Assembly: GCA_947447825.1 (NCBI GenBank)
Contig: CANFLL010000018.1
Span: 1-53,270 of the forward strand
Length of the DNA: 53,270 nt
Source of the DNA: Chitinophagaceae bacterium
Lineage (GTDB): Bacteria > Bacteroidota > Bacteroidia > Chitinophagales > Chitinophagaceae
Direction of reading: 5' to 3'
Shown: piece by piece, positions 1-53,270 of the stretch
Layout of the letters: each line of letters starts with the position of its first letter
Numbering within the stretch: the first letter of the stretch is position 1
Position numbers and translations under genes: made by a program
The notes under the pieces: model-generated
What the model was told of the DNA's origin: nothing
The model's database searches: none
What the model saw: only the letters and a program-made list of their open reading frames with translations

Positions 1-90
1 AGCAGGTGCATCTAATGGTGCTTCTTTTTCTTGGGCATCAACTGCCAAAAAATTACAAGCCATCAAAGCTGAAATCAGTATTCTTCTCAT
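1..90 (-). CDS. N-terminus of an exported protein (cut by window edge)
   Basis: The first 30 codons of a minus-strand gene whose ATG is at 90 and whose body runs off the left edge. The peptide starts MRRILISALMACNFLAVDAQ and continues EKEAPLDAPA. This is a classical signal peptide: two arginines, a hydrophobic core, then a likely signal peptidase I site after A-Q or D-A-Q, as is common for Bacteroidota envelope proteins. The mature part is too short to assign a family. Confidence 0.6.
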   Translation of the reverse strand, partial: MRRILISALMACNFLAVDAQEKEAPLDAPA

Positions 91-247
91 GTTATTTATT
101 TATATGTTGGGCGTCGAAGATTGGTAAATTACAAACTCCATTTGTGTTTTATATATTATTCTTTGGTTAATTTTTAAATTATGATTGAATGATTAGAATG
201 AGTAAAATGATTCTACAAACTAACCATTAATAACTAATCACTAACAA

Positions 248-862
248 CTAATGAATTCTATCTCCTCGCACTTCTAGTTTCACAATCATGGCAGCCTCAT
301 AGTCTAACCATTCTTGCCATCGGTTACGAACTGTTTCTTTATCAAAATAAGTTTCAGATAGATCAATAAAAAGTGTGTAATGTCCTGCCTCGCTTTCCAT
401 AAACCTCCGATAGAACTTACGCAGATAAGCATCATTCAATCCCTCGCTCAGTCTTTTAAAACGCTCACAACTGCGAGCTTCCACCAAAGCCATTGTTAAT
501 AGTTGGTCAAGCATTCGCTCTTCCTCTCTCCCACCCTTCTTCTGAAAAGCAATCAATTGGTTCACATATTCATCACGGCGTTGTTTGCCTAAGGAAAGGT
601 TTCGTTTTTTTAGCTCATTCAATACTAAACGGAAATGTCCCCATTCTTCGGTAACAATTGGCGATAAATCGAACACGAGTTTCTCTCTATCCGAATATCG
701 TTGAATCAACGAAATGCAAGTGAGTGCAGCCTTTTGTTCGCAATAAGCATGGTCAGTCAATATTGCTTGAATATCCATTGCAGCCAAATCTACCCAACGT
801 GGGTCGGTGGGCAATTGAAGGCCTAGAATATTTTTTGTATCCATTGATAAGTCGTCGGTCAT
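248..862 (-). CDS. miaE: tRNA-(ms2io6A37) hydroxylase MiaE
   Basis: Non-haem di-iron monooxygenase that hydroxylates the isopentenyl side chain of 2-methylthio-N6-isopentenyladenosine at tRNA position 37. The ferritin-like di-iron ligand motifs are visible in order: DHAYCEQKAA, EEWGHF, ALVEARSCERF and SEAGHY. The helical architecture and about 204 residues fit the family. The open frame extends upstream to a TTG at 877, but the ATG at 862 (MTDDLSMDTKN) is the more natural start; a third option is the ATG 18 bp further in. It is a single gene with no operon partner in view. The family call is firm from the ligand motifs; only the start is uncertain. Confidence 0.9.
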   Translation of the reverse strand: MTDDLSMDTKNILGLQLPTDPRWVDLAAMDIQAILTDHAYCEQKAALTCISLIQRYSDREKLVFDLSPIVTEEWGHFRLVLNELKKRNLSLGKQRRDEYVNQLIAFQKKGGREEERMLDQLLTMALVEARSCERFKRLSEGLNDAYLRKFYRRFMESEAGHYTLFIDLSETYFDKETVRNRWQEWLDYEAAMIVKLEVRGDRIH

Positions 863-1095
863 AATAATAATTGACAATTACTAATTGATAATTGAATGCC
901 AAAACTAACAGCATTTATTGAATAAAAGGACTTCAATCTATTTTCTAATTGGATAATCAGATTGCAAAGGAAGGCTTCAATTAAAGCGAAACCTTCCTTA
1001 GTTTTCAATGACATCATAGTGATTCAACCTGATATCAATGGAGCAACAAACGCTATAAACATTGAATTTTCTTTAACAGTATATCCAAAAAAGCA

Positions 1096-1162
1096 GTTGC
1101 CGCAGCCCTTGCGGCAACCCCCAGCCAATGGTTGCGGCGGTTGCCACAGCTCCTGCGGCAAC
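1096..1162. repeat. Pair of GC-rich hairpins in the miaE/kinase spacer
   Basis: Within the 878-1364 spacer, two 23-bp inverted repeats with the same design lie 44 bp apart. GTTGCCGCA-gccct-TGCGGCAAC at 1096-1118 is a perfect 9-bp stem, and GTTGCCACA-gctcc-TGCGGCAAC at 1140-1162 has one mismatch. A further GTTGCGGC lies between them, and a short T run follows the second. They are much more GC-rich than the surroundings. They could be REP-like elements or transcription-ending hairpins for a transcript arriving from the left. A 79-codon TTG frame runs across them but looks accidental. Confidence 0.6.
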
Positions 1163-1364
1163 ACGTTTTTGACTGAAAGAAACGGTTTCTGTAACTTTTA
1201 ATGGTTAATGACAAGTGATTAGTGGAGTTTAATTAAAGAAAAAATAGTTTAAAGCCTAGTAATAGCAATAAAGTTGCAATACTATTAAGCAAAATGAAAC
1301 AACATTGGTTCAATAGCTGTATTTTGCATTACCTAAGTTTAAAAAAATAATCTGCCCTAAAAAC

Positions 1365-4300
1365 ATGGTAAGACTTGCTTCTACAGAAATCGATTTTAAT
1401 GGTACAATTGTAAATGTATCAACGCCAGACACAACTTATTTGCAAGGAATATTGCCCTTAATTGGGGACAATATTTATGCTTACCAAGATAAAGAAACCA
1501 ATGCTATCATTAAAAAGTATCTAGACGATGTATTTAGCTCAACGACTCCTGTTGAGTTAAATTTAAACATCAACTCTTCCATAATCTTATTAACAGCACA
1601 TAGTTTCCAAAAGGATAGGGCTTTAATTTTTTGGAAAAACATAAGCAATATTTCAATTGCTCCGCCATTTCAATCAGATTGGGGCTTTGGTGATTTACCG
1701 CTTCAAGAAGAGCGAGATGAGGTGATGCTGCAAGAGCAGTATGATATAAAACGATTTACAGACAACTTGCCGTTGGTGGTTTTTGAGATTTATCTATACG
1801 CAGATGGTCATTTTGAATTTGGCTTTGTGAACAAGGAAATGGAAACCTTTTTTCCAGGATTTAATAAAGAAGCTATCAATGCAGACAACAGTTTACTATT
1901 TGTTCGGGTTCATCCAGATGACAAACAAAAATTGTTGTACTCTATAAAAGATGTTTTTAAACTAAAAGTTTGGAACATCGAATACAGAATTGTAGAACAG
2001 GGTGAGGTTAGGTGGGTGAAAGGATTTGGCAGACCAGAAGTAGGCAATAATAGCGAGAGAATAACAGTTTGTACTTATTTAGAAGATGTAACGGAGAAAA
2101 AGCATCTTGAGCAAAAGTTGAAGCTGGTGGATTATTCTTTTAGGAATGCCGCAACACCAATTTTATTATTGTTAGAAGATGCTACTTTTTTTGATTTTAA
2201 TGAATCAATGCCACAACTGTTAGGCTACGATTATGAAGAGTTTAAACAGTTAACTATTCCTGATATTGATACATCTTTTGATAAAGCTAGTTGCACTGAA
2301 CGATGGATGGAATTTAGAAAAATTAAGAAAGCAACATTTCCAAATAGACTCAAAAAAAAGGATGGATCTTTTGTGGATGTGGAAATTCGCTCTAACTTAA
2401 TTATTTATGAAGGGAGAGAAATAAATTATTCATTTATTATTGATGTTACTGAAAAAAATAAGTTAGAAAAAAATTTTAAACTAACCGATTTTATCTTTAG
2501 GAACACTGAATCTGCCATCACTTTGATAAGAGAGGATGGATCATTTTATGATTTTAATGACGCTGCTTTAAACTTTTTTGGATATTCAAAAGAAGAATAT
2601 GCATTATTGAGTGTTCAGAAAACCAATGCCGATATTGATGATCAGCGTTGGTTGGCCCATTGGAATGAACTAAGGAAAAACAAAAACCTTGTTTTCAATA
2701 CTCAAATCAAAAGAAAAGATGGAAGGATTTTAGAGGTAGAGGTCAACGCTAATTTAATTAAATTCGAAGACCTTGAACTCAATTTTTCGATAGCAACAGA
2801 TATAACTGAAAAGAAAAAATTAACCGAAGAATTAAGACTCATAGATTACTCATTTAGGAATGTTTCTTCTCCCATGTTCTTCATTAACCCCGATGGCAGC
2901 TTTTTAGACTTTAACAATGCAACGGCTAAATTATTGGGATACACAATTGAAGAATTTAAGCATTTAACTGTTTTTGATATTAATCCTTCCTTCAAATCTA
3001 AAGAGGACTGGGATAGCCGTTGGAATGAGATAATGTTACAAGAAAAAACAACAAGCTATTCTAAACTCATAAGAAAAGATGGTAAACAGATAGACGTTGA
3101 GATAAAAACCAATATGATAAAAAATGGGGATAATCTAATTAACTGTGGTTTTTATAGAGATATTACAGAAAAGAAACGCTTAGAAGATCAGCTAAAACTA
3201 GTTGATTACACTTTTAGGAGTGCCACAACAGCCATAAACCTAGCTTTAAAGGATGGTTCTTTTTATGATTTTAACGATGCAGCTTGTAACATGTTGGGTT
3301 ACTCTAGAAATGAATATGCCCAGCTAAAAATAGAAAATGTTGATCCAAGATATAAAGCCGTTAACTGGTCTGATAGGTGGGAAGAACTTAAAAACGAGAA
3401 AGAAGGGATGACCGTTTATGGCAAAAAGATTAGGAAAGATGGAACCATGCTTGATGTTGAATCGAGAATAAAATTCATTCAGTTTGGTGAGTTAGAGCTT
3501 ATTTGTGGATTTATAAATGATATAACTGAAAAGAAAAAGAAAGATGAACAGCTAAAACTAGTTGACTTTACTTTTAGAAATACAAAACTACCTATGTATT
3601 TCCTTAATGAAGATGGAAGCGTTTATGACTTTAACGAAGAAGCCGCCCGGCAACTAGGCTTTACTCCAGATGAATTTAAACACACAACTGTTTTTGATCT
3701 TTCCTTATGGCATACTCCACAAACTTGGGCTGTTAGATGGAAGGAAATTAGGGCAGAGAATAACATCCGAAGAAATACTAAGCTAATAAAAAAAGATAAA
3801 ACTATAATTGAGATAGAAGTTAGTTGTCACATTATAAAATACTATGACAAGGAATTATGTTTCATTTCTTTTTTAGATATAACTGAAAAAAATAAGCTTG
3901 ATGAAAAACTTAATTTGGTGGACTTTGCTTTCAGAAATGCTAGTATTCCTATGTATTTCATAGCCAAAGATGGCAGCATGTATGATTTTAATGATGAAGC
4001 ATGTAAGGTATTGGGTTACTCTCCTGAAGAATTTAAAAAATTGACAGTATTTGAAATATCAAATAGGCATACAAAAGAATCATGGAAGAAAAGGTGGGAA
4101 GAGTTTAGGGAAGATTCTGTTTTTCCTAATATTACAAAACTGCGTAGAAAAGACCAGTCTATTATTGATGCTGAAATGAGAACCAAAATAATCAACTACA
4201 GAGATTTTGAACTATCTGTTACCTCATTTATTGATATCACAGAAAAAAACAAACTTGATGAGCAACTGAAATTAGTAGATTTTAGTTTCGGAAATGTAGA

Positions 4301-7300
4301 TACAGCTATTGTGTTTTCTAAAGAAAATGGAATCCTTCATTCATTTAATAAAGCATTTAGAGATTTGTATGGATACACAGACGATGAAATGAAAAAGCTT
4401 ACAATGTTTGATTTTGGAACAGGGTTTACCAAGGAATCTTGGCAAGACTACTGGGAGAAACTTAAAAGGGAGCAGTCGTTTAGTTTTGTAACTAAACGAA
4501 AAAGAAAAGATGGCACTCCAATAGATGTAGAAATAAATGCAAACTTTATTAAGCTAGGTGACCTTGAAGTTAATTGTGCTTTTGTGTATGATATTACTGA
4601 ACTAAAAAAGGCAGAACAGGCACTTAAAATAAGTAATGAACGATATGAATACGCCACTTTAGCAACATCCGATGTAATATGGGAAACTGATCTTATTAAT
4701 GATGTATTGTATCTAGGAAACAATTTTACAACTGTTTTTGGGCTTGAAACAACAGGAATTGAATATGGTCCCAATAACATTTGGCGCAACAACCTTCATC
4801 CTAATGATCTAACAAAAACGTTGCAAAACGAACAGTATGCCATTGTAGGCAAAAGTGATAAATGGGAATCGGAATATAGGCTCAAGAAAGGAAATGGTGA
4901 ATATGCAATAGTTTTAGATAGAGGGTTTGTGGTAAAGAACAGTAATGGAAAAGCAGTAAGACTGATTGGGGCAATGCAAGACATTACAGAAAAGAAAAAA
5001 ATAGAAGATGAACTACAATTAGTAAACTTCTCTTTTAAACATGCTGTTACCCCCATAATGTACATCCGTGAAGATGCGTCTTTATACAATTTTAATGATG
5101 CCTTTGTTGAAATGATGGGATATAATAGAAGCGAGCTTTTAGGCTTGAAAGTATTTGATTTAGACCCAGATTTCAGTCCAAATATTTGGCCTCCTCATTG
5201 GAATGAATTGAAAACAAAAGGAAAATTATCCTTTATTACTAAGAAAAAGAAAAAAGATGGTTCTATCATCGATGTAGAAGTGAATGCTAATTTGATAAAT
5301 TATGGTTCAATAGAGTTGAACTGTGCTTTTGTAACTGATATTACAGAAAAAAAACAAATTGAGCAACAGATTAAGCGGAGTAATCAGCGATACGAATTTG
5401 CAACATTGGCAACATCAGACGTGGTTTGGGAAACTGATATTATTGCAAATACACTTTATTTAAGTAACAATTTTACAAACATTTATGGACATCCAATTAA
5501 AGAGGTGGAGGAATTGGCTAATAATGTATGGACGCACAATGTTCATCCTGATGACATCAAAAGAGTTCTCGACACCGAGAAAAAAGTGATTACAGAGAAT
5601 GGAGACAAATGGGTTGAAGAATATAGGTTTAGAAAAGCTGATGGTAATTATGCCATCGTTTTAGATAGAGGATTTACCATTAAAGACGAGTATGGCAACA
5701 TTACAGGGATGATTGGATCGATGCAAGACATCACTGAGCGAAAAAAGATTGAGGAGGAACTTAAAAGAAGCTATCTGCGATACGAATATGCCACACTTGC
5801 CACATCGGATGTTGTTTGGGAGACTGACTTAATAAATGGTACTTTATACTTGAGCAATAATTTCACAACTATTTACGGGTATCCATTAAATGGACTCCAG
5901 AGCATAGAAAATAGTGTATGGAGACAAAATGTTCACCCCGACGACTTGCAATTAATTCAGGACTCTGAGAAAAAAGTAATTGACGAAATTGGTGACAAGT
6001 GGGAGGGAGAATACAGATTTAGAAGAGCAGATGGTAGTTACGCATTTGTTTTAGACAGAAGTTTTGTTGTGAAAGATGAGCATGGCACCATAACGGGTGT
6101 AATAGGCTCCATGCAAGACATTACAGAAAAGAAAAAAATTGAAAAAGAACTTACCAGAAGTAATACTAGGTTTGAATACGCCACTCTTGCCACCTCTGAT
6201 GTGATTTGGGAATCTGATTTTATTGAAAACACCTACTATTCTAGTAAAAGTTTTACAGAGCTATTCGGACATAAGTCGGGTATATATCAAAACATTGATG
6301 ACAATGAATGGACAAAGAATGTTCATCCTGACGACTTGAAAAAAGTTTTGAAGAAAAGTAGTGACTCAGTTGCCAATGGTGCAATTGCCTGGAGAAATGA
6401 ATACCGTTTTAGAAAAGCTAATGGAGAATATGCAGACATTCTGGATAGGGTTTTTGTGGTACGTGATCAATATGGAAAACCATTAAAACTGATAGGTGCA
6501 TTGCATGATGTTACAGAGAGAAAACAACGCGAAGAACGACTACAGCTTATAGAAACAGTAATAACCAATACTACAGATGCAATCATCATAAGAGATGCAA
6601 AACGTTTAAATTCTGGTGGGCTACCTGTTCTCTATACCAATAATGCCTTTTCACAAATGACTGGCTATACTTATGAAGAAGTAAAAGGAAGAACCCTAAA
6701 AGTGTTGAACGGCCCATTAACTAGTAGAGATGAAAGAGATTTGCTTAGAAATGCAATAAATAATTTTGTGCCTGGCAAAATAGAAATGATTCAATATAAA
6801 AAAGATGGCACACCTTATTGGGCAAGTATATCAGTTTTTCCTGTTGCTAACGATTTGGGAGAGTTCACACATTGGGTTTCTATTCAGAGAGATATTACAA
6901 CTGGAAAAAAAGCACAGGAAGAAAGAGAACATTTGCTGAATGAATTAATAATTAATAACAAAGAGCTCAAACAATTTGGATACATCACCACGCACAATCT
7001 GCGTGCACCACTCACAAACCTAATTGCCATTTGCAGGTTGCTTAATAATACTACTATAGAGGATGCTAGAACCAAGCGTTTGATTGAAGGATTTCAACAA
7101 TCTACCCTTCAACTAAATGACACGCTGAATGACCTGATAGAGATATTAATTATTAAAGAAAAACGCAACTTGCCAACTATAGAGTTAGGATTTCAAGAAA
7201 TGCTTACTAGAGTAATGGATTCTATTTCTAGTAATTTAAGTAGTGTAGAGGCAACTATCAATTCAGATTTTTCGGAAGTACCGAATGTTCAGTTTAGTAA

Positions 7301-7625
7301 TGTTTATTTGGAGAGTATATTTTTAAATCTACTAACCAATGCCATAAAATATGCCCATCCAGAAAGAAAGCCTATTATAAATGTATTGACAAAAAGAAAT
7401 GAGAATGGAACCATAAAACTTACTTTTTCAGACAATGGAATTGGGATGAATATGGAAAGGGTGAAAGATAGAATTTTTGGCTTATACCAACGGTTTCATA
7501 GCAATTCCGATAGCAAAGGAATTGGTTTATACCTTATTCATTCTCAAATAACAGCCTTGGGAGGAAGCATCGAGGTGGAAAGCGAAGAAAATGTGGGTAC
7601 TACTTTTACGATAACTTTTAAGTAA
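1365..7625 (+). CDS. Giant soluble sensor histidine kinase with 14 tandem PAS domains
   Basis: A 2086-residue histidine kinase with no signal peptide or membrane segment, so probably cytosolic. After an N-terminal region of about 130 residues I count 14 PAS modules, most ending in a D-(I/V)-T-E-(K/R)-K type signalling linker. The first is at about 135-247. Seven type-A modules (LVDFxFRN start) begin near 254, 373, 492, 612, 731, 850 and 969. A type-B module (RYEYATLATSDV) follows near 1090, another type A near 1218, then type B near 1340, 1469 and 1600, and a LOV-like module near 1727. The kinase core starts near 1852. The phospho-acceptor is probably H1877 in THNLRAPLTNL. The ATPase N box is LLTNAIKYA, with DNGIGM, KGIGLYL and a GGSIEVESEENVGT end. 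There is no receiver domain and no adjacent response regulator. Ligands are unknown. Confidence 0.93.
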   Translation: MVRLASTEIDFNGTIVNVSTPDTTYLQGILPLIGDNIYAYQDKETNAIIKKYLDDVFSSTTPVELNLNINSSIILLTAHSFQKDRALIFWKNISNISIAPPFQSDWGFGDLPLQEERDEVMLQEQYDIKRFTDNLPLVVFEIYLYADGHFEFGFVNKEMETFFPGFNKEAINADNSLLFVRVHPDDKQKLLYSIKDVFKLKVWNIEYRIVEQGEVRWVKGFGRPEVGNNSERITVCTYLEDVTEKKHLEQKLKLVDYSFRNAATPILLLLEDATFFDFNESMPQLLGYDYEEFKQLTIPDIDTSFDKASCTERWMEFRKIKKATFPNRLKKKDGSFVDVEIRSNLIIYEGREINYSFIIDVTEKNKLEKNFKLTDFIFRNTESAITLIREDGSFYDFNDAALNFFGYSKEEYALLSVQKTNADIDDQRWLAHWNELRKNKNLVFNTQIKRKDGRILEVEVNANLIKFEDLELNFSIATDITEKKKLTEELRLIDYSFRNVSSPMFFINPDGSFLDFNNATAKLLGYTIEEFKHLTVFDINPSFKSKEDWDSRWNEIMLQEKTTSYSKLIRKDGKQIDVEIKTNMIKNGDNLINCGFYRDITEKKRLEDQLKLVDYTFRSATTAINLALKDGSFYDFNDAACNMLGYSRNEYAQLKIENVDPRYKAVNWSDRWEELKNEKEGMTVYGKKIRKDGTMLDVESRIKFIQFGELELICGFINDITEKKKKDEQLKLVDFTFRNTKLPMYFLNEDGSVYDFNEEAARQLGFTPDEFKHTTVFDLSLWHTPQTWAVRWKEIRAENNIRRNTKLIKKDKTIIEIEVSCHIIKYYDKELCFISFLDITEKNKLDEKLNLVDFAFRNASIPMYFIAKDGSMYDFNDEACKVLGYSPEEFKKLTVFEISNRHTKESWKKRWEEFREDSVFPNITKLRRKDQSIIDAEMRTKIINYRDFELSVTSFIDITEKNKLDEQLKLVDFSFGNVDTAIVFSKENGILHSFNKAFRDLYGYTDDEMKKLTMFDFGTGFTKESWQDYWEKLKREQSFSFVTKRKRKDGTPIDVEINANFIKLGDLEVNCAFVYDITELKKAEQALKISNERYEYATLATSDVIWETDLINDVLYLGNNFTTVFGLETTGIEYGPNNIWRNNLHPNDLTKTLQNEQYAIVGKSDKWESEYRLKKGNGEYAIVLDRGFVVKNSNGKAVRLIGAMQDITEKKKIEDELQLVNFSFKHAVTPIMYIREDASLYNFNDAFVEMMGYNRSELLGLKVFDLDPDFSPNIWPPHWNELKTKGKLSFITKKKKKDGSIIDVEVNANLINYGSIELNCAFVTDITEKKQIEQQIKRSNQRYEFATLATSDVVWETDIIANTLYLSNNFTNIYGHPIKEVEELANNVWTHNVHPDDIKRVLDTEKKVITENGDKWVEEYRFRKADGNYAIVLDRGFTIKDEYGNITGMIGSMQDITERKKIEEELKRSYLRYEYATLATSDVVWETDLINGTLYLSNNFTTIYGYPLNGLQSIENSVWRQNVHPDDLQLIQDSEKKVIDEIGDKWEGEYRFRRADGSYAFVLDRSFVVKDEHGTITGVIGSMQDITEKKKIEKELTRSNTRFEYATLATSDVIWESDFIENTYYSSKSFTELFGHKSGIYQNIDDNEWTKNVHPDDLKKVLKKSSDSVANGAIAWRNEYRFRKANGEYADILDRVFVVRDQYGKPLKLIGALHDVTERKQREERLQLIETVITNTTDAIIIRDAKRLNSGGLPVLYTNNAFSQMTGYTYEEVKGRTLKVLNGPLTSRDERDLLRNAINNFVPGKIEMIQYKKDGTPYWASISVFPVANDLGEFTHWVSIQRDITTGKKAQEEREHLLNELIINNKELKQFGYITTHNLRAPLTNLIAICRLLNNTTIEDARTKRLIEGFQQSTLQLNDTLNDLIEILIIKEKRNLPTIELGFQEMLTRVMDSISSNLSSVEATINSDFSEVPNVQFSNVYLESIFLNLLTNAIKYAHPERKPIINVLTKRNENGTIKLTFSDNGIGMNMERVKDRIFGLYQRFHSNSDSKGIGLYLIHSQITALGGSIEVESEENVGTTFTITFK

Positions 7626-7631
7626 TAAAGT

Positions 7632-7662
7632 CATTGGCATCTGTCATTCACAGGTGCCAATG
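7632..7662 (+). terminator. Stem-loop just after the PAS kinase stop
   Basis: CATTGGCATCTG pairs with CAGGTGCCAATG over 12 bp (one G-T pair) around a 7-nt loop, starting 7 bp after the kinase stop codon. There is no T run after it, so it may be a transcript 3' end stabiliser rather than a strict intrinsic terminator. Confidence 0.5.
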
Positions 7663-7669
7663 CTAACCT

Positions 7670-7942
7670 CACACATACCAAATATGTCTTCACACATACC
7701 ATATATGTCTTCACGCTTACCATATATGTCTTCACACATACCATATATATCTTCACGCTTACCATATATGTCTTCACACATACCATATATGTATTCACAC
7801 ATACCATATATGTATTCACACATACCAAATATGTCTTCACACATACCATATATATCTTCACACATACCAAATATGTCTTTACACATACCAAATATGTCTT
7901 CACACATACCAAATATGCCTTCACGCTTACCAAACATGTCTT
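7670..7942. repeat. 21-bp tandem array A (13 units)
   Basis: Thirteen consecutive 21-bp units of the type cacacataccatatatgtc+tt, followed by a partial fourteenth. Variants are cacgctta for cacacata, aaatatg for atatatg, and atctt or gtatt for gtctt. Because 21 is seven codons, heptapeptide frames stay open in several frames on both strands (for example SHIPYMS on the plus strand). Unit differences mostly change the amino acid in that frame, which argues against a conserved protein. It lies between the kinase and the dcw cluster. Confidence 0.95.
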
Positions 7943-8164
7943 CACACCTAAGTAGCATTGCCTTGAACCCTCAATAAATATCTCTCAAAAACCGAAAACC
8001 AACCCAAAACTCCCCTTCTTTCATTCATTATAATAAAAAACAGCGTTTCCTCCCCACTTTTTACCACCAATTAATTGACAATCCACCTTTAACGCCAACT
8101 TTTATTTCACATCAAAAGGGTGCAGTTGTTAATAAGGTAGCCATATACTAACATTAATTCACGG

Positions 8165-8173
8165 TTATCCACA
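8165..8173 (+). promoter_or_regulatory. DnaA box (perfect consensus)
   Basis: TTATCCACA matches the TTATNCACA DnaA-box consensus exactly. Its partner in opposite orientation is at 8257-8265, about 83 bp away across an AT-rich stretch. Isolated DnaA boxes occur by chance, but two perfect ones this close are less expected. Confidence 0.6.
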
Positions 8174-8256
8174 GGTAATCAACAAAAAATATTTACCAGA
8201 TTTAATCTAAATGGGCTATAATCTAATACTGCAAAGCTTTTTAGCCTAAAAGTGTA

Positions 8257-8265
8257 TGTGGATAA
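8257..8265 (-). promoter_or_regulatory. DnaA box (perfect consensus, inverted)
   Basis: TGTGGATAA on the plus strand is TTATCCACA on the minus strand. It faces the box at 8165-8173. It is about 87 bp before the mraZ start and 28 bp before the MraZ-type repeats, so DnaA bound here could affect dcw transcription. Confidence 0.6.
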
Positions 8266-8292
8266 TAAAAAGAGCTGATTTAGGACTTACTA

Positions 8293-8332
8293 GTGGGAAA
8301 ATGTGTTCTTTTGTGTCATAATGTGTTATTTT
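8293..8332 (+). promoter_or_regulatory. Putative MraZ operator: four GTG repeats at 10-bp spacing
   Basis: GTG occurs at 8293, 8303, 8313 and 8323, exactly 10 bp apart: GTGGGAAAAT, GTGTTCTTTT, GTGTCATAAT, GTGTTATTTT. MraZ proteins bind direct repeats with about 10-bp periodicity (TGGG-type in E. coli, AAAGTG[T/G] type in mollicutes). The array ends 20 bp before the mraZ ATG. Autoregulation of the dcw cluster by MraZ is inferred from this match and position. Confidence 0.7.
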
Positions 8333-8351
8333 TACCATCAAATTATCTAAA

Positions 8352-8798
8352 ATGATGAATTTTCATGGTGAATATGAGGCAACAATAGATGCGAAAGGTC
8401 GCTTCTTGTTGCCTGGTGCCCTGAAAAAACAGTTAGATGAAGGTGAAACAAAGTTTATGTTGGCAAGAGGATTCGAAAGATGTATTACCCTTTACCCAAT
8501 GAAAACATGGAACGGAATAATGGAAAGATTTAGTAAGCTAAATCAATTTGACCCCAAGGTTAGGCAATTTACCCGTCAGTTTTTGGGAGGAGCCACAGAA
8601 ATAGAATTAGACTCTGCAGGAAGAATGTTGATGCCAGCTTCTTTTAAGGAGTATGGAACACTAGGAAAAGATGTAATTATTGCCGCAGTATTAGACAAGT
8701 TTGAAATATGGGATGCTGTGAAATATAAAAAGCTCTTTGAAGAAGTTTCTCCTAATGAGTTTAGCAATCTAGCGCAAGAAGTAATGGTAGGGTTTTAA
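8352..8798 (+). CDS. mraZ: MraZ, dcw-cluster transcriptional regulator
   Basis: A 148-residue protein with two SpoVT/AbrB-like MraZ repeats. The first is around MMNFHGEYEATIDAKGRFLLPGAL, the second around ATEIELDSAGRMLMPASFKEY. The D-x-K-G-R and D-x-A-G-R signatures are the usual paired motifs. MraZ forms a ring oligomer that binds repeats upstream of its own gene and represses the dcw cluster; the four-copy repeat ends 20 bp upstream. The start could be the first or second of two adjacent ATGs. It is the first gene of the cluster, 32 bp before rsmH. Length and both repeats are intact. Confidence 0.95.
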   Translation: MMNFHGEYEATIDAKGRFLLPGALKKQLDEGETKFMLARGFERCITLYPMKTWNGIMERFSKLNQFDPKVRQFTRQFLGGATEIELDSAGRMLMPASFKEYGTLGKDVIIAAVLDKFEIWDAVKYKKLFEEVSPNEFSNLAQEVMVGF

Positions 8799-8830
8799 TA
8801 AAAAAGATAGATCATTAATATATTTTCAAA

Positions 8831-9793
8831 TTGAATGAAACAAAGCTTATGAGAAAAGAGGAAAATCATTCAATAGATAGTGTTATTGGTTCCGATTATC
8901 ATGTTCCAGTTTTATATGAAGAGGTACTTGAGGGATTGAATATTAAGCCTGATGGAATATATGTCGATTGCACTTTTGGAGGTGGTGGTCATAGTAAAGG
9001 GATTTTAGAAAGACTCGGTAAAAAAGGAAGGCTGATTGCTTTCGATCAGGATGCAGATGCTATTAATAATCTCCCAAAAGATGAGCGGATAACATTTGTT
9101 CCCGAAAACTTTCGCCACTTGCAACGCTTTCTTCGTTTACATAAAGTGACAAAAGTGGATGGATTGCTGGCAGATTTAGGCGTGAGTAGTCACCAGTTTG
9201 ATGAAGGTGATCGTGGTTTTTCTATACGCTTTGATGGACCAATGGATATGCGGATGGATAACAGGCAGATACTTACCGCAGAAAACGTTATTGCTAATTA
9301 CTCGGAAAGTGAATTGCATAAGTTGTTTGAAAAATATGGGGAAGTAAGTAACTCTAAAACATTGGCAAAACACATTGTTGATGCACGGAAGCAAGCTCAG
9401 GTTAAAACCATCCTCCAATTTAAAACAATGATTGGAGCAGTTATTAAAGGGAATCCTAATAAATATCTGGCGCAAGTGTTTCAGGCATTAAGAATTGAAG
9501 TGAATGCCGAAATGGACGTATTGAAAGAGATGCTTTTGCAACTGAACGAAGTGGTGAAACCAGAGGGAAGAGCGGCAATCATCACCTTTCACTCACTGGA
9601 AGATCGGTTGGTGAAACAGTTTTTTAAGACTGGAAAATTTGAAGAAGAAGTGTATGACAATCCATTTGTTCAGTTTGAAAAAGAACAAATCTGGAAATTG
9701 GTTAATAAAAAACCAATTCTAGCCACAGATGCTGAACTGAAACAGAACAGAAGAAGCCGAAGTGCTAAACTTAGGGTTGCTGAAAGAATGTAA
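8831..9793 (+). CDS. rsmH: 16S rRNA (cytosine-1402-N4) methyltransferase RsmH
   Basis: SAM-dependent methyltransferase that N4-methylates C1402 of 16S rRNA near the P site (formerly mraW). The SAM-binding motif VDCTFGGGGHSKGIL follows the typical YHVPVLYEEVLEGL start, with LADLGVSSHQFD in the middle and the terminal signatures AAIITFHSLEDRLVKQFFK and RSRSAKLRVAER. The open frame begins with TTG at 8831; an in-frame ATG at 8849 is an alternative, and both lie before the conserved part, so the N-terminal extension (about 20 residues) is uncertain. The length of 320 residues is normal. Second gene of the dcw cluster. Confidence 0.96.
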   Translation: MNETKLMRKEENHSIDSVIGSDYHVPVLYEEVLEGLNIKPDGIYVDCTFGGGGHSKGILERLGKKGRLIAFDQDADAINNLPKDERITFVPENFRHLQRFLRLHKVTKVDGLLADLGVSSHQFDEGDRGFSIRFDGPMDMRMDNRQILTAENVIANYSESELHKLFEKYGEVSNSKTLAKHIVDARKQAQVKTILQFKTMIGAVIKGNPNKYLAQVFQALRIEVNAEMDVLKEMLLQLNEVVKPEGRAAIITFHSLEDRLVKQFFKTGKFEEEVYDNPFVQFEKEQIWKLVNKKPILATDAELKQNRRSRSAKLRVAERM

Positions 9794-9847
9794 GCAAGTG
9801 GTAAGTGGTGAGTTTGAAGTTGAGTGAATAAATAATAAAGGAAACTA

Positions 9848-10201
9848 ATGGCAGAGGAAGTAAAAGGAACTACAAAGGGAAGCACTAAAACTAGCAAGCT
9901 AAAAGGGCTAGGGGAGCTTTTGTCTGGTGGTAAATGGATAACCCAAAACCTGAACTTCTTTTTGTTTTTAACAGGGCTTGCAGTTTTGTACATTGCTAAT
10001 GGACACATGGCCGATAAAACAATTCGGAACATAAACAAAACACAACAAGAGATTAAAGATTTGCAATTTGAATACAAGACAGTAAAGAGTGAAGTGATGT
10101 ACAAAAGCGAGGAGGCACAGGTAGAAAAAGCAGCTGAACCATTGGGACTGAAGATTACTAAAGATGTACCCGTGAGGTTGCAACCCGAAGAAAGGAAGTA
10201 G
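9848..10201 (+). CDS. ftsL: FtsL-like cell division protein
   Basis: A 117-residue bitopic membrane protein in the ftsL position between rsmH and ftsI. A charged N-terminal tail of about 35 residues is followed by one membrane segment (NLNFFLFLTGLAVLYIANGHM, about 37-57) and a periplasmic part predicted to be coiled coil (KTIRNINKTQQEIKDLQFEY and on). FtsL with its partners links the ring to FtsI/FtsW and activates septal synthesis. Sequence conservation of FtsL is low, so the call rests on topology, size, coiled coil and position. It matches the type described as FtsL-like in Bacteroidota. Confidence 0.85.
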   Translation: MAEEVKGTTKGSTKTSKLKGLGELLSGGKWITQNLNFFLFLTGLAVLYIANGHMADKTIRNINKTQQEIKDLQFEYKTVKSEVMYKSEEAQVEKAAEPLGLKITKDVPVRLQPEERK

Positions 10202-10302
10202 TTCGTTGTAAGTTTTAGGTTATACGTTAAAATAAGAAACGTACGGTCTAAGACACAAATCTACAACGAAAAACGTAGCACTTAAAACGTATAAAAAGAA
10301 GA

Positions 10303-12408
10303 ATGGAAGTTAAAAAAGACATATTATGGAGAGTATATCTCAGCTACCTGCTAATAGTGGGTATATGTCTTTTCATATTTGGCAAAGCAGTTTACATCCA
10401 ACAGTTTCAAGGACATTATTGGAGAAGTATGAGCGACAGCCTTCACCAAAAAATTGAAGAAGTAGATCCTGAAAGAGGTACCATCTATAGCGAAGATGGC
10501 AAAATGCTGAGTACTAGCATTCCTCAATTTGATATATATATAGACTTTGCGGCAGATGGATTAAGAGAAAAAAGTGGTGTTCGGTTTAGAGACAATCTTG
10601 ATAGCCTTAGTTATCGTTTGGCTAATTTATTTAAAGACAATACCGATGGCGAGTATAAAAGAATGTTGCTTCACGGGTACAAAACAAAAGATAGATATTT
10701 CTTATTAAAAAAGAATATCTCCTATCGTCAGTATCAGGAGCTAAAAACTTTTCCGCTTGTCCGTTTGGGAAGAAATAAGAGTGGCTTTATTGCTAGTTTA
10801 AAAACCATCCGACTAAATCCTTACAAGATGTTTGCCTACAGAACCATTGGTTTGGATAGAGATTCATCTAAAGTAGGTTTAGAGCGCACTTACGATACTT
10901 TATTGAAAGGTGTAAGTGGCAGAAGATTGGTTCGTTACATTGCTGGAGGTGTGAGTGTACCCGTTGAAGATTATGAAATTGAGCCTAAAAATGGAAAAGA
11001 CATCGTGACCACTTTGGATGTGTTTATTCAGGAAGTAGCCGAAAATGCACTCCTTAAAATGATGACTAAAAACGAAGCAGAACATGGTTGTGCGATTGTT
11101 TTGGAAACAAAAACAGGCAAAATTAGAGCGATGGCTAATTTGGGCAGAAGACCAGATGGCTCTTATGCAGAGGATTTTAACTATGCAATTAGTCCTTCAG
11201 AACCTGGTTCAACTTTTAAGTTGGCAACCATGATGAGCTTATTAGAAGATAAGAAAATCAATCTGGAAAGTCAAGTCAATTTGAATGGTGGCGTTTGGCA
11301 AATCAACGGACAAACTGTTTATGATTCCGAAAAACACGGAAGAATGTTGGTAACTGCCAAACAGGCTTTTGAATTGAGTAGCAATGTGGGGTTGGCAAAA
11401 ATGGCTTATGCTGGTTATGCTCGAACCCCAAATCAGTTCATCAACCATCTTCACCTAATGAAACTCGATACACTAACAGGTATTGATATTACTGGCGAAC
11501 GAGGTTCGATTATTCATAAGCCAGGAAGTAGATTTTGGAATGCGAATAGTTTGCCATGGATGGCTTTTGGTTATAACATAGAAGTAACGCCTTTGCAAAC
11601 AGCTACCTTGTATAATGCAGTGGCTAATAACGGCAAAATGATGCGTCCTTTTCTATTAAGTGCTGTTAAATATGAAGGTGAAGTAATCGATGCCAGATCT
11701 CCATTCACAACGGTTGAACAGCTATGCACAGAGGAAACAATTAAACAGCTTCATGCTTGTTTAGAAGGTGTTTGTACAGAAGGAACAGCCGCCGAATTGT
11801 TTAAAAACAACGCTTACAAAGTGGCAGGAAAAACTGGTACTGCTTTGGTGGCTAATGGAAGTAAGGGCTATGAGGATATGATTTATCAAAGCTCTTTTGC
11901 AGGCTATTTTCCTGCCGAAGACCCACAGTTTACCTGTGTGGTGGTCATTAAAAACAAGCCTCATGCCGTTGAATTTTATGGGGCAAGGGTTGCTGGTCCA
12001 GTGTTTAAGGAAATATCAGACAGACTGTACACCACTTATGTTCGCCAGATTAACTATGCGCCTCCTACTGTTAAAAATGATAGTAGCAACTTTCAATATG
12101 ATGGGCTGAAACAAGACTTAACCCAAGTGTTGAACACTGTAAAGATTCCTTACCGTGATGATGGAAAAAATGTGGAGGAACTAGTAAACATGAGTGGCAA
12201 TAAATATAGTACCACACTAAACGAAAAGATGATGGCTAGCAGTTTTATGCCTTCATTGAGAGGATTAGGGTTAAAAGATGCAGTTGTGTTGTGTGAGGGG
12301 ATGGGATTGAAGGTAAATGTAAAAGGAAAAGGAAGGGTGGTTGCACAATCTATTTCGGCTGGGCAATCTGTTGGTCATGGGCAACTTTTAAATATTGAAT
12401 TAAACTAA
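10303..12408 (+). CDS. ftsI: Septal transpeptidase FtsI (class B PBP3) with PASTA domain
   Basis: Class B penicillin-binding protein that crosslinks septal peptidoglycan. One N-terminal membrane anchor (about 10-28) is followed by a dimerisation domain with the class-B R-G-T-I-Y motif (EVDPERGTIYSEDG). The transpeptidase domain has all three catalytic motifs: S303-T-F-K (nucleophile S303), S359-S-N and K510-T-G. The last 60 residues (SFMPSLRGLGLKDAVVLCEG and on) form one PASTA domain, a type of C-terminus also seen in other Bacteroidota PBPs and thought to bind wall fragments. 701 residues. It ends one base before murE, so the two are surely cotranscribed. Confidence 0.96.
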   Translation: MEVKKDILWRVYLSYLLIVGICLFIFGKAVYIQQFQGHYWRSMSDSLHQKIEEVDPERGTIYSEDGKMLSTSIPQFDIYIDFAADGLREKSGVRFRDNLDSLSYRLANLFKDNTDGEYKRMLLHGYKTKDRYFLLKKNISYRQYQELKTFPLVRLGRNKSGFIASLKTIRLNPYKMFAYRTIGLDRDSSKVGLERTYDTLLKGVSGRRLVRYIAGGVSVPVEDYEIEPKNGKDIVTTLDVFIQEVAENALLKMMTKNEAEHGCAIVLETKTGKIRAMANLGRRPDGSYAEDFNYAISPSEPGSTFKLATMMSLLEDKKINLESQVNLNGGVWQINGQTVYDSEKHGRMLVTAKQAFELSSNVGLAKMAYAGYARTPNQFINHLHLMKLDTLTGIDITGERGSIIHKPGSRFWNANSLPWMAFGYNIEVTPLQTATLYNAVANNGKMMRPFLLSAVKYEGEVIDARSPFTTVEQLCTEETIKQLHACLEGVCTEGTAAELFKNNAYKVAGKTGTALVANGSKGYEDMIYQSSFAGYFPAEDPQFTCVVVIKNKPHAVEFYGARVAGPVFKEISDRLYTTYVRQINYAPPTVKNDSSNFQYDGLKQDLTQVLNTVKIPYRDDGKNVEELVNMSGNKYSTTLNEKMMASSFMPSLRGLGLKDAVVLCEGMGLKVNVKGKGRVVAQSISAGQSVGHGQLLNIELN

Positions 12409-12409
12409 C

Positions 12410-13873
12410 ATGCAAACACTACAAGACATACTATATAAAGTGCGCTTGAAACAAGTGATAGGCAATACCAATGTTGCGGTAAAATCTATTGCTATCGATA
12501 GCCGTAAGGTTGTTGAAGGTTGTGTGTTTGTGGCTATAAATGGAGTACACAGTGATGGGCATTTATTCATCAATCAATCAATCGCTTCTGGTGCGGTAGC
12601 AATTGTTTGCGAGGTAATTCCTTCTGCAATAAAAGAAGGAATTACTTACATAGAAGTGAAGGATTCTAGTGAAGCTGTTGCCCTGATGGCGCATCAGTTT
12701 TATGGAGAACCTTCTAGGAAAATAAAGTTAGTAGGGGTTACGGGTACTAATGGCAAGACAACCATCGCAACTGTGTTATTTAAACTCTTTACCAAAATGG
12801 GTTATACCTGTGGATTGGTAAGCACTATTCAAAACATAATAGGCAATGAAATAATTCCTGCCACACATACTACACCTGATGCAGTTAGTTTGAATGCATT
12901 GTTGAGTTTGATGGTTGATAAGGATTGCACACACGTTTTTATGGAATGTAGCAGTCATGCCATTCATCAAAATAGGATTGCAGGTTTGCATTTTGCGGGT
13001 GGATTATTTAGCAATATCACACACGACCATCTGGATTATCACAAAACCTTCGATGAATACATATACGTGAAGAAGAAATTCTTTGACGATTTACCATCTA
13101 CGGCTTTTGCCATCACTAATTCGGACGATAAGCGTGGAATGGTGATGTTGCAGAATACGCTTGCTAAAAAATATACTTACAGCCTAAAAACAATGGCTGA
13201 CTTTAAAGGCAAAATCCTTGATAATGCCTTGACTGGTTTGCAAATGTTAGTCAATGACATCGAAGTACATTTTAGGTTAATAGGCGAATTTAATGCCTAC
13301 AACCTTTTAGCAGTATATGGTGCGGCCGTTTGTTTGGAGGTAGATAAACTTCAAGTATTAACTACTTTGAGTATGCTTACTGGTGCTGAAGGTCGTTTCG
13401 ATTATGTGATTAGTAAATCAAGAATAATCGGCATTGTAGATTATGCTCATACGCCTGATGCTTTAGAAAACGTGTTGAGTACCATCAAAAAATTGAGAAA
13501 AGGATACGAACAAGTAATTACAGTTGTGGGCTGTGGTGGTGATAGGGATAAAACAAAAAGACCAATCATGGCACAGACGGCTTGCAACTTGAGCAACAAG
13601 GTTATCCTTACAAGCGATAACCCAAGAAGCGAAGAGATTGCAGACATCTTGAAGGATATGGAAACAGGTTTGGATAGTGCTGCTAAAAGAAAATACCTAG
13701 TCATTGCCGATAGAAAGGAGGCCATTAAAACGGCGGTAAGCTTGGCAAATGAGGACGACATCATTTTGGTGGCAGGAAAAGGGCACGAGAAATATCAGGA
13801 CATCAAGGGCACAAAATTCCCTTTTGATGACAAGGAGATTTTGCGGGAGGTTTTTGAATTATTAGACAAATAA
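12410..13873 (+). CDS. murE: UDP-MurNAc-tripeptide synthetase MurE (meso-DAP type)
   Basis: ATP-dependent ligase that adds the third residue to UDP-MurNAc-L-Ala-D-Glu in the cytoplasm. The P loop is G112-TNGKTT-118, and the Mur-ligase signature YAHTPDALENVL is present. The DNPR motif at 403-406 is the meso-diaminopimelate selector, which predicts a DAP-type wall. 487 residues is normal. It starts one base after the ftsI stop. About 110 bp follow before mraY, containing an AT-rich inverted repeat. Confidence 0.97.
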   Translation: MQTLQDILYKVRLKQVIGNTNVAVKSIAIDSRKVVEGCVFVAINGVHSDGHLFINQSIASGAVAIVCEVIPSAIKEGITYIEVKDSSEAVALMAHQFYGEPSRKIKLVGVTGTNGKTTIATVLFKLFTKMGYTCGLVSTIQNIIGNEIIPATHTTPDAVSLNALLSLMVDKDCTHVFMECSSHAIHQNRIAGLHFAGGLFSNITHDHLDYHKTFDEYIYVKKKFFDDLPSTAFAITNSDDKRGMVMLQNTLAKKYTYSLKTMADFKGKILDNALTGLQMLVNDIEVHFRLIGEFNAYNLLAVYGAAVCLEVDKLQVLTTLSMLTGAEGRFDYVISKSRIIGIVDYAHTPDALENVLSTIKKLRKGYEQVITVVGCGGDRDKTKRPIMAQTACNLSNKVILTSDNPRSEEIADILKDMETGLDSAAKRKYLVIADRKEAIKTAVSLANEDDIILVAGKGHEKYQDIKGTKFPFDDKEILREVFELLDK

Positions 13874-13890
13874 TTATTTTAAATTCTGAG

Positions 13891-13966
13891 TTTTAAATTT
13901 TGAATTATTTAGAGCGAGAAACTTTTAAGAATATGAGCTATAATTTAAAATTCAAAATTTAAAATT
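13891..13966. repeat. AT-rich inverted repeat between murE and mraY
   Basis: TTTTAAATTTTGAATTA near 13891-13907 is matched in reverse complement by ATTCAAAATTTAAAAT near 13950-13965, separated by about 43 bp. A near-copy lies between murD and ftsW at 17040-17125. This AAATTTTGAATT palindrome looks like a dispersed element. Confidence 0.6.
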
Positions 13967-13984
13967 AATAATAACAACAAAAGG

Positions 13985-15298
13985 ATGCTGTATTACTTTT
14001 TTATCTGGTTAAAACAAAATTTCCACGTGGCTGGTCTTGGGGTGTTTCAATATATCACCTTTAGGGCGGCTTTGGCAATTGTTTTATCCTTAATTATCAC
14101 CACGGTTTTTGGCAAACAGGTGATTCTTTATCTGCAAAAAAAACAGATAGGAGAAAGTGTGCGTGAACTTGGCTTGGCTGGTGAGAATTTAAAAAAAGGA
14201 ACGCCAACAATGGGGGGCATCATCATTTTGATGGGCATTTTAATTCCCACTTTATTGTTTGCCAATCTACATAAAACCTACATACGCCTGATGATTCTTA
14301 CTACTGTTTGGTTGGGCATTATTGGTTTTATTGATGACTATCTAAAAATTTCGGCTAAGAAGAAGGCATTGGCTAGTGGTGGTTCTTACAAGAAAAAAGA
14401 TAGCGATGGCTTGGCAGGAAATTTTAAAATATTTGGACAAATAGGGCTTGGAATCATCATTGGCAGTACCCTCTATTTTGCTAAAAGTGTGGAAGTGCAA
14501 CGCGAAATTTATTCTCCACAACATGTAATAGCAGATTCTGTTTTGAGAAAAGGAGAAAAGCTTTTGGGTGATACAATTAAGGTTTTTGATGGAAAAGTAC
14601 ACCACTTTGCAAGGGTTAGAACGCCAATTACAACCATCCCTTTTGTAAAAAATCATGAGTTCAATTATAGTAAACTGATTAGTTGGATTGCGCCAGGTGC
14701 AGAACAGTTTACGTGGCTAATATACATTCTGGCAGTCACGTTTATCATCACGGCCGTATCTAATGGCGCCAATTTAACGGATGGTTTGGATGGTTTGGCA
14801 GCAGGCGTGAGTGCATTGATAGGCATCTGTTTGGGCGTATTTGTGTACGTTAGTAGCAATGTACGTTTTGCCGAATACCTCAACATTATGTACATCCCTA
14901 ACTCTGCCGAACTAAGCATTTTTGTGGGAGCTTTTGTGGGGGCTTGCATCGGTTTTTTATGGTATAATACTTTTCCTGCACAAGTTTTCATGGGCGATAC
15001 TGGCAGTCTTGCCCTAGGAGGAATTATTGCTTCGCTAGCCATCATCATCAGAAAAGAATTATTAATACCCATCTTTTGCTGCATCTTCTTAGTTGAGAAT
15101 TTAAGTGTGGTTATTCAGGTAAGTTATTTTAAATACACCAAGAAAAAATATGGTGAAGGAAGACGGATTTTCTTGATGAGCCCTTTGCATCATCACTATC
15201 AGAAAAAAGGATTTCATGAAAGTAAAATAGCCATGAGGTTTTGGATTGTAACGTTGATATGTGTGGTTTTATCCATCATAACGCTCAAGATTAGGTAA
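13985..15298 (+). CDS. mraY: Phospho-MurNAc-pentapeptide transferase MraY
   Basis: Integral membrane enzyme that moves phospho-MurNAc-pentapeptide from UDP to undecaprenyl phosphate, making lipid I. About ten membrane helices. Conserved motifs are [21 protein letters not shown] (catalytic Asp pair), [25 protein letters not shown] and the histidine-rich [12 protein letters not shown]. At 437 residues it is about 75 longer than E. coli MraY. The extra sequence lies mainly in a loop around residues 165-225 ([15 protein letters not shown] and on) between transmembrane helices, a feature known for Bacteroidota. The stop TAA overlaps an ATG (TAATG) that opens a 22-codon frame into array B. Confidence 0.97.
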
Positions 15299-15309
15299 TG
15301 GAAGGACAT

Positions 15310-15346
15310 TTACTTGATGAAGAAAACAGTTTTCTTCATCAAGTAA
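15310..15346. repeat. 37-bp perfect palindrome directly after mraY
   Basis: TTACTTGATGAAGAAAAC (15310-15327) and its exact reverse complement (15329-15346) flank a single central A. The arm is the same sequence as the repeat unit of array B (ttgatgaagaaaac), so the palindrome looks like one unit joined to an inverted copy. As RNA it would form a long hairpin between mraY and murD. Confidence 0.85.
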
Positions 15347-15376
15347 TTGAAAAAAGTCATCAATAAAATGATTTTA

Positions 15377-15520
15377 TTGATGGAGAAAATGAAATTCTTG
15401 ATGAAGATAACCATTTTATTGATGAAGAAAACGACTTTCTTGATGAAGAAAATCGCTTTCTTGATGAAGAAAATGAATTACTTGATAAAGAAAATGACTT
15501 TATTGATAAAGAAAATAGGA
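15377..15520. repeat. 21-bp tandem array B (6 full units plus one partial)
   Basis: Units of ttgatgaagaaaatgacttt+c with a 21-bp period: six complete units from 15377 to 15502 and a truncated seventh to about 15520. On the plus strand they read as acidic heptads, L-D-E-E-N-D-F. The same frame begins with the ATG overlapping the mraY stop but is broken by TAA at 15364-15366. Together with the palindrome and the hairpin at 15521-15593 it fills the 320-bp mraY-murD gap. Confidence 0.92.
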
Positions 15521-15593
15521 TTTCTCAGTGCCTCTGTGGCAATAGAAATCCCACGAAGTGGAAAATAATAGTTGCCACAGAGGCACTGAGAAA
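15521..15593. repeat. 22-bp-arm inverted repeat before murD
   Basis: A perfect 22-bp arm (15521-15542, core CTCAGTGCCTCTGTGGCAA) recurs in reverse complement at 15572-15593, around a 29-bp loop that itself contains a short ATCCCACGAAGTGG hairpin. It resembles dispersed Bacteroidota palindromes with a CCACAGAGGCACTGAG core. It would form a strong RNA hairpin 25 bp before the murD start. Confidence 0.85.
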
Positions 15594-15618
15594 CAGAAAG
15601 GAGAAAAAAGAAGAGGAT

Positions 15619-17037
15619 ATGGAAGAAAAGAAAATACTAGACGAGAAAGATGTGGGGGCTGCTTCCAACTCCCCTTTAGGGGCTGGGGGTGATGTGGGGG
15701 CTCATCGGATGGTTGTGCTTGGCGGTGGAGAAAGCGGTGTGGGCGCGGCTTTGCTAGGAAAGAAAAATGGGTACACTGTTTTTTTGAGCGATGGAGGTCT
15801 TTTAAAGGAGGGATACAAACAGGAATTAATTGCTAATGGGATTGATTTTGAAGAAGGCGGTCATACTGAAGAAAAGATTCTGTTGGCTGATGAAATCATA
15901 AAAAGCCCTGGCATTCCCGAAAAGAATGAACTGGTAAAAAAGATTAGGGCGAAAGGGATTAAAGTAATTGGCGAAATAGAATTGGCCTATCGGTTTAAAG
16001 GAGATTCCAAGATTGTAGCCATTACAGGTAGCAACGGAAAAAGCACCACCACTAGTTTAATCTATCATATATGCAAAAAAGCTGGATTGGATTGTGCGTT
16101 GGTAGGCAACATTGGTTACTCGTTTGCAAAACAGGTGGCAGAAGATCCTAAAGCTTTGTATGTGGCAGAAATTAGTTCTTTTCAATTGGATGATATAGTG
16201 ACGTTCAGACCCAATGTGGCTGTTTTATTAAACATCACCGAGGATCATTTGGATAGATACGATTATAAATATGAGAATTATATCAACAGTAAATTTAGAA
16301 TAATCGAAAATCAACTGGAAGAAGATTATTTCATTTACTGCGATGATGACGATGTGATAGTAAACAAATTAAATACACTAACGATAAATACAAACAACCT
16401 CCCATTCTCAATGAAGCATGAAATAAAAAAAGGCGGACAACTTAAGGGCGATCAAGTGATGCTCCGCATTCAAGAAGAACGCGTAAGCATGAGTATTCAT
16501 GATTTCGCCATTAAAGGAAAACACAACGTTTATAACACCATGGCAGCAGGAATAGCAGCATGCACACTCGGCATCCGTAAGGATATGATTAGAGAATCAG
16601 TTGGCGATTTTCAGGGGTTGGAACATCGTGCTGAACATGTGGCAAAAGTGCGTGGCGTGGAATTTATTAATGATAGCAAAGCAACCAATGTGAACAGCAC
16701 TTGGTATGCCTTGGAAAACATTGAGCAGCAAGTGGTGCTTATTCTTGGTGGTCAAGACAAAGGAAACGATTACAGCATTCTAGATGAATTGGTTATACAA
16801 AAAGTGAAAGCAATTGTGTGTTTGGGTAAGGATAATAGCAAGATTGTTAGCCATTTTAAAAACTTAGTTCCTGCCATCAGAGAAACTAGCGACATGGAAA
16901 CTTGCGTTAAAACATGCTTTAAGATGGCAACGAAGGGAGACGTTGTTTTGCTTAGCCCAGCATGTGCCAGCTTCGACTTGTTTAAAAACTTCGACCAAAG
17001 AGGGAAGTTGTTTAAGGAAGCAGTTAGAGAGTTATAA
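15619..17037 (+). CDS. murD: UDP-MurNAc-L-Ala D-glutamate ligase MurD
   Basis: Cytoplasmic ATP ligase that adds D-Glu to UDP-MurNAc-L-Ala. The N-terminal nucleotide-sugar-binding motif is MVVLGGGESGVGAALLGKK (from residue 31), the P loop is G137-SNGKST-143, and HNVYNTMAAGIAA, INDSKATN and SPACASFDLF are all present. The first 30 residues are not part of the family fold and include NSPLGAGGDVG, encoded by a copy of the CCCCTTTAGGGG dispersed palindrome. The real start may therefore be the ATG at 15709, directly before MVVLGGGESG; the upstream ATG at 15619 has a purine-rich leader (aagaggat). 472 residues from the long start, 442 from the short one, which is closer to normal. Confidence 0.95.
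   Translation: MEEKKILDEKDVGAASNSPLGAGGDVGAHRMVVLGGGESGVGAALLGKKNGYTVFLSDGGLLKEGYKQELIANGIDFEEGGHTEEKILLADEIIKSPGIPEKNELVKKIRAKGIKVIGEIELAYRFKGDSKIVAITGSNGKSTTTSLIYHICKKAGLDCALVGNIGYSFAKQVAEDPKALYVAEISSFQLDDIVTFRPNVAVLLNITEDHLDRYDYKYENYINSKFRIIENQLEEDYFIYCDDDDVIVNKLNTLTINTNNLPFSMKHEIKKGGQLKGDQVMLRIQEERVSMSIHDFAIKGKHNVYNTMAAGIAACTLGIRKDMIRESVGDFQGLEHRAEHVAKVRGVEFINDSKATNVNSTWYALENIEQQVVLILGGQDKGNDYSILDELVIQKVKAIVCLGKDNSKIVSHFKNLVPAIRETSDMETCVKTCFKMATKGDVVLLSPACASFDLFKNFDQRGKLFKEAVREL
15666..15702. repeat. CCCCTTTAGGGG dispersed palindrome inside the murD 5' end
   Basis: The core aactcccctttaggggctgg is followed by a G-rich tail (ggggtgatgtgggggct). It is read as NSPLGAGGDVG if murD starts at 15619. 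Related copies lie at 19617-19653, 20044-20109 and 21466-21490. Confidence 0.75.
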
Positions 17038-17039
17038 TT

Positions 17040-17125
17040 ATTTTGAATTTTAAATTTTGAATTTTGAGGAGAAGAGCAAATAAGCGATGGAGGCAATAAT
17101 TTAAAATTTAAAACACAAAATTTAA
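17040..17125. repeat. AT-rich inverted repeat between murD and ftsW
   Basis: Runs of TTTGAATTTTAAATTTTGAA are answered by TAATTTAAAATTTAAAACAC and AAAATTTAAAA, about 55 bp apart. It is built like the element at 13891-13966 between murE and mraY, with a short purine-rich loop. Confidence 0.6.
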
Positions 17126-17137
17126 AACAACAAAAAA

Positions 17138-18478
17138 ATGAACGATACTTTATTCTCACAGATGCCTTCAATTGAGGGAATGCGCAGCCAACTGGCACTG
17201 CGTACGCGTGGTGATAAGTTTATCTGGGGCATCGTGGTGTTGCTGGCACTCATTTCAGTATTGGTAGTTTACAGTGCAACAGGTTCATTGGCTTACAAAG
17301 TAAATAAAGGCAACAATGAAGTCTATTTGTTTAAGCAGCTAGCTTTCATGATTATTGGGCTTACGATTATCTTTTTCCTCCATCGAATTAATTATATACT
17401 TTTTAGTAGGGTGGCCTTTATATTTTTCCTAACTGCCATTCCTTTTTTGATTTATACCTTGTTTTTTGGTGCTAAAATTAATGAGGGAAGCCGCTGGATT
17501 AAAGTACCCATCATTAACCTAACTATTCAAACAAGTGACTATGCTAGGCTTGCCCTATTTATGTACATTTCGAGGGTGATGAGTAAAAAGCAGGAAGTTA
17601 TCAAGGATTTCAAGGAAGGCTTTTTGCCAGTAATTATTCCGGTTGCTATTGTTTGTGTGCTGATTATGCCCGCAAATTTATCGACAGCATTGCTTACAGG
17701 AGCTACCTCATTATTGCTAATGTTTATAGGACGTATTCATATAAAGCATATTCTGTTAACCATATTAATTGCAGCAATACCCATTGGCTTATTGATTTCT
17801 GTGGCAGTATTGACACATAAAAACAAGACTGACACAGAATTAGTAAAGGAAGATACTAAGATTGAAAAGAAAGGTGGGTTGATGGTGCGTGCTTCTACTT
17901 GGATTAAACGGGTACAAGATTTCGTTTACGCAAACAATGAGGATGTGCCCTATCAGGTGCAGCAATCTAAAATAGCCATTGCAAATGGTGGAATATTAAT
18001 GGGGCTTGGTCCAGGAAACAGTAGGCAACGAAATTTTTTGCCTCACTGTTATTCGGATTTTATTTATGCTATCATTATTGAAGAGTATGGTCTTTTGGGA
18101 GGTGCATTCATCATGTTTGTTTATCTGCTCTTTCTGTTTCGAGGTATTAGAATTTTCAAGCGATGTCCGTATGCTTTTGGGGCATTTTTAGCATTGGGAT
18201 TAAGTTTCACTTTAGTGATTCAGGCTTTGGCAAACATGGCAGTGTCGGTAAACATTGTTCCAGTAACGGGGGTAACGCTTCCGTTAGTAAGCATGGGTGG
18301 TAGTTCGTTTTTGTTTACCTGTATTTCCATCGGTATCATTTTGAGTGTTGCAAGAAATGTAGAAATAACGGAAGGGAAAATAGAACCCGAAAGTGTATTG
18401 ATGGATAAGGAAAATGTTCAAACACCAGAAGCACAAGTTGCTGGTGGCAATGTTTTAAAAACACCAGCAAAGGCGTAA
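17138..18478 (+). CDS. ftsW: Septal peptidoglycan glycosyltransferase FtsW
   Basis: SEDS-family membrane protein that polymerises lipid II at the septum together with FtsI. About ten membrane helices. Conserved SEDS features include SATGSLAYK near the first periplasmic side, GAKINEGSRWIKV, PANLSTALL (with the DLGT-like loop diverged), and the terminal NIVPVTGVTLPLVSMGGSS. The cytoplasmic tail of about 40 residues is charged. 446 residues. The order murD-ftsW-murG supports FtsW rather than RodA. Confidence 0.95.
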   Translation: MNDTLFSQMPSIEGMRSQLALRTRGDKFIWGIVVLLALISVLVVYSATGSLAYKVNKGNNEVYLFKQLAFMIIGLTIIFFLHRINYILFSRVAFIFFLTAIPFLIYTLFFGAKINEGSRWIKVPIINLTIQTSDYARLALFMYISRVMSKKQEVIKDFKEGFLPVIIPVAIVCVLIMPANLSTALLTGATSLLLMFIGRIHIKHILLTILIAAIPIGLLISVAVLTHKNKTDTELVKEDTKIEKKGGLMVRASTWIKRVQDFVYANNEDVPYQVQQSKIAIANGGILMGLGPGNSRQRNFLPHCYSDFIYAIIIEEYGLLGGAFIMFVYLLFLFRGIRIFKRCPYAFGAFLALGLSFTLVIQALANMAVSVNIVPVTGVTLPLVSMGGSSFLFTCISIGIILSVARNVEITEGKIEPESVLMDKENVQTPEAQVAGGNVLKTPAKA

Positions 18479-18489
18479 ATAAGTAAGTA

Positions 18490-19632
18490 ATGAGTTCATC
18501 TACCTTCATACAAGAACAAAGGACTTCTAGTAAGAAGTTCAATCAGCAAAGAATTATTATTGCTGGTGGAGGAACTGGTGGACATATTTTTCCTGCCATT
18601 GCCATTGCTAATGCGCTAAAAGCAATCAGTAATGATACTGAAATACTATTTGTAGGGGCGTTAGGTAAAATGGAGATGGAGAAAGTACCCGAAGCTGGTT
18701 ATCAAATTAAGGGAATAACCATTTCGGGTTTTAATAGAAGTTCTTTGATAAAAAATATATGGCTTCCTTTTAAGTTAATTAAAAGCTTCTTTGAGGTTAG
18801 AAAAATCTTTAAAGAGTTTCATCCTACTGCTGTAATTGGCGTTGGAGGATATTCCACTTTTCCTGTTTTAAAGTTTGCCCAAAGTGAAAACATACCCTCT
18901 TTTATTCACGAAAGCAACTCATTTGCCGGAAAGAGTAATATTCTTTTAGGCAAAAAGGCTACTAAAGTTTTTGTGGCAACTGAAGGAATGGAGAAGTTTT
19001 TTCCGAGTAATAAAATTCAAATTACTGGCAATCCTGTAAGAACTGCCATTGCTAATTCTACTGTTTTGCAAGAAGATGCTTTGGCCTATTTTGGATTGAA
19101 AAAGGAAAAGAAAACGGTTTTAATTGTAGGAGGAAGCCTAGGTGCAAGAAGCATTAACAATGCTATTTACGATTCGATTGATAAACTGGAAGAAGCTGGT
19201 TTGCAGTTGATATGGCAAACTGGAAAGTCGAATGCTGATAAATACAAAAAGATTGCAAAAGGAAAAGAAAGTGTTTGGATAAATGAGTTTATCAAACAAA
19301 TGGAACAGGCTTATGCCGCCGCCGATATTGTAATTAGCCGTGCAGGTGCAATGGCGGTTACAGAATTGTGTGTGGTGGGCAAACCTTCCATTTTTGTTCC
19401 GTATCCATTCGCTGCCGAAGATCATCAAACGGCAAATGCCATGGCTTTGGTAAACAAGAAGGCGGCCTTATTGGTGGCAGATAGCGAGGTAAACGAGAAA
19501 TTGGCAGATGCGGTTATTGCCTTGGCAAAAGATGATTTATTCTTGAATGAACTAAAAACAAACATTAGTTTATTGGCCGTAAAAAATGCAGACGAAGTGA
19601 TAGCAAGAGAAATATTAACCCCCATCCCCTAA
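18490..19632 (+). CDS. murG: Lipid II synthase MurG
   Basis: Peripheral GT28 glycosyltransferase that adds GlcNAc to lipid I. Motifs are GGGTGGHIFPAIAIANAL, GVGGYSTFPVL, GGSLGARSIN and the UDP-GlcNAc-binding SRAGAMAVTELC with PYPFAAEDHQTANA. It starts 11 bp after ftsW. The last residues (ILTPIP) and the stop come from a CCCCTAAAG-type palindrome copy at 19617-19653. A 375-bp gap with array C separates it from murC. Confidence 0.97.
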   Translation: MSSSTFIQEQRTSSKKFNQQRIIIAGGGTGGHIFPAIAIANALKAISNDTEILFVGALGKMEMEKVPEAGYQIKGITISGFNRSSLIKNIWLPFKLIKSFFEVRKIFKEFHPTAVIGVGGYSTFPVLKFAQSENIPSFIHESNSFAGKSNILLGKKATKVFVATEGMEKFFPSNKIQITGNPVRTAIANSTVLQEDALAYFGLKKEKKTVLIVGGSLGARSINNAIYDSIDKLEEAGLQLIWQTGKSNADKYKKIAKGKESVWINEFIKQMEQAYAAADIVISRAGAMAVTELCVVGKPSIFVPYPFAAEDHQTANAMALVNKKAALLVADSEVNEKLADAVIALAKDDLFLNELKTNISLLAVKNADEVIAREILTPIP

Positions 19633-19653
19633 AGCGGGGTATGAAAGGTGGTG
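19617..19653. repeat. Dispersed palindrome copy across the murG stop codon
   Basis: aacccccatcccctaaagcg followed by gggtatgaaaggtggtgg. The stop codon TAA of murG (19630-19632) is part of the CCCCTAAAG core. It is the inverse orientation of the element found in murC and murD. Confidence 0.6.
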
Positions 19654-19695
19654 GAAAAAGTAGTTCTTTAAAATAATTGGTTGATTAAACAGGAA

Positions 19696-19884
19696 GGTTT
19701 AGCCACGAAACTGATACGTTTTGCAACGGAACTGAAAGGTTTGGTGACTAAACGTAAAGGTTTAATGACGGAACGTATCCATTTAGCGACGAAACATAAA
19801 GGTTTTGCCGCTAAACAGATACGTTTAATGACGTAACAGACCCGTTATGTGACTAAACAGACCCGTTTAGTCGTAAAACAGGTC
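19696..19884. repeat. 21-bp tandem array C (9 units)
   Basis: Nine 21-bp units of the form ggtttaatgacgaaacataa+a (variants begin cgttt or cattt and end gata, gacc or gtaa). They are more diverged than in arrays A and E, but the phase is kept without indels. A frame from TTG at 19681 reads heptads of the type G-L-A-T-K-x-K for about 46 codons. It occupies the middle of the 375-bp murG-murC gap; nothing else recognisable lies in the remainder. Confidence 0.88.
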
Positions 19885-20007
19885 TGTCTGTTGAGAGAAT
19901 TGAGTGAGTAGGGATTGAATCGTATCAGCTAAAAAAGAAAGAGCAATTGTATAGGATTCAATACAGCAAAGGATTTTAGGCATTTATTAAGAAAAGAAAG
20001 AATAATA

Positions 20008-21447
20008 ATGAGTGATAATAGTAAAAATATTGGCAGTTTACTTAACACCCCTTTAGGGGACGGGGGCGGAGTTGGAGTCTCTAATTCCCCTTTAGGGGTT
20101 AGGGGTGTTAGTGTCTATTTCATCGGTATCGGCGGAATAGGCATGAGTGCCCTTGCTAGATATTTTCATTCAAAAAATTATAAGGTATCTGGTTACGATA
20201 AAACATCAACGGAACTAACACGTACTTTGGAAGCTAGTGGCATTGCCATTCATTATGAAGAAAACTTGGACTTAATTCCAAAAGATGCCAAGGTGATTGT
20301 GTACACTCCTGCCATTCCTGCCCAACATGCTGAATTGGTTTATTATCAGCAAAATGGCTATAAGGTGGTGAAACGTAGCGACATTTTGCAGTGGATTACC
20401 GAGAGTTCTTTTAATATATGTGTGGCTGGCACACACGGAAAAACAACCACTACCACCATGACGGGGCATATCCTTAGGCATAGTGGCTATGGTTGTAATG
20501 CTTTTTTGGGAGGCATTGCTGCAAACTATAAAACTAACTTTTGGAGCGATGACAACAATGTGGTTGTGGTAGAAGCGGATGAATATGACAGAAGCTTTTT
20601 GAAATTGACGCCCGATGTTGCCATCATAACAGCAATGGATGCCGACCATTTGGATATTTATGGTACGCCTGAAGAATTTGGAAATGCCTTTATTCAATTT
20701 TCTGAAAAGATAAAAGAAGGTGGTTGTTTGATAAGCAAATATGGCTTGGAAAGAGATGGAGAATTTGCAGTAAGCAATCATCTCACTTATAGTTTCAATG
20801 ATGAAAGGGCCACTGTTCATGCAAAAGACATCAAGGTTATTAATGGTTCGTACTTGTTTGATGTGGTGTATAAAGACGAAACAATCAGCAATATCACGTT
20901 GCACATGGGCGGTTTGCACAACATTGAAAATGCAGTGGCTGCAATAGGCGTTGCGAAGTATTTGAAGATTGAGGATGAGAAAATAAAGGCGGCAGTTGCT
21001 GATTTTAAAGGCGTAAAAAGAAGGTTTGAATACATTGTAAAGACAGAAAAGAATGTATTGATTGACGATTACGCACATCATCCAGAAGAGTTGAGGGCGT
21101 TGATAAGTGGCATCAGAAGTTTGTATGGAGATAAGAAGTTGACGTTGATTTTTCAGCCACATCTCTATTCCAGAACAAATGATCAGGCCAACGAATTTGG
21201 TGTAAGTCTGAGTATGGCAGATGAGGTGGTTTTGTTACCCATTTATCCTGCAAGAGAATTGCCTATACCGGGCGTTACTAGCGAAATGTTATTGGATAAA
21301 ATGACAATTACCAATAAGAAGGTGCTGGATAAACAGGAAATGATTGACTGGGTGAGGGATACTAAACCAGAACTGGTGGTGATGGCTGGTGCAGGAAATA
21401 TTGATGTGCTGGTGGAAGAAGTAGCGACAGTTATTAGTGAACAGTAA
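20008..21447 (+). CDS. murC: UDP-MurNAc L-alanine ligase MurC
   Basis: First Mur ligase, adding L-Ala to UDP-MurNAc. Motifs are SVYFIGIGGIGMSALARYF, P loop G141-THGKTT-147, VEADEYDRSFL, HNIENAVAAI, DDYAHHPEEL and the C-terminal VVMAGAGNIDVL. The N-terminus is odd. MSDNSKNIGSLL is followed by 22 residues (starting NTPLGDGGG and ending SNSPLGVRGV) encoded by a 66-bp palindromic repeat, and only then by the normal start of the family. There is no ATG, GTG or TTG in frame between 20011 and the GIGM methionine, so the repeat is presumably translated. 479 residues, about 20 longer than typical. Confidence 0.96.
   Translation: MSDNSKNIGSLLNTPLGDGGGVGVSNSPLGVRGVSVYFIGIGGIGMSALARYFHSKNYKVSGYDKTSTELTRTLEASGIAIHYEENLDLIPKDAKVIVYTPAIPAQHAELVYYQQNGYKVVKRSDILQWITESSFNICVAGTHGKTTTTTMTGHILRHSGYGCNAFLGGIAANYKTNFWSDDNNVVVVEADEYDRSFLKLTPDVAIITAMDADHLDIYGTPEEFGNAFIQFSEKIKEGGCLISKYGLERDGEFAVSNHLTYSFNDERATVHAKDIKVINGSYLFDVVYKDETISNITLHMGGLHNIENAVAAIGVAKYLKIEDEKIKAAVADFKGVKRRFEYIVKTEKNVLIDDYAHHPEELRALISGIRSLYGDKKLTLIFQPHLYSRTNDQANEFGVSLSMADEVVLLPIYPARELPIPGVTSEMLLDKMTITNKKVLDKQEMIDWVRDTKPELVVMAGAGNIDVLVEEVATVISEQ
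20044..20109. repeat. 66-bp palindromic element inserted in frame in murC
   Basis: Ends AACACCCCT (20044-20052) and AGGGGTGTT (20101-20109) are perfect 9-bp inverted repeats. Inside are two CCCCTTTAGGGG cores (20048-20059 and 20087-20098). The length is exactly 22 codons, so the reading frame of murC is preserved. It is the longest copy of the dispersed family seen here. Confidence 0.85.
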
Positions 21448-21465
21448 TTAGTTGGGAGCAATTAT

Positions 21466-21490
21466 CTCCCTTTAGGGTAAGGGGTAAATC
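21466..21490. repeat. Partial dispersed palindrome between murC and ftsQ
   Basis: tctccctttagggtaagggg resembles half of the CCCCTTTAGGGG element found in murC and murD. It sits about 20 bp after murC and 20 bp before the ftsQ TTG. Confidence 0.5.
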
Positions 21491-21507
21491 ATTTTATCAT
21501 AATTAAG

Positions 21508-22521
21508 TTGAACTGGAAAAAGAAAATAGTGCAAGTTTCATGGCTGCTTTTAGGAGTAGGCACTATCGTATTGTTCGGTGCGGCGATGATTAAGAAAAAC
21601 AATAAAACATGTGCTGACCTAAAAATTGAGATTACTGGAGCAGAAGAACATTTGTTTATTGATGAGAAAGATGTGAAGGAGTTAATTACTAAAAATGCTG
21701 ACTTAGCAGATAAGAAAGTTAATGAGATAGATTTAAAAGGAATAGAAACAGAGCTGGAAAAAACAGCTTGGGTAAAAAATGCTGAATTGTTCTTTGATAA
21801 TAAACAAGTGCTTCAAGTGAAAATTGAGGAGAGACAACCCATTGCTCGTGTTTTTACGATGCAAGGAAGTTCTTTTTACTTAGATAGTGCTGGCATTCGG
21901 CTTCCACTAAGTGATAAAATGAGTGCTAGAGTAACGATGTTTACCAATTTTCCTAATGATAAATTGGTAATGGCATCATCGGATAGTGCTTTACTTAATG
22001 GAATTGTTAAGTTGGGCAACTACATTTCGGCAGATAGTTTTTGGAGAGCCCAGATAGAACAAGTGGCAATAACCCCACAAGGAACTTTTGAAATGATTCC
22101 AACCGTTGGAGATCAAACAATTCTATTTGGAAATGCGGACAACATGGAGGACAAGTTTTTAAATCTGTACACATTCTACAATAAAGCGTGGTTGCAGTAT
22201 GGCATGAATTCTTACGAAAAGTTAGATGTTCGATTTAAAAACCAAGTGGTAGCTGTGAAAAAAGGTGCTTCGATTGTGTCAGATTCAACTAGGGCAAATG
22301 CAGCCATCAAGGCATTAATGACAGGAAGCTTAGTTGTAGTGTCAGATTCCTTAACGAATGTGTTAGCACCTAAAAAAGACACAATTTTGAGCAAAAAATT
22401 GCTAAAAAACGACAAACAAAAAAATATTTTGGAAACAAAGTATGGTTTACATAATAAAAAGGCAAATAATACGTTTTCAATAGAGGGGAAGTTGAATTTA
22501 AAAAAGAAAAAGGAACATTAA
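21508..22521 (+). CDS. ftsQ: Cell division protein FtsQ
   Basis: Bitopic divisome protein with one membrane segment (about 8-28, VQVSWLLLGVGTIVLFGAAM) and a periplasmic POTRA-like domain (LKIEITGAEEHLFIDEKDVKEL and on) followed by the FtsQ beta domain. It is the scaffold that recruits FtsL and FtsW/I. The frame starts with TTG at 21508; the next ATG is inside the membrane segment, so TTG is the likely start. 337 residues, with a lysine-rich C-terminal tail. Position between murC and ftsA is the standard one. Confidence 0.93.
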   Translation: MNWKKKIVQVSWLLLGVGTIVLFGAAMIKKNNKTCADLKIEITGAEEHLFIDEKDVKELITKNADLADKKVNEIDLKGIETELEKTAWVKNAELFFDNKQVLQVKIEERQPIARVFTMQGSSFYLDSAGIRLPLSDKMSARVTMFTNFPNDKLVMASSDSALLNGIVKLGNYISADSFWRAQIEQVAITPQGTFEMIPTVGDQTILFGNADNMEDKFLNLYTFYNKAWLQYGMNSYEKLDVRFKNQVVAVKKGASIVSDSTRANAAIKALMTGSLVVVSDSLTNVLAPKKDTILSKKLLKNDKQKNILETKYGLHNKKANNTFSIEGKLNLKKKKEH

Positions 22522-22587
22522 GCTTCTAAAATTTAGAAAAAGGACGGGATTATTTGTTAAAAAAAAGAGATAATTAAAAGTAAGTAT

Positions 22588-24006
22588 ATGAACATTAATG
22601 AATCGCCAATAATTGTAGGGTTGGATATTGGAACAACTAAAATTGCTGTTATCGCTGGTCGTAAAAATGAATACGGCAAATTAGAGATATTAGGATTTGG
22701 TCGTTCGGAAAGCAATGGTGTTCAACATGGGAAGGTGCTGAACATTGATCATGCAATAAAGGCAATTCATCAAGCACTCAAAAACTGTGCAGCCAGCAAC
22801 ACTGAACTAGAAATAGGGGAAGTATATGTGGGTATTGCTGGTCATCATATTAAGAGTATTCAAACAAGAGGAGATTTAGTTCGTCAGGATCCAGAAGTGG
22901 AAATAAGACGTACTGAAATTGAAACTTTAATCAATGACCAAAAGAAATCTTTTATTCCACCTGGGGATGAGATTATTGAAGTGATTCCTCAAGATTTCAA
23001 GGTTGATAATATTCCAAACATTAAAGATCCTATTGGATATATTGGTGTTAAAGTAGGTGCAAACTTCCATATAATTACTGGCGACAGAAACGCCATTAAA
23101 AATATTAAACGTGCAGTTGAAAGAAGTTCATTGACAACGAGAGATTTGGTGCTGCAACCATTGGCTAGTGCCAGTGCAGTAATGTCGGAAATGGACATGG
23201 AAGCAGGTGTGGCAATTTTAGATATTGGTGGTGGAACGAGTGACTTAGCCATTTTTCATGAAGGAATTTTAAAGCACACTGCCGTTATTCCTTATGGTGG
23301 AGAAAACATAACAAACGACATCAAAGTTGGATTGGGTGTAATGAAAGCACAAGCTGAAGCACTAAAAGTTCAGTTTGGTAGTGCCTTGGCTACAGAAGCA
23401 AATGCAAATGCCTTCATAACTATTCCTGGTTTAAGAGGAATGCCAGCCAAACAAATCAGTGTAAGGAATCTGGCAGAAATTATTCAGGCAAGAATGGAAG
23501 AAATTCTTGATTTTGTTTCTTTTGAATTAAAAAAAGTAGGACTAGATTCTCGTTCATTGAATGGAGGTTTAATCATTACTGGTGGAGGTTCTCAGTTGAA
23601 GCATTTAATTCAATTGAGTGAATATGTAACAGGATTGAATGCAAGAATTGGTTTCCCTAATGAACATTTGGCACCTAATCATCTAGAAGAATTAAAAGCC
23701 CCAATGTATTCTACCTGTATTGGTTTGATGCTGAAAGGATTTAATGACTATGACAATCAGGTTAAAAGATATTATGACGCTAACCCTCAGAAGTTTGAAC
23801 TTAACAAAAAAACAAAAGAGGTTAAGGTAGAAGAACCAGTTGCCGAAGTGGAAGCACCTGTGGACACATTTGAACAGGAAGAACAAAAACAAAAGAAGTC
23901 GAAAGCTAAAGCGGCTTCCGAAACGCCAAGAGAACCCTTTTGGGATAAGTTCAAAGGGCGTTTAATTGACTTATTTAAAGAAGAAGACGATCACGTTATA
24001 AAATAA
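22588..24006 (+). CDS. ftsA: Cell division protein FtsA
   Basis: Actin-like ATPase that tethers FtsZ to the inner membrane. The phosphate-1 loop VGLDIGTTKIAVIAG, the 1C domain, and phosphate-2 loop ILDIGGGTSDLAIF are clear. The adenosine motif is IITGGGSQLKHL. After the core comes a charged linker (about 405-455, rich in Glu and Lys) and a C-terminal amphipathic stretch (FWDKFKGRLIDLFKEEDD) that fits the membrane-targeting helix. 472 residues. A short TTTAGC-tgtaag-GCTAAA hairpin (24015-24032) lies in the gap to ftsZ. Confidence 0.96.
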   Translation: MNINESPIIVGLDIGTTKIAVIAGRKNEYGKLEILGFGRSESNGVQHGKVLNIDHAIKAIHQALKNCAASNTELEIGEVYVGIAGHHIKSIQTRGDLVRQDPEVEIRRTEIETLINDQKKSFIPPGDEIIEVIPQDFKVDNIPNIKDPIGYIGVKVGANFHIITGDRNAIKNIKRAVERSSLTTRDLVLQPLASASAVMSEMDMEAGVAILDIGGGTSDLAIFHEGILKHTAVIPYGGENITNDIKVGLGVMKAQAEALKVQFGSALATEANANAFITIPGLRGMPAKQISVRNLAEIIQARMEEILDFVSFELKKVGLDSRSLNGGLIITGGGSQLKHLIQLSEYVTGLNARIGFPNEHLAPNHLEELKAPMYSTCIGLMLKGFNDYDNQVKRYYDANPQKFELNKKTKEVKVEEPVAEVEAPVDTFEQEEQKQKKSKAKAASETPREPFWDKFKGRLIDLFKEEDDHVIK

Positions 24007-24086
24007 ATAAACTTTTTAGCTGTAAGGCTAAACACCCCGAATTATTGAAAACAACATTTTTTTTAACAATGTAATCCCCCCGTACC

Positions 24087-25961
24087 ATGATTCATTTCGA
24101 TTTGCCCAAACAAAAATCATCCATCATCAAAGTTATTGGTGTTGGTGGTGGTGGTAGCAACGCAGTAAACTTCATGTTTAGTCAAACAGTAGAAGGCGTT
24201 GATTTCATCGTTTGCAATACAGATGCAAAGGCTCTTGAACAAAGTAAAGTCCCCAATAAAATTCAATTAGGCCCATACCTTACCCAAGGTTTAGGCGCAG
24301 GTGCTAACCCAGAAGTGGGTAAAAAAGCAACCGAAGAAAGTTTAGATGAGATTAGAAAAATTTTGGAAGTAAACACCAAAATGGCTTTCATCACTGTAGG
24401 AATGGGTGGTGGCACTGGCACTGGTGGTGCTCCTATCATAGCGCAAGTTTGTAAAGAACTGGGCATTCTAACAGTGGGTATTGTTACCACGCCTTTTAGT
24501 TTTGAAGGGCCTCGCCGTTTGTCAATGGCAGAGGAAGGTATCAATCAGTTGAAACCTAATGTAGACACATTGTTGGTTATCAGCAATGACAAACTACGTA
24601 TGCAGTATGGCAATTTGAAAATGCGTGAAGCATTTGGAAAAGCTGATAATGTATTGGCAACGGCTGCAAAGTGTATTACCGACGTAATTAATAGCCGTGG
24701 ACACATCATGGTAGATTTTGCCGATGTGTGTACCGTTATGAAAAATGGTGGAGTTGCTATTCTTGGCAAAGCAGAAGCAGAAGGTGAAAACAGAGCACAA
24801 GAAGCTATTGAAGAAGCATTGGCATCACCATTATTGAACGACAATGACATTAGAGGTGCTAAGTGGGTATTGATAAACATTCATTGTGCAGAAGGCGATG
24901 ACGAATGCACCATGGACGAAATTGAGACTATCAACAATTATCTACGTATGCAAGCTGGCGAAAACACAGATGTAATTGTAGGTACTGGTTATGATAATTC
25001 ATTAGGCAAAAAAATTGGTATCACACTAATTGCAACTGGTTTCGATTCGAAAGACCCATTTGCAAAACCAGTAGCGGCTAAAGTAGCTGTGCAAGAGCCT
25101 CAGAAAATAATGATGACTTTAGACGTGCAAAAAGAAGGTGTTCAGGCTGCAAAACAAGTGGCTGAAACCAAACCAGCACCTGTGGCTGAGTTTGACCCTT
25201 ATGCACCAACTTTGCAAGTTGATTCTTTTAGCTCGAATCCATTTAGTAGTAGTGCTTATCCTTCTCAAAATAATTTTTCAGAAGTTGCACAGAATACTTC
25301 TTCAACAGATGATAGTGATGCACCACTTTATTTTGAATTGAGTACCAAGATTACACATGCTTTGGAAGAATTGGATAAGATTCAAGAAGAGAAAAAGTAT
25401 GTAGAAAAAGAAGTTGATGAGTCATTGAAATTTGTTTTCTCCGAAGCGCCCGTTGAAAATAACACCGTGAATAGTAGTATGCCTACAAAGCCTGCTAATA
25501 TTTATTCGGAGCTAAAGCCAACAAATACTTATCCATCTTTTAACAATACACCAAAGACTCCTACAAACTTTTCTGGCGAAGAGTTAAACGCTTTTAGGTA
25601 TATCCAACCAGAAAAACAACCTGAACCCATTGCGCAACCAATTGCTGAAAACACTTATTTTCCAGAAGCAGTTCAGTCAGTAAATTCAAATGAGACTGAT
25701 GCGGTAGATGAGATGGAAGAACAAAAGAGAAAGGCGCAAGAACGTTTGAATAAGTTGAGAAATTTGAGCTTCAACAAAGATGTTGACGGCAATGACGACT
25801 TTGAGACTGTTCCTGCATATATCCGCAAAAAGATGGAAGTTGATGGTAATGCTTTCACTTCAGCAGAAAGTTTCTACAGTAAATACACCGTAGATAAACA
25901 AGAAAACAAAACTGTTTTCTCTGCATTGAATTCTTTCTTAGATGGCAAAAAGCCTGATTAA
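24087..25961 (+). CDS. ftsZ: Division GTPase FtsZ with long C-terminal extension
   Basis: Tubulin-like GTPase that forms the Z ring. The nucleotide signature G107-GGTGTG-113 follows IKVIGVGGGGSNAVNFM, and the T7 region NNYLRMQAGENTDVIVGTGYD is intact. The GTPase part ends near residue 320. The remaining 300 residues are a low-complexity linker rich in Pro, Asn, Ser and Glu, then a Lys/Arg-rich helix (EEQKRKAQERLNKLRNLSF) and a motif VPAYIRKKMEVDG that likely corresponds to the conserved FtsA-binding peptide. About 45 residues follow that motif. 624 residues is long even for Bacteroidota. Last gene of the dcw cluster. Confidence 0.97.
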   Translation: MIHFDLPKQKSSIIKVIGVGGGGSNAVNFMFSQTVEGVDFIVCNTDAKALEQSKVPNKIQLGPYLTQGLGAGANPEVGKKATEESLDEIRKILEVNTKMAFITVGMGGGTGTGGAPIIAQVCKELGILTVGIVTTPFSFEGPRRLSMAEEGINQLKPNVDTLLVISNDKLRMQYGNLKMREAFGKADNVLATAAKCITDVINSRGHIMVDFADVCTVMKNGGVAILGKAEAEGENRAQEAIEEALASPLLNDNDIRGAKWVLINIHCAEGDDECTMDEIETINNYLRMQAGENTDVIVGTGYDNSLGKKIGITLIATGFDSKDPFAKPVAAKVAVQEPQKIMMTLDVQKEGVQAAKQVAETKPAPVAEFDPYAPTLQVDSFSSNPFSSSAYPSQNNFSEVAQNTSSTDDSDAPLYFELSTKITHALEELDKIQEEKKYVEKEVDESLKFVFSEAPVENNTVNSSMPTKPANIYSELKPTNTYPSFNNTPKTPTNFSGEELNAFRYIQPEKQPEPIAQPIAENTYFPEAVQSVNSNETDAVDEMEEQKRKAQERLNKLRNLSFNKDVDGNDDFETVPAYIRKKMEVDGNAFTSAESFYSKYTVDKQENKTVFSALNSFLDGKKPD

Positions 25962-26076
25962 AAATGTAAATAATACGTTTTAGGTAATAAGTCAGAAAAG
26001 AAAATGTATTGCGTTTCATTTTGCTCAATATATTCTGACTAAATTCTTGCTAAATACTTTTTCCTAATGATGATTT

Positions 26077-26111
26077 AGAGAACAATGCCTTGTGTGTTGT
26101 TCTCTTTTTTT
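26077..26111 (+). terminator. Rho-independent terminator of the dcw cluster
   Basis: AGAGAACAA (26077-26085) pairs with TTGTTCTCT (26097-26105) over 9 bp around an 11-nt loop, followed by seven Ts. It lies 116 bp after the ftsZ stop. The rest of the 25962-26366 gap shows nothing else; an 88-codon frame there overlaps this terminator and has no recognisable family. Confidence 0.85.
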
Positions 26112-26366
26112 ATGCTGCTTTGTCTGAATTAAGATTTTTTAGGATTAAAGCGCTCAATTTTCAATATCGTTTAGTTATATACTTCACACGAAGAAATGCT
26201 TTAGCCTTTTTTGTTTTGGCTCTTCCATCTTCCTTTTCTTCCTTTAGAGGATTGCTAAAAAATAATTTTAAAATCCCAACCTTTTACATATTTGAAGGCG
26301 TAGTAGTTATTGTAACATTGTTTACCCAACAACTAATTTGCAGAAAACACCTTTAAATTTGAATTT

Positions 26367-29300
26367 ATGAAAAAGTTTGCCACCATCTTAATTGCCAGTT
26401 TATTATTCTGTGTATTTACTAAAGCACAATATGTAAACATCCCCGACAGCAATTTTAGAAAATACCTTATCACCCAAATGCCTACTTGCTTTAATGCTTC
26501 CCTAAAACTAGATACTACTTGTAGTGGATTAGATACGCTTAAAGTTATCTCTTGTGGTAATATGAATATTACAGACCTGACTGGTGTATCTTATTTTATA
26601 AACCTAGATACCCTAAATTGTAATAATAACTTATTAACCACTATACCGCCAATAGCAAAAACTATTAAAGTATTGTTTGCCTCTTACAATCAGCTTACTA
26701 GTTTGCCATCGGCATTACCAGATTCGTTGCATGTGCTTCTTTGCAATAACAATAAGCTAAGTTCATTGCCTACTATCCCTACAGAGGTTAGCTATCTTTC
26801 TTGCGAGAATAACCAACTTACTTCCTTACCACAAATACCCGATGCAGTAGGATTATTTCTTTGCGAGAATAACCAGTTGACAAGTATTCCAAACATACCT
26901 AAGTCGATAGGCATATTTACGTGCGATCATAATCAACTAACCTTTTTGCCGCCATTCCCTGCAACAGATTCTACCAAAGGGCATAACTGCTACTTCTCTG
27001 CCACAGGCAATAAGAACCTTACTTGTTTGCCTAAGCTACCCAATAATTTTAGAACGGTACGCTTAGATAGTACAGGCATTAATTGTTTGCCAAATGCATT
27101 GGATAGTGCCACCATATCTCCTTTTGGTTTGCCTGTTTGTAGTGGAGCAAGCCCATGTTTTATAAGTTCTAACTATGTAAACATCCCCGATAGCAATTTT
27201 GCTAAATACTTAATTAAGCAATTTCCAAGTTGTTTGTACAAGGATACGTTAAATAAATTTTGGATGGATACTATTTGTAGTGGGGCGTTGCCAAAAGCCA
27301 CCATTAATTGTAATGGTTTGAATATACACAGTATTAGTGGTGTGCAATATTTTACCAATTTATCTTCATTAAACTGTAGCAATAATCCTTTAGGAAGTTT
27401 GCCTACACTTAGCAATTCATTAACTGAGTTACTTTGTTCATCTGATTCTTTAACAGCATTGCCTACTTTGCCGACTTCGTTAAATTATCTCAATTGTCAA
27501 GTTAATAACTTGACTACACTTGGCACTTTGCCCAATAGTTTATTAGAAGTTAATTTTAGAATAAATAATATTTCAAACCTGCCATTACTTCCTACTAGCT
27601 TACTAATTTTAAGATGCGATGGTAATCCAATAAGTAGTTTACCTACTTTGCCTAATGGGTTAAAAGATTTGTACATTAACATAACAGATATTCATTGTTT
27701 ACCTGTTTTGCCCGAAAGTTTAGCCAACTTAACCTTAGATACAAACATTACTCATTGCATGCCCAACCAAGTTGCTGGTTTAAATATAGTACAGTTTAAT
27801 GTAAATGGTTCAGCTACAACTGGCATTGCGTTAGCTACTTGCAACCCTACCAATAATGCCAATCAGTGCAAGGCATACCCAACGGTGATGGGTAAAGTGT
27901 TTGGCGATGATAATAGCAATGGCATTAAGGATAGTGATGAAAAGTATATTCCTTTTGTGCAAGTAAAATTGAGTAATGGAGCAATTGTTTATACCGATAA
28001 TGCAGGCCAATACACCATTTCTACCAGCGATACCGGTAGCTTTAGTTTATCGGTAATTGCACCGCCTAATTATAAGGTGTTGCCTACCAATACCAACTTT
28101 ACTTTTTCGGATAATAGCTCTTTCCTTACCCTTTCGGATATAGCCTTACAGCCTACCGCTATTATTGATAGTTTGGCTATAAATATAGAAACTTGGAATG
28201 TGGCAGTGCCAGGGCGCAGTGTTGCCTATTCAATAGATTATAGAAATATGGGTACTAGCACAACAGGTGCTACTATCAGCTTTACTTACGATACAAGTAA
28301 ACTAATTTATGATAGTGCTTCAATACCATCGGTTACTAAAAATGGCAATACCCTTACTTGGAGTGATACCCTAACACCTAACTATTTTGGTAGTAGGTTT
28401 TACAATAATGGCTACAGCTATCCGTACTTTACGTTTACCGTTAAGCCTTCTGTACAATTGGGCGATAGCATTAGTATAATGGCAAATATTGCGTCAGCAA
28501 AAACAACTGCTACCAATAATAACAATCTTATTGCACGCAATAGTTTTGATCCTAACAGCAAGGAGGCCACACTTCAGCTTTCTACCAAGCAAGTTATGGA
28601 TGGCGAAATGATAGATTATCATGTTCACTTTCAGAATGTAGGAAATGCTTCTGCCAGAAATATAGTGATTGCCGATACCCTTAGTCCGTTGCTTACACAG
28701 GGATTATTGCAAATGATGGGTAGTAGCCATAACCCCAACATTACCTTCAAAAACAATATTATCTACTTCGAATTTTTGAATATCGAACTTCCAGATAGTG
28801 GCACTAACCAGTTGAAGAGTAATGGCTTTGTACACTTTAAGCTAAAGCCTGTAACCACGCTTTCTGAAGGAACTAATATAGAAAATAAGGCCTCTATATA
28901 TTTCGATTATAATAGCCCGATAGTTACCAATATTGCTTCTACATTAATAAAGAATGTCGTGTTGCCAGTAAGCATTCGTAGTTATGAAGTGAAAGAAGTA
29001 TTAGGTAGCAATGGACAAATAGCCAATAACTGGTCTGCTGCCAATGAGCTAAACGTGGCTTACTATAATGTGCAACGTAGTATAGATGCAACAAACTTCT
29101 CGAACATTGGGCAAGTTGCAGCCAAAGGCAATGGTGGCTATAGTTTCTTAGACTTGAATGCTGGACTGTATGCTAAATACAAAACCATCTACTATCGTTT
29201 ACAGATTATTGATAAGGACGGAAGTATTCGCTACAGTAAAACTATTTCAGTGGAGTTAACCGTTAACCGATTACCGTTAACCGTGTTCCCAAATCCGAGT

Positions 29301-29504
29301 AAGAGCTTTATAATTATTAATGGCAAGGGAGTAAAAGAGATTCGTTTGATTGATAACTTAGGAAGAGTTGTATTGAGTAATAAGCTTATGAATGTGAATG
29401 ATGCACAACAAAGGATAGACTTTAAACTTAATGCAGGCATATATATGGCTCAAATATTATCCGCTGATGGCTCTGTGAAAAGTGAAAAGGTGGTTGTGGA
29501 GTAA
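26367..29504 (+). CDS. Secreted leucine-rich-repeat protein with T9SS sorting domain
   Basis: A 1045-residue exported protein. The signal peptide is MKKFATILIASLLFCVFTKA. Two parallel LRR modules follow, each opening with YVNIPDSNF (about 22 and 271) and an LxLxLxCxNNxLTxLPxLP-type repeat, with cysteine at the usual asparagine-flanking site. Next is a SdrD-B-like Ig fold (about 508-575, VMGKVFGDDNSNGIKDSDEK), then a repeat region with FDPNSKEATL and IYFDYNSPIVTN as in Bacteroidota cell-surface proteins. The end (PLTVFPNPSKSFIIINGKG to KVVVE, about 970-1045) is a type A T9SS C-terminal domain. It probably sits on the cell surface or is released. Its binding partner is unknown. Confidence 0.9.
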   Translation: MKKFATILIASLLFCVFTKAQYVNIPDSNFRKYLITQMPTCFNASLKLDTTCSGLDTLKVISCGNMNITDLTGVSYFINLDTLNCNNNLLTTIPPIAKTIKVLFASYNQLTSLPSALPDSLHVLLCNNNKLSSLPTIPTEVSYLSCENNQLTSLPQIPDAVGLFLCENNQLTSIPNIPKSIGIFTCDHNQLTFLPPFPATDSTKGHNCYFSATGNKNLTCLPKLPNNFRTVRLDSTGINCLPNALDSATISPFGLPVCSGASPCFISSNYVNIPDSNFAKYLIKQFPSCLYKDTLNKFWMDTICSGALPKATINCNGLNIHSISGVQYFTNLSSLNCSNNPLGSLPTLSNSLTELLCSSDSLTALPTLPTSLNYLNCQVNNLTTLGTLPNSLLEVNFRINNISNLPLLPTSLLILRCDGNPISSLPTLPNGLKDLYINITDIHCLPVLPESLANLTLDTNITHCMPNQVAGLNIVQFNVNGSATTGIALATCNPTNNANQCKAYPTVMGKVFGDDNSNGIKDSDEKYIPFVQVKLSNGAIVYTDNAGQYTISTSDTGSFSLSVIAPPNYKVLPTNTNFTFSDNSSFLTLSDIALQPTAIIDSLAINIETWNVAVPGRSVAYSIDYRNMGTSTTGATISFTYDTSKLIYDSASIPSVTKNGNTLTWSDTLTPNYFGSRFYNNGYSYPYFTFTVKPSVQLGDSISIMANIASAKTTATNNNNLIARNSFDPNSKEATLQLSTKQVMDGEMIDYHVHFQNVGNASARNIVIADTLSPLLTQGLLQMMGSSHNPNITFKNNIIYFEFLNIELPDSGTNQLKSNGFVHFKLKPVTTLSEGTNIENKASIYFDYNSPIVTNIASTLIKNVVLPVSIRSYEVKEVLGSNGQIANNWSAANELNVAYYNVQRSIDATNFSNIGQVAAKGNGGYSFLDLNAGLYAKYKTIYYRLQIIDKDGSIRYSKTISVELTVNRLPLTVFPNPSKSFIIINGKGVKEIRLIDNLGRVVLSNKLMNVNDAQQRIDFKLNAGIYMAQILSADGSVKSEKVVVE

Positions 29505-29513
29505 GTTTTGAAA

Positions 29514-29681
29514 GTAAACTCGGTGGGGTTTAGAGTAAACTCACTGGAGTTTAGAGTAAACTCACTGGAGTTTAGAGTAAACTCACTGGGGTTTAGAGTA
29601 AACTCACCGGGGTTAAAAGTAAACTCACTGGAGTTTAAAGCAAACTCACTGGGGTTTAAAGTAAACTCGAAGGAATCTAAA
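29514..29681. repeat. 21-bp tandem array D (8 units)
   Basis: Eight units of gtaaactcactggagtttag+a beginning 10 bp after the stop of the LRR gene. They read as heptads V-N-S-L-E-F-R in a 63-codon frame that starts with a TTG at 29508. Differences between units mostly change the encoded residue. Confidence 0.93.
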
Positions 29682-29739
29682 GTAAAATGGAGAGAATAGA
29701 AAGTGTTCTCTCTTAATAAAATTGATTAATACTGGAATT

Positions 29740-30738
29740 ATGAAACATCAATGGAAAGCAATACTGTTTTTTGCAATGGCAACTATCTTGATTGCCTGCA
29801 AAAAAACTACACCAGACACTATTGCGCAGCGAAATAATATTTTTACACAGACGCTTAAAAATATCAAACGCTCAGAGCCCGTGTTGCTATCTTTCGATGT
29901 GGGCAATAACGCATCGGTGGTTAATTGGCAGGTGCTGCCCAATAGCGATTATACCATCAGTAAAGCAGGTGTATATGCTTCGTTTACGTTTACAAAAGCC
30001 GGCAGTTACACCATCATTGCCAGCACAGCCAACAAGCAAGCTACCTACATTATAACGGTTAATGATAGCACTTATACTAATAATTTAGATACTGCTTTCA
30101 GTCTGCAAGCTGCTAAACTATTGGATATATTGCCCAATGAAGCAATTGCTTTTACGGCGAAAAATAGTAATGCAAACAGCTTTGTTTGGTCGGCAAGTGG
30201 TAATGTGAGTGTAGCAAATACTACAACTAATCCTGCAATATTTAGTTTTAGCAACGGAAAAACGGCCACCATAAAAGTAACATCTGGTGGCAATATTCGA
30301 AGCCGCACAGTTTGGCTGAAAGACAGTTTACAAAGTGCATCAATGGAAACAAGTCCCTTTATGTTTGGCGATAAACTCATTATTACCCCATCTGTAACTA
30401 AGGACTTATTAGGCAATAAAACGTTGGTATTAACTGCAAAAACAAACTTCAATTATCAATCAAATACCGATTCTGTTTTAAGTGTTATCACGACAGGTAG
30501 TGAAGGATATACGATTAGTTATGGAGGTGTGTTGATGGCTTCAGTGCCTACTTCAAATGTTACTGCACCAAATGCTGTAAATAAATTTGATAGCCTTGGC
30601 ACTGGCACTCATCCATTTTATGTAAACTTTGGTAATAAAACATTAGTAGGTTCAGTTACATTAACTGCTGCTGGCGTGTTTAGTTTTGATTGGAAAAACA
30701 ACAATGATGTAACCATTTATCCATTAACGGTGCAGTAA
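29740..30738 (+). CDS. Putative lipoprotein with PKD/Ig-like domain
   Basis: From the ATG at 29740 the protein starts MKHQWKAILFFAMATILIAC, a lipoprotein signal with the acceptor cysteine about 20 residues in and a KK after it. The frame stays open to a TTG 18 bp upstream. The mature protein (about 310 residues) has a PKD- or Ig-like fold around residues 45-110 (VLLSFDVGNNASVVNWQVLP and on, with AGSYTIIAST), a second similar region (FVWSASGNVSVANTTTNPAI) and a beta-rich C-terminal half without a recognised family. It lies between the LRR protein and the sigma factor and may be part of their surface system; this is inferred from position only. Confidence 0.75.
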   Translation: MKHQWKAILFFAMATILIACKKTTPDTIAQRNNIFTQTLKNIKRSEPVLLSFDVGNNASVVNWQVLPNSDYTISKAGVYASFTFTKAGSYTIIASTANKQATYIITVNDSTYTNNLDTAFSLQAAKLLDILPNEAIAFTAKNSNANSFVWSASGNVSVANTTTNPAIFSFSNGKTATIKVTSGGNIRSRTVWLKDSLQSASMETSPFMFGDKLIITPSVTKDLLGNKTLVLTAKTNFNYQSNTDSVLSVITTGSEGYTISYGGVLMASVPTSNVTAPNAVNKFDSLGTGTHPFYVNFGNKTLVGSVTLTAAGVFSFDWKNNNDVTIYPLTVQ

Positions 30739-30742
30739 GAAA

Positions 30743-30894
30743 TTAACCACAAAGAAGATTTTTACCATAAGGCACACAAGGAAAAGTTTAACCACAAAGT
30801 GTACAAAGTTTTCACAAAGGAAACAAGGAAAATAGTTTCCCTTGTGTTTCCCTTGTGTTCTTTGTGGTAAAGCCTTAGTGGCCCTTGTGGTTAA
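30743..30894. repeat. MITE-like inverted-repeat element (AACCACAAAG family)
   Basis: A 150-bp imperfect palindrome. The left end TTAACCACAAAG matches the right end CCCTTGTGGTTAA in reverse complement, and inner segments (cacaaaggaaacaagg and cccttgtgtttcccttgtg) also pair. The same ends occur in the element at 36061-36226, and a decayed piece is at about 32872-32925. No coding capacity. As RNA it would fold into a long hairpin between the lipoprotein and the sigma factor. Confidence 0.7.
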
Positions 30895-30909
30895 AAAGAA
30901 AAATAAAAT

Positions 30910-31464
30910 TTGACGGACGACTTAAACATATTGCTAAAAGGGTGTATCAAGTATGATAGACTGAGTCAGGAGAAACTGTACAGGCAGTTTTATCCTGACT
31001 TGTTTGCATTATGTAATAAGTTTTTTGATGATGAACATGATATACTTACTGCCTTAAATAATGGGATGATGAATGTGTTTAACAACATTGAAAAGTTTGA
31101 TGCACGCAAAGGCGATTTATCTGGTTGGGTTTATAGCATCGTGCGAAATGCAGCAATATCTGTAGTTAGAACAAAAAGACGCGAGATGATAACTCACGAA
31201 CTGGTGGGTGATATGCAGTTAGAAGCAAGTGTAAACCCATTGAGCCATTTGGACGAAGAAGTAATATTAGCTTTTTTATCATCATTGGGTGCATCTACTC
31301 GTGCAGTATTTAACCTGTTTTACATGGAAGGATTCTTGATAAAAGAAATAGCCAAAAGCTTGGATATGAAGGAAGGAACGGTGAAATGGCACTTGAGCGA
31401 AAGCAGGGCCAAACTGAAAGCAAACTTTTATGGGCAATTAAAATATAGTGTCTATGCAAAATAA
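30910..31464 (+). CDS. ECF-type RNA polymerase sigma factor
   Basis: A 184-residue sigma-70-family factor of the extracytoplasmic-function group. Region 2 covers about 18-85 (LYRQFYPDLFALCNKFFDDE to GWVYSIVRNAAISVVRTKRR) and region 4 about 120-175 (LSSLGASTRAVFNLFYMEGF, LIKEIAKSLDMKEGTVKWHL) with the HTH. The start codon is TTG at 30910; no ATG occurs before the conserved part. It overlaps the next gene by 11 to 17 bp, so both are translated together. That neighbour looks like its anti-sigma factor. Target promoters are unknown. Confidence 0.9.
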   Translation: MTDDLNILLKGCIKYDRLSQEKLYRQFYPDLFALCNKFFDDEHDILTALNNGMMNVFNNIEKFDARKGDLSGWVYSIVRNAAISVVRTKRREMITHELVGDMQLEASVNPLSHLDEEVILAFLSSLGASTRAVFNLFYMEGFLIKEIAKSLDMKEGTVKWHLSESRAKLKANFYGQLKYSVYAK

Positions 31465-32773
31465 TTTTGAAGATAGAAACAAGTCGGGAGGTATGCAGCC
31501 ATCCGTTTCGTTCGAAAAAGCCTGGGCTAGTTTACAGCCACAACTAGACAAAGAAGCAGAAAGAAGAAAGAAAAAAAGGAGACGGGTTGTTTTCTTTTGG
31601 CTAAGTATTATTGCTGTAGGGTTGGTGTCAGGATTGGTTAGCTTAAATGCAAACAGAGGCGGAAATGCTATTGTTGGCAAATCCAATGTGCCTTATGGAA
31701 TACTAAAACCAAATACTTCATCTGCTAGTATTGTTCCTACAATTGTGCGCATAGGATTAGCGAAGGATAAGCACATTAGTGGTAAAACAGTTATTGCTGG
31801 TGGAAATGATAAGTTGCGCATGACTCCTAATTCTAACACCCAAAAAGAGGTTGTTACTAATAAGGTTTATGGTACAATAGATAATATTCAATCAAAAGAA
31901 AAAATAGAAATTAAAAAAACAGAGGTTGCTTTGAATAAGGAAATTGCAATAACTGAAAAGACGAAAAATGGGGACGAAGCAAAACCAATTGCAGTTAGTA
32001 AATTGATGAATGATACTACATCTGTAGCTTCTGCAAAGAGCTCTATTGATACCTTAAAAAAAGTGGATAGTACAGTAGATAAAAAAGCATTAGCGAAGGA
32101 TATTAAAAAGCCAAAAAAAGAATTATTAAAAGGCATTCATTTCGGGTTTCAATTTAATGCACCAATTCATTCTGGCATAAATACGTTGGATGTGAATGCC
32201 AAAAAGCAACCGCTTTCCATGTTTATTCCTCAGGTTTTTGTAAGCAAACAATTGAGCAAAAAGAGTAGCTTATACATTAGTGCAACGCCTTACGCTCAGT
32301 TTTACCTTAATAATAGTGTGGTGCTTAGTTCAGGAACTTATAATGTTACTATTCAACAAGGAAGTACACAAGATTCGAAGCCGAAACAATATGTGTATCG
32401 GGAAACGGTAAGTATCAATAAGCTTATTTCTGTGGAGGTTTCTGGAGGCTATCATTATCAAATATTCAAAAGAATACAATTGGGTGTGAGCATTGCTAAC
32501 AATTGGTTGCAAGGAGCTTTATTGCAAACCAAGGTTACGATGAACGGCTCAACAATTACACGAGATAGTTTATATGGCAATAACCATTCAGGCAGAGATT
32601 GGAAACAACTACAATCCTCTTTCCTGTTAGGCAAATTAGAGGTGGGCTATCAGTACAAAAGCTTAGAAGCGGGCGCAGTAGTTAGTATGCCACTAGGAAA
32701 TATTGCCACTAATGGTGTACAATATAAAACGCCAATTAATACCAACTTGTTTGTAAGGTGGAATTTGAAATGA
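31454..32773 (+). CDS. Putative anti-sigma factor fused to outer-membrane-barrel-like domain
   Basis: The likely ATG is 31454 (a GTG two codons earlier is possible). The layout has three parts. A short cytosolic part of about 45 residues (VSFEKAWASLQPQLDKEAERR then KKKRRR) is followed by one membrane helix (about 45-64, VVFFWLSIIAVGLVSGLVSL). A charged, low-complexity linker to about 215 follows, then a C-terminal half with alternating beta pattern (HFGFQFNAPIHSG, SLYISATPYAQFYL, VEVSGGYHYQI) ending NLFVRWNLK, which looks like an outer-membrane barrel. It overlaps the sigma gene. I infer anti-sigma function from position and topology. A barrel on a protein with an inner-membrane anchor would span the envelope. 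Confidence 0.65.
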   Translation: MQNNFEDRNKSGGMQPSVSFEKAWASLQPQLDKEAERRKKKRRRVVFFWLSIIAVGLVSGLVSLNANRGGNAIVGKSNVPYGILKPNTSSASIVPTIVRIGLAKDKHISGKTVIAGGNDKLRMTPNSNTQKEVVTNKVYGTIDNIQSKEKIEIKKTEVALNKEIAITEKTKNGDEAKPIAVSKLMNDTTSVASAKSSIDTLKKVDSTVDKKALAKDIKKPKKELLKGIHFGFQFNAPIHSGINTLDVNAKKQPLSMFIPQVFVSKQLSKKSSLYISATPYAQFYLNNSVVLSSGTYNVTIQQGSTQDSKPKQYVYRETVSINKLISVEVSGGYHYQIFKRIQLGVSIANNWLQGALLQTKVTMNGSTITRDSLYGNNHSGRDWKQLQSSFLLGKLEVGYQYKSLEAGAVVSMPLGNIATNGVQYKTPINTNLFVRWNLK

Positions 32774-32941
32774 TGTTACTACTCCGGAGTATTTTCATCA
32801 AAAGGTACAACAAGGATTTCAAAAAAGAACACTCGTGTTAGGAGATATTGCTTACATGGAATTGAAAATATGGTGGTACAACCCTTGTGACCTTTGTGAT
32901 TTAGCCTAGTTTGCTTCATGGTAAAGCTCCATTCCACTTCC

Positions 32942-33823
32942 TTATTTTTTTATTTCCTCATATAGCGTTTGAATGAGTCCATCTGCTAAACCAATTTTGG
33001 GTACATATATTTCAGGTATCGATGCCCAACGCATTACGTTCATGTAAATTAATAAAGCCGGAACAATTACATCCGCCCTGTCTTCTTTAAGCTTATAAAC
33101 GCTGATTAAATCTTGTACACTTTGGCTACTAAGCTCTTTATAAAAATCTTTTAGCAATTGAAAGCTTAATGGTTTGCCTTCTTTCTTTTTACTTAGCGAA
33201 AATATTTTATTGATGTTACCACCACTACCAATGGCCGTAATGGGCAACACTGATTTAGTGTTTTGTTTAAGATGATCACGCATCATATTCCAAGAGTTTT
33301 CATCCACTTGCCCTTTCAGCAAACGAATGGTGCCAATGTTGAAACTCTCTCTGTACTTCATTTTGCCATCATCAAAAAAAGTAAGTTCTGTGCTTCCACC
33401 TCCCACATCAACATACAGATAAGAGTGGAATTTATCGAGCATTTCGGCAATATGTGTTTGATTAATCATAGAAGCTTCTTTATCTCCAGATAAGATTTCA
33501 ATGTTAATTCCAGTTGCCTCCTTTACTTTTTTAATGATTGACTTGCTGTTTTTAGCATCCCTCATGGCACTAGTGGCACAAGCCCTAAAGTCGGTTACTT
33601 CATACACTTTCATGATGTGCCTGTAAGCTTTCATTGTTTGAATCAGCATCTCTGTTCGCTCATCACTGATTTCCCCTTTTTCAAACACGTCAAAACCTAG
33701 TCTCAATGGTAAACGAACAAGGTTTAGCTTATTGAATTCAGCCTTGCCTGTTTTATTTACAAAAACGCCCGATATTAATAATCGAGCCGCATTACTGCCT
33801 ATATCTATTGCTGCTAAAGTCAA
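32942..33823 (-). CDS. ppx: Exopolyphosphatase Ppx/GppA family
   Basis: A 293-residue actin-fold phosphatase that removes terminal phosphates from polyphosphate (or pppGpp). The N-terminal phosphate loop LAAIDIGSNAARLLI, ATSAMRDAKNS, the second loop YVDVGGGSTELTFF and AIGSGGNINKIF are all present. It is the short form (no C-terminal HD domain). It begins one base after the ppk stop, so the two are an operon; synthesis and breakdown of polyphosphate are thus encoded together. The substrate preference cannot be told from sequence. Confidence 0.92.
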   Translation of the reverse strand: MTLAAIDIGSNAARLLISGVFVNKTGKAEFNKLNLVRLPLRLGFDVFEKGEISDERTEMLIQTMKAYRHIMKVYEVTDFRACATSAMRDAKNSKSIIKKVKEATGINIEILSGDKEASMINQTHIAEMLDKFHSYLYVDVGGGSTELTFFDDGKMKYRESFNIGTIRLLKGQVDENSWNMMRDHLKQNTKSVLPITAIGSGGNINKIFSLSKKKEGKPLSFQLLKDFYKELSSQSVQDLISVYKLKEDRADVIVPALLIYMNVMRWASIPEIYVPKIGLADGLIQTLYEEIKK

Positions 33824-33824
33824 T

Positions 33825-35894
33825 TTATTTCTTTTTCTGATGAAGATAATGGTATGTTTCTACCTGAGATCTTACTTTCTTTTTTCCATTCAAAGGAACA
33901 TAAGTGTTGCTCAGTGTTTTATCTAAAACCCTTGCCTTTACATTATCGCTCAACTGAATGTGGACTACATCTTTTAATTCATGCATGATTGTTTTATCGA
34001 GAATGGGGATTGCCACCTCCAATCGATGATCGAGGTTTCGAACCATCCAATCGGCGGAGCTGATGTAAATTTTTTCTTTACCACCATTTGCAAACATAAT
34101 GATTCTTGAATGTTCTAGATATTCATCTACAATACTGATGGCATGAATGTGGTGTTTAATTCTTTTTTTATCCATTATAGGACAAAAAATGCCCCTGACA
34201 ATTAGGTTGATCTTCACACCGGCTTCTCCTGCTTCATACAAACGCTCAATCAACCTTGAATCACTTAGCGAATTTACTTTCAAGGTAATAGCGGCTTCTT
34301 TGCCTGCTTTTGCATGCTTGATTTCCTTAATGATTTGAGCTTCAAAAGAAGTGCGCATATTAGTAGGACACACCAACAAAGTTTTGCAAAGATGCAATTG
34401 ACCAGTACCTAATTTCCAGTTTTCCAGATAATTAAATATCCTATTCAAATCGCTCATCACGGTTCTGCGAGCTGTTAAAAGGCAGTGGTCTCCATAAACT
34501 TTCGCTGTTTTTTCATTGGGGTTGCCCGTGCTTATGTAACCATATTGTATGGTTCGTGTGCCTACTCGTTTCTTTATAATGCAGATTTTAGCATGAATTT
34601 TCATCTTAGGAACGCCTAATAAAACTTTAACGCCCTCTTGTTCCAATACTTCTTTCCAAGCCAAATTGGCTTCTTCATCAAAACGAGCTTTAAGTTCAAG
34701 CATCACCACCACTTCTTTTCCATTGCGCGAAGCGTTTACCAAGGCATTAATTACTTTAGAGTTAGATGCTAATCGATAGGCCGTCATTTTGATGCTCAAC
34801 ACTTGTGGATCCATTGCCGCTTCCCTCAGTAAATCTATTACGCTATCATAGCTGTGATAGGGAAAATGAAGCATCACGTCTTTTTTCAACATCACATCAG
34901 TAACACGCAATGCACCATTTAATTCTGGGTGGGTAAATGGTTTGTTACGCGCACTTTGTTCCGAAAAAACATCAGGAAAGTCCATAAAGTGCCGGTAGTT
35001 ATGAATTCTGCCGCCAGGGATGATGTTGCTCTTATTACTTAAACTTAGCTTTCTAATCAAATATTCCAATAGGCCAGCATCCATTTCCTTGTCGTACACA
35101 AAGCGAACAGGCTTGCCTTTTCTTCGGTTTTTAAGTCCTTTCTCAATCTTTTCAACAAAGGTGGTACTAACATCCTGGTCTAAATCAATCTCAGCATCCT
35201 TCGTTATTTTAAATACATGTGCATCAAAATAATCAAATCCAAAATAGGAGAAAATGTGAGGAAGATTAAACCGAATTACATCTTCTAATAGAATAATGTT
35301 CTTTTCATTGTTTTGGGAAGGTAAAATTACAAAGCGTCCTACTGCACTTACAGGAATTTCTATTAAAGAATATTTCTGCTGATAAGCATCGTCCTTCTTA
35401 CGCATTACCACGCCCAGATAAATGCTTTTATCACGCAGATAAGGCATTTGTGGCAGGTTTTCTATGATTAATGGGATTACATTGCTACGAACTTGTTCAT
35501 CAAAAAATTGCCTTACAAACAATTGCTGCTCTGAAGACAATTCTTTTTCATTTAGCAAATAGATATTATCGGCGTTCAATTCTTTTAAAACACCTTCCCA
35601 TATCCGATTAAATTCTGTTTGCTGTCTGAGTACAATGGAGTGTATTTGTTCAAGAATACTTTGAGGATTATCCTCCATGTGCATATTAAGTCGCTTCCTT
35701 TTTTCGGCAAACTCTACCATCCTTTTCAAGGTAGCTACCCTCACTCTAAAAAATTCGTCTGTATTGTTTGAGAATATGCCCAGAAAACGTATTCTTTCTC
35801 TGAGTGGCACAGATAGGTCGTTTGCTTCTTGAAGTACACGTGCATTGAAGCTTAACCAACTTATATCCCTCTGGATCAACTTATTTTTTTCCAT
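33825..35894 (-). CDS. ppk1: Polyphosphate kinase Ppk1
   Basis: A 689-residue kinase that builds polyphosphate from ATP reversibly. The N domain starts IQRDISWLSFNARVLQEA. The head domain follows, then the two PLD-like catalytic halves: KARFDEEANLAWKEVLEQEG with the histidine of KIHAKICIIKK (phospho-acceptor region) and the second histidine of EYLEHSRIIMFANGG, plus YISSADWMVRNLDHRLEVA. The start is ATG at 35894. A TATATTTG minus-7 element lies about 27 bp upstream. It is followed by ppx with a 1-bp gap. Confidence 0.96.
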   Translation of the reverse strand: MEKNKLIQRDISWLSFNARVLQEANDLSVPLRERIRFLGIFSNNTDEFFRVRVATLKRMVEFAEKRKRLNMHMEDNPQSILEQIHSIVLRQQTEFNRIWEGVLKELNADNIYLLNEKELSSEQQLFVRQFFDEQVRSNVIPLIIENLPQMPYLRDKSIYLGVVMRKKDDAYQQKYSLIEIPVSAVGRFVILPSQNNEKNIILLEDVIRFNLPHIFSYFGFDYFDAHVFKITKDAEIDLDQDVSTTFVEKIEKGLKNRRKGKPVRFVYDKEMDAGLLEYLIRKLSLSNKSNIIPGGRIHNYRHFMDFPDVFSEQSARNKPFTHPELNGALRVTDVMLKKDVMLHFPYHSYDSVIDLLREAAMDPQVLSIKMTAYRLASNSKVINALVNASRNGKEVVVMLELKARFDEEANLAWKEVLEQEGVKVLLGVPKMKIHAKICIIKKRVGTRTIQYGYISTGNPNEKTAKVYGDHCLLTARRTVMSDLNRIFNYLENWKLGTGQLHLCKTLLVCPTNMRTSFEAQIIKEIKHAKAGKEAAITLKVNSLSDSRLIERLYEAGEAGVKINLIVRGIFCPIMDKKRIKHHIHAISIVDEYLEHSRIIMFANGGKEKIYISSADWMVRNLDHRLEVAIPILDKTIMHELKDVVHIQLSDNVKARVLDKTLSNTYVPLNGKKKVRSQVETYHYLHQKKK

Positions 35895-35919
35895 AAAAAT
35901 TAGAAATATGCTTCGGTGT

Positions 35920-35927
35920 CAAATATA
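35920..35927 (-). promoter_or_regulatory. Bacteroidota minus-7 element for ppk1
   Basis: On the minus strand TATATTTG fits the TAnnTTTG consensus of the primary sigma factor in Bacteroidota. It is about 26 bp upstream of the ppk1 ATG. A minus-33 TTG at ideal spacing was not clear. Confidence 0.5.
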
Positions 35928-36060
35928 GGTTCAATAATGAGCCAATACTTCTTGTAATGGAGGATTTAAAAGAAAGATTACATTGATTAGTTTGATGTAA
36001 TAATAAGGCATCCTGCGTTGATTGTAAATTCTTTGTTTATTCATGTAATGAAAGAGTTTT

Positions 36061-36226
36061 GTAACTATTCAGGGGATATTTAACCACAAAGTTCACTAAG
36101 GCTTCACCAAGAACACAAGGATTGTGAAATATTATTCCTTCAGAACTACCATTGGGGGACTCTAAACCTTAGTGTTCTTTGTTTTTTCCTTGTTTGCTTA
36201 GTGGTAAATAACCCCTGAAGAGTTAC
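36061..36226. repeat. MITE-like element with about 30-bp terminal inverted repeats
   Basis: The left end starts gtaactattcaggggatatt and runs into taaccacaaa. The right end in reverse complement starts gtaactcttcaggggttatt and runs into taccactaag. About 25 of 30 positions agree. Inside, accacaaagttcactaagg and ccttagtgttctttg add a second level of pairing. The inner ends are shared with the element at 30743-30894. It lies between ppk1 and rpmE2 and has no coding capacity. Confidence 0.8.
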
Positions 36227-36260
36227 AGAGTTTTGATGCTTTATTTCCTTAAAATAAAAA

Positions 36261-36285
36261 AGTCCCGTTCATTACAAACGAGACT
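36261..36285 (-). terminator. Terminator of rpmE2
   Basis: On the minus strand AGTCTCGTT pairs with AACGGGACT (one G-T pair) around a 7-nt loop, followed by TTTTTTATTTT. It lies 27 bp after the rpmE2 stop. Confidence 0.85.
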
Positions 36286-36311
36286 CTTGAAGTTATTTTG
36301 AGAAGAAGAAA

Positions 36312-36563
36312 CTAGTCTTTCTTCGCATAACGCTTTTTGAACTTGTCGATACGACCTGCGGTATCAACCAATACATTCTTACCAGTATAGAACGGGTGAG
36401 AAGTATTTGAAATTTCCAGTTTTACAACTGGATACTCTTTACCATCTTCCCAAACAATAGTTTCCTTAGTGTTTGCAGTAGATTTAGATAAAAAAGAGGT
36501 GCCATTGCTCATGTCTTTGAAAACAACGAAGCGATAATTTGAGGGATGGATACCTTGTTTCAT
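36312..36563 (-). CDS. rpmE2: 50S ribosomal protein L31, type B (zinc-free)
   Basis: An 83-residue L31 paralogue of the long form: [63 protein letters not shown]. The zinc-ligand cysteines of the short C+ form are absent, so this is the C-minus type. It binds the central protuberance and bridges the ribosomal subunits. It has its own well-formed promoter (36623-36653), a leader hairpin and a terminator, so it is transcribed alone. Confidence 0.96.
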
Positions 36564-36581
36564 AATTGAAAAAATTAAGGT

Positions 36582-36601
36582 TATACGGATTTTGCCGTAT
36601 A
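36582..36601 (-). promoter_or_regulatory. Stem-loop in the rpmE2 5' leader
   Basis: TATACGG and CCGTATA form a perfect 7-bp stem around a 6-nt loop in the predicted leader of about 54 nt, 19 nt before the rpmE2 start codon. It could be a ribosomal-protein leader or simply a stability element. Confidence 0.5.
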
Positions 36602-36622
36602 GTTATAAAAAAATTTGGAGCG

Positions 36623-36653
36623 CAAATGTATTGGTATGAGCTGAATTAGCCAA
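36623..36653 (-). promoter_or_regulatory. Bacteroidota-type promoter of rpmE2
   Basis: Reading the minus strand, TTG (minus-33, 36653-36651) is followed after 20 bp by TACATTTG (minus-7, 36630-36623), an exact TAnnTTTG match. The expected transcription start is about 54 nt before the ATG. It is the clearest promoter in the window. Confidence 0.8.
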
Positions 36654-36744
36654 ATGAAAGTTTGATGCACCCTTCCATATTTATTATTGCTATTTAAATT
36701 TGGGTAATCATGATTAGCCACATTCTCGCTTGCTGAGAGTTCAG

Positions 36745-36908
36745 TTGTAACTATATCAGGGAAATCTGAGTATAATTGTGTTCTATTATTACCAGATTTC
36801 AGAAATCTAAGCACAATTGTCTCTGATTATAACTAGATTTAGGAAATCTGAGTACAATTATGTTCGGTTATAACTAGATTTCGAGAATCTAAGCACAATT
36901 GTCTCCAT
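36745..36908. repeat. 41-bp tandem array with alternating unit types (4 units)
   Basis: Units start at 36745, 36786, 36827 and 36868. Each carries a palindromic core of the type AGATTTnnnnAAATCT and a CACAATTGTG-like box. Units 1 and 3 share gggaaatctgagta/ggaaatctgagta, and units 2 and 4 share aatctaagcacaattgtctc, so there is a higher-order 82-bp period. It is upstream of the rpmE2 promoter. The rest of the 36654-37086 spacer holds a second hairpin after the esterase gene and nothing else I can name. Confidence 0.85.
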
Positions 36909-37039
36909 TTGCTACTAGAATCCCAAAAGATAGAGCCAAATCTGGGCACATTTTCCCACAATGCATATTATCTGTTTTCAAAAACAAAGAAATTTTATGG
37001 TAAAAAAGTTGGGCATCAGCAGATTTTTTGCTTTGACTA

Positions 37040-37072
37040 AACCTTTATAGGGTTTTGAACCCTATGAAGGTT
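37040..37072 (-). terminator. Stem-loop after the sialate O-acetylesterase
   Basis: AACCTTtATAGGGTT and AACCCTATgAAGGTT pair over 15 positions with one internal mismatch and a tiny loop, 14 bp after the stop codon on the minus strand. The T run is weak (GGTTTAG). Confidence 0.6.
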
Positions 37073-37086
37073 GCCATAAACAAAAA

Positions 37087-38589
37087 TCATTTCACATCAG
37101 TTCTAAAAGGAGAAGCAGGTAATCCTTCCTGGTTGTACAAGTTACCCCTTGCCATGTTTGTAAATCCAAATTGCACGGCAACTGGCTTAGTGATAGTACT
37201 GTTCGAAACAATTACTTTATTGCCTTTAATAACCGCATTTGCAGTAACGAATTTATTATCCTCTCCAGCAATGGTAAAGCCAAATAGGTCACCATCCTTT
37301 GCCAATAAACCCTTTCCTACATGGTCAAAACTAAGTTCAACGGTATTTCCTTTCACTTCAAAACTTTTATAAAGAGGCCCTGAATAGGTAATCTTCTCCT
37401 TATAGGCCAAGGCTCTTGCAGCCAAAAACAAACGATTCCCTACAGGTTGTTTATTGGTTGGATGGATGTTTAATGAATCACCATAATCAGTTGTAACAGC
37501 CATTCCAGCATTTGGAACCTTGCTTAACGTTAAAAACTGTGCTTCTCTAATTTGTGGATCTGCCCCTTTAAATGGTGCAACTTGCACAAAAAGGAAAGGA
37601 AAATTATCTTGATTCCAATGTTCTCTCCAATCATTAATCATTGCTGGAAAAAGAGTTTGGTATTGTTTCCCTCTACCACTATTACTTTCTCCTTGATACC
37701 AAATAACCCCTTTAATAGCGTAAGGAATTAACGGATTAATCATGCCATTATACAATCCACCAGCACCGCCAGCAGGATTTCTTGGAGGAGTAGGTTTTGA
37801 TGGAATAGGTTTGTGCGCAAGTGATGCTGAAGTGGTATCGGCAGCCCATTTAGCCAGTAATTCTGGCAATTGATTTTTATATTTAGCCAATGCTTCAGTA
37901 AAATTCAGTTTTGCTTTATCATATCCTTCTGCTAAGGTTTTCAATTCAGGGTTAGCTTCTAAGGTTGCCCTTGTTGTCCAATTTTCTGCTGGTGTGCCTC
38001 CCCATGAAGTAAATAGCATTCCGATGGGTACTTTTAAGTGTTTATATAGATCTCTAGCGAAGAAATATCCTACGGCAGTAAAATTTTTTACACTACTAGA
38101 ATCGCAAAGCACCCAATTAGACTTTGCATCAAAAACCAACGTATCAGAAGCATTTCTAGCTACATGATATTGGCGTATCTCTGGATAATTTGCCTGTGAA
38201 GCTTCCTCTTTCCAATTCAAAATAGGTGCTGGCCATGCTGATGACAGCGTCATTTCCATGTTGCTTTGTCCGCTACAAACCCAAACTTCCCCTACTAAAA
38301 TGTTCTGAATAGTAATCGTGTTCTCACCAGCAATAGTCATCTTGAAGGGGCCACCTGCTTTTAATGGTTTAAGTTTCAGTAGCCATTTACCTTCTTTTGC
38401 AACTGTGGAAACTTTTTGTCCATCAAAATCAATCGATACATTTTCTCCATCATTGGCAGTTCCCCACACAGGCACAGTAACGCCACGTTGTAACACCATA
38501 TTGTCCGAAAACAAACTATTAGGCTTCAAAGTAGCAAAACCTTTAGACACTATAAATAGCATCAATACAGAAACTAAATTTTTTTTCAT
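37087..38589 (-). CDS. Sialate O-acetylesterase (SGNH-type), exported
   Basis: A 500-residue exported esterase of the sialic acid 9-O-acetylesterase family, removing O-acetyl groups from sialic acids or related sugars. Signal peptide MKKNLVSVLMLFIVSKGFA, then a beta-sandwich start LFSDNMVLQRGVTVPVWGTA. The catalytic serine is in VCSGQSNMEM (block I), with GTPAENW, IWYQGESNSGRG (block III) and a putative catalytic His near DYGDSLNIHPTNKQPVGNRL. No sialidase or sugar-uptake genes are nearby, so the physiological substrate may be another acetylated glycan. Confidence 0.92.
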   Translation of the reverse strand: MKKNLVSVLMLFIVSKGFATLKPNSLFSDNMVLQRGVTVPVWGTANDGENVSIDFDGQKVSTVAKEGKWLLKLKPLKAGGPFKMTIAGENTITIQNILVGEVWVCSGQSNMEMTLSSAWPAPILNWKEEASQANYPEIRQYHVARNASDTLVFDAKSNWVLCDSSSVKNFTAVGYFFARDLYKHLKVPIGMLFTSWGGTPAENWTTRATLEANPELKTLAEGYDKAKLNFTEALAKYKNQLPELLAKWAADTTSASLAHKPIPSKPTPPRNPAGGAGGLYNGMINPLIPYAIKGVIWYQGESNSGRGKQYQTLFPAMINDWREHWNQDNFPFLFVQVAPFKGADPQIREAQFLTLSKVPNAGMAVTTDYGDSLNIHPTNKQPVGNRLFLAARALAYKEKITYSGPLYKSFEVKGNTVELSFDHVGKGLLAKDGDLFGFTIAGEDNKFVTANAVIKGNKVIVSNSTITKPVAVQFGFTNMARGNLYNQEGLPASPFRTDVK

Positions 38590-38830
38590 AATAACTCAAT
38601 TACTATTTTTCTTAAACCGAAATTAGCTTTTTGGGTTTAACGGAAGGGAATTAAAGTCAGTTTTTGTTGAACTGCCTACTTCTGGTTATACATAAATGCT
38701 TACCCTTATTTCAGTATACGGCAGTATTTTGACACTAATTTCTAATTATACTTTATAGAGAATGGATGGACTTGGGATTAGCTTTTTCATTTGTTTGGCA
38801 AAGTTGTAGTTAGCAATAGGCGTTAAAAAG

Positions 38831-38874
38831 AGAGGGCAGCTATAATTATAATTTATACAGCTGCTCCACTCTCT
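38831..38874 (-). terminator. Terminator of the fbp/ABC operon
   Basis: AGAGAG-gg-CAGCT-ATAA and TTATACAGCTGCTCCACTCTCT form an imperfect stem directly after the ABC ATPase stop. The minus strand continues CTTTTTAACG. The remaining spacer up to 38590 shows nothing else. Confidence 0.65.
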
Positions 38875-38882
38875 AAAAATGG

Positions 38883-39644
38883 CTAATCCTCTCTGATACT
38901 ATACCCAGTAAGATTAATAAATACATCCTCAAGATTGGCTTTTTTTACCTGAACAGGGCGTTCAAAGCCAGTATCGACCAAGTTATCAATCAGTTTTGCA
39001 GGAGAATCGATTGCAATTATTTTACCATTATCAATAATAGCAACCCTATCACACAATACCTCTGCTTCATCCATGTAGTGGGTAGTAATAATAACTGTGG
39101 TACCTTGTTTTCGGATGTCTTGTATCAAATCCCACAAATTTCTTCTTGCTTGAGGATCTAATCCTGTAGTTGGTTCATCGAGAAAAATAATTTTAGGCTT
39201 GTTTATTAAGGTTGTAGCAATAGAAAATCGTTGTTTCTGCCCGCCGCTTAATTCTTTAAATTTTGCTTTAGATTTATCCTTTAGATTAACCTTTTCAAGC
39301 AATTCCATAGGATCAGTTTCTTCATTGTATAGTCCTGCAAAAAGATTAATAAGTTCAACTAAGTTCAGTCCGGGATAAAATCCACTGGCTTGCAACTGTA
39401 CACCTATAATTTTTTTTATTTCATTTGAATCTTCGTCTAAGTTAAAGTCATCAACTAAAATGACACCACTTGTTTTTTTTCTAAGGGTCTCAATTATCTC
39501 AAGGGTTGTGGATTTTCCTGCACCGTTAGGGCCTAACAAACCAAAAATTTCTCCTTCAAAAACATCAAAACTTATACCCTTTACTGCTTCAAACTCTCCA
39601 TAATTTTTGTATAAATTCTTAACCTGTATAATCGACCTAGCCAT
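38883..39644 (-). CDS. ABC transporter ATP-binding protein (ABC-2/DrrA-like)
   Basis: A 253-residue ATPase of the DrrA/CcmA type. Walker A GPNGAGKST (38-46), Q loop near VQLQASGFYPGLNL, signature LSGGQKQRFSIA, Walker B IIFLDEPTTGLDP, and switch histidine in TTHYMDEAEVL. The C-terminal VKKANLEDVFINLTGYSIRED is the extension typical of ABC-2 exporters. No permease gene is adjacent on either side, so the membrane partner must be elsewhere or missing. It starts one base after a small membrane-associated protein, downstream of fbp. Confidence 0.93.
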   Translation of the reverse strand: MARSIIQVKNLYKNYGEFEAVKGISFDVFEGEIFGLLGPNGAGKSTTLEIIETLRKKTSGVILVDDFNLDEDSNEIKKIIGVQLQASGFYPGLNLVELINLFAGLYNEETDPMELLEKVNLKDKSKAKFKELSGGQKQRFSIATTLINKPKIIFLDEPTTGLDPQARRNLWDLIQDIRKQGTTVIITTHYMDEAEVLCDRVAIIDNGKIIAIDSPAKLIDNLVDTGFERPVQVKKANLEDVFINLTGYSIRED

Positions 39645-39645
39645 A

Positions 39646-40173
39646 TTATAATTTTACAACAAAACTAACCCCATCACCCGATATTCCTATCGAAGCTTTG
39701 GGATTAGTATATCTTTTATTAAAATAATAAGTGGCGAATAATAAGTTGGATGTTGAACATTTAATAAGATAACCTCCTGTAATGGCAGCCACTAATCCTG
39801 ATCCTAGCATAGCCCAACCAGTCCCCCTACTAATATTCTGGTGATTTCCACTGGCATAAATTACACCAACAGTCAGCGCAATTGAACCCGCTGCTCCTAA
39901 TGCAGAACCTAGAACCTTATTTATTTGATGCTTCTTATAAAGTTCTATTATTTGAGGATCTTTGGTGTTGTAAAATAATTTTCGGTAAGCCATACTTCCA
40001 TTGTAAAAAGTATCATTGTAAAAAATACTGTTTGCTTTTGGTGTAGGCAAAAATGACATCTGTTTTGGCAATACTCTTTGTTGAGCTCTTGAATAACAAC
40101 ATGTACAAAATACCAATACTGCCAAAAAACAAACTCTAACCATCCAATTATTATGTTTTAAATCCACGAACAT
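39646..40173 (-). CDS. Exported or membrane protein of unknown function
   Basis: 175 residues, family not recognised. A signal-like segment (MVRVCFLAVLVFCTCCYSRAQ from residue 11) suggests the true start may be the internal methionine. Two further hydrophobic segments occur at about 84-110 (KVLGSALGAAGSIALTVGVIYASG) and 118-138 (TGWAMLGSGLVAAITGGYL), glycine-rich as in small membrane proteins. The C-terminus is FATYYFNKRYTNPKASIGIS then a beta-like end. It lies 1 bp from fbp and 1 bp from the ABC ATPase, which implies cotranscription, but the three functions have no obvious link. Confidence 0.7.
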   Translation of the reverse strand: MFVDLKHNNWMVRVCFLAVLVFCTCCYSRAQQRVLPKQMSFLPTPKANSIFYNDTFYNGSMAYRKLFYNTKDPQIIELYKKHQINKVLGSALGAAGSIALTVGVIYASGNHQNISRGTGWAMLGSGLVAAITGGYLIKCSTSNLLFATYYFNKRYTNPKASIGISGDGVSFVVKL

Positions 40174-40174
40174 G

Positions 40175-41194
40175 CTACACTAAATCTTTTGCAAGATAAG
40201 TATCTAATTCGTCCATCATATCCTTACTGCCAATAAAAAGTGGGGTTCTTTGGTGCAATTCAGTTGGAATAATGTCTAGAATACGTTGTTTTCCGTCTGT
40301 GGCTCTTCCTCCAGCCCTTTCAACGATGAATGCAAAAGGATTACACTCATACAATAAACGTAGCTTACCGTTTGGTTTATCAAATGTTCCTGGATACATA
40401 AAGATGCCTCCTTTCATTAAATTTCTGTGCACATCTGCAACCATGCTACCAATATATCTTTGAGTATATGGACCACCATTTGTTTTATCTTTCTTCTGGC
40501 AAACATTAATATACTCTCTAGTATTGATGGTATATTGAAAGAAGTTACCATGATTCACGGAATATACTTTGCCAGAAGGAGGGCATTTAATGTCGGGATG
40601 GCTCAAACAAAATTCACCAATAGCTGGATCTAGAGTGAAACCATTAACGCCACGCATGGTTGCATAAACGTACATGGTAGAAGAACCATAAACAATATAA
40701 CCTGCGGCTACTTGCCTACTTCCTGCTTGAAGAAAATCTTCTTTTGTGCAAGGCTTTCCTACTTCACTAATTCTACGATAAACACTAAATATTGTTCCTA
40801 TAGAAATATTCACATCAATATTTCCGCTACCATCTAATGGGTCAAATTGAACAACATATTTACTATTATTGCTTATTTCATCATCAAAAACAACAAAGTC
40901 ATCCAATTCTTCACTACCAATTCCTGCGCAACTAATTCCATGTTGAAGAACCCCCATGAATTGATTATTTGCATAAATATCTAGCTTCTTAACATCTTCT
41001 CCTTGAACATTGATGGTGCCAGCATCACCTAAAATATCAACCAACCCAGCCTTATTAACTTCAACATTCACTCTTTTAGCTGCTAAGCCAATATCCCTCA
41101 ATAGGCTACTTAATTCTCCCGTTGCAGATGGGAACTGTCGCATTTGCTGGATTGTAAATTCATCTAGCGTAAGGATTTTTCTGTTAACTGTCAT
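40175..41194 (-). CDS. fbp: Fructose-1,6-bisphosphatase, class I
   Basis: Gluconeogenic phosphatase converting fructose 1,6-bisphosphate to fructose 6-phosphate. 339 residues. Metal-binding and active-site motif QFDPLDGSGNIDVNISIGTIFS, GSEELDDFVVFDDE, the substrate-binding region GSMVADVHRNLMKGGIFMYP and LRLLYECNPFAFIVERAGGRATDG are all intact. It is first gene of a minus-strand set with the unknown protein and the ABC ATPase at 1-bp spacings. Confidence 0.97.
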   Translation of the reverse strand: MTVNRKILTLDEFTIQQMRQFPSATGELSSLLRDIGLAAKRVNVEVNKAGLVDILGDAGTINVQGEDVKKLDIYANNQFMGVLQHGISCAGIGSEELDDFVVFDDEISNNSKYVVQFDPLDGSGNIDVNISIGTIFSVYRRISEVGKPCTKEDFLQAGSRQVAAGYIVYGSSTMYVYATMRGVNGFTLDPAIGEFCLSHPDIKCPPSGKVYSVNHGNFFQYTINTREYINVCQKKDKTNGGPYTQRYIGSMVADVHRNLMKGGIFMYPGTFDKPNGKLRLLYECNPFAFIVERAGGRATDGKQRILDIIPTELHQRTPLFIGSKDMMDELDTYLAKDLV

Positions 41195-41326
41195 AATGTT
41201 ATTTATTAGTGGGCTAAAGATATAGTCTTGTTCAATATAGAATCAATTTTTACATTAATAAGTTACGAGAACGGTTTAGTAACCCAGATTAGAAAATGGT
41301 CTATATTTCCAAAGGATTTTTGTATA

Positions 41327-41363
41327 AAAAAAGGATGATCCAAATTCAGAATCATCCTTTTAA
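41327..41363. terminator. Bidirectional-type terminator after the small exported protein
   Basis: GGATGAT (41333-41339) and ATCATCC (41351-41357), extended by A7 on the left and TTTT on the right, form an 11-bp stem with an 11-nt loop. The minus-strand T run follows the gene at 41384. Confidence 0.85.
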
Positions 41364-41383
41364 TTTCAATATAAAAATAGTTA

Positions 41384-41623
41384 TCACTCTACCACCTTGA
41401 CTACCTTTTTCTTTTTCATTTTTGTAATTCCGTAACCAATTGCGGATGCTACTAATACACTTATGCCACCATCAAATGGAACATCGCTAGCTAAAGGGCA
41501 ACCGATAGCTTGAGGGTCTCCACCTACACCGGTAGTATCGCATTGAGCCAACAAAATGAAAGGGAACAAAAAACTTATTAATGTAAGAATCGTTACTATT
41601 GAAATCTGGGGTACTTTTTTCAT
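41384..41623 (-). CDS. Small exported protein with PID-CTERM-like tail
   Basis: From the ATG at 41623 the product has 79 residues; the frame is open to a TTG 30 bp upstream. MKKVPQISIVTILTLISFLF and FPFILLAQ form a signal peptide. The mature part is short (CDTTGVGGDPQAIGCPLAS) and is followed by DVPFDGGISVLVASAIGYG and a Lys-rich end (ITKMKKKKVVKVVE). The tripartite tail (P-x-D-G-G motif, hydrophobic segment, basic end) resembles the PID-CTERM sorting signals found on short Bacteroidota proteins. If so it would be processed by a dedicated sorting enzyme elsewhere. Confidence 0.75.
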   Translation of the reverse strand: MKKVPQISIVTILTLISFLFPFILLAQCDTTGVGGDPQAIGCPLASDVPFDGGISVLVASAIGYGITKMKKKKVVKVVE

Positions 41624-41878
41624 TGTTTGTGTTGTTATTCTATGCAAGAACAATTAAAAATTAGAGATGTAAAAGTATATATAATTTAACAATTGCAATC
41701 GTTTTTAAATATTTTTTCTATAATAGTTAATATTCTAACACAATAACTAAATAACGTGCCAACCTTTTAAAATTTCAATAATACCGCTAATACTATTATT
41801 TACATGAAGCATGAAGTTTGTTTAGTTTGTAAGAATTTACAACACTAAAAAACTGCGCCAAATGGAGACTTCCAAATA

Positions 41879-42505
41879 CTACACTGCAGCAAATACATCT
41901 TTCGATGGACCTTCGCATAAAATTAAATCTAATACACTTACATTTTTTTGAAATCCTAATTTCTCTTGAAACATTTGGTTATATTCAACTTGTGCACTTT
42001 CAACTTTATTATAATTGTTCGGCAACCACTTATTTATAAAATTAATCTTACCATCAACCACACTTTCCAAGTTGGATATTGATTGAGTGATAGTTGTTTG
42101 TAGTTTAAACCTTTTAGATAGCCATAAAGTAATTTCTAAATTTTTGTCAAGCAAAAAATCATTTCTCTTTTTAATCAATTGCTCAAGTTCATACTGATAA
42201 TATTCAAAAAATGGTGCTTTAGCATAACTACTTAAAATGGTTTTCCAGTGTTGTTGTTGCCAGCTTTCCGAATAGCTTATCCTAACATCCTTCATCAATT
42301 GCTTTGTATTTCGCCCTCCTTCTACAGGTACTGTAAGATTTATTAGTCCATTTGCACCAATTACGACACACCGATTCCTAAAGCTCATTTTTTTAAACGA
42401 GTCTTGCTGATCAATCTCGCATAAAGTGGCATTAGCTATTTCTTTGAAATAACTAATGCAAGGAAAATAATTGCTTTCTAGAATTATATTTTGCAATAAT
42501 GACAA
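41879..42505 (-). CDS. WbqC-like family protein
   Basis: 208 residues. The start LQNIILESNYFPCISYFKEI and the mid-region RNRCVVIGANGLINLTVPVE with SYSESWQQQHWKTILSSYAKAP are characteristic of the WbqC-like family, whose members occur in polysaccharide loci and are of uncertain enzymatic role. No ATG precedes the conserved part; the start is TTG at 42505 (a second TTG is three codons in). It follows the HAD gene by 9 bp, so the two are probably cotranscribed. Confidence 0.85.
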   Translation of the reverse strand: MSLLQNIILESNYFPCISYFKEIANATLCEIDQQDSFKKMSFRNRCVVIGANGLINLTVPVEGGRNTKQLMKDVRISYSESWQQQHWKTILSSYAKAPFFEYYQYELEQLIKKRNDFLLDKNLEITLWLSKRFKLQTTITQSISNLESVVDGKINFINKWLPNNYNKVESAQVEYNQMFQEKLGFQKNVSVLDLILCEGPSKDVFAAV

Positions 42506-42514
42506 CTTTATAAT

Positions 42515-43189
42515 TTATTTATTGGCTAAAAATTGACTAACTAACCTTTGATCAGTGTAATCCTCTACAAAGAATAATACATTATTATACCTAGCAAAAT
42601 CTTCTTTTGGATGCATTGTAGTGATGACAACACATTTCATTCCTGCGTTTTCCGCTGCCTCTACTCCTTTTGGTGCATCCTCGAAAACGATACAATTTTC
42701 AGGCAACGCATTCAGTTGTTTAGCCACCTTTAAAAACGTTTCAGGGTTTGGCTTACTAACTTCCACATCATCAGCACTTACTACAGTTTTGAAAAAATGA
42801 CGAAGATTTAATCCATCTAGTATAAAATTGATGTTAAACATTATAGCCGCAGAGCCAATTCCCATTTTGATTCCTTCATCAAAAGCTGCCTGCGCAAACT
42901 TCTCAAAACCATCAATACATTTCATCAACGGCCTATATGTAGTTTGGTATTGGCGTTCCTTTTCTATGGAAAGTGCAGTCATTTCTTCTGTGGTAAATTT
43001 ATTTTCTCCAAAAATTCGTACCAACAACTCCTCGTTCTTACCATACATCTGCGCCTTCACTTGGTCAAAAGACAAGCCCGCATTCAACTTATTATTCACT
43101 ATATTTTCCCAAGCAATAGCATGGTATCCCATATCGTCAATAATGGTTCCATTCAAATCAAAAATAAAAGTTGTAGGTAAAGCTGTCAT
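42515..43189 (-). CDS. HAD-superfamily hydrolase (beta-phosphoglucomutase/phosphatase-like)
   Basis: 224 residues of the haloacid dehalogenase fold with an alpha-helical cap (subfamily I). Motif I is FIFDLNGTIIDD, so the second aspartate of DxDGT is replaced by asparagine. Motif II is GIGSAA, motif III VSKPNPETF and motif IV FEDAPKGVEAAENAGM, all typical. The second Asp normally acts as general acid-base; Asn there is also found in Bacteroidota homologues but would change catalysis. It may act on a sugar phosphate. Operon with the WbqC gene; a TACTTTTG element lies about 50 bp upstream. Confidence 0.88.
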   Translation of the reverse strand: MTALPTTFIFDLNGTIIDDMGYHAIAWENIVNNKLNAGLSFDQVKAQMYGKNEELLVRIFGENKFTTEEMTALSIEKERQYQTTYRPLMKCIDGFEKFAQAAFDEGIKMGIGSAAIMFNINFILDGLNLRHFFKTVVSADDVEVSKPNPETFLKVAKQLNALPENCIVFEDAPKGVEAAENAGMKCVVITTMHPKEDFARYNNVLFFVEDYTDQRLVSQFLANK

Positions 43190-43237
43190 TTAACATGTGT
43201 TTTTTGAGGTGTTAAAAATAGGCATATTGATGGTTTT

Positions 43238-43245
43238 CAAAAGTA
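43238..43245 (-). promoter_or_regulatory. Minus-7 element upstream of the HAD gene
   Basis: TACTTTTG on the minus strand fits TAnnTTTG and lies 48 bp from the HAD start codon. A TTG at the usual distance was not clear. Confidence 0.45.
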
Positions 43246-43280
43246 TGAATTACAGACAAAAGGAATTAAAAGAATAAAAA

Positions 43281-43300
43281 ATGCCGATTAAAATCGGCAT
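43281..43300 (-). terminator. Terminator of the RNase G gene
   Basis: ATGCCGAT and ATCGGCAT form a perfect 8-bp stem with a 4-nt loop; on the minus strand it is followed by TTTTTTATTCTTTT. It lies about 80 bp after the gene at 43382. Confidence 0.85.
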
Positions 43301-43381
43301 TCAATTATGTACTTTAAGAGGAAGTTATAGGCAATTTTAATTTGATTTTCTCTTCGAAAGAAACTTAAACAATTGACTCTA

Positions 43382-44932
43382 TTAAAACTTTATCTCTTCT
43401 TCATTCTCGTCGAAGAACTTAAATTCTATAAGATGTAAATTATTATTTTCCTTTATTTTTAATTTCGTTTTATAGGTGCGCTTCCATCTTTTTGCAATAG
43501 ATGTAAAAAAACCTTTTGTTAAGTGTGAATAAAGTATTGGATGAACAACTAACAACAAGTTTTTGTGTGCATGGCTAACCAAGTAGTTTAACCTCTTTTC
43601 AATTTCATCTTCTAAAAGCAAACTAGAGGTTATTTTTCCAGACCCATGACAAACAGGACACTCTTCAGATGTATTGATATTCATCTCTTGCTTCATCCTT
43701 TGCCTAGTAACTTGCAAAAGACCAAATTTAGAAACAGGTAATACAGCATGTTTTGCCCTATCACCAGACATAAACCCTTCCATTGCCTCTTGTAACTTCT
43801 TTTTGTTATCAGGCAATTTCATGTCAATGAAATCAATCACTATAATGCCGCCAATATCACGAAGTCTTAATTGTCTTGCTATTTCTTCTGCCGCCTCAAG
43901 GTTCGTTTGAAGTGCATTTTCCTCTTGGCTATTGCTCACGCTCTTGTATCCACTGTTCACGTCTATTACATGCAATGCTTCAGTGTGTTCAATAACTAAA
44001 TAAGCTCCACTTGGTAAATTAACAGTTTTTCCAAAAGCACTCTTAACTTGTTTAGTAACATTGTAAGTGTCAAATAATGGCGAACCATTATTATAAAAAC
44101 TTACAATATCAACTTTATCAGGTGCAATTCTTTGTAGATAATTTCTTGTTTCAGTAAATATGTTTTTATCATTTACTACAATCTTGTTGAAGTCCGCAGA
44201 CAATAAATCCCTTAGAAAACTAGTCGTTTTATTTTGCTCGCTGAGAATTTTAACAGGAGCCTCAGCACCTTTCAAACTTGTTTGTATAGACTTCCAAGTT
44301 TCAACAAGTGCTAACAAGTCCTGATGAAGTTCATCATTACTTTTTCCTTCTGCTGCTGTACGAACAATTACGCCAAAGCCAGAAGGTTTAAAAGCTTCAA
44401 CAATTTTGTGTAGTCTTTTACGCTCATCGCTTGAGTGAATCTTTTTTGAAACTGCAATAACTTCATTGAAGGGTGTAATCACAACAAAACGACCTGGCAA
44501 ACTGATTTCGCAGCTGAGTCTAGGACCTTTTGCTGCTATTGGTTCTTTAAGTATTTGTACAAGTATGTTTGGTTTGCCATTTAAAACCTCATTAATCTTT
44601 CCAGTTTTTATAATTTCTGGTTCAATGTTAAACGTTCCCAAATCGAACCCATTCTCGCTTCTATCTACGATTGCCATCTGGGTGAACTTCAACAGCGACC
44701 GTGCATAAGGAGACAAATCAGTGTAATGCAAAAATGCATCTTTCTCAAATCCTACATCTACAAATGCTGCATTCAGGCCAGGGATCAATTTCTTTACCTT
44801 TCCTAAGTACAAATCACCCACAGCAAAGATTGCATTGTTGTTCTCGTTGTGTAATTCTACGAGTTTCTTATCTTCCAATAAGGCTATCTCCACTCCATTA
44901 GGAGTAGAGTTTATGATCAGTTCTTTATTCAC
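43382..44932 (-). CDS. rng: Ribonuclease G/E family endoribonuclease
   Basis: Single-strand-specific endoribonuclease acting in rRNA maturation and mRNA decay. An S1 domain (NAIFAVGDLYLGKVKKLIPG, LNAAFVDVGFEKDAFLHYTD) leads into the RNase E/G catalytic core with DIGGIIVIDFIDMK and the zinc-link CPVCHGSG. The conserved N-terminus of Bacteroidota homologues, NKELIINSTPNGVEIALLED, begins at a GTG codon at 44932. The frame stays open to an ATG at 45025, which would add 31 residues without family similarity, so GTG is preferred. About 516 residues. No long C-terminal degradosome scaffold is present, so RNase G-like. Confidence 0.93.
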   Translation of the reverse strand: MNKELIINSTPNGVEIALLEDKKLVELHNENNNAIFAVGDLYLGKVKKLIPGLNAAFVDVGFEKDAFLHYTDLSPYARSLLKFTQMAIVDRSENGFDLGTFNIEPEIIKTGKINEVLNGKPNILVQILKEPIAAKGPRLSCEISLPGRFVVITPFNEVIAVSKKIHSSDERKRLHKIVEAFKPSGFGVIVRTAAEGKSNDELHQDLLALVETWKSIQTSLKGAEAPVKILSEQNKTTSFLRDLLSADFNKIVVNDKNIFTETRNYLQRIAPDKVDIVSFYNNGSPLFDTYNVTKQVKSAFGKTVNLPSGAYLVIEHTEALHVIDVNSGYKSVSNSQEENALQTNLEAAEEIARQLRLRDIGGIIVIDFIDMKLPDNKKKLQEAMEGFMSGDRAKHAVLPVSKFGLLQVTRQRMKQEMNINTSEECPVCHGSGKITSSLLLEDEIEKRLNYLVSHAHKNLLLVVHPILYSHLTKGFFTSIAKRWKRTYKTKLKIKENNNLHLIEFKFFDENEEEIKF

Positions 44933-45095
44933 AAAATTAGAAACTTTAAAACGAATAACAAAAGCATCCTTGAAAGGGATGAAATACCATGCAAAACCAC
45001 TATCCTTAACATCTTTTGTTATCAAAGAGTTATCCGCAGAAAGTAATTATTGGGCTTGTAGAAGTATTGTATTGATGGCAATAAGTAATCAATTT

Positions 45096-45137
45096 AAATG
45101 CTGCAACCACTTGTATAAACAAACGATTGCAGCATTT
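45096..45137 (-). terminator. Stem-loop between the basic mini-gene and rng
   Basis: AAATGCTGCAA and TTGCAGCATTT form a perfect 11-bp stem around a 20-nt loop, 21 bp after the stop of the gene at 45159. There is no T run on the minus strand, so it may be a processing or attenuation site rather than a strong terminator. Confidence 0.5.
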
Positions 45138-45158
45138 AGTATAAAAAAGAATTTAAAA

Positions 45159-45248
45159 TTATTTCTTTTTATGACGGTTCTTTCTTAAACGTTTTTTTCT
45201 TTTGTGAGTAGCAATTTTATGACGTTTTCTCTTTTTACCACAAGGCAT
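45159..45248 (-). CDS. Very small basic ribosome-type protein (AURKAIP1/COX24-like)
   Basis: A 29-residue product, MPCGKKRKRHKIATHKRKKR followed by LRKNRHKKK, with 20 Lys/Arg/His residues. This is the pattern of the short AURKAIP1/COX24-domain proteins of Bacteroidota, homologous to the C-terminus of mitochondrial mS38 and to bS22 of mycobacteria, which sit in the small ribosomal subunit. The start ATG at 45248 and stop TAA at 45159 are clear. It lies upstream of rng, separated by a stem-loop. It is too short for routine gene finding. The ribosomal role is known for relatives and inferred here. Confidence 0.85.
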   Translation of the reverse strand: MPCGKKRKRHKIATHKRKKRLRKNRHKKK

Positions 45249-45305
45249 ACCTAGTTCTTTTTCTTTGTTTAAAAATAATTGTTTATTATAATGATAGCTG
45301 TTAAG

Positions 45306-46151
45306 CTATTTCTTTAAAAGATTAATTCTGTCTGTTAGTTCTCTAACAGCATTCTCATTTTTCACTTTGCCCTTCACAGTTGTGTACCACTTAATGGCAC
45401 TTTGCTTATCGCCCTTCATGTCATAACACTCTGCCAAATGCAAATCTATTTCTAAGTTGTCGGGTTGAGCTTTGTTTATCAACAAAAAACGATCAATTGC
45501 TTTGTCAAACTGACCACTCTTCTTTCCACCCAATGCTAGAATATATTGACCATACAAATTAGCTGGATTTTTCTGAACAATCTCTCTTACAGGCATTATA
45601 CCTTGCATAGGATTATCTGAAATACTTCCTAAAATGTAGCATGCTCCTAAACCAATTTTACTACTGTCATTTGCAGGATTCAGCTGTAAAGCCTGCTCAA
45701 AAAGAACTTTTGCATTAGAAGCTAACCAGTTTTCCATTGCTGGATCAGCCTCCACTAACAACCTATCTAAAAATTGTTGGGCGGCGAATGTCAGACTTTT
45801 TTCCGAACTTTCCAACTTTGATGCTTCTCCATTATAAAAAGCATACGGTTCAAACAGGTGCATACTATCTTTCCAGAAACTTGCAAGCTGTTTATAAGCC
45901 TTTAATTGCTGTTCTTTTACATCACCACGATATACACTGTTTTCTAGTTTAGTTATTCTGTCAGATTGTTCTGGAGTAAGCCTTTGCTTCGCTTTTAGTA
46001 ATAAATCTTTAAACTGAACACTTGGTCTTTTATTAGCTGCAGCAGCCATTGGTGGAGCTTCTTTCTTGGGAGGTATTGTGTTGCCAAAAAAGAAAAGAGC
46101 CAGAACTACTAACAATCCAGAAGTAGCTAAAATGAGTTGAGAACGATTCAC
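45306..46151 (-). CDS. Membrane-anchored TPR protein
   Basis: 281 residues. One N-terminal membrane segment (about 6-25, LILATSGLLVVLALFFFGNT), an alanine/proline-rich spacer (IPPKKEAPPMAAAANKRP), then an all-helical domain with tetratricopeptide repeats (WLASNAKVLFEQALQLNPAN, GQYILALGGKKSGQFDKAID, IDLHLAECYDMKGDKQSAIK). The domain is expected on the periplasmic side. Such proteins scaffold complexes, but no partner is evident here. It follows the HU gene by 30 bp on the same strand. Confidence 0.8.
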   Translation of the reverse strand: MNRSQLILATSGLLVVLALFFFGNTIPPKKEAPPMAAAANKRPSVQFKDLLLKAKQRLTPEQSDRITKLENSVYRGDVKEQQLKAYKQLASFWKDSMHLFEPYAFYNGEASKLESSEKSLTFAAQQFLDRLLVEADPAMENWLASNAKVLFEQALQLNPANDSSKIGLGACYILGSISDNPMQGIMPVREIVQKNPANLYGQYILALGGKKSGQFDKAIDRFLLINKAQPDNLEIDLHLAECYDMKGDKQSAIKWYTTVKGKVKNENAVRELTDRINLLKK

Positions 46152-46181
46152 TTAAAAATAATTTTGAGCGAAATTAGCCTT

Positions 46182-46475
46182 TTATAAAGGTTTTTTACAT
46201 TTAGTTTTTACATCTTTTCCAAAATCTTTTCCTGGCTTAAAGCCTGCAATGTACATGGCAGGGATATTTATTGCAACATTCCTCTTTACTATTCTTCCCA
46301 CTTTGGCTGCTCTTTTTTTGGGAAAGAAAGTACCAAAACCACGTAAATAAACACCCTCTCCTTCAATAACAGCATTTTTAATTTCCGCAAAAAGAGCTTC
46401 AATCGTAATCAAAACATCTACTTTTGGAATACCAGTTTTATCACCGATTAATGTTATTATTTCAGACTTGCGCAT
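46182..46475 (-). CDS. HU/IHF-family DNA-binding protein
   Basis: A 97-residue DNA-bending protein. The helical dimerisation part MRKSEIITLIGDKTGIPKVD is followed by the beta-arm region GVYLRGFGTFFPKKRAAKVG, INIPAMYIAGFKPGKDF. The GFGTF motif and the C-terminal phosphate-contact FKPGK are typical. The tip motif RNP is replaced by a divergent sequence (NVAINIPA). In this position beside mutY it is commonly annotated as an integration host factor-like subunit. The Lys-rich end (KTKCKKPL) is unusual but short. Confidence 0.93.
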   Translation of the reverse strand: MRKSEIITLIGDKTGIPKVDVLITIEALFAEIKNAVIEGEGVYLRGFGTFFPKKRAAKVGRIVKRNVAINIPAMYIAGFKPGKDFGKDVKTKCKKPL

Positions 46476-46638
46476 ACCTATATTATTGATTGTTAATATT
46501 AAAATACCAAAGTAACTGTTTTTTTTCGATTAACAAATTAAACACAAAGTATTTTCTAGTGTTAAAAATTATCATCAGTTTATTGAACAACTTGAATAGA
46601 CAAACAACCTTTCATTTTTCTACCTATATATTTATCCT

Positions 46639-47688
46639 ATGAAACAACAGGTTACTGAGTTATTAATGAATTGGCATACAAATTTTAATAATAGGCAGAT
46701 GCCTTGGAAGGGCGAAAAAGATCCTTATAAAATTTGGCTAAGTGAGATTATTTTACAACAAACCAGAGTTGAACAAGGGTTATCTTACTATCAACGATTC
46801 ATTGCAACCTATCCCACCATTGCAGATTTAGCCCAAGCTAAAGATGAAGATGTTTTTAAATTGTGGGAAGGATTGGGTTATTATAATAGATGTAAAAACC
46901 TTTTGCATACGGCAAGAATAATTTATTATGAACTTGATGGAAAGTTCCCCAATAATTATGACACCATCGTTGCCCTAAAAGGAATTGGTCCCTACACTGC
47001 TGCTGCAATTGCTTCGTTTGCCTTTAATTTACCCTATGCAGTGGTGGATGGAAATGTGTTTAGGGTACTTTCCCGTTTGTTCGCCATTGATACGCCCATA
47101 GATAGTACCGAAGGAAAACAGCAATTCGCTTTGCTTGCACAGGAGGTGTTAGATAAAAAAAATGCTGCACTCTTCAATCAGGCTATTATGGATTTTGGTG
47201 CAACAGTTTGCAAACCCACCAATCCCCAATGCAATTCATGTCACCTGAAAGAAATATGTACTGGTTTTAATAATGCGTTGGTGAATAGGTTGCCAGTAAA
47301 AGAAAAGGTATTACTCAAGAAAAATAGGTGGTTTTATTATTTCATCCTGCAACACGAAGAAACAGTTTTGGTGGAGAAAAGAACTTCTCGTGATATATGG
47401 GAAAACCTCTATGAGTTTTATTTGCTAGAAACCACTGAACAAATTATTTGGAAGGAAGCAACCTTGCAAGAATGGCTTAATCAACAATTTGGCATTGAGC
47501 GGGCAACTATCCATAGTGTTTCGCCGCTGCAAAAGCAACAACTTACCCATCAATCAATAAAAGGACAATTTATTAAAGTTAACCTCACCTCAATACCCCA
47601 AAATCTTTTAAAAGCCCAATGGCAGCCCTTGAAAGATTTGCAGCAATTGGCTTTTCCAAAGTTTATTAATCAATATCTGGAGCTGTAG
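46639..47688 (+). CDS. mutY: A/G-specific adenine glycosylase MutY
   Basis: Base-excision enzyme that removes adenine opposite 8-oxoguanine. HhH-GPD core: LQQTRVEQGLSYYQRF (catalytic-site helix with QQT-R), WEGLGYYNRCKNL, the helix-hairpin-helix LKGIGPYTAAAIASFAF, and the catalytic aspartate in AVVDGNVFRVLSR. The 4Fe-4S cluster is C-x6-C-x2-C-x5-C (CKPTNPQC, NSC, HLKEIC). The C-terminal MutT-like domain for 8-oxoG recognition follows from about 230. 349 residues is normal. It diverges from the HU gene. Confidence 0.97.
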   Translation: MKQQVTELLMNWHTNFNNRQMPWKGEKDPYKIWLSEIILQQTRVEQGLSYYQRFIATYPTIADLAQAKDEDVFKLWEGLGYYNRCKNLLHTARIIYYELDGKFPNNYDTIVALKGIGPYTAAAIASFAFNLPYAVVDGNVFRVLSRLFAIDTPIDSTEGKQQFALLAQEVLDKKNAALFNQAIMDFGATVCKPTNPQCNSCHLKEICTGFNNALVNRLPVKEKVLLKKNRWFYYFILQHEETVLVEKRTSRDIWENLYEFYLLETTEQIIWKEATLQEWLNQQFGIERATIHSVSPLQKQQLTHQSIKGQFIKVNLTSIPQNLLKAQWQPLKDLQQLAFPKFINQYLEL

Positions 47689-47830
47689 ATTCTAGTAATG
47701 AAATAAACTAGGAATCCATTTCTCACAAGCCATTTTAGTTAATGGAAAATATGTTAAGAGATTGAAAGGAATAAGTTAAAAAGACACTGTTTTGAAGTGA
47801 AAATTACTCAATGAGTCTCTACCAATTACC

Positions 47831-48586
47831 CTACAGAATATACTTGTTAAACAATTGGCCTTCTATTTCATACAGCTTAGCGTCTTTCAATCCGTATCCT
47901 TTTAGCTTTTGCATATACTCTTGTGTTAATTCTTTTTTTGTTGTTTTTTTACCTTTTGTAGGAGGCGTTATTTCGGTTTCATTAAAGTTTGCCAGCTCTA
48001 CTTTTGTGGCAAACCACGTGGTGTTATACCTTGGTATCGCCAACCCTAATATCATTCCAGGCAAACCTTGCACAGCTTCGGGGCCTGCGGGCATTACAAA
48101 TTGTTCACAATAAAAAGCAACAACATAAACGGTATCGTATATCCTTCCAATGGCTTTTCGGCATTCATAACCAGCTATTGTTCTTGTCTCCTTGGTAATC
48201 CGCCATTTAATGTTACTTAAACTATCCTTTAGCACATAATCTTGCATAATAATAGATTTTTTAACCACCGTTTGCTTGGTTTTATAATCAATAAAAATAC
48301 TATTGTCTCCATTGGGCATACTAAAACGCATTCCAGCACCTTGAGAATTATCATGATCAAATTTGTACAGCGACATACCATTGGCATACATAAAACTAAA
48401 GTAACTAATATTGTATTTAGGAATTCTTGATTTGTATTCATCAACGTTTCCTCCTTCTAAATCACGATGTTGATTCACCTTTTTCTCAAACTCTATTTTT
48501 ACTTTAGTAATGTAATCCTGTGCTGTTACTGTTTCAATCATTGAAATAATGATAAATAGCGGCAACCAAATATTTTTGTTTTTCAT
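47831..48586 (-). CDS. GLPGLI family exported protein
   Basis: 251 residues with a signal peptide (MKNKNIWLPLFIIISMIETV, then TAQ). The family signature is seen as LPGMILGLAIPRY (equivalent of GLPGLI), preceded by ECRKAIGRIYDTVYVVAFYC. The function of the family is unknown. It starts 4 bp after the stop of the TonB-receptor-like gene, a pairing that is common in Bacteroidota and suggests that both act on the same outer-membrane process. Confidence 0.9.
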   Translation of the reverse strand: MKNKNIWLPLFIIISMIETVTAQDYITKVKIEFEKKVNQHRDLEGGNVDEYKSRIPKYNISYFSFMYANGMSLYKFDHDNSQGAGMRFSMPNGDNSIFIDYKTKQTVVKKSIIMQDYVLKDSLSNIKWRITKETRTIAGYECRKAIGRIYDTVYVVAFYCEQFVMPAGPEAVQGLPGMILGLAIPRYNTTWFATKVELANFNETEITPPTKGKKTTKKELTQEYMQKLKGYGLKDAKLYEIEGQLFNKYIL

Positions 48587-48590
48587 ATTC

Positions 48591-51365
48591 TTATTTGTGT
48601 GTATGTGAAAAATTCCATGTTGCTGTTAGTAGAAAATATCTCGGAATATAATTGCTGGTAGTTTCTGACAGATAATTTCCGCTGGCATATCTCGAGTAAC
48701 CAGTTGCCTGATTTAAAATATCATTGACTGAAAATTTTGTTTCCAACGTGCCAGAAGTGTTCCATTTTTTGGTTATGTAGGCATTCCATTTAAAAACATT
48801 ATTACTGGTGCTGAAAGAGCGGTTTGCTGGTTGAAATTTCAAATCCGCATCTGAGCTTAATTCTATCTTCCAAGGAAAATAGACGGTTCCTGTGATGGTG
48901 TAATTATGCGATAAATTAGTTCTTGAGCCAATGTTACCAGAACTAGACACAGAATTTGTGTAGTTGACGGTAGAGTTAACACCAAAATAGTATTTATCGG
49001 GCTTATTGTAACTAAAGCTTGGCCCCAAACCATAATTCCAGTTTTTATCTGTATTGGTTACTTTATTAACAATGCTTACCGAAGTAGACATATAAACATT
49101 TCCTGATAGCCCCCACTTAAATCCTGTTTTGCCTATTGATCGATTAAAGCTAATGTATGATGATATGTTAGAATTACCATTTTTGTTGGTGTACTTAACT
49201 ACAGACTTATTATAGGCTGCATAATCTGTTGTGTTAATGATTTCATTTTGTGTTAAATAATAGTTTATCCCGCAAAACAAACTTTGACCCGATAAAAAAT
49301 TATAGTCGAAAAAGTTTGCAGAGAGCGAATGGGTAAATGAAGGAACCAAATTAGGATTCCCTACAAATTCAGTTAAGGAGTTGCTTTTATCCTTCAATGG
49401 TTGCAACTCATTAATGGAAGGCTGCCTTGTTCTGCCACTATAATTAAAGCTTAAACTTCTACTCATTTTTAAAGGTAGTGTAAGGCTAGCCTGTGGAAAA
49501 AAGTTAGTGAAATGGCGATTGTTGGTGGTAGTTGCAACAGCCGTTTGCTTTAGATCTGTAAATGAAAGCTTCCCACCTGCCGAGAAGTTGAATTTCTTTT
49601 TCACAAATTGAAGCATCAACCCTGGCATGTGCGATGTAGTTACATAATGATAACTGCTGCTTAAACTATCTACAAAAAAATTGTAATGTGCAGTAGAATC
49701 CTTACTAAAAACTGTTCTGTCTTTTTCTAAGTCAGTCAATTTGATTGCGTAGGAAATTTCCAGATTCAATGCTTTCGTTAATGGCTCCGTATAAGCCAGC
49801 TTGCCCGCATAAGCCTTTGTGGTGGTAAGGTTTGTTTGCTTTTGATTCGGGTTTTCGGTGGTGGAAGAATGTGTGGTGGAATCGAAAAGCTGATTAGCAG
49901 AAGCCGTAGTTAGTTCATTAGAGCCATCATCAAAGCTTTGCTGCAAGTTCAACGAAAGTGTCCTTCTTTCTTTCCTAAATTTTTGTCTCCAAAGTACCCC
50001 AATGTTTAAGTGCTTGCCATTTCCCACCGTGCTATCATTGCGCGTGCTAGTGTTTAAGAAGCTTCCGTCTTTGCCGTTTTTTGTTTCTGAGTAACTATTC
50101 TGTGTGCTATTTTTATCAACCTGACTTCCTTGTATGGTTACTTTAATAGATGCAAATGAATCCAAAGCCGCATCGAATGTGCCTCCCATTTTATGGTCTA
50201 TCTGCCAAGAGTTGGTGTTGCGGTAGCTGCTGCTTACCCTAACTGAACTATCAGGAAGTATTTTTGTGTTGTTACTCTTTTGCCAACCATCAGTAACTAA
50301 TTTTTTATACCGATAATTTCCATTTACTTTTTGTTTGGCTTCATGCCATTTGTCCGAAAATTGTGCGCCAGCATAAGTACTTGTAGGCAACCCAGAACCG
50401 TAAAACGTACCCGACTCATAGCTATCGTTACCAAAAAGTAAGGTCCCGCCATCATCATCTATTCTTTCCAAATCGTTACTTATATACTGAGAACGGTCTT
50501 GGCTACTAAGCCCCACCTGTCCAGTATTCGAGGCAATGCCAAACACACTAACTTTCAGGTTATGGCTAAACTTATTAAACATACCCTCTTCGTCATAAAA
50601 GTTTTTTAGGTTACTACCGCCCGAAACTTTCCCAAAATATCCCTGCTTACTGTTTTCTTTTAGTTTTATGTTGATTGTTTTTGTATGCTTACCATCATCA
50701 ATACCCGTAAAAGCAGATTGGTCACTTTTTTTATTAAATACCTGAACCTTATCTACACTCTTTGCTTGCAAATACTTTGTTGCTAACAAAGGATCATCGC
50801 CAAAAAACTCATCTCCATCCACCAATACGGTGGTTACGTCCTCACCTTGGGCTTTTATTTTGCCATCTCTGCTTACTTCAATGCCCGGCAATCGTTTTAA
50901 TAAGTCTTCCAGCGTTGCTCCTTGTTTGGTAGCAAAACTATCTGCCTTGTATTCAAGCGTATCTCCCTTCATTCTGATAGCCGCAGCCGAAAGTACAATT
51001 ACCTCTTGCAGCAAGGCAACCCGAGACGTCATATTAATGTTGCCAATGTTTTTTGTAGTAGTGTCTTGCAGATTAACTTTCTGAATATAGTCGGCAGCTT
51101 GCGGAGCAGTAATCATTAAAGTGTAATTGCCTGCATGTAATCCTTCCATCAAAAAGCTACCATCAACTTGACTACGGGTAAAGGTTACTAAGCTAGAATC
51201 GTTGTTATTAATTAATGCCACTACAGCATATTCCAGTTTTTTTCTGATGCTTGTATCGGTTACTACGCCCTTAATACTCGCCTTTTGAGAATATCCCAGA
51301 ACCGATACACCCATAAATAATAGGACAAAAAACAGGTTGAACAAATAGGAAATATTCTTTTTCAA
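48591..51365 (-). CDS. TonB-receptor-like outer membrane beta-barrel protein
   Basis: 924 residues. The start codon is TTG (51365), supported by the signal peptide MKKNISYLFNLFFVLLFMGV, SVLGYSQ. A carboxypeptidase-regulatory-like domain (about 28-112, ASIKGVVTDTSIRKKLEYAV) leads into a plug-like domain (LEDLLKRLPGIEVSRDGKIK, TTVLVDGDEFFGDDPLLATK), then a long barrel rich in aromatic and Ser/Thr residues (outer membrane protein beta-barrel type 3). It lacks a clear SusD partner, so it is a stand-alone transporter or surface protein. It forms an operon with the GLPGLI gene. Substrate unknown. Confidence 0.9.
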   Translation of the reverse strand: MKKNISYLFNLFFVLLFMGVSVLGYSQKASIKGVVTDTSIRKKLEYAVVALINNNDSSLVTFTRSQVDGSFLMEGLHAGNYTLMITAPQAADYIQKVNLQDTTTKNIGNINMTSRVALLQEVIVLSAAAIRMKGDTLEYKADSFATKQGATLEDLLKRLPGIEVSRDGKIKAQGEDVTTVLVDGDEFFGDDPLLATKYLQAKSVDKVQVFNKKSDQSAFTGIDDGKHTKTINIKLKENSKQGYFGKVSGGSNLKNFYDEEGMFNKFSHNLKVSVFGIASNTGQVGLSSQDRSQYISNDLERIDDDGGTLLFGNDSYESGTFYGSGLPTSTYAGAQFSDKWHEAKQKVNGNYRYKKLVTDGWQKSNNTKILPDSSVRVSSSYRNTNSWQIDHKMGGTFDAALDSFASIKVTIQGSQVDKNSTQNSYSETKNGKDGSFLNTSTRNDSTVGNGKHLNIGVLWRQKFRKERRTLSLNLQQSFDDGSNELTTASANQLFDSTTHSSTTENPNQKQTNLTTTKAYAGKLAYTEPLTKALNLEISYAIKLTDLEKDRTVFSKDSTAHYNFFVDSLSSSYHYVTTSHMPGLMLQFVKKKFNFSAGGKLSFTDLKQTAVATTTNNRHFTNFFPQASLTLPLKMSRSLSFNYSGRTRQPSINELQPLKDKSNSLTEFVGNPNLVPSFTHSLSANFFDYNFLSGQSLFCGINYYLTQNEIINTTDYAAYNKSVVKYTNKNGNSNISSYISFNRSIGKTGFKWGLSGNVYMSTSVSIVNKVTNTDKNWNYGLGPSFSYNKPDKYYFGVNSTVNYTNSVSSSGNIGSRTNLSHNYTITGTVYFPWKIELSSDADLKFQPANRSFSTSNNVFKWNAYITKKWNTSGTLETKFSVNDILNQATGYSRYASGNYLSETTSNYIPRYFLLTATWNFSHTHK

Positions 51366-51640
51366 GGCAATACTTTTATAATTGAAGGTTTAAAATGACA
51401 ATGAATCAAACGGCTAATCAATTAGGTTATTCAATAGGCAGCAAAAACATTTTTTATATTTTTCATAATATGCGTTTGCAAAACTGTCTTTTCAATAACA
51501 AAACAAGCAACGAAGATAATGGAATGGGCATTTGAAAGGATGAATTGCAAAAATAAAGGAGGTATTAGAGAAATTCATTTTCCTCATTCCCTCTTTTTAA
51601 AGTTGTAAGTAATAAGTCAAAAGTTGAAAGTCATAAGTGG
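51366..51640. other. Gene-free spacer upstream of the TonB-receptor-like gene
   Basis: AT-rich DNA containing the unseen promoter of the receptor gene. From about 51600 a series of short direct repeats begins (aaagtcataagt/aaagttgaaagtc type) that continues into the duplicated terminator block. No coding frame or strong motif seen. Confidence 0.5.
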
Positions 51641-51696
51641 AAAGTCATAAGTTGAAAGTCAAAAGTCTTAAACAAGTTGAATGTTAGTCAAAATAA

Positions 51697-51738
51697 AAAG
51701 AGGCAGTTAGGAAGATAATACTTCTCAACTGCCTCTTT
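51697..51738 (-). terminator. Terminator hairpin, copy 1
   Basis: AAAGAGGCAGTT (51697-51708) and AACTGCCTCTTT (51727-51738), a 12-bp perfect stem with an 18-nt loop. On the minus strand it is followed by TTATTTTG, on the plus strand by CTTTTATA. It could act in both directions. Confidence 0.75.
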
Positions 51739-51851
51739 CTTTTATACTCCCAGACTTTCGACTCTTAACTTTTAACTGTTGACTGTAATAAATCATAAGT
51801 CATGAGTTGAAAGTCAAAAGTCTTACACAAGTTGAATGTTAGTCAAAATAA

Positions 51852-51893
51852 AAAGAGGCAGTTAGGATGATAATACTTCTCAACTGCCTCTTT
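51852..51893 (-). terminator. Terminator hairpin, copy 2
   Basis: Same stem AAAGAGGCAGTT/AACTGCCTCTTT (51852-51863, 51882-51893). It is the first hairpin reached by a minus-strand transcript leaving the gene at 51992, about 100 bp after its stop. The stretch 51920-51985 between is made of taaccactaa/taataac simple repeats. Confidence 0.75.
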
Positions 51894-51991
51894 CTTTTAT
51901 ACGTTACTCCCGATTCCTATTTTTAACTAACCACTAATAACTAATAACTAACCACTAACCACTAACCACTAATATCTAACCACTAATAACC

Positions 51992-52684
51992 CTACATTCC
52001 CCTAACCGTTACACTCACTACGTTGCTAGCCGTGCCTACTTCTGCACCTTGATACAAAAAAATGAATACATATTCCCAAACAACAGCCGTTCCTGCTGGT
52101 GGGAGTTCTGCGTTATCTAAATAAGTGGGGTTTACTGCCTTATCATATTTCAATAATCCTTTGCCATCACCACTATTTTTGTATATCTGTGCTGCATCAA
52201 ATTTGCCCTTTGGATATTTTAAAAATGGGTGACCAGTATGCAGTGCTATTGTAACCACCGGTTTACCATTTTTTGGTACAAAAGGGGTTATTACCGCTTC
52301 AATGCCCAAATCGGTACCGATAGTTGTGGTATAATTGGGGCTTCTTTTGCAAGCCGCCGATATGGCTGCAAACCTACCCCTCATGCCGGGGTGTACCACT
52401 GCCGGCGCCACAACTATAGCAGGCGTACTTGGCGGAGTGGCTGCCACACCAGCATCAGCCCCATTATACAATTCATCGCCAAACTTCACCCAGCTATGCC
52501 CATATTTTGCAAATACATCCTTTTCATCTATTGCCCATCCCAAATAGGCTGTATCTTTTGCCTGAGCGGCAATAACATCTTCTGCAATACTTAGTGTAAC
52601 TTTATATCCACCTATTTTAGAATCGAAAGTTACTTTTTGACTATGAAATTCTTCTATATTCTGTTTGATAAATCCAGTTGGCAT
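51992..52684 (-). CDS. Protein of unknown function
   Basis: 230 residues, family not recognised. The start is ATG at 52684, with no signal peptide. The first 75 residues look helical (FIKQNIEEFHSQKVTFDSKI, EDVIAAQAKDTAYLGWAIDE). An Ala/Pro-rich linker follows (AATPPSTPAIVVAPAVV), then a charged turn (HPGMRGRFAAISAACKR) and a beta-rich C-terminus (PVVTIALHTGHPFLKYPKGK, WEYVFIFLYQGAEVGTASNV, VSVTVRGM) reminiscent of a fibronectin-III-like end. This helix-linker-beta layout resembles a group of hypothetical proteins of environmental bacteria. Its own terminator pair lies downstream and array E upstream. Confidence 0.75.
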   Translation of the reverse strand: MPTGFIKQNIEEFHSQKVTFDSKIGGYKVTLSIAEDVIAAQAKDTAYLGWAIDEKDVFAKYGHSWVKFGDELYNGADAGVAATPPSTPAIVVAPAVVHPGMRGRFAAISAACKRSPNYTTTIGTDLGIEAVITPFVPKNGKPVVTIALHTGHPFLKYPKGKFDAAQIYKNSGDGKGLLKYDKAVNPTYLDNAELPPAGTAVVWEYVFIFLYQGAEVGTASNVVSVTVRGM

Positions 52685-52764
52685 ACTATATTTTTTTTGA
52701 ATTAATTAAAAATTGATTGAGAAAAATTTTAAATCCCTGTAGCCTACCTTTTAGGCGTCTGCCT

Positions 52765-52974
52765 AATTGCTTTAGGCATCGGACTAATTGCTTTAGGCAT
52801 CGGACTAATTGCTTTAGGCATCGGACTAATTGCTTTAGGCATCGGACTAATTGCCTTAGGCATCGGCCTAATTGATTTAGGCATCGGCCTAATTGCTTTA
52901 GGCATCGGCCTAATTGATTTAGGCATCGGACTAATTGATTTAGGCGTCGGACTAATTGTTCTAGGCACAGGCCA
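52765..52974. repeat. 21-bp tandem array E (10 units)
   Basis: Ten units of aattgctttaggcatcggac+t; the first four are identical, the others vary at a few positions (gat for gct, gcct for gact, gcgtc for gcatc). A partial unit flanks each side. On the minus strand it reads as heptads S-P-M-P-K-A-I. It lies about 80 bp upstream of the gene at 52684, on its 5' side. Confidence 0.95.
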
Positions 52975-53092
52975 AATTGCTTTAGGAGAAGTATTATTTT
53001 CTCCCAAACTAAATCAACCATCCTTTTTCAGGTGCACAACGATTGCGCAGCCGAAAAAAACAATTTTAGAGGGGTGATTAATAAGAAACAGA

Positions 53093-53160
53093 GGGAAAGA
53101 GATAGTAGGCAAAGAGGCAATAGGGAAAGAGATAGTAGGCAAAGAGGCAATAGGGAAAGA
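53093..53160. repeat. 30-bp tandem repeat with 15-bp half-units
   Basis: gggaaagagatagta followed by ggcaaagaggcaata, repeated twice in full (53093 and 53123) with a third start at 53153. The two 15-bp halves resemble each other, so the array began as a 15-bp repeat. The rest of 52975-53223 shows nothing I can name. Confidence 0.85.
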
Positions 53161-53223
53161 TGGGCTGGCAGGCGGGTTTAACGTATTCATTTGTGAGAGA
53201 TTGTAAAAGGTTTATGTAAACCC

Positions 53224-53270
53224 ATGAAGAAAAATTCTTACCAATACTGCCTGAACCGTTTTATTATTGG
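53224..53270 (+). CDS. Possible start of a gene running off the right edge
   Basis: An ATG followed by MKKNSYQYCLNRFII, open to the window end. The Lys-rich start could be a signal peptide or cytosolic N-terminus. With 15 codons this is only a suggestion. Confidence 0.3.
   Translation, partial: MKKNSYQYCLNRFII

Follow-up and report, generated by a model that had tools for sequence, protein, structure and literature searches.

Intergenic tandem arrays with a common 21-bp period and many unrelated, often dyadic units in one genus of Chitinophagaceae

Introduction

Tandem repeats usually share sequence or vary in period. Plasmid iterons and the repeats of ParR/parC centromeres are short helix-phased direct repeats whose sequence varies between systems while the spacing is kept, and they occur as one array per replicon, adjoining its rep or par gene. 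According to PMC2817692, REP and BIME elements are palindromic extragenic units that are clustered, number more than 100 per genome, are lineage-specific and have tandem forms; each REP system depends on a RAYT gene, REPs alternate in orientation in BIMEs, and BIMEs bind IHF and gyrase. PMC3733652 describes REPs as palindromes of 20-40 bp that fall into few super-families.

The window analysed here is the whole 53,270-nucleotide stretch of contig CANFLL010000018.1 (assembly GCA_947447825.1, Chitinophagaceae bacterium). A sequence-only reading of this window had noted five unrelated intergenic arrays with a period of exactly 21 bp and no indels between units. Searches of open-licence papers, PMC2817692 and PMC4060949 among them, gave no description of arrays of this kind.

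Results

The five arrays (A to E) are real, exactly 21 bp in period, intergenic and mutually unrelated inside the window, where no two belong to one family. The features, none of which has an assigned strand, are as follows.

Array A, 7669..7947, unstranded: 21-bp unit TCACACATACCATATATGTCT, 13.3 copies; flanked on one side by a PAS/histidine-kinase ORF and on the other by the ORF at the mraZ position.
Array B, 15308..15525, unstranded: 21-bp unit AAAATGACTTTCTTGATGAAG, dyad TTTCTT-GATG-AAGAAA; between mraY and murD.
Array C, 19677..19894, unstranded: degenerate 21-bp unit, dyad type GTTTNGnnnCNAAAC; between murG and murC.
Array D, 29508..29704, unstranded: 21-bp unit AGAGTAAACTCACTGGAGTTT, dyad AAACTC-ACTG-GAGTTT.
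Array E, 52750..52999, unstranded: 21-bp unit TTTAGGCATCGGNCTAATTGC, dyad TTAGGC-ATCG-GCCTAA.
Sixth array, 36739..36928, unstranded: period 41, family GAAATCT...AGATTTC; absent from the sequence-only reading.

Three approaches bore out the period. All TRF rows of A to E had period 21 and 0% indels (A 7669-7947, 13.3 copies; B 15365-15516, 7.2; D 29513-29668, 7.4; E 52750-52986, 11.3), with array C split into three rows from 19697 to 19869 at 68-80% matches. The units held register when printed 21 letters per row, and an ungapped lag scan recovered all five at lag 21 with limits wider than those of TRF (A 7647-7983; B 15308-15516; C 19677-19894; D 29508-29704; E 52750-52999). None of the five lies within a called gene, and their neighbours in the window include cell-wall and division genes. 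Measured from the lag-scan or the TRF start, the upstream stop codon is 22-44 bp from A, 10-67 bp from B, 45-65 bp from C and 4-9 bp from D, while E is on the 5' side of an ORF encoded on the minus strand (51992-52684).

Relatives of each of the five exist elsewhere in the source genome (G000), among them L095:17895 for A, L089:16904 and L185:15686 for C, and L168:7350 and L180:49 for D; a segment of more than 900 bp enclosing E has a second copy at G000:C27. The sixth array is related to those at L091:6041 and L175:15674. Palindromes were significant in B (P 0.003), C (P 0.003), D (P 0.007) and E (P 0.04) and not significant in A (P 0.17) or the sixth array (P 0.21). In other genomes, the gap that holds B contained related arrays in G004, G003 and G001, a short one in G002 and no related array in G010. 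The gap that holds C contained arrays in G004 and G006, and the G004 gap corresponding to A, where the alignment was poor, had no called array.

A survey of the source genome gave a sharp peak at 21 bp. In 1.253 Mb (27% of the genome), 57 of the 60 intergenic TRF arrays with a period of 15-40 bp and at least 2.5 copies were exactly 21 bp; indels were 0% in 42 of these 57, and the mean match was 80%. Such a peak, with many unit families, is what the sequence-only reading had named as supporting evidence in a genome-wide survey, and in this sample it supports a shared mechanism or function. The lag scan, which by design disfavours indels and takes as the period the shortest lag reaching 70% or more of the top score, keeping 7- and 14-bp repeats in separate counts, found 94 lattice arrays in the same 27%, or about 350 per genome by extrapolation. 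Array length was 180-240 bp in 42 of the 94, and the medians among the first 34 arrays were 209 bp (period 21) and 216 bp (period 41-44). Periods of 41, 43, 44, 65, 83 and 85 were also seen. The longer periods conceal a 21-bp step: in 41 arrays of period 41-87 (39 from the source genome and two from the genus) the mean match was 0.40 at lag 21 compared with 0.24-0.29 at other lags from 12 to 30, the best lag being 21 in 17 arrays, 22 in five and another in 19. When 8 of the 21 own loci (193 kb) were resampled under a Markov-2 model, no arrays of any period appeared.

Of the 13 genomes sampled in the genus, 11 had lattice arrays. A total of 187 kb from five genomes of the same family contained none, and 1.42 Mb from other genera gave one marginal 75-bp case. 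A period-21 call at L017 was rejected as an artefact of a short lag list, the repeat there being one of 7 bp. Viral contigs had no match to one 32-base unit pattern, and array D was unmatched in plasmids.

The units are laid out head-to-tail, and families do spread between loci, since 54 of 110 arrays grouped into 17 families (56 were single). The absence of relatedness holds within the window and fails genome-wide. The array of the TGAGTC/GACTCA family lies inside a MITE-like element of about 700 bp bounded by terminal inverted repeats (TIRs), found at about 40 places in the source genome; its TIR pattern, allowing up to three mismatches, matched 54 times compared with once for the reversed pattern. 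Mutual inversion of related arrays was considered and dropped (best pairs 41 plus and 43 minus).

It is improbable that the arrays as a class are modules of mobile elements, either internal transposase sites of MITEs or BIME-like elements mobilised by RAYT. Besides the TIR-bounded family, the array at L167:12417 sits between TIR-like repeats and has flanks in common with L165:188, and flanking inverted matches scoring at least 14 were found for 9 of 89 arrays compared with 6 of 267 mismatched flank pairs. The remaining 80 of 89 arrays had no such flanking match, however, and TIRs mark the TGAGTC/GACTCA family and not the class as a whole; in 10 of the 17 families no pair shared flanks of at least 30 bp, and certain other families shared them among some members only. 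Counts of Y1 transposase (Y1_Tnp) did not track the presence of arrays (5 in the source genome, 0-9 in 28 relatives), and no Y1/RAYT expansion was evident across these 29 genomes. A reverse-transcriptase generator was also rejected, RVT_1 being unmatched in the source genome and in 7 of 12 other genus genomes.

The period equals seven codons, and ORFs of 104-111 aa span arrays A and E, which had raised the possibility of heptad mini-ORFs. That the arrays encode heptapeptide repeats is hardly credible: frames were open in 42 of 53 period-21 arrays compared with 41.3 expected after column permutation, the periods of 41, 43, 44, 65, 83 and 85 are also found, and on the alignment the counterpart of the B frame is interrupted by stops in G001 and G003.

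Arrays of RNA hairpins in untranslated RNA are a highly unlikely explanation. The dyads of B, D and E would give stems of about 6 bp with 4-base loops. Across 45 arrays, however, G-T and A-C cells were equal in number (85 and 84), with no overall G-T excess. Per array, cells were mildly uneven (chi2 35.1, 22 arrays) and distinct changes were not (12.4, 17 arrays), so that RNA pairing may occur in some of the arrays. No Rfam match was found in the window at gathering scores. Among the 80 of 94 arrays with called genes on both sides, 46 gaps were codirectional, 22 divergent and 12 convergent, compared with 164, 79 and 35 among 278 background gaps of at least 250 bp (array gaps included); divergent gaps are as frequent among the arrays as in the background (22/80 and 79/278). 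Since the flank classes match the background, a rule that arrays follow stop codons or the 3' ends of genes was abandoned.

Any 21-bp repeat bends in phase, and selection for a coherently curved stretch of about 200 bp, independent of sequence, would account for free sequence with fixed phase. A wedge model put the bend slightly above that of column-permuted arrays, with a mean z of 0.47; of 76 arrays, 9 had P<0.05 and 3 lay above 0.95. The effect is weak and the dyads are left unexplained, and we consider curvature alone very improbable.

When column-permuted units served as the null, dyads reached P<=0.05 in 27 of 56 own arrays of period 21-22 and 14 of 30 of period 41-44, or 41 of 86 overall, and in 4 of 14 arrays from the genus. 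None of eight 14-bp SSRs had a significant dyad. In 31 dyad arrays the arms were conserved above the other columns (0.226 compared with 0.135 in permuted arrays, Wilcoxon P 0.001), and one G001 array retained CTCAnnTGAG variants every 21 bp with variable sequence between them. Within 41-44-bp units, a further dyad at a distance of 21 bp was no commoner than under the null. Within 45 dyad arrays compensatory change reached 66 against 38.5 +/- 4.5 under a null that ignores the kinship of units.

The orthologous test of phase comprised two loci. The B arrays of the source genome and G004 differ by 59 substitutions over 218 bp with no indels, and the gap at L170:13401-13690, which holds an array, aligns over 350 bp with 21 substitutions and no indels; the 25 gaps lacking a 21/42 array have 43 indels for 795 substitutions. 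For array C a trimmed alignment had gaps of 15, 4 and 17 bases and a wider one was ungapped through the array. Among MITE copies, indels other than multiples of 21 were a little less frequent within the array (29 per 676 substitutions) than outside (96 per 1537), while multiples of 21 made up 10 of 39 indels inside and 0 of 96 outside.

The MITE indels also suit non-functional satellite turnover, in which a lineage-specific replication or repair habit duplicates about 21 bp and homogenises the units, palindromes arise by hairpin template switching, and a length of about 200 bp is the balance of gain and loss. We regard this as a serious competing explanation, plausible if somewhat doubtful. 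It is consistent with a fixed period and free sequence, with flank orientations that show no preference, with the differences between species in the presence and sequence of arrays at the same gap, and with the lack of a significant dyad in half of the arrays. Conservation of the dyad arms above the rest and the two orthologous pairs without indels argue against it, and slippage with a step fixed at 21 bp is not known to us from bacteria.

Discussion

One period across many unrelated sequences in one genus suggests a physical rule on the DNA, namely helical phase, and the arrays have the look of DNA sites, phased and often mirror-symmetric, that form a class so far overlooked; they do not resemble repeats that encode protein. 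Because the units tend to dyads and the arms are more conserved, phased binding sites are still the best of the explanations offered by the sequence-only reading, the binding itself, its cooperativity and the function of the arrays being what we infer. Tentatively, and at rather less than even confidence, we propose that the arrays are genus-restricted, dispersed short satellites that act as REP/BIME- or iteron-like platforms of operator dyads at two helical turns. The analysis itself shows the period and length of the arrays, their position between genes, their families, their tendency to dyads, the lack of a G-T over A-C excess and their spread in the genus. A typical array has about 8-11 head-to-tail units, often dyadic, with the step locked at 21 bp. 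In the proposed platforms a dimeric DNA-binding protein would recognise each dyad as an operator-like site, and the step would turn every dyad to the same side of the helix, so that about ten dimers could bind cooperatively and bend, wrap or insulate a stretch of about 200 bp. Arrays grow and shrink by multiples of 21 bp, and families disperse between loci, once inside a MITE-like element.

Several results count against such platforms. About half of the arrays, A included, have no significant dyad; HU/IHF genes are not expanded (2 in the source genome, 1-4 in relatives); and compensatory change at locus B in four species, scored on 32 of 35 units with three degenerate ones left out, was not above shuffles (17 cells compared with 14.4; 94/500). 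Numerous dyad families would also require many proteins or one with little sequence preference. It is possible, though unlikely, that the element class is set by phase and symmetry and not by sequence, with about 350 sites per genome of about ten units each providing wrapping or insulation for a protein that reads symmetry or shape, and retained in the genus while sequences turn over; bacteria would then have a counterpart of positioned nucleoprotein particles. Should the arrays prove to be protein platforms, they would amount to a system that organises or insulates the chromosome and exists in hundreds of natural variants; should they be products of mutation, they would point to a replication process whose step is fixed at 21 bp, and this is no better explained.

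Compared with known systems, the arrays share with SSRs of heptanucleotide and other units in bacteria an intergenic tandem layout, and 7-, 8- and 14-bp repeats occur here and in other genera, but the 21-bp arrays are longer, often dyadic and nearly restricted to one genus. As in MITEs with internal tandem repeats, one TIR family of about 700 bp encloses its array, whereas 80 of the 89 arrays tested have no such flanking inverted match. Like REP/BIME elements, the arrays are extragenic, clustered and numerous (94 in 27% of the genome). Palindromes are significant in only 41 of 86 own arrays, however; the 17 families and 56 single arrays share the 21-bp period and not sequence, units run head-to-tail instead of alternating, and Y1_Tnp, although present (5 in the source genome), does not follow the array-bearing genomes in its counts. 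The arrays resemble iterons in helical phase, 57 of 60 (period 15-40) being exactly 21 bp, and iterons and parC repeats in a constant spacing under differing sequences, and differ from iterons and parC repeats in their estimated number of about 350 per genome.

Arrays in the window

All five intergenic arrays that the sequence-only reading had reported in the window (G000:C18:1-53270, from a 4.65-Mb assembly of 187 contigs) were genuine, each with a period of 21 bp by TRF, by printing in 21-bp rows and by an ungapped self-match (lag) scan. They were also mutually unrelated as claimed, since no two fell into one family when 110 arrays were grouped. The gene content of the window, which includes the dcw cluster and a T9SS sorting domain, and the named relatives of its MraY, which come from Sediminibacterium, Hydrotalea and many Chitinophagaceae MAGs, assign it to Chitinophagaceae or a close neighbour of that family.

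7669-7947: array A, before the ORF at the mraZ position
15308-15525: array B, mraY-murD gap
~15517-15600: inverted repeat CTCAGTGCCTCTGTGGC...GCCACAGAGGCACTGAG directly 3' of array B, absent from G004 (same genus)
15619 and 20008: MurD and MurC N-termini, both with a glycine-rich extension carrying NSPLG-type repeats, as though each gene start had taken in a short repeat
19677-19894: array C, murG-murC gap
29508-29704: array D
36739-36928: sixth array, period 41
46209-46475, minus strand: HU/IHF-family gene (PF00216), one of two found in G000
51992-52684, minus strand: ORF with no Pfam match
52750-52999: array E, 5' of that ORF
53122-53270: contig end, matching the first 149 bp of G000:C126 exactly and probably marking a break in the assembly

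A preference for 21 bp in the sampled genome

The survey of G000 covered the window and sixty 20-kb stretches, 1.253 Mb in all or 27% of the genome. With indels permitted, TRF called 123 arrays of 2.5 or more copies between genes. The predicted peak at 21 bp was sharp: among the 60 with periods of 15-40, 57 were at 21, two at 22 and one at 24. The others were chiefly 7-, 8- and 14-bp repeats, together with periods of 41-44, 62-65 and 81-85. The lag scan gave 94 intergenic arrays on this lattice (53 at 21, 3 at 22, 29 at 41-43 and 9 at 62-87), which extrapolates to about 350 in the whole genome, although the sample consists mainly of contig starts and much of contig 1 and so is not strictly random. 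The original observation is correct, and stronger than first put.

Arrays cover about 20 kb, or 9% of the sampled DNA outside called genes, and have a G+C content of 37.2%, compared with 30.5% in the remainder of that DNA. Forty-two of the 94 were 180-240 bp long, and among the first 34 the median length was alike for period 21 (209 bp) and periods 41-44 (216 bp). In the 41 arrays with periods of 41-87, the match at lag 21 was 0.40, compared with 0.24-0.29 at other lags of 12-30, so many longer repeats are higher-order repeats of the 21-bp lattice; in 19 of the 41 the best lag was one other than 21-22.

TRF classed 18 arrays as coding, four at period 21 and one at 63. Coding arrays at lattice periods were few in the lag scan: one (126) came from the initial 453 kb and four (two at 21, one each at 42 and 63) from the next 800 kb. 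The idea that the arrays are heptad ORFs was unsupported; of the other readings proposed alongside it, phased binding is plausible and a replication or repair process that sets the period is a candidate. Readings of the arrays as coding sequence, RNA, reverse-transcriptase products or simple mobile elements are all disfavoured.

Families and a MITE-like element

The 110 arrays (96 from G000, 14 from other genomes of the genus) comprised 54 in 17 families, some of whose members are orthologues or neighbours, and 56 single arrays; a control search of one column-permuted database gave zero matches. Ten of these families contained no pair with flanks in common. Common flanks were found for L165:188 and L167:12417, the latter surrounded by TIR-like repeats, and for the arrays at L168 and L180, where the flanks are absent at D. 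Array E has a copy at C27, with 82% identity across 939 aligned bp; the duplicated segment (window 52330-53266) spans the array and the 5' part of ORF 51992-52684. At L103:7138-8271, inverted repeats of about 150 bp bracket a period-85 array; its relative at L184:18979-19414 is just as long (436 bp) and has no flanks in common with it.

The TGAGTC/GACTCA family of 21-bp arrays sits within a MITE-like element that is about 700 bp long, has TIRs of about 21 bp (for example L192:1413-2119) and is present at about 40 places in G000; no autonomous partner was seen by eye among the TIR matches. When 29 copies were compared with one reference, 10 of 39 indels in the array were multiples of 21 and none of 96 outside it, and the indel deficit in the arrays was only mild. 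We consider neutral satellite turnover in steps of 21 bp nearly as likely as the protein-binding reading discussed below, at clearly less than even odds.

Arrays in orthologous gaps

Related 21-bp arrays occupy the mraY-murD gap in G000, G004, G003 and G001. There G002 carries a short one and G009 an array of period 42 that does not belong to the B family; none was called in G006, G008, G010, G011 or G012. In the murG-murC gap, G000, G004 and G006 carry arrays; G001, G008, G011 and G012 gave no call. No array was seen at gap A in G004, where alignment is poor, so a clean empty site is not claimed.

Between G000 and G004, array B differs by 59 substitutions in 218 bp with zero indels. The gap holding the L170 array gave 21 substitutions in 350 aligned bp, again with zero indels, compared with 43 indels per 795 substitutions in 25 gaps lacking a 21- or 42-bp array (some with 7- or 14-bp repeats). 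Two such loci suggest that phase is kept but do not prove it. The L170 array itself (13401-13690, period 42) contains a long palindrome and is retained without indels in G004. Gap lengths across the genus often differ by multiples of 21 at murD-ftsW (61, 82, 103 and 124 bp; 88 in G002, the only genome with an array called there) and at murE-mraY (114 or 177 bp).

Distribution across the genus and beyond

Besides G000, 12 genomes of the genus were sampled, and the lag scan showed lattice arrays in 10 of them (G001-G004, G006, G007 and G009-G012), or 11 of 13 with G000. G009, G010 and G012 had periods of 41, 42 or 81 only; G005 and G008, of which just 31 kb and 22 kb were sampled, showed none. 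In G004 (439 kb), period 21 accounted for 17 intergenic arrays and periods of 22-64 for 13. Five other genomes of the family (ten stretches, 187 kb) had no lattice arrays. In other genera (79 loci, 1.42 Mb) the lag scan picked up a single 75-bp array at 21 (L043), another at 40 and a coding array at 63; of 14 TRF arrays with periods of 15-40 and at least 2.5 copies, 1 was at 21. In TRF with no copy limit (80 loci, coding and intergenic pooled), 13 of 111 were at 21, none with at least three copies; short two-copy 21-bp repeats are also present outside the genus.

Symmetry and a possible function

Tested against column-permuted units (60 permutations per array), units were dyad-symmetric at P ≤ 0.05 in 41 of 86 G000 arrays and 4 of 14 from the rest of the genus; of the five lettered arrays in the window, all but A were significant. 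In 31 dyad arrays the arm columns were more conserved than other columns, beyond what permuted arrays gave. Two-sided Watson-Crick changes were in excess within arrays (66, compared with 38.5 in shuffles) and not at locus B across four species (17, compared with 14.4). At paired positions G-T and A-C mismatches were equally common (85 and 84 cells, 45 arrays), and this parity fits symmetry of duplex DNA better than RNA. Per array, the cells were mildly uneven (chi2 35.1 over 22 arrays; 12.4 over 17 for distinct changes).

Taken together, the fixed phase, the dyad tendency, the near-symmetry of the strands, the location between genes in no preferred orientation and the turnover of sequence at retained sites make phased platforms for a dimeric DNA-binding protein the best fit, a tentative one that we put somewhat below an even chance. 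No protein that binds or generates the arrays was identified in this analysis. Iterons are one of two models for such putative platforms. The other is the BIMEs, to which IHF and gyrase bind (PMC2817692).
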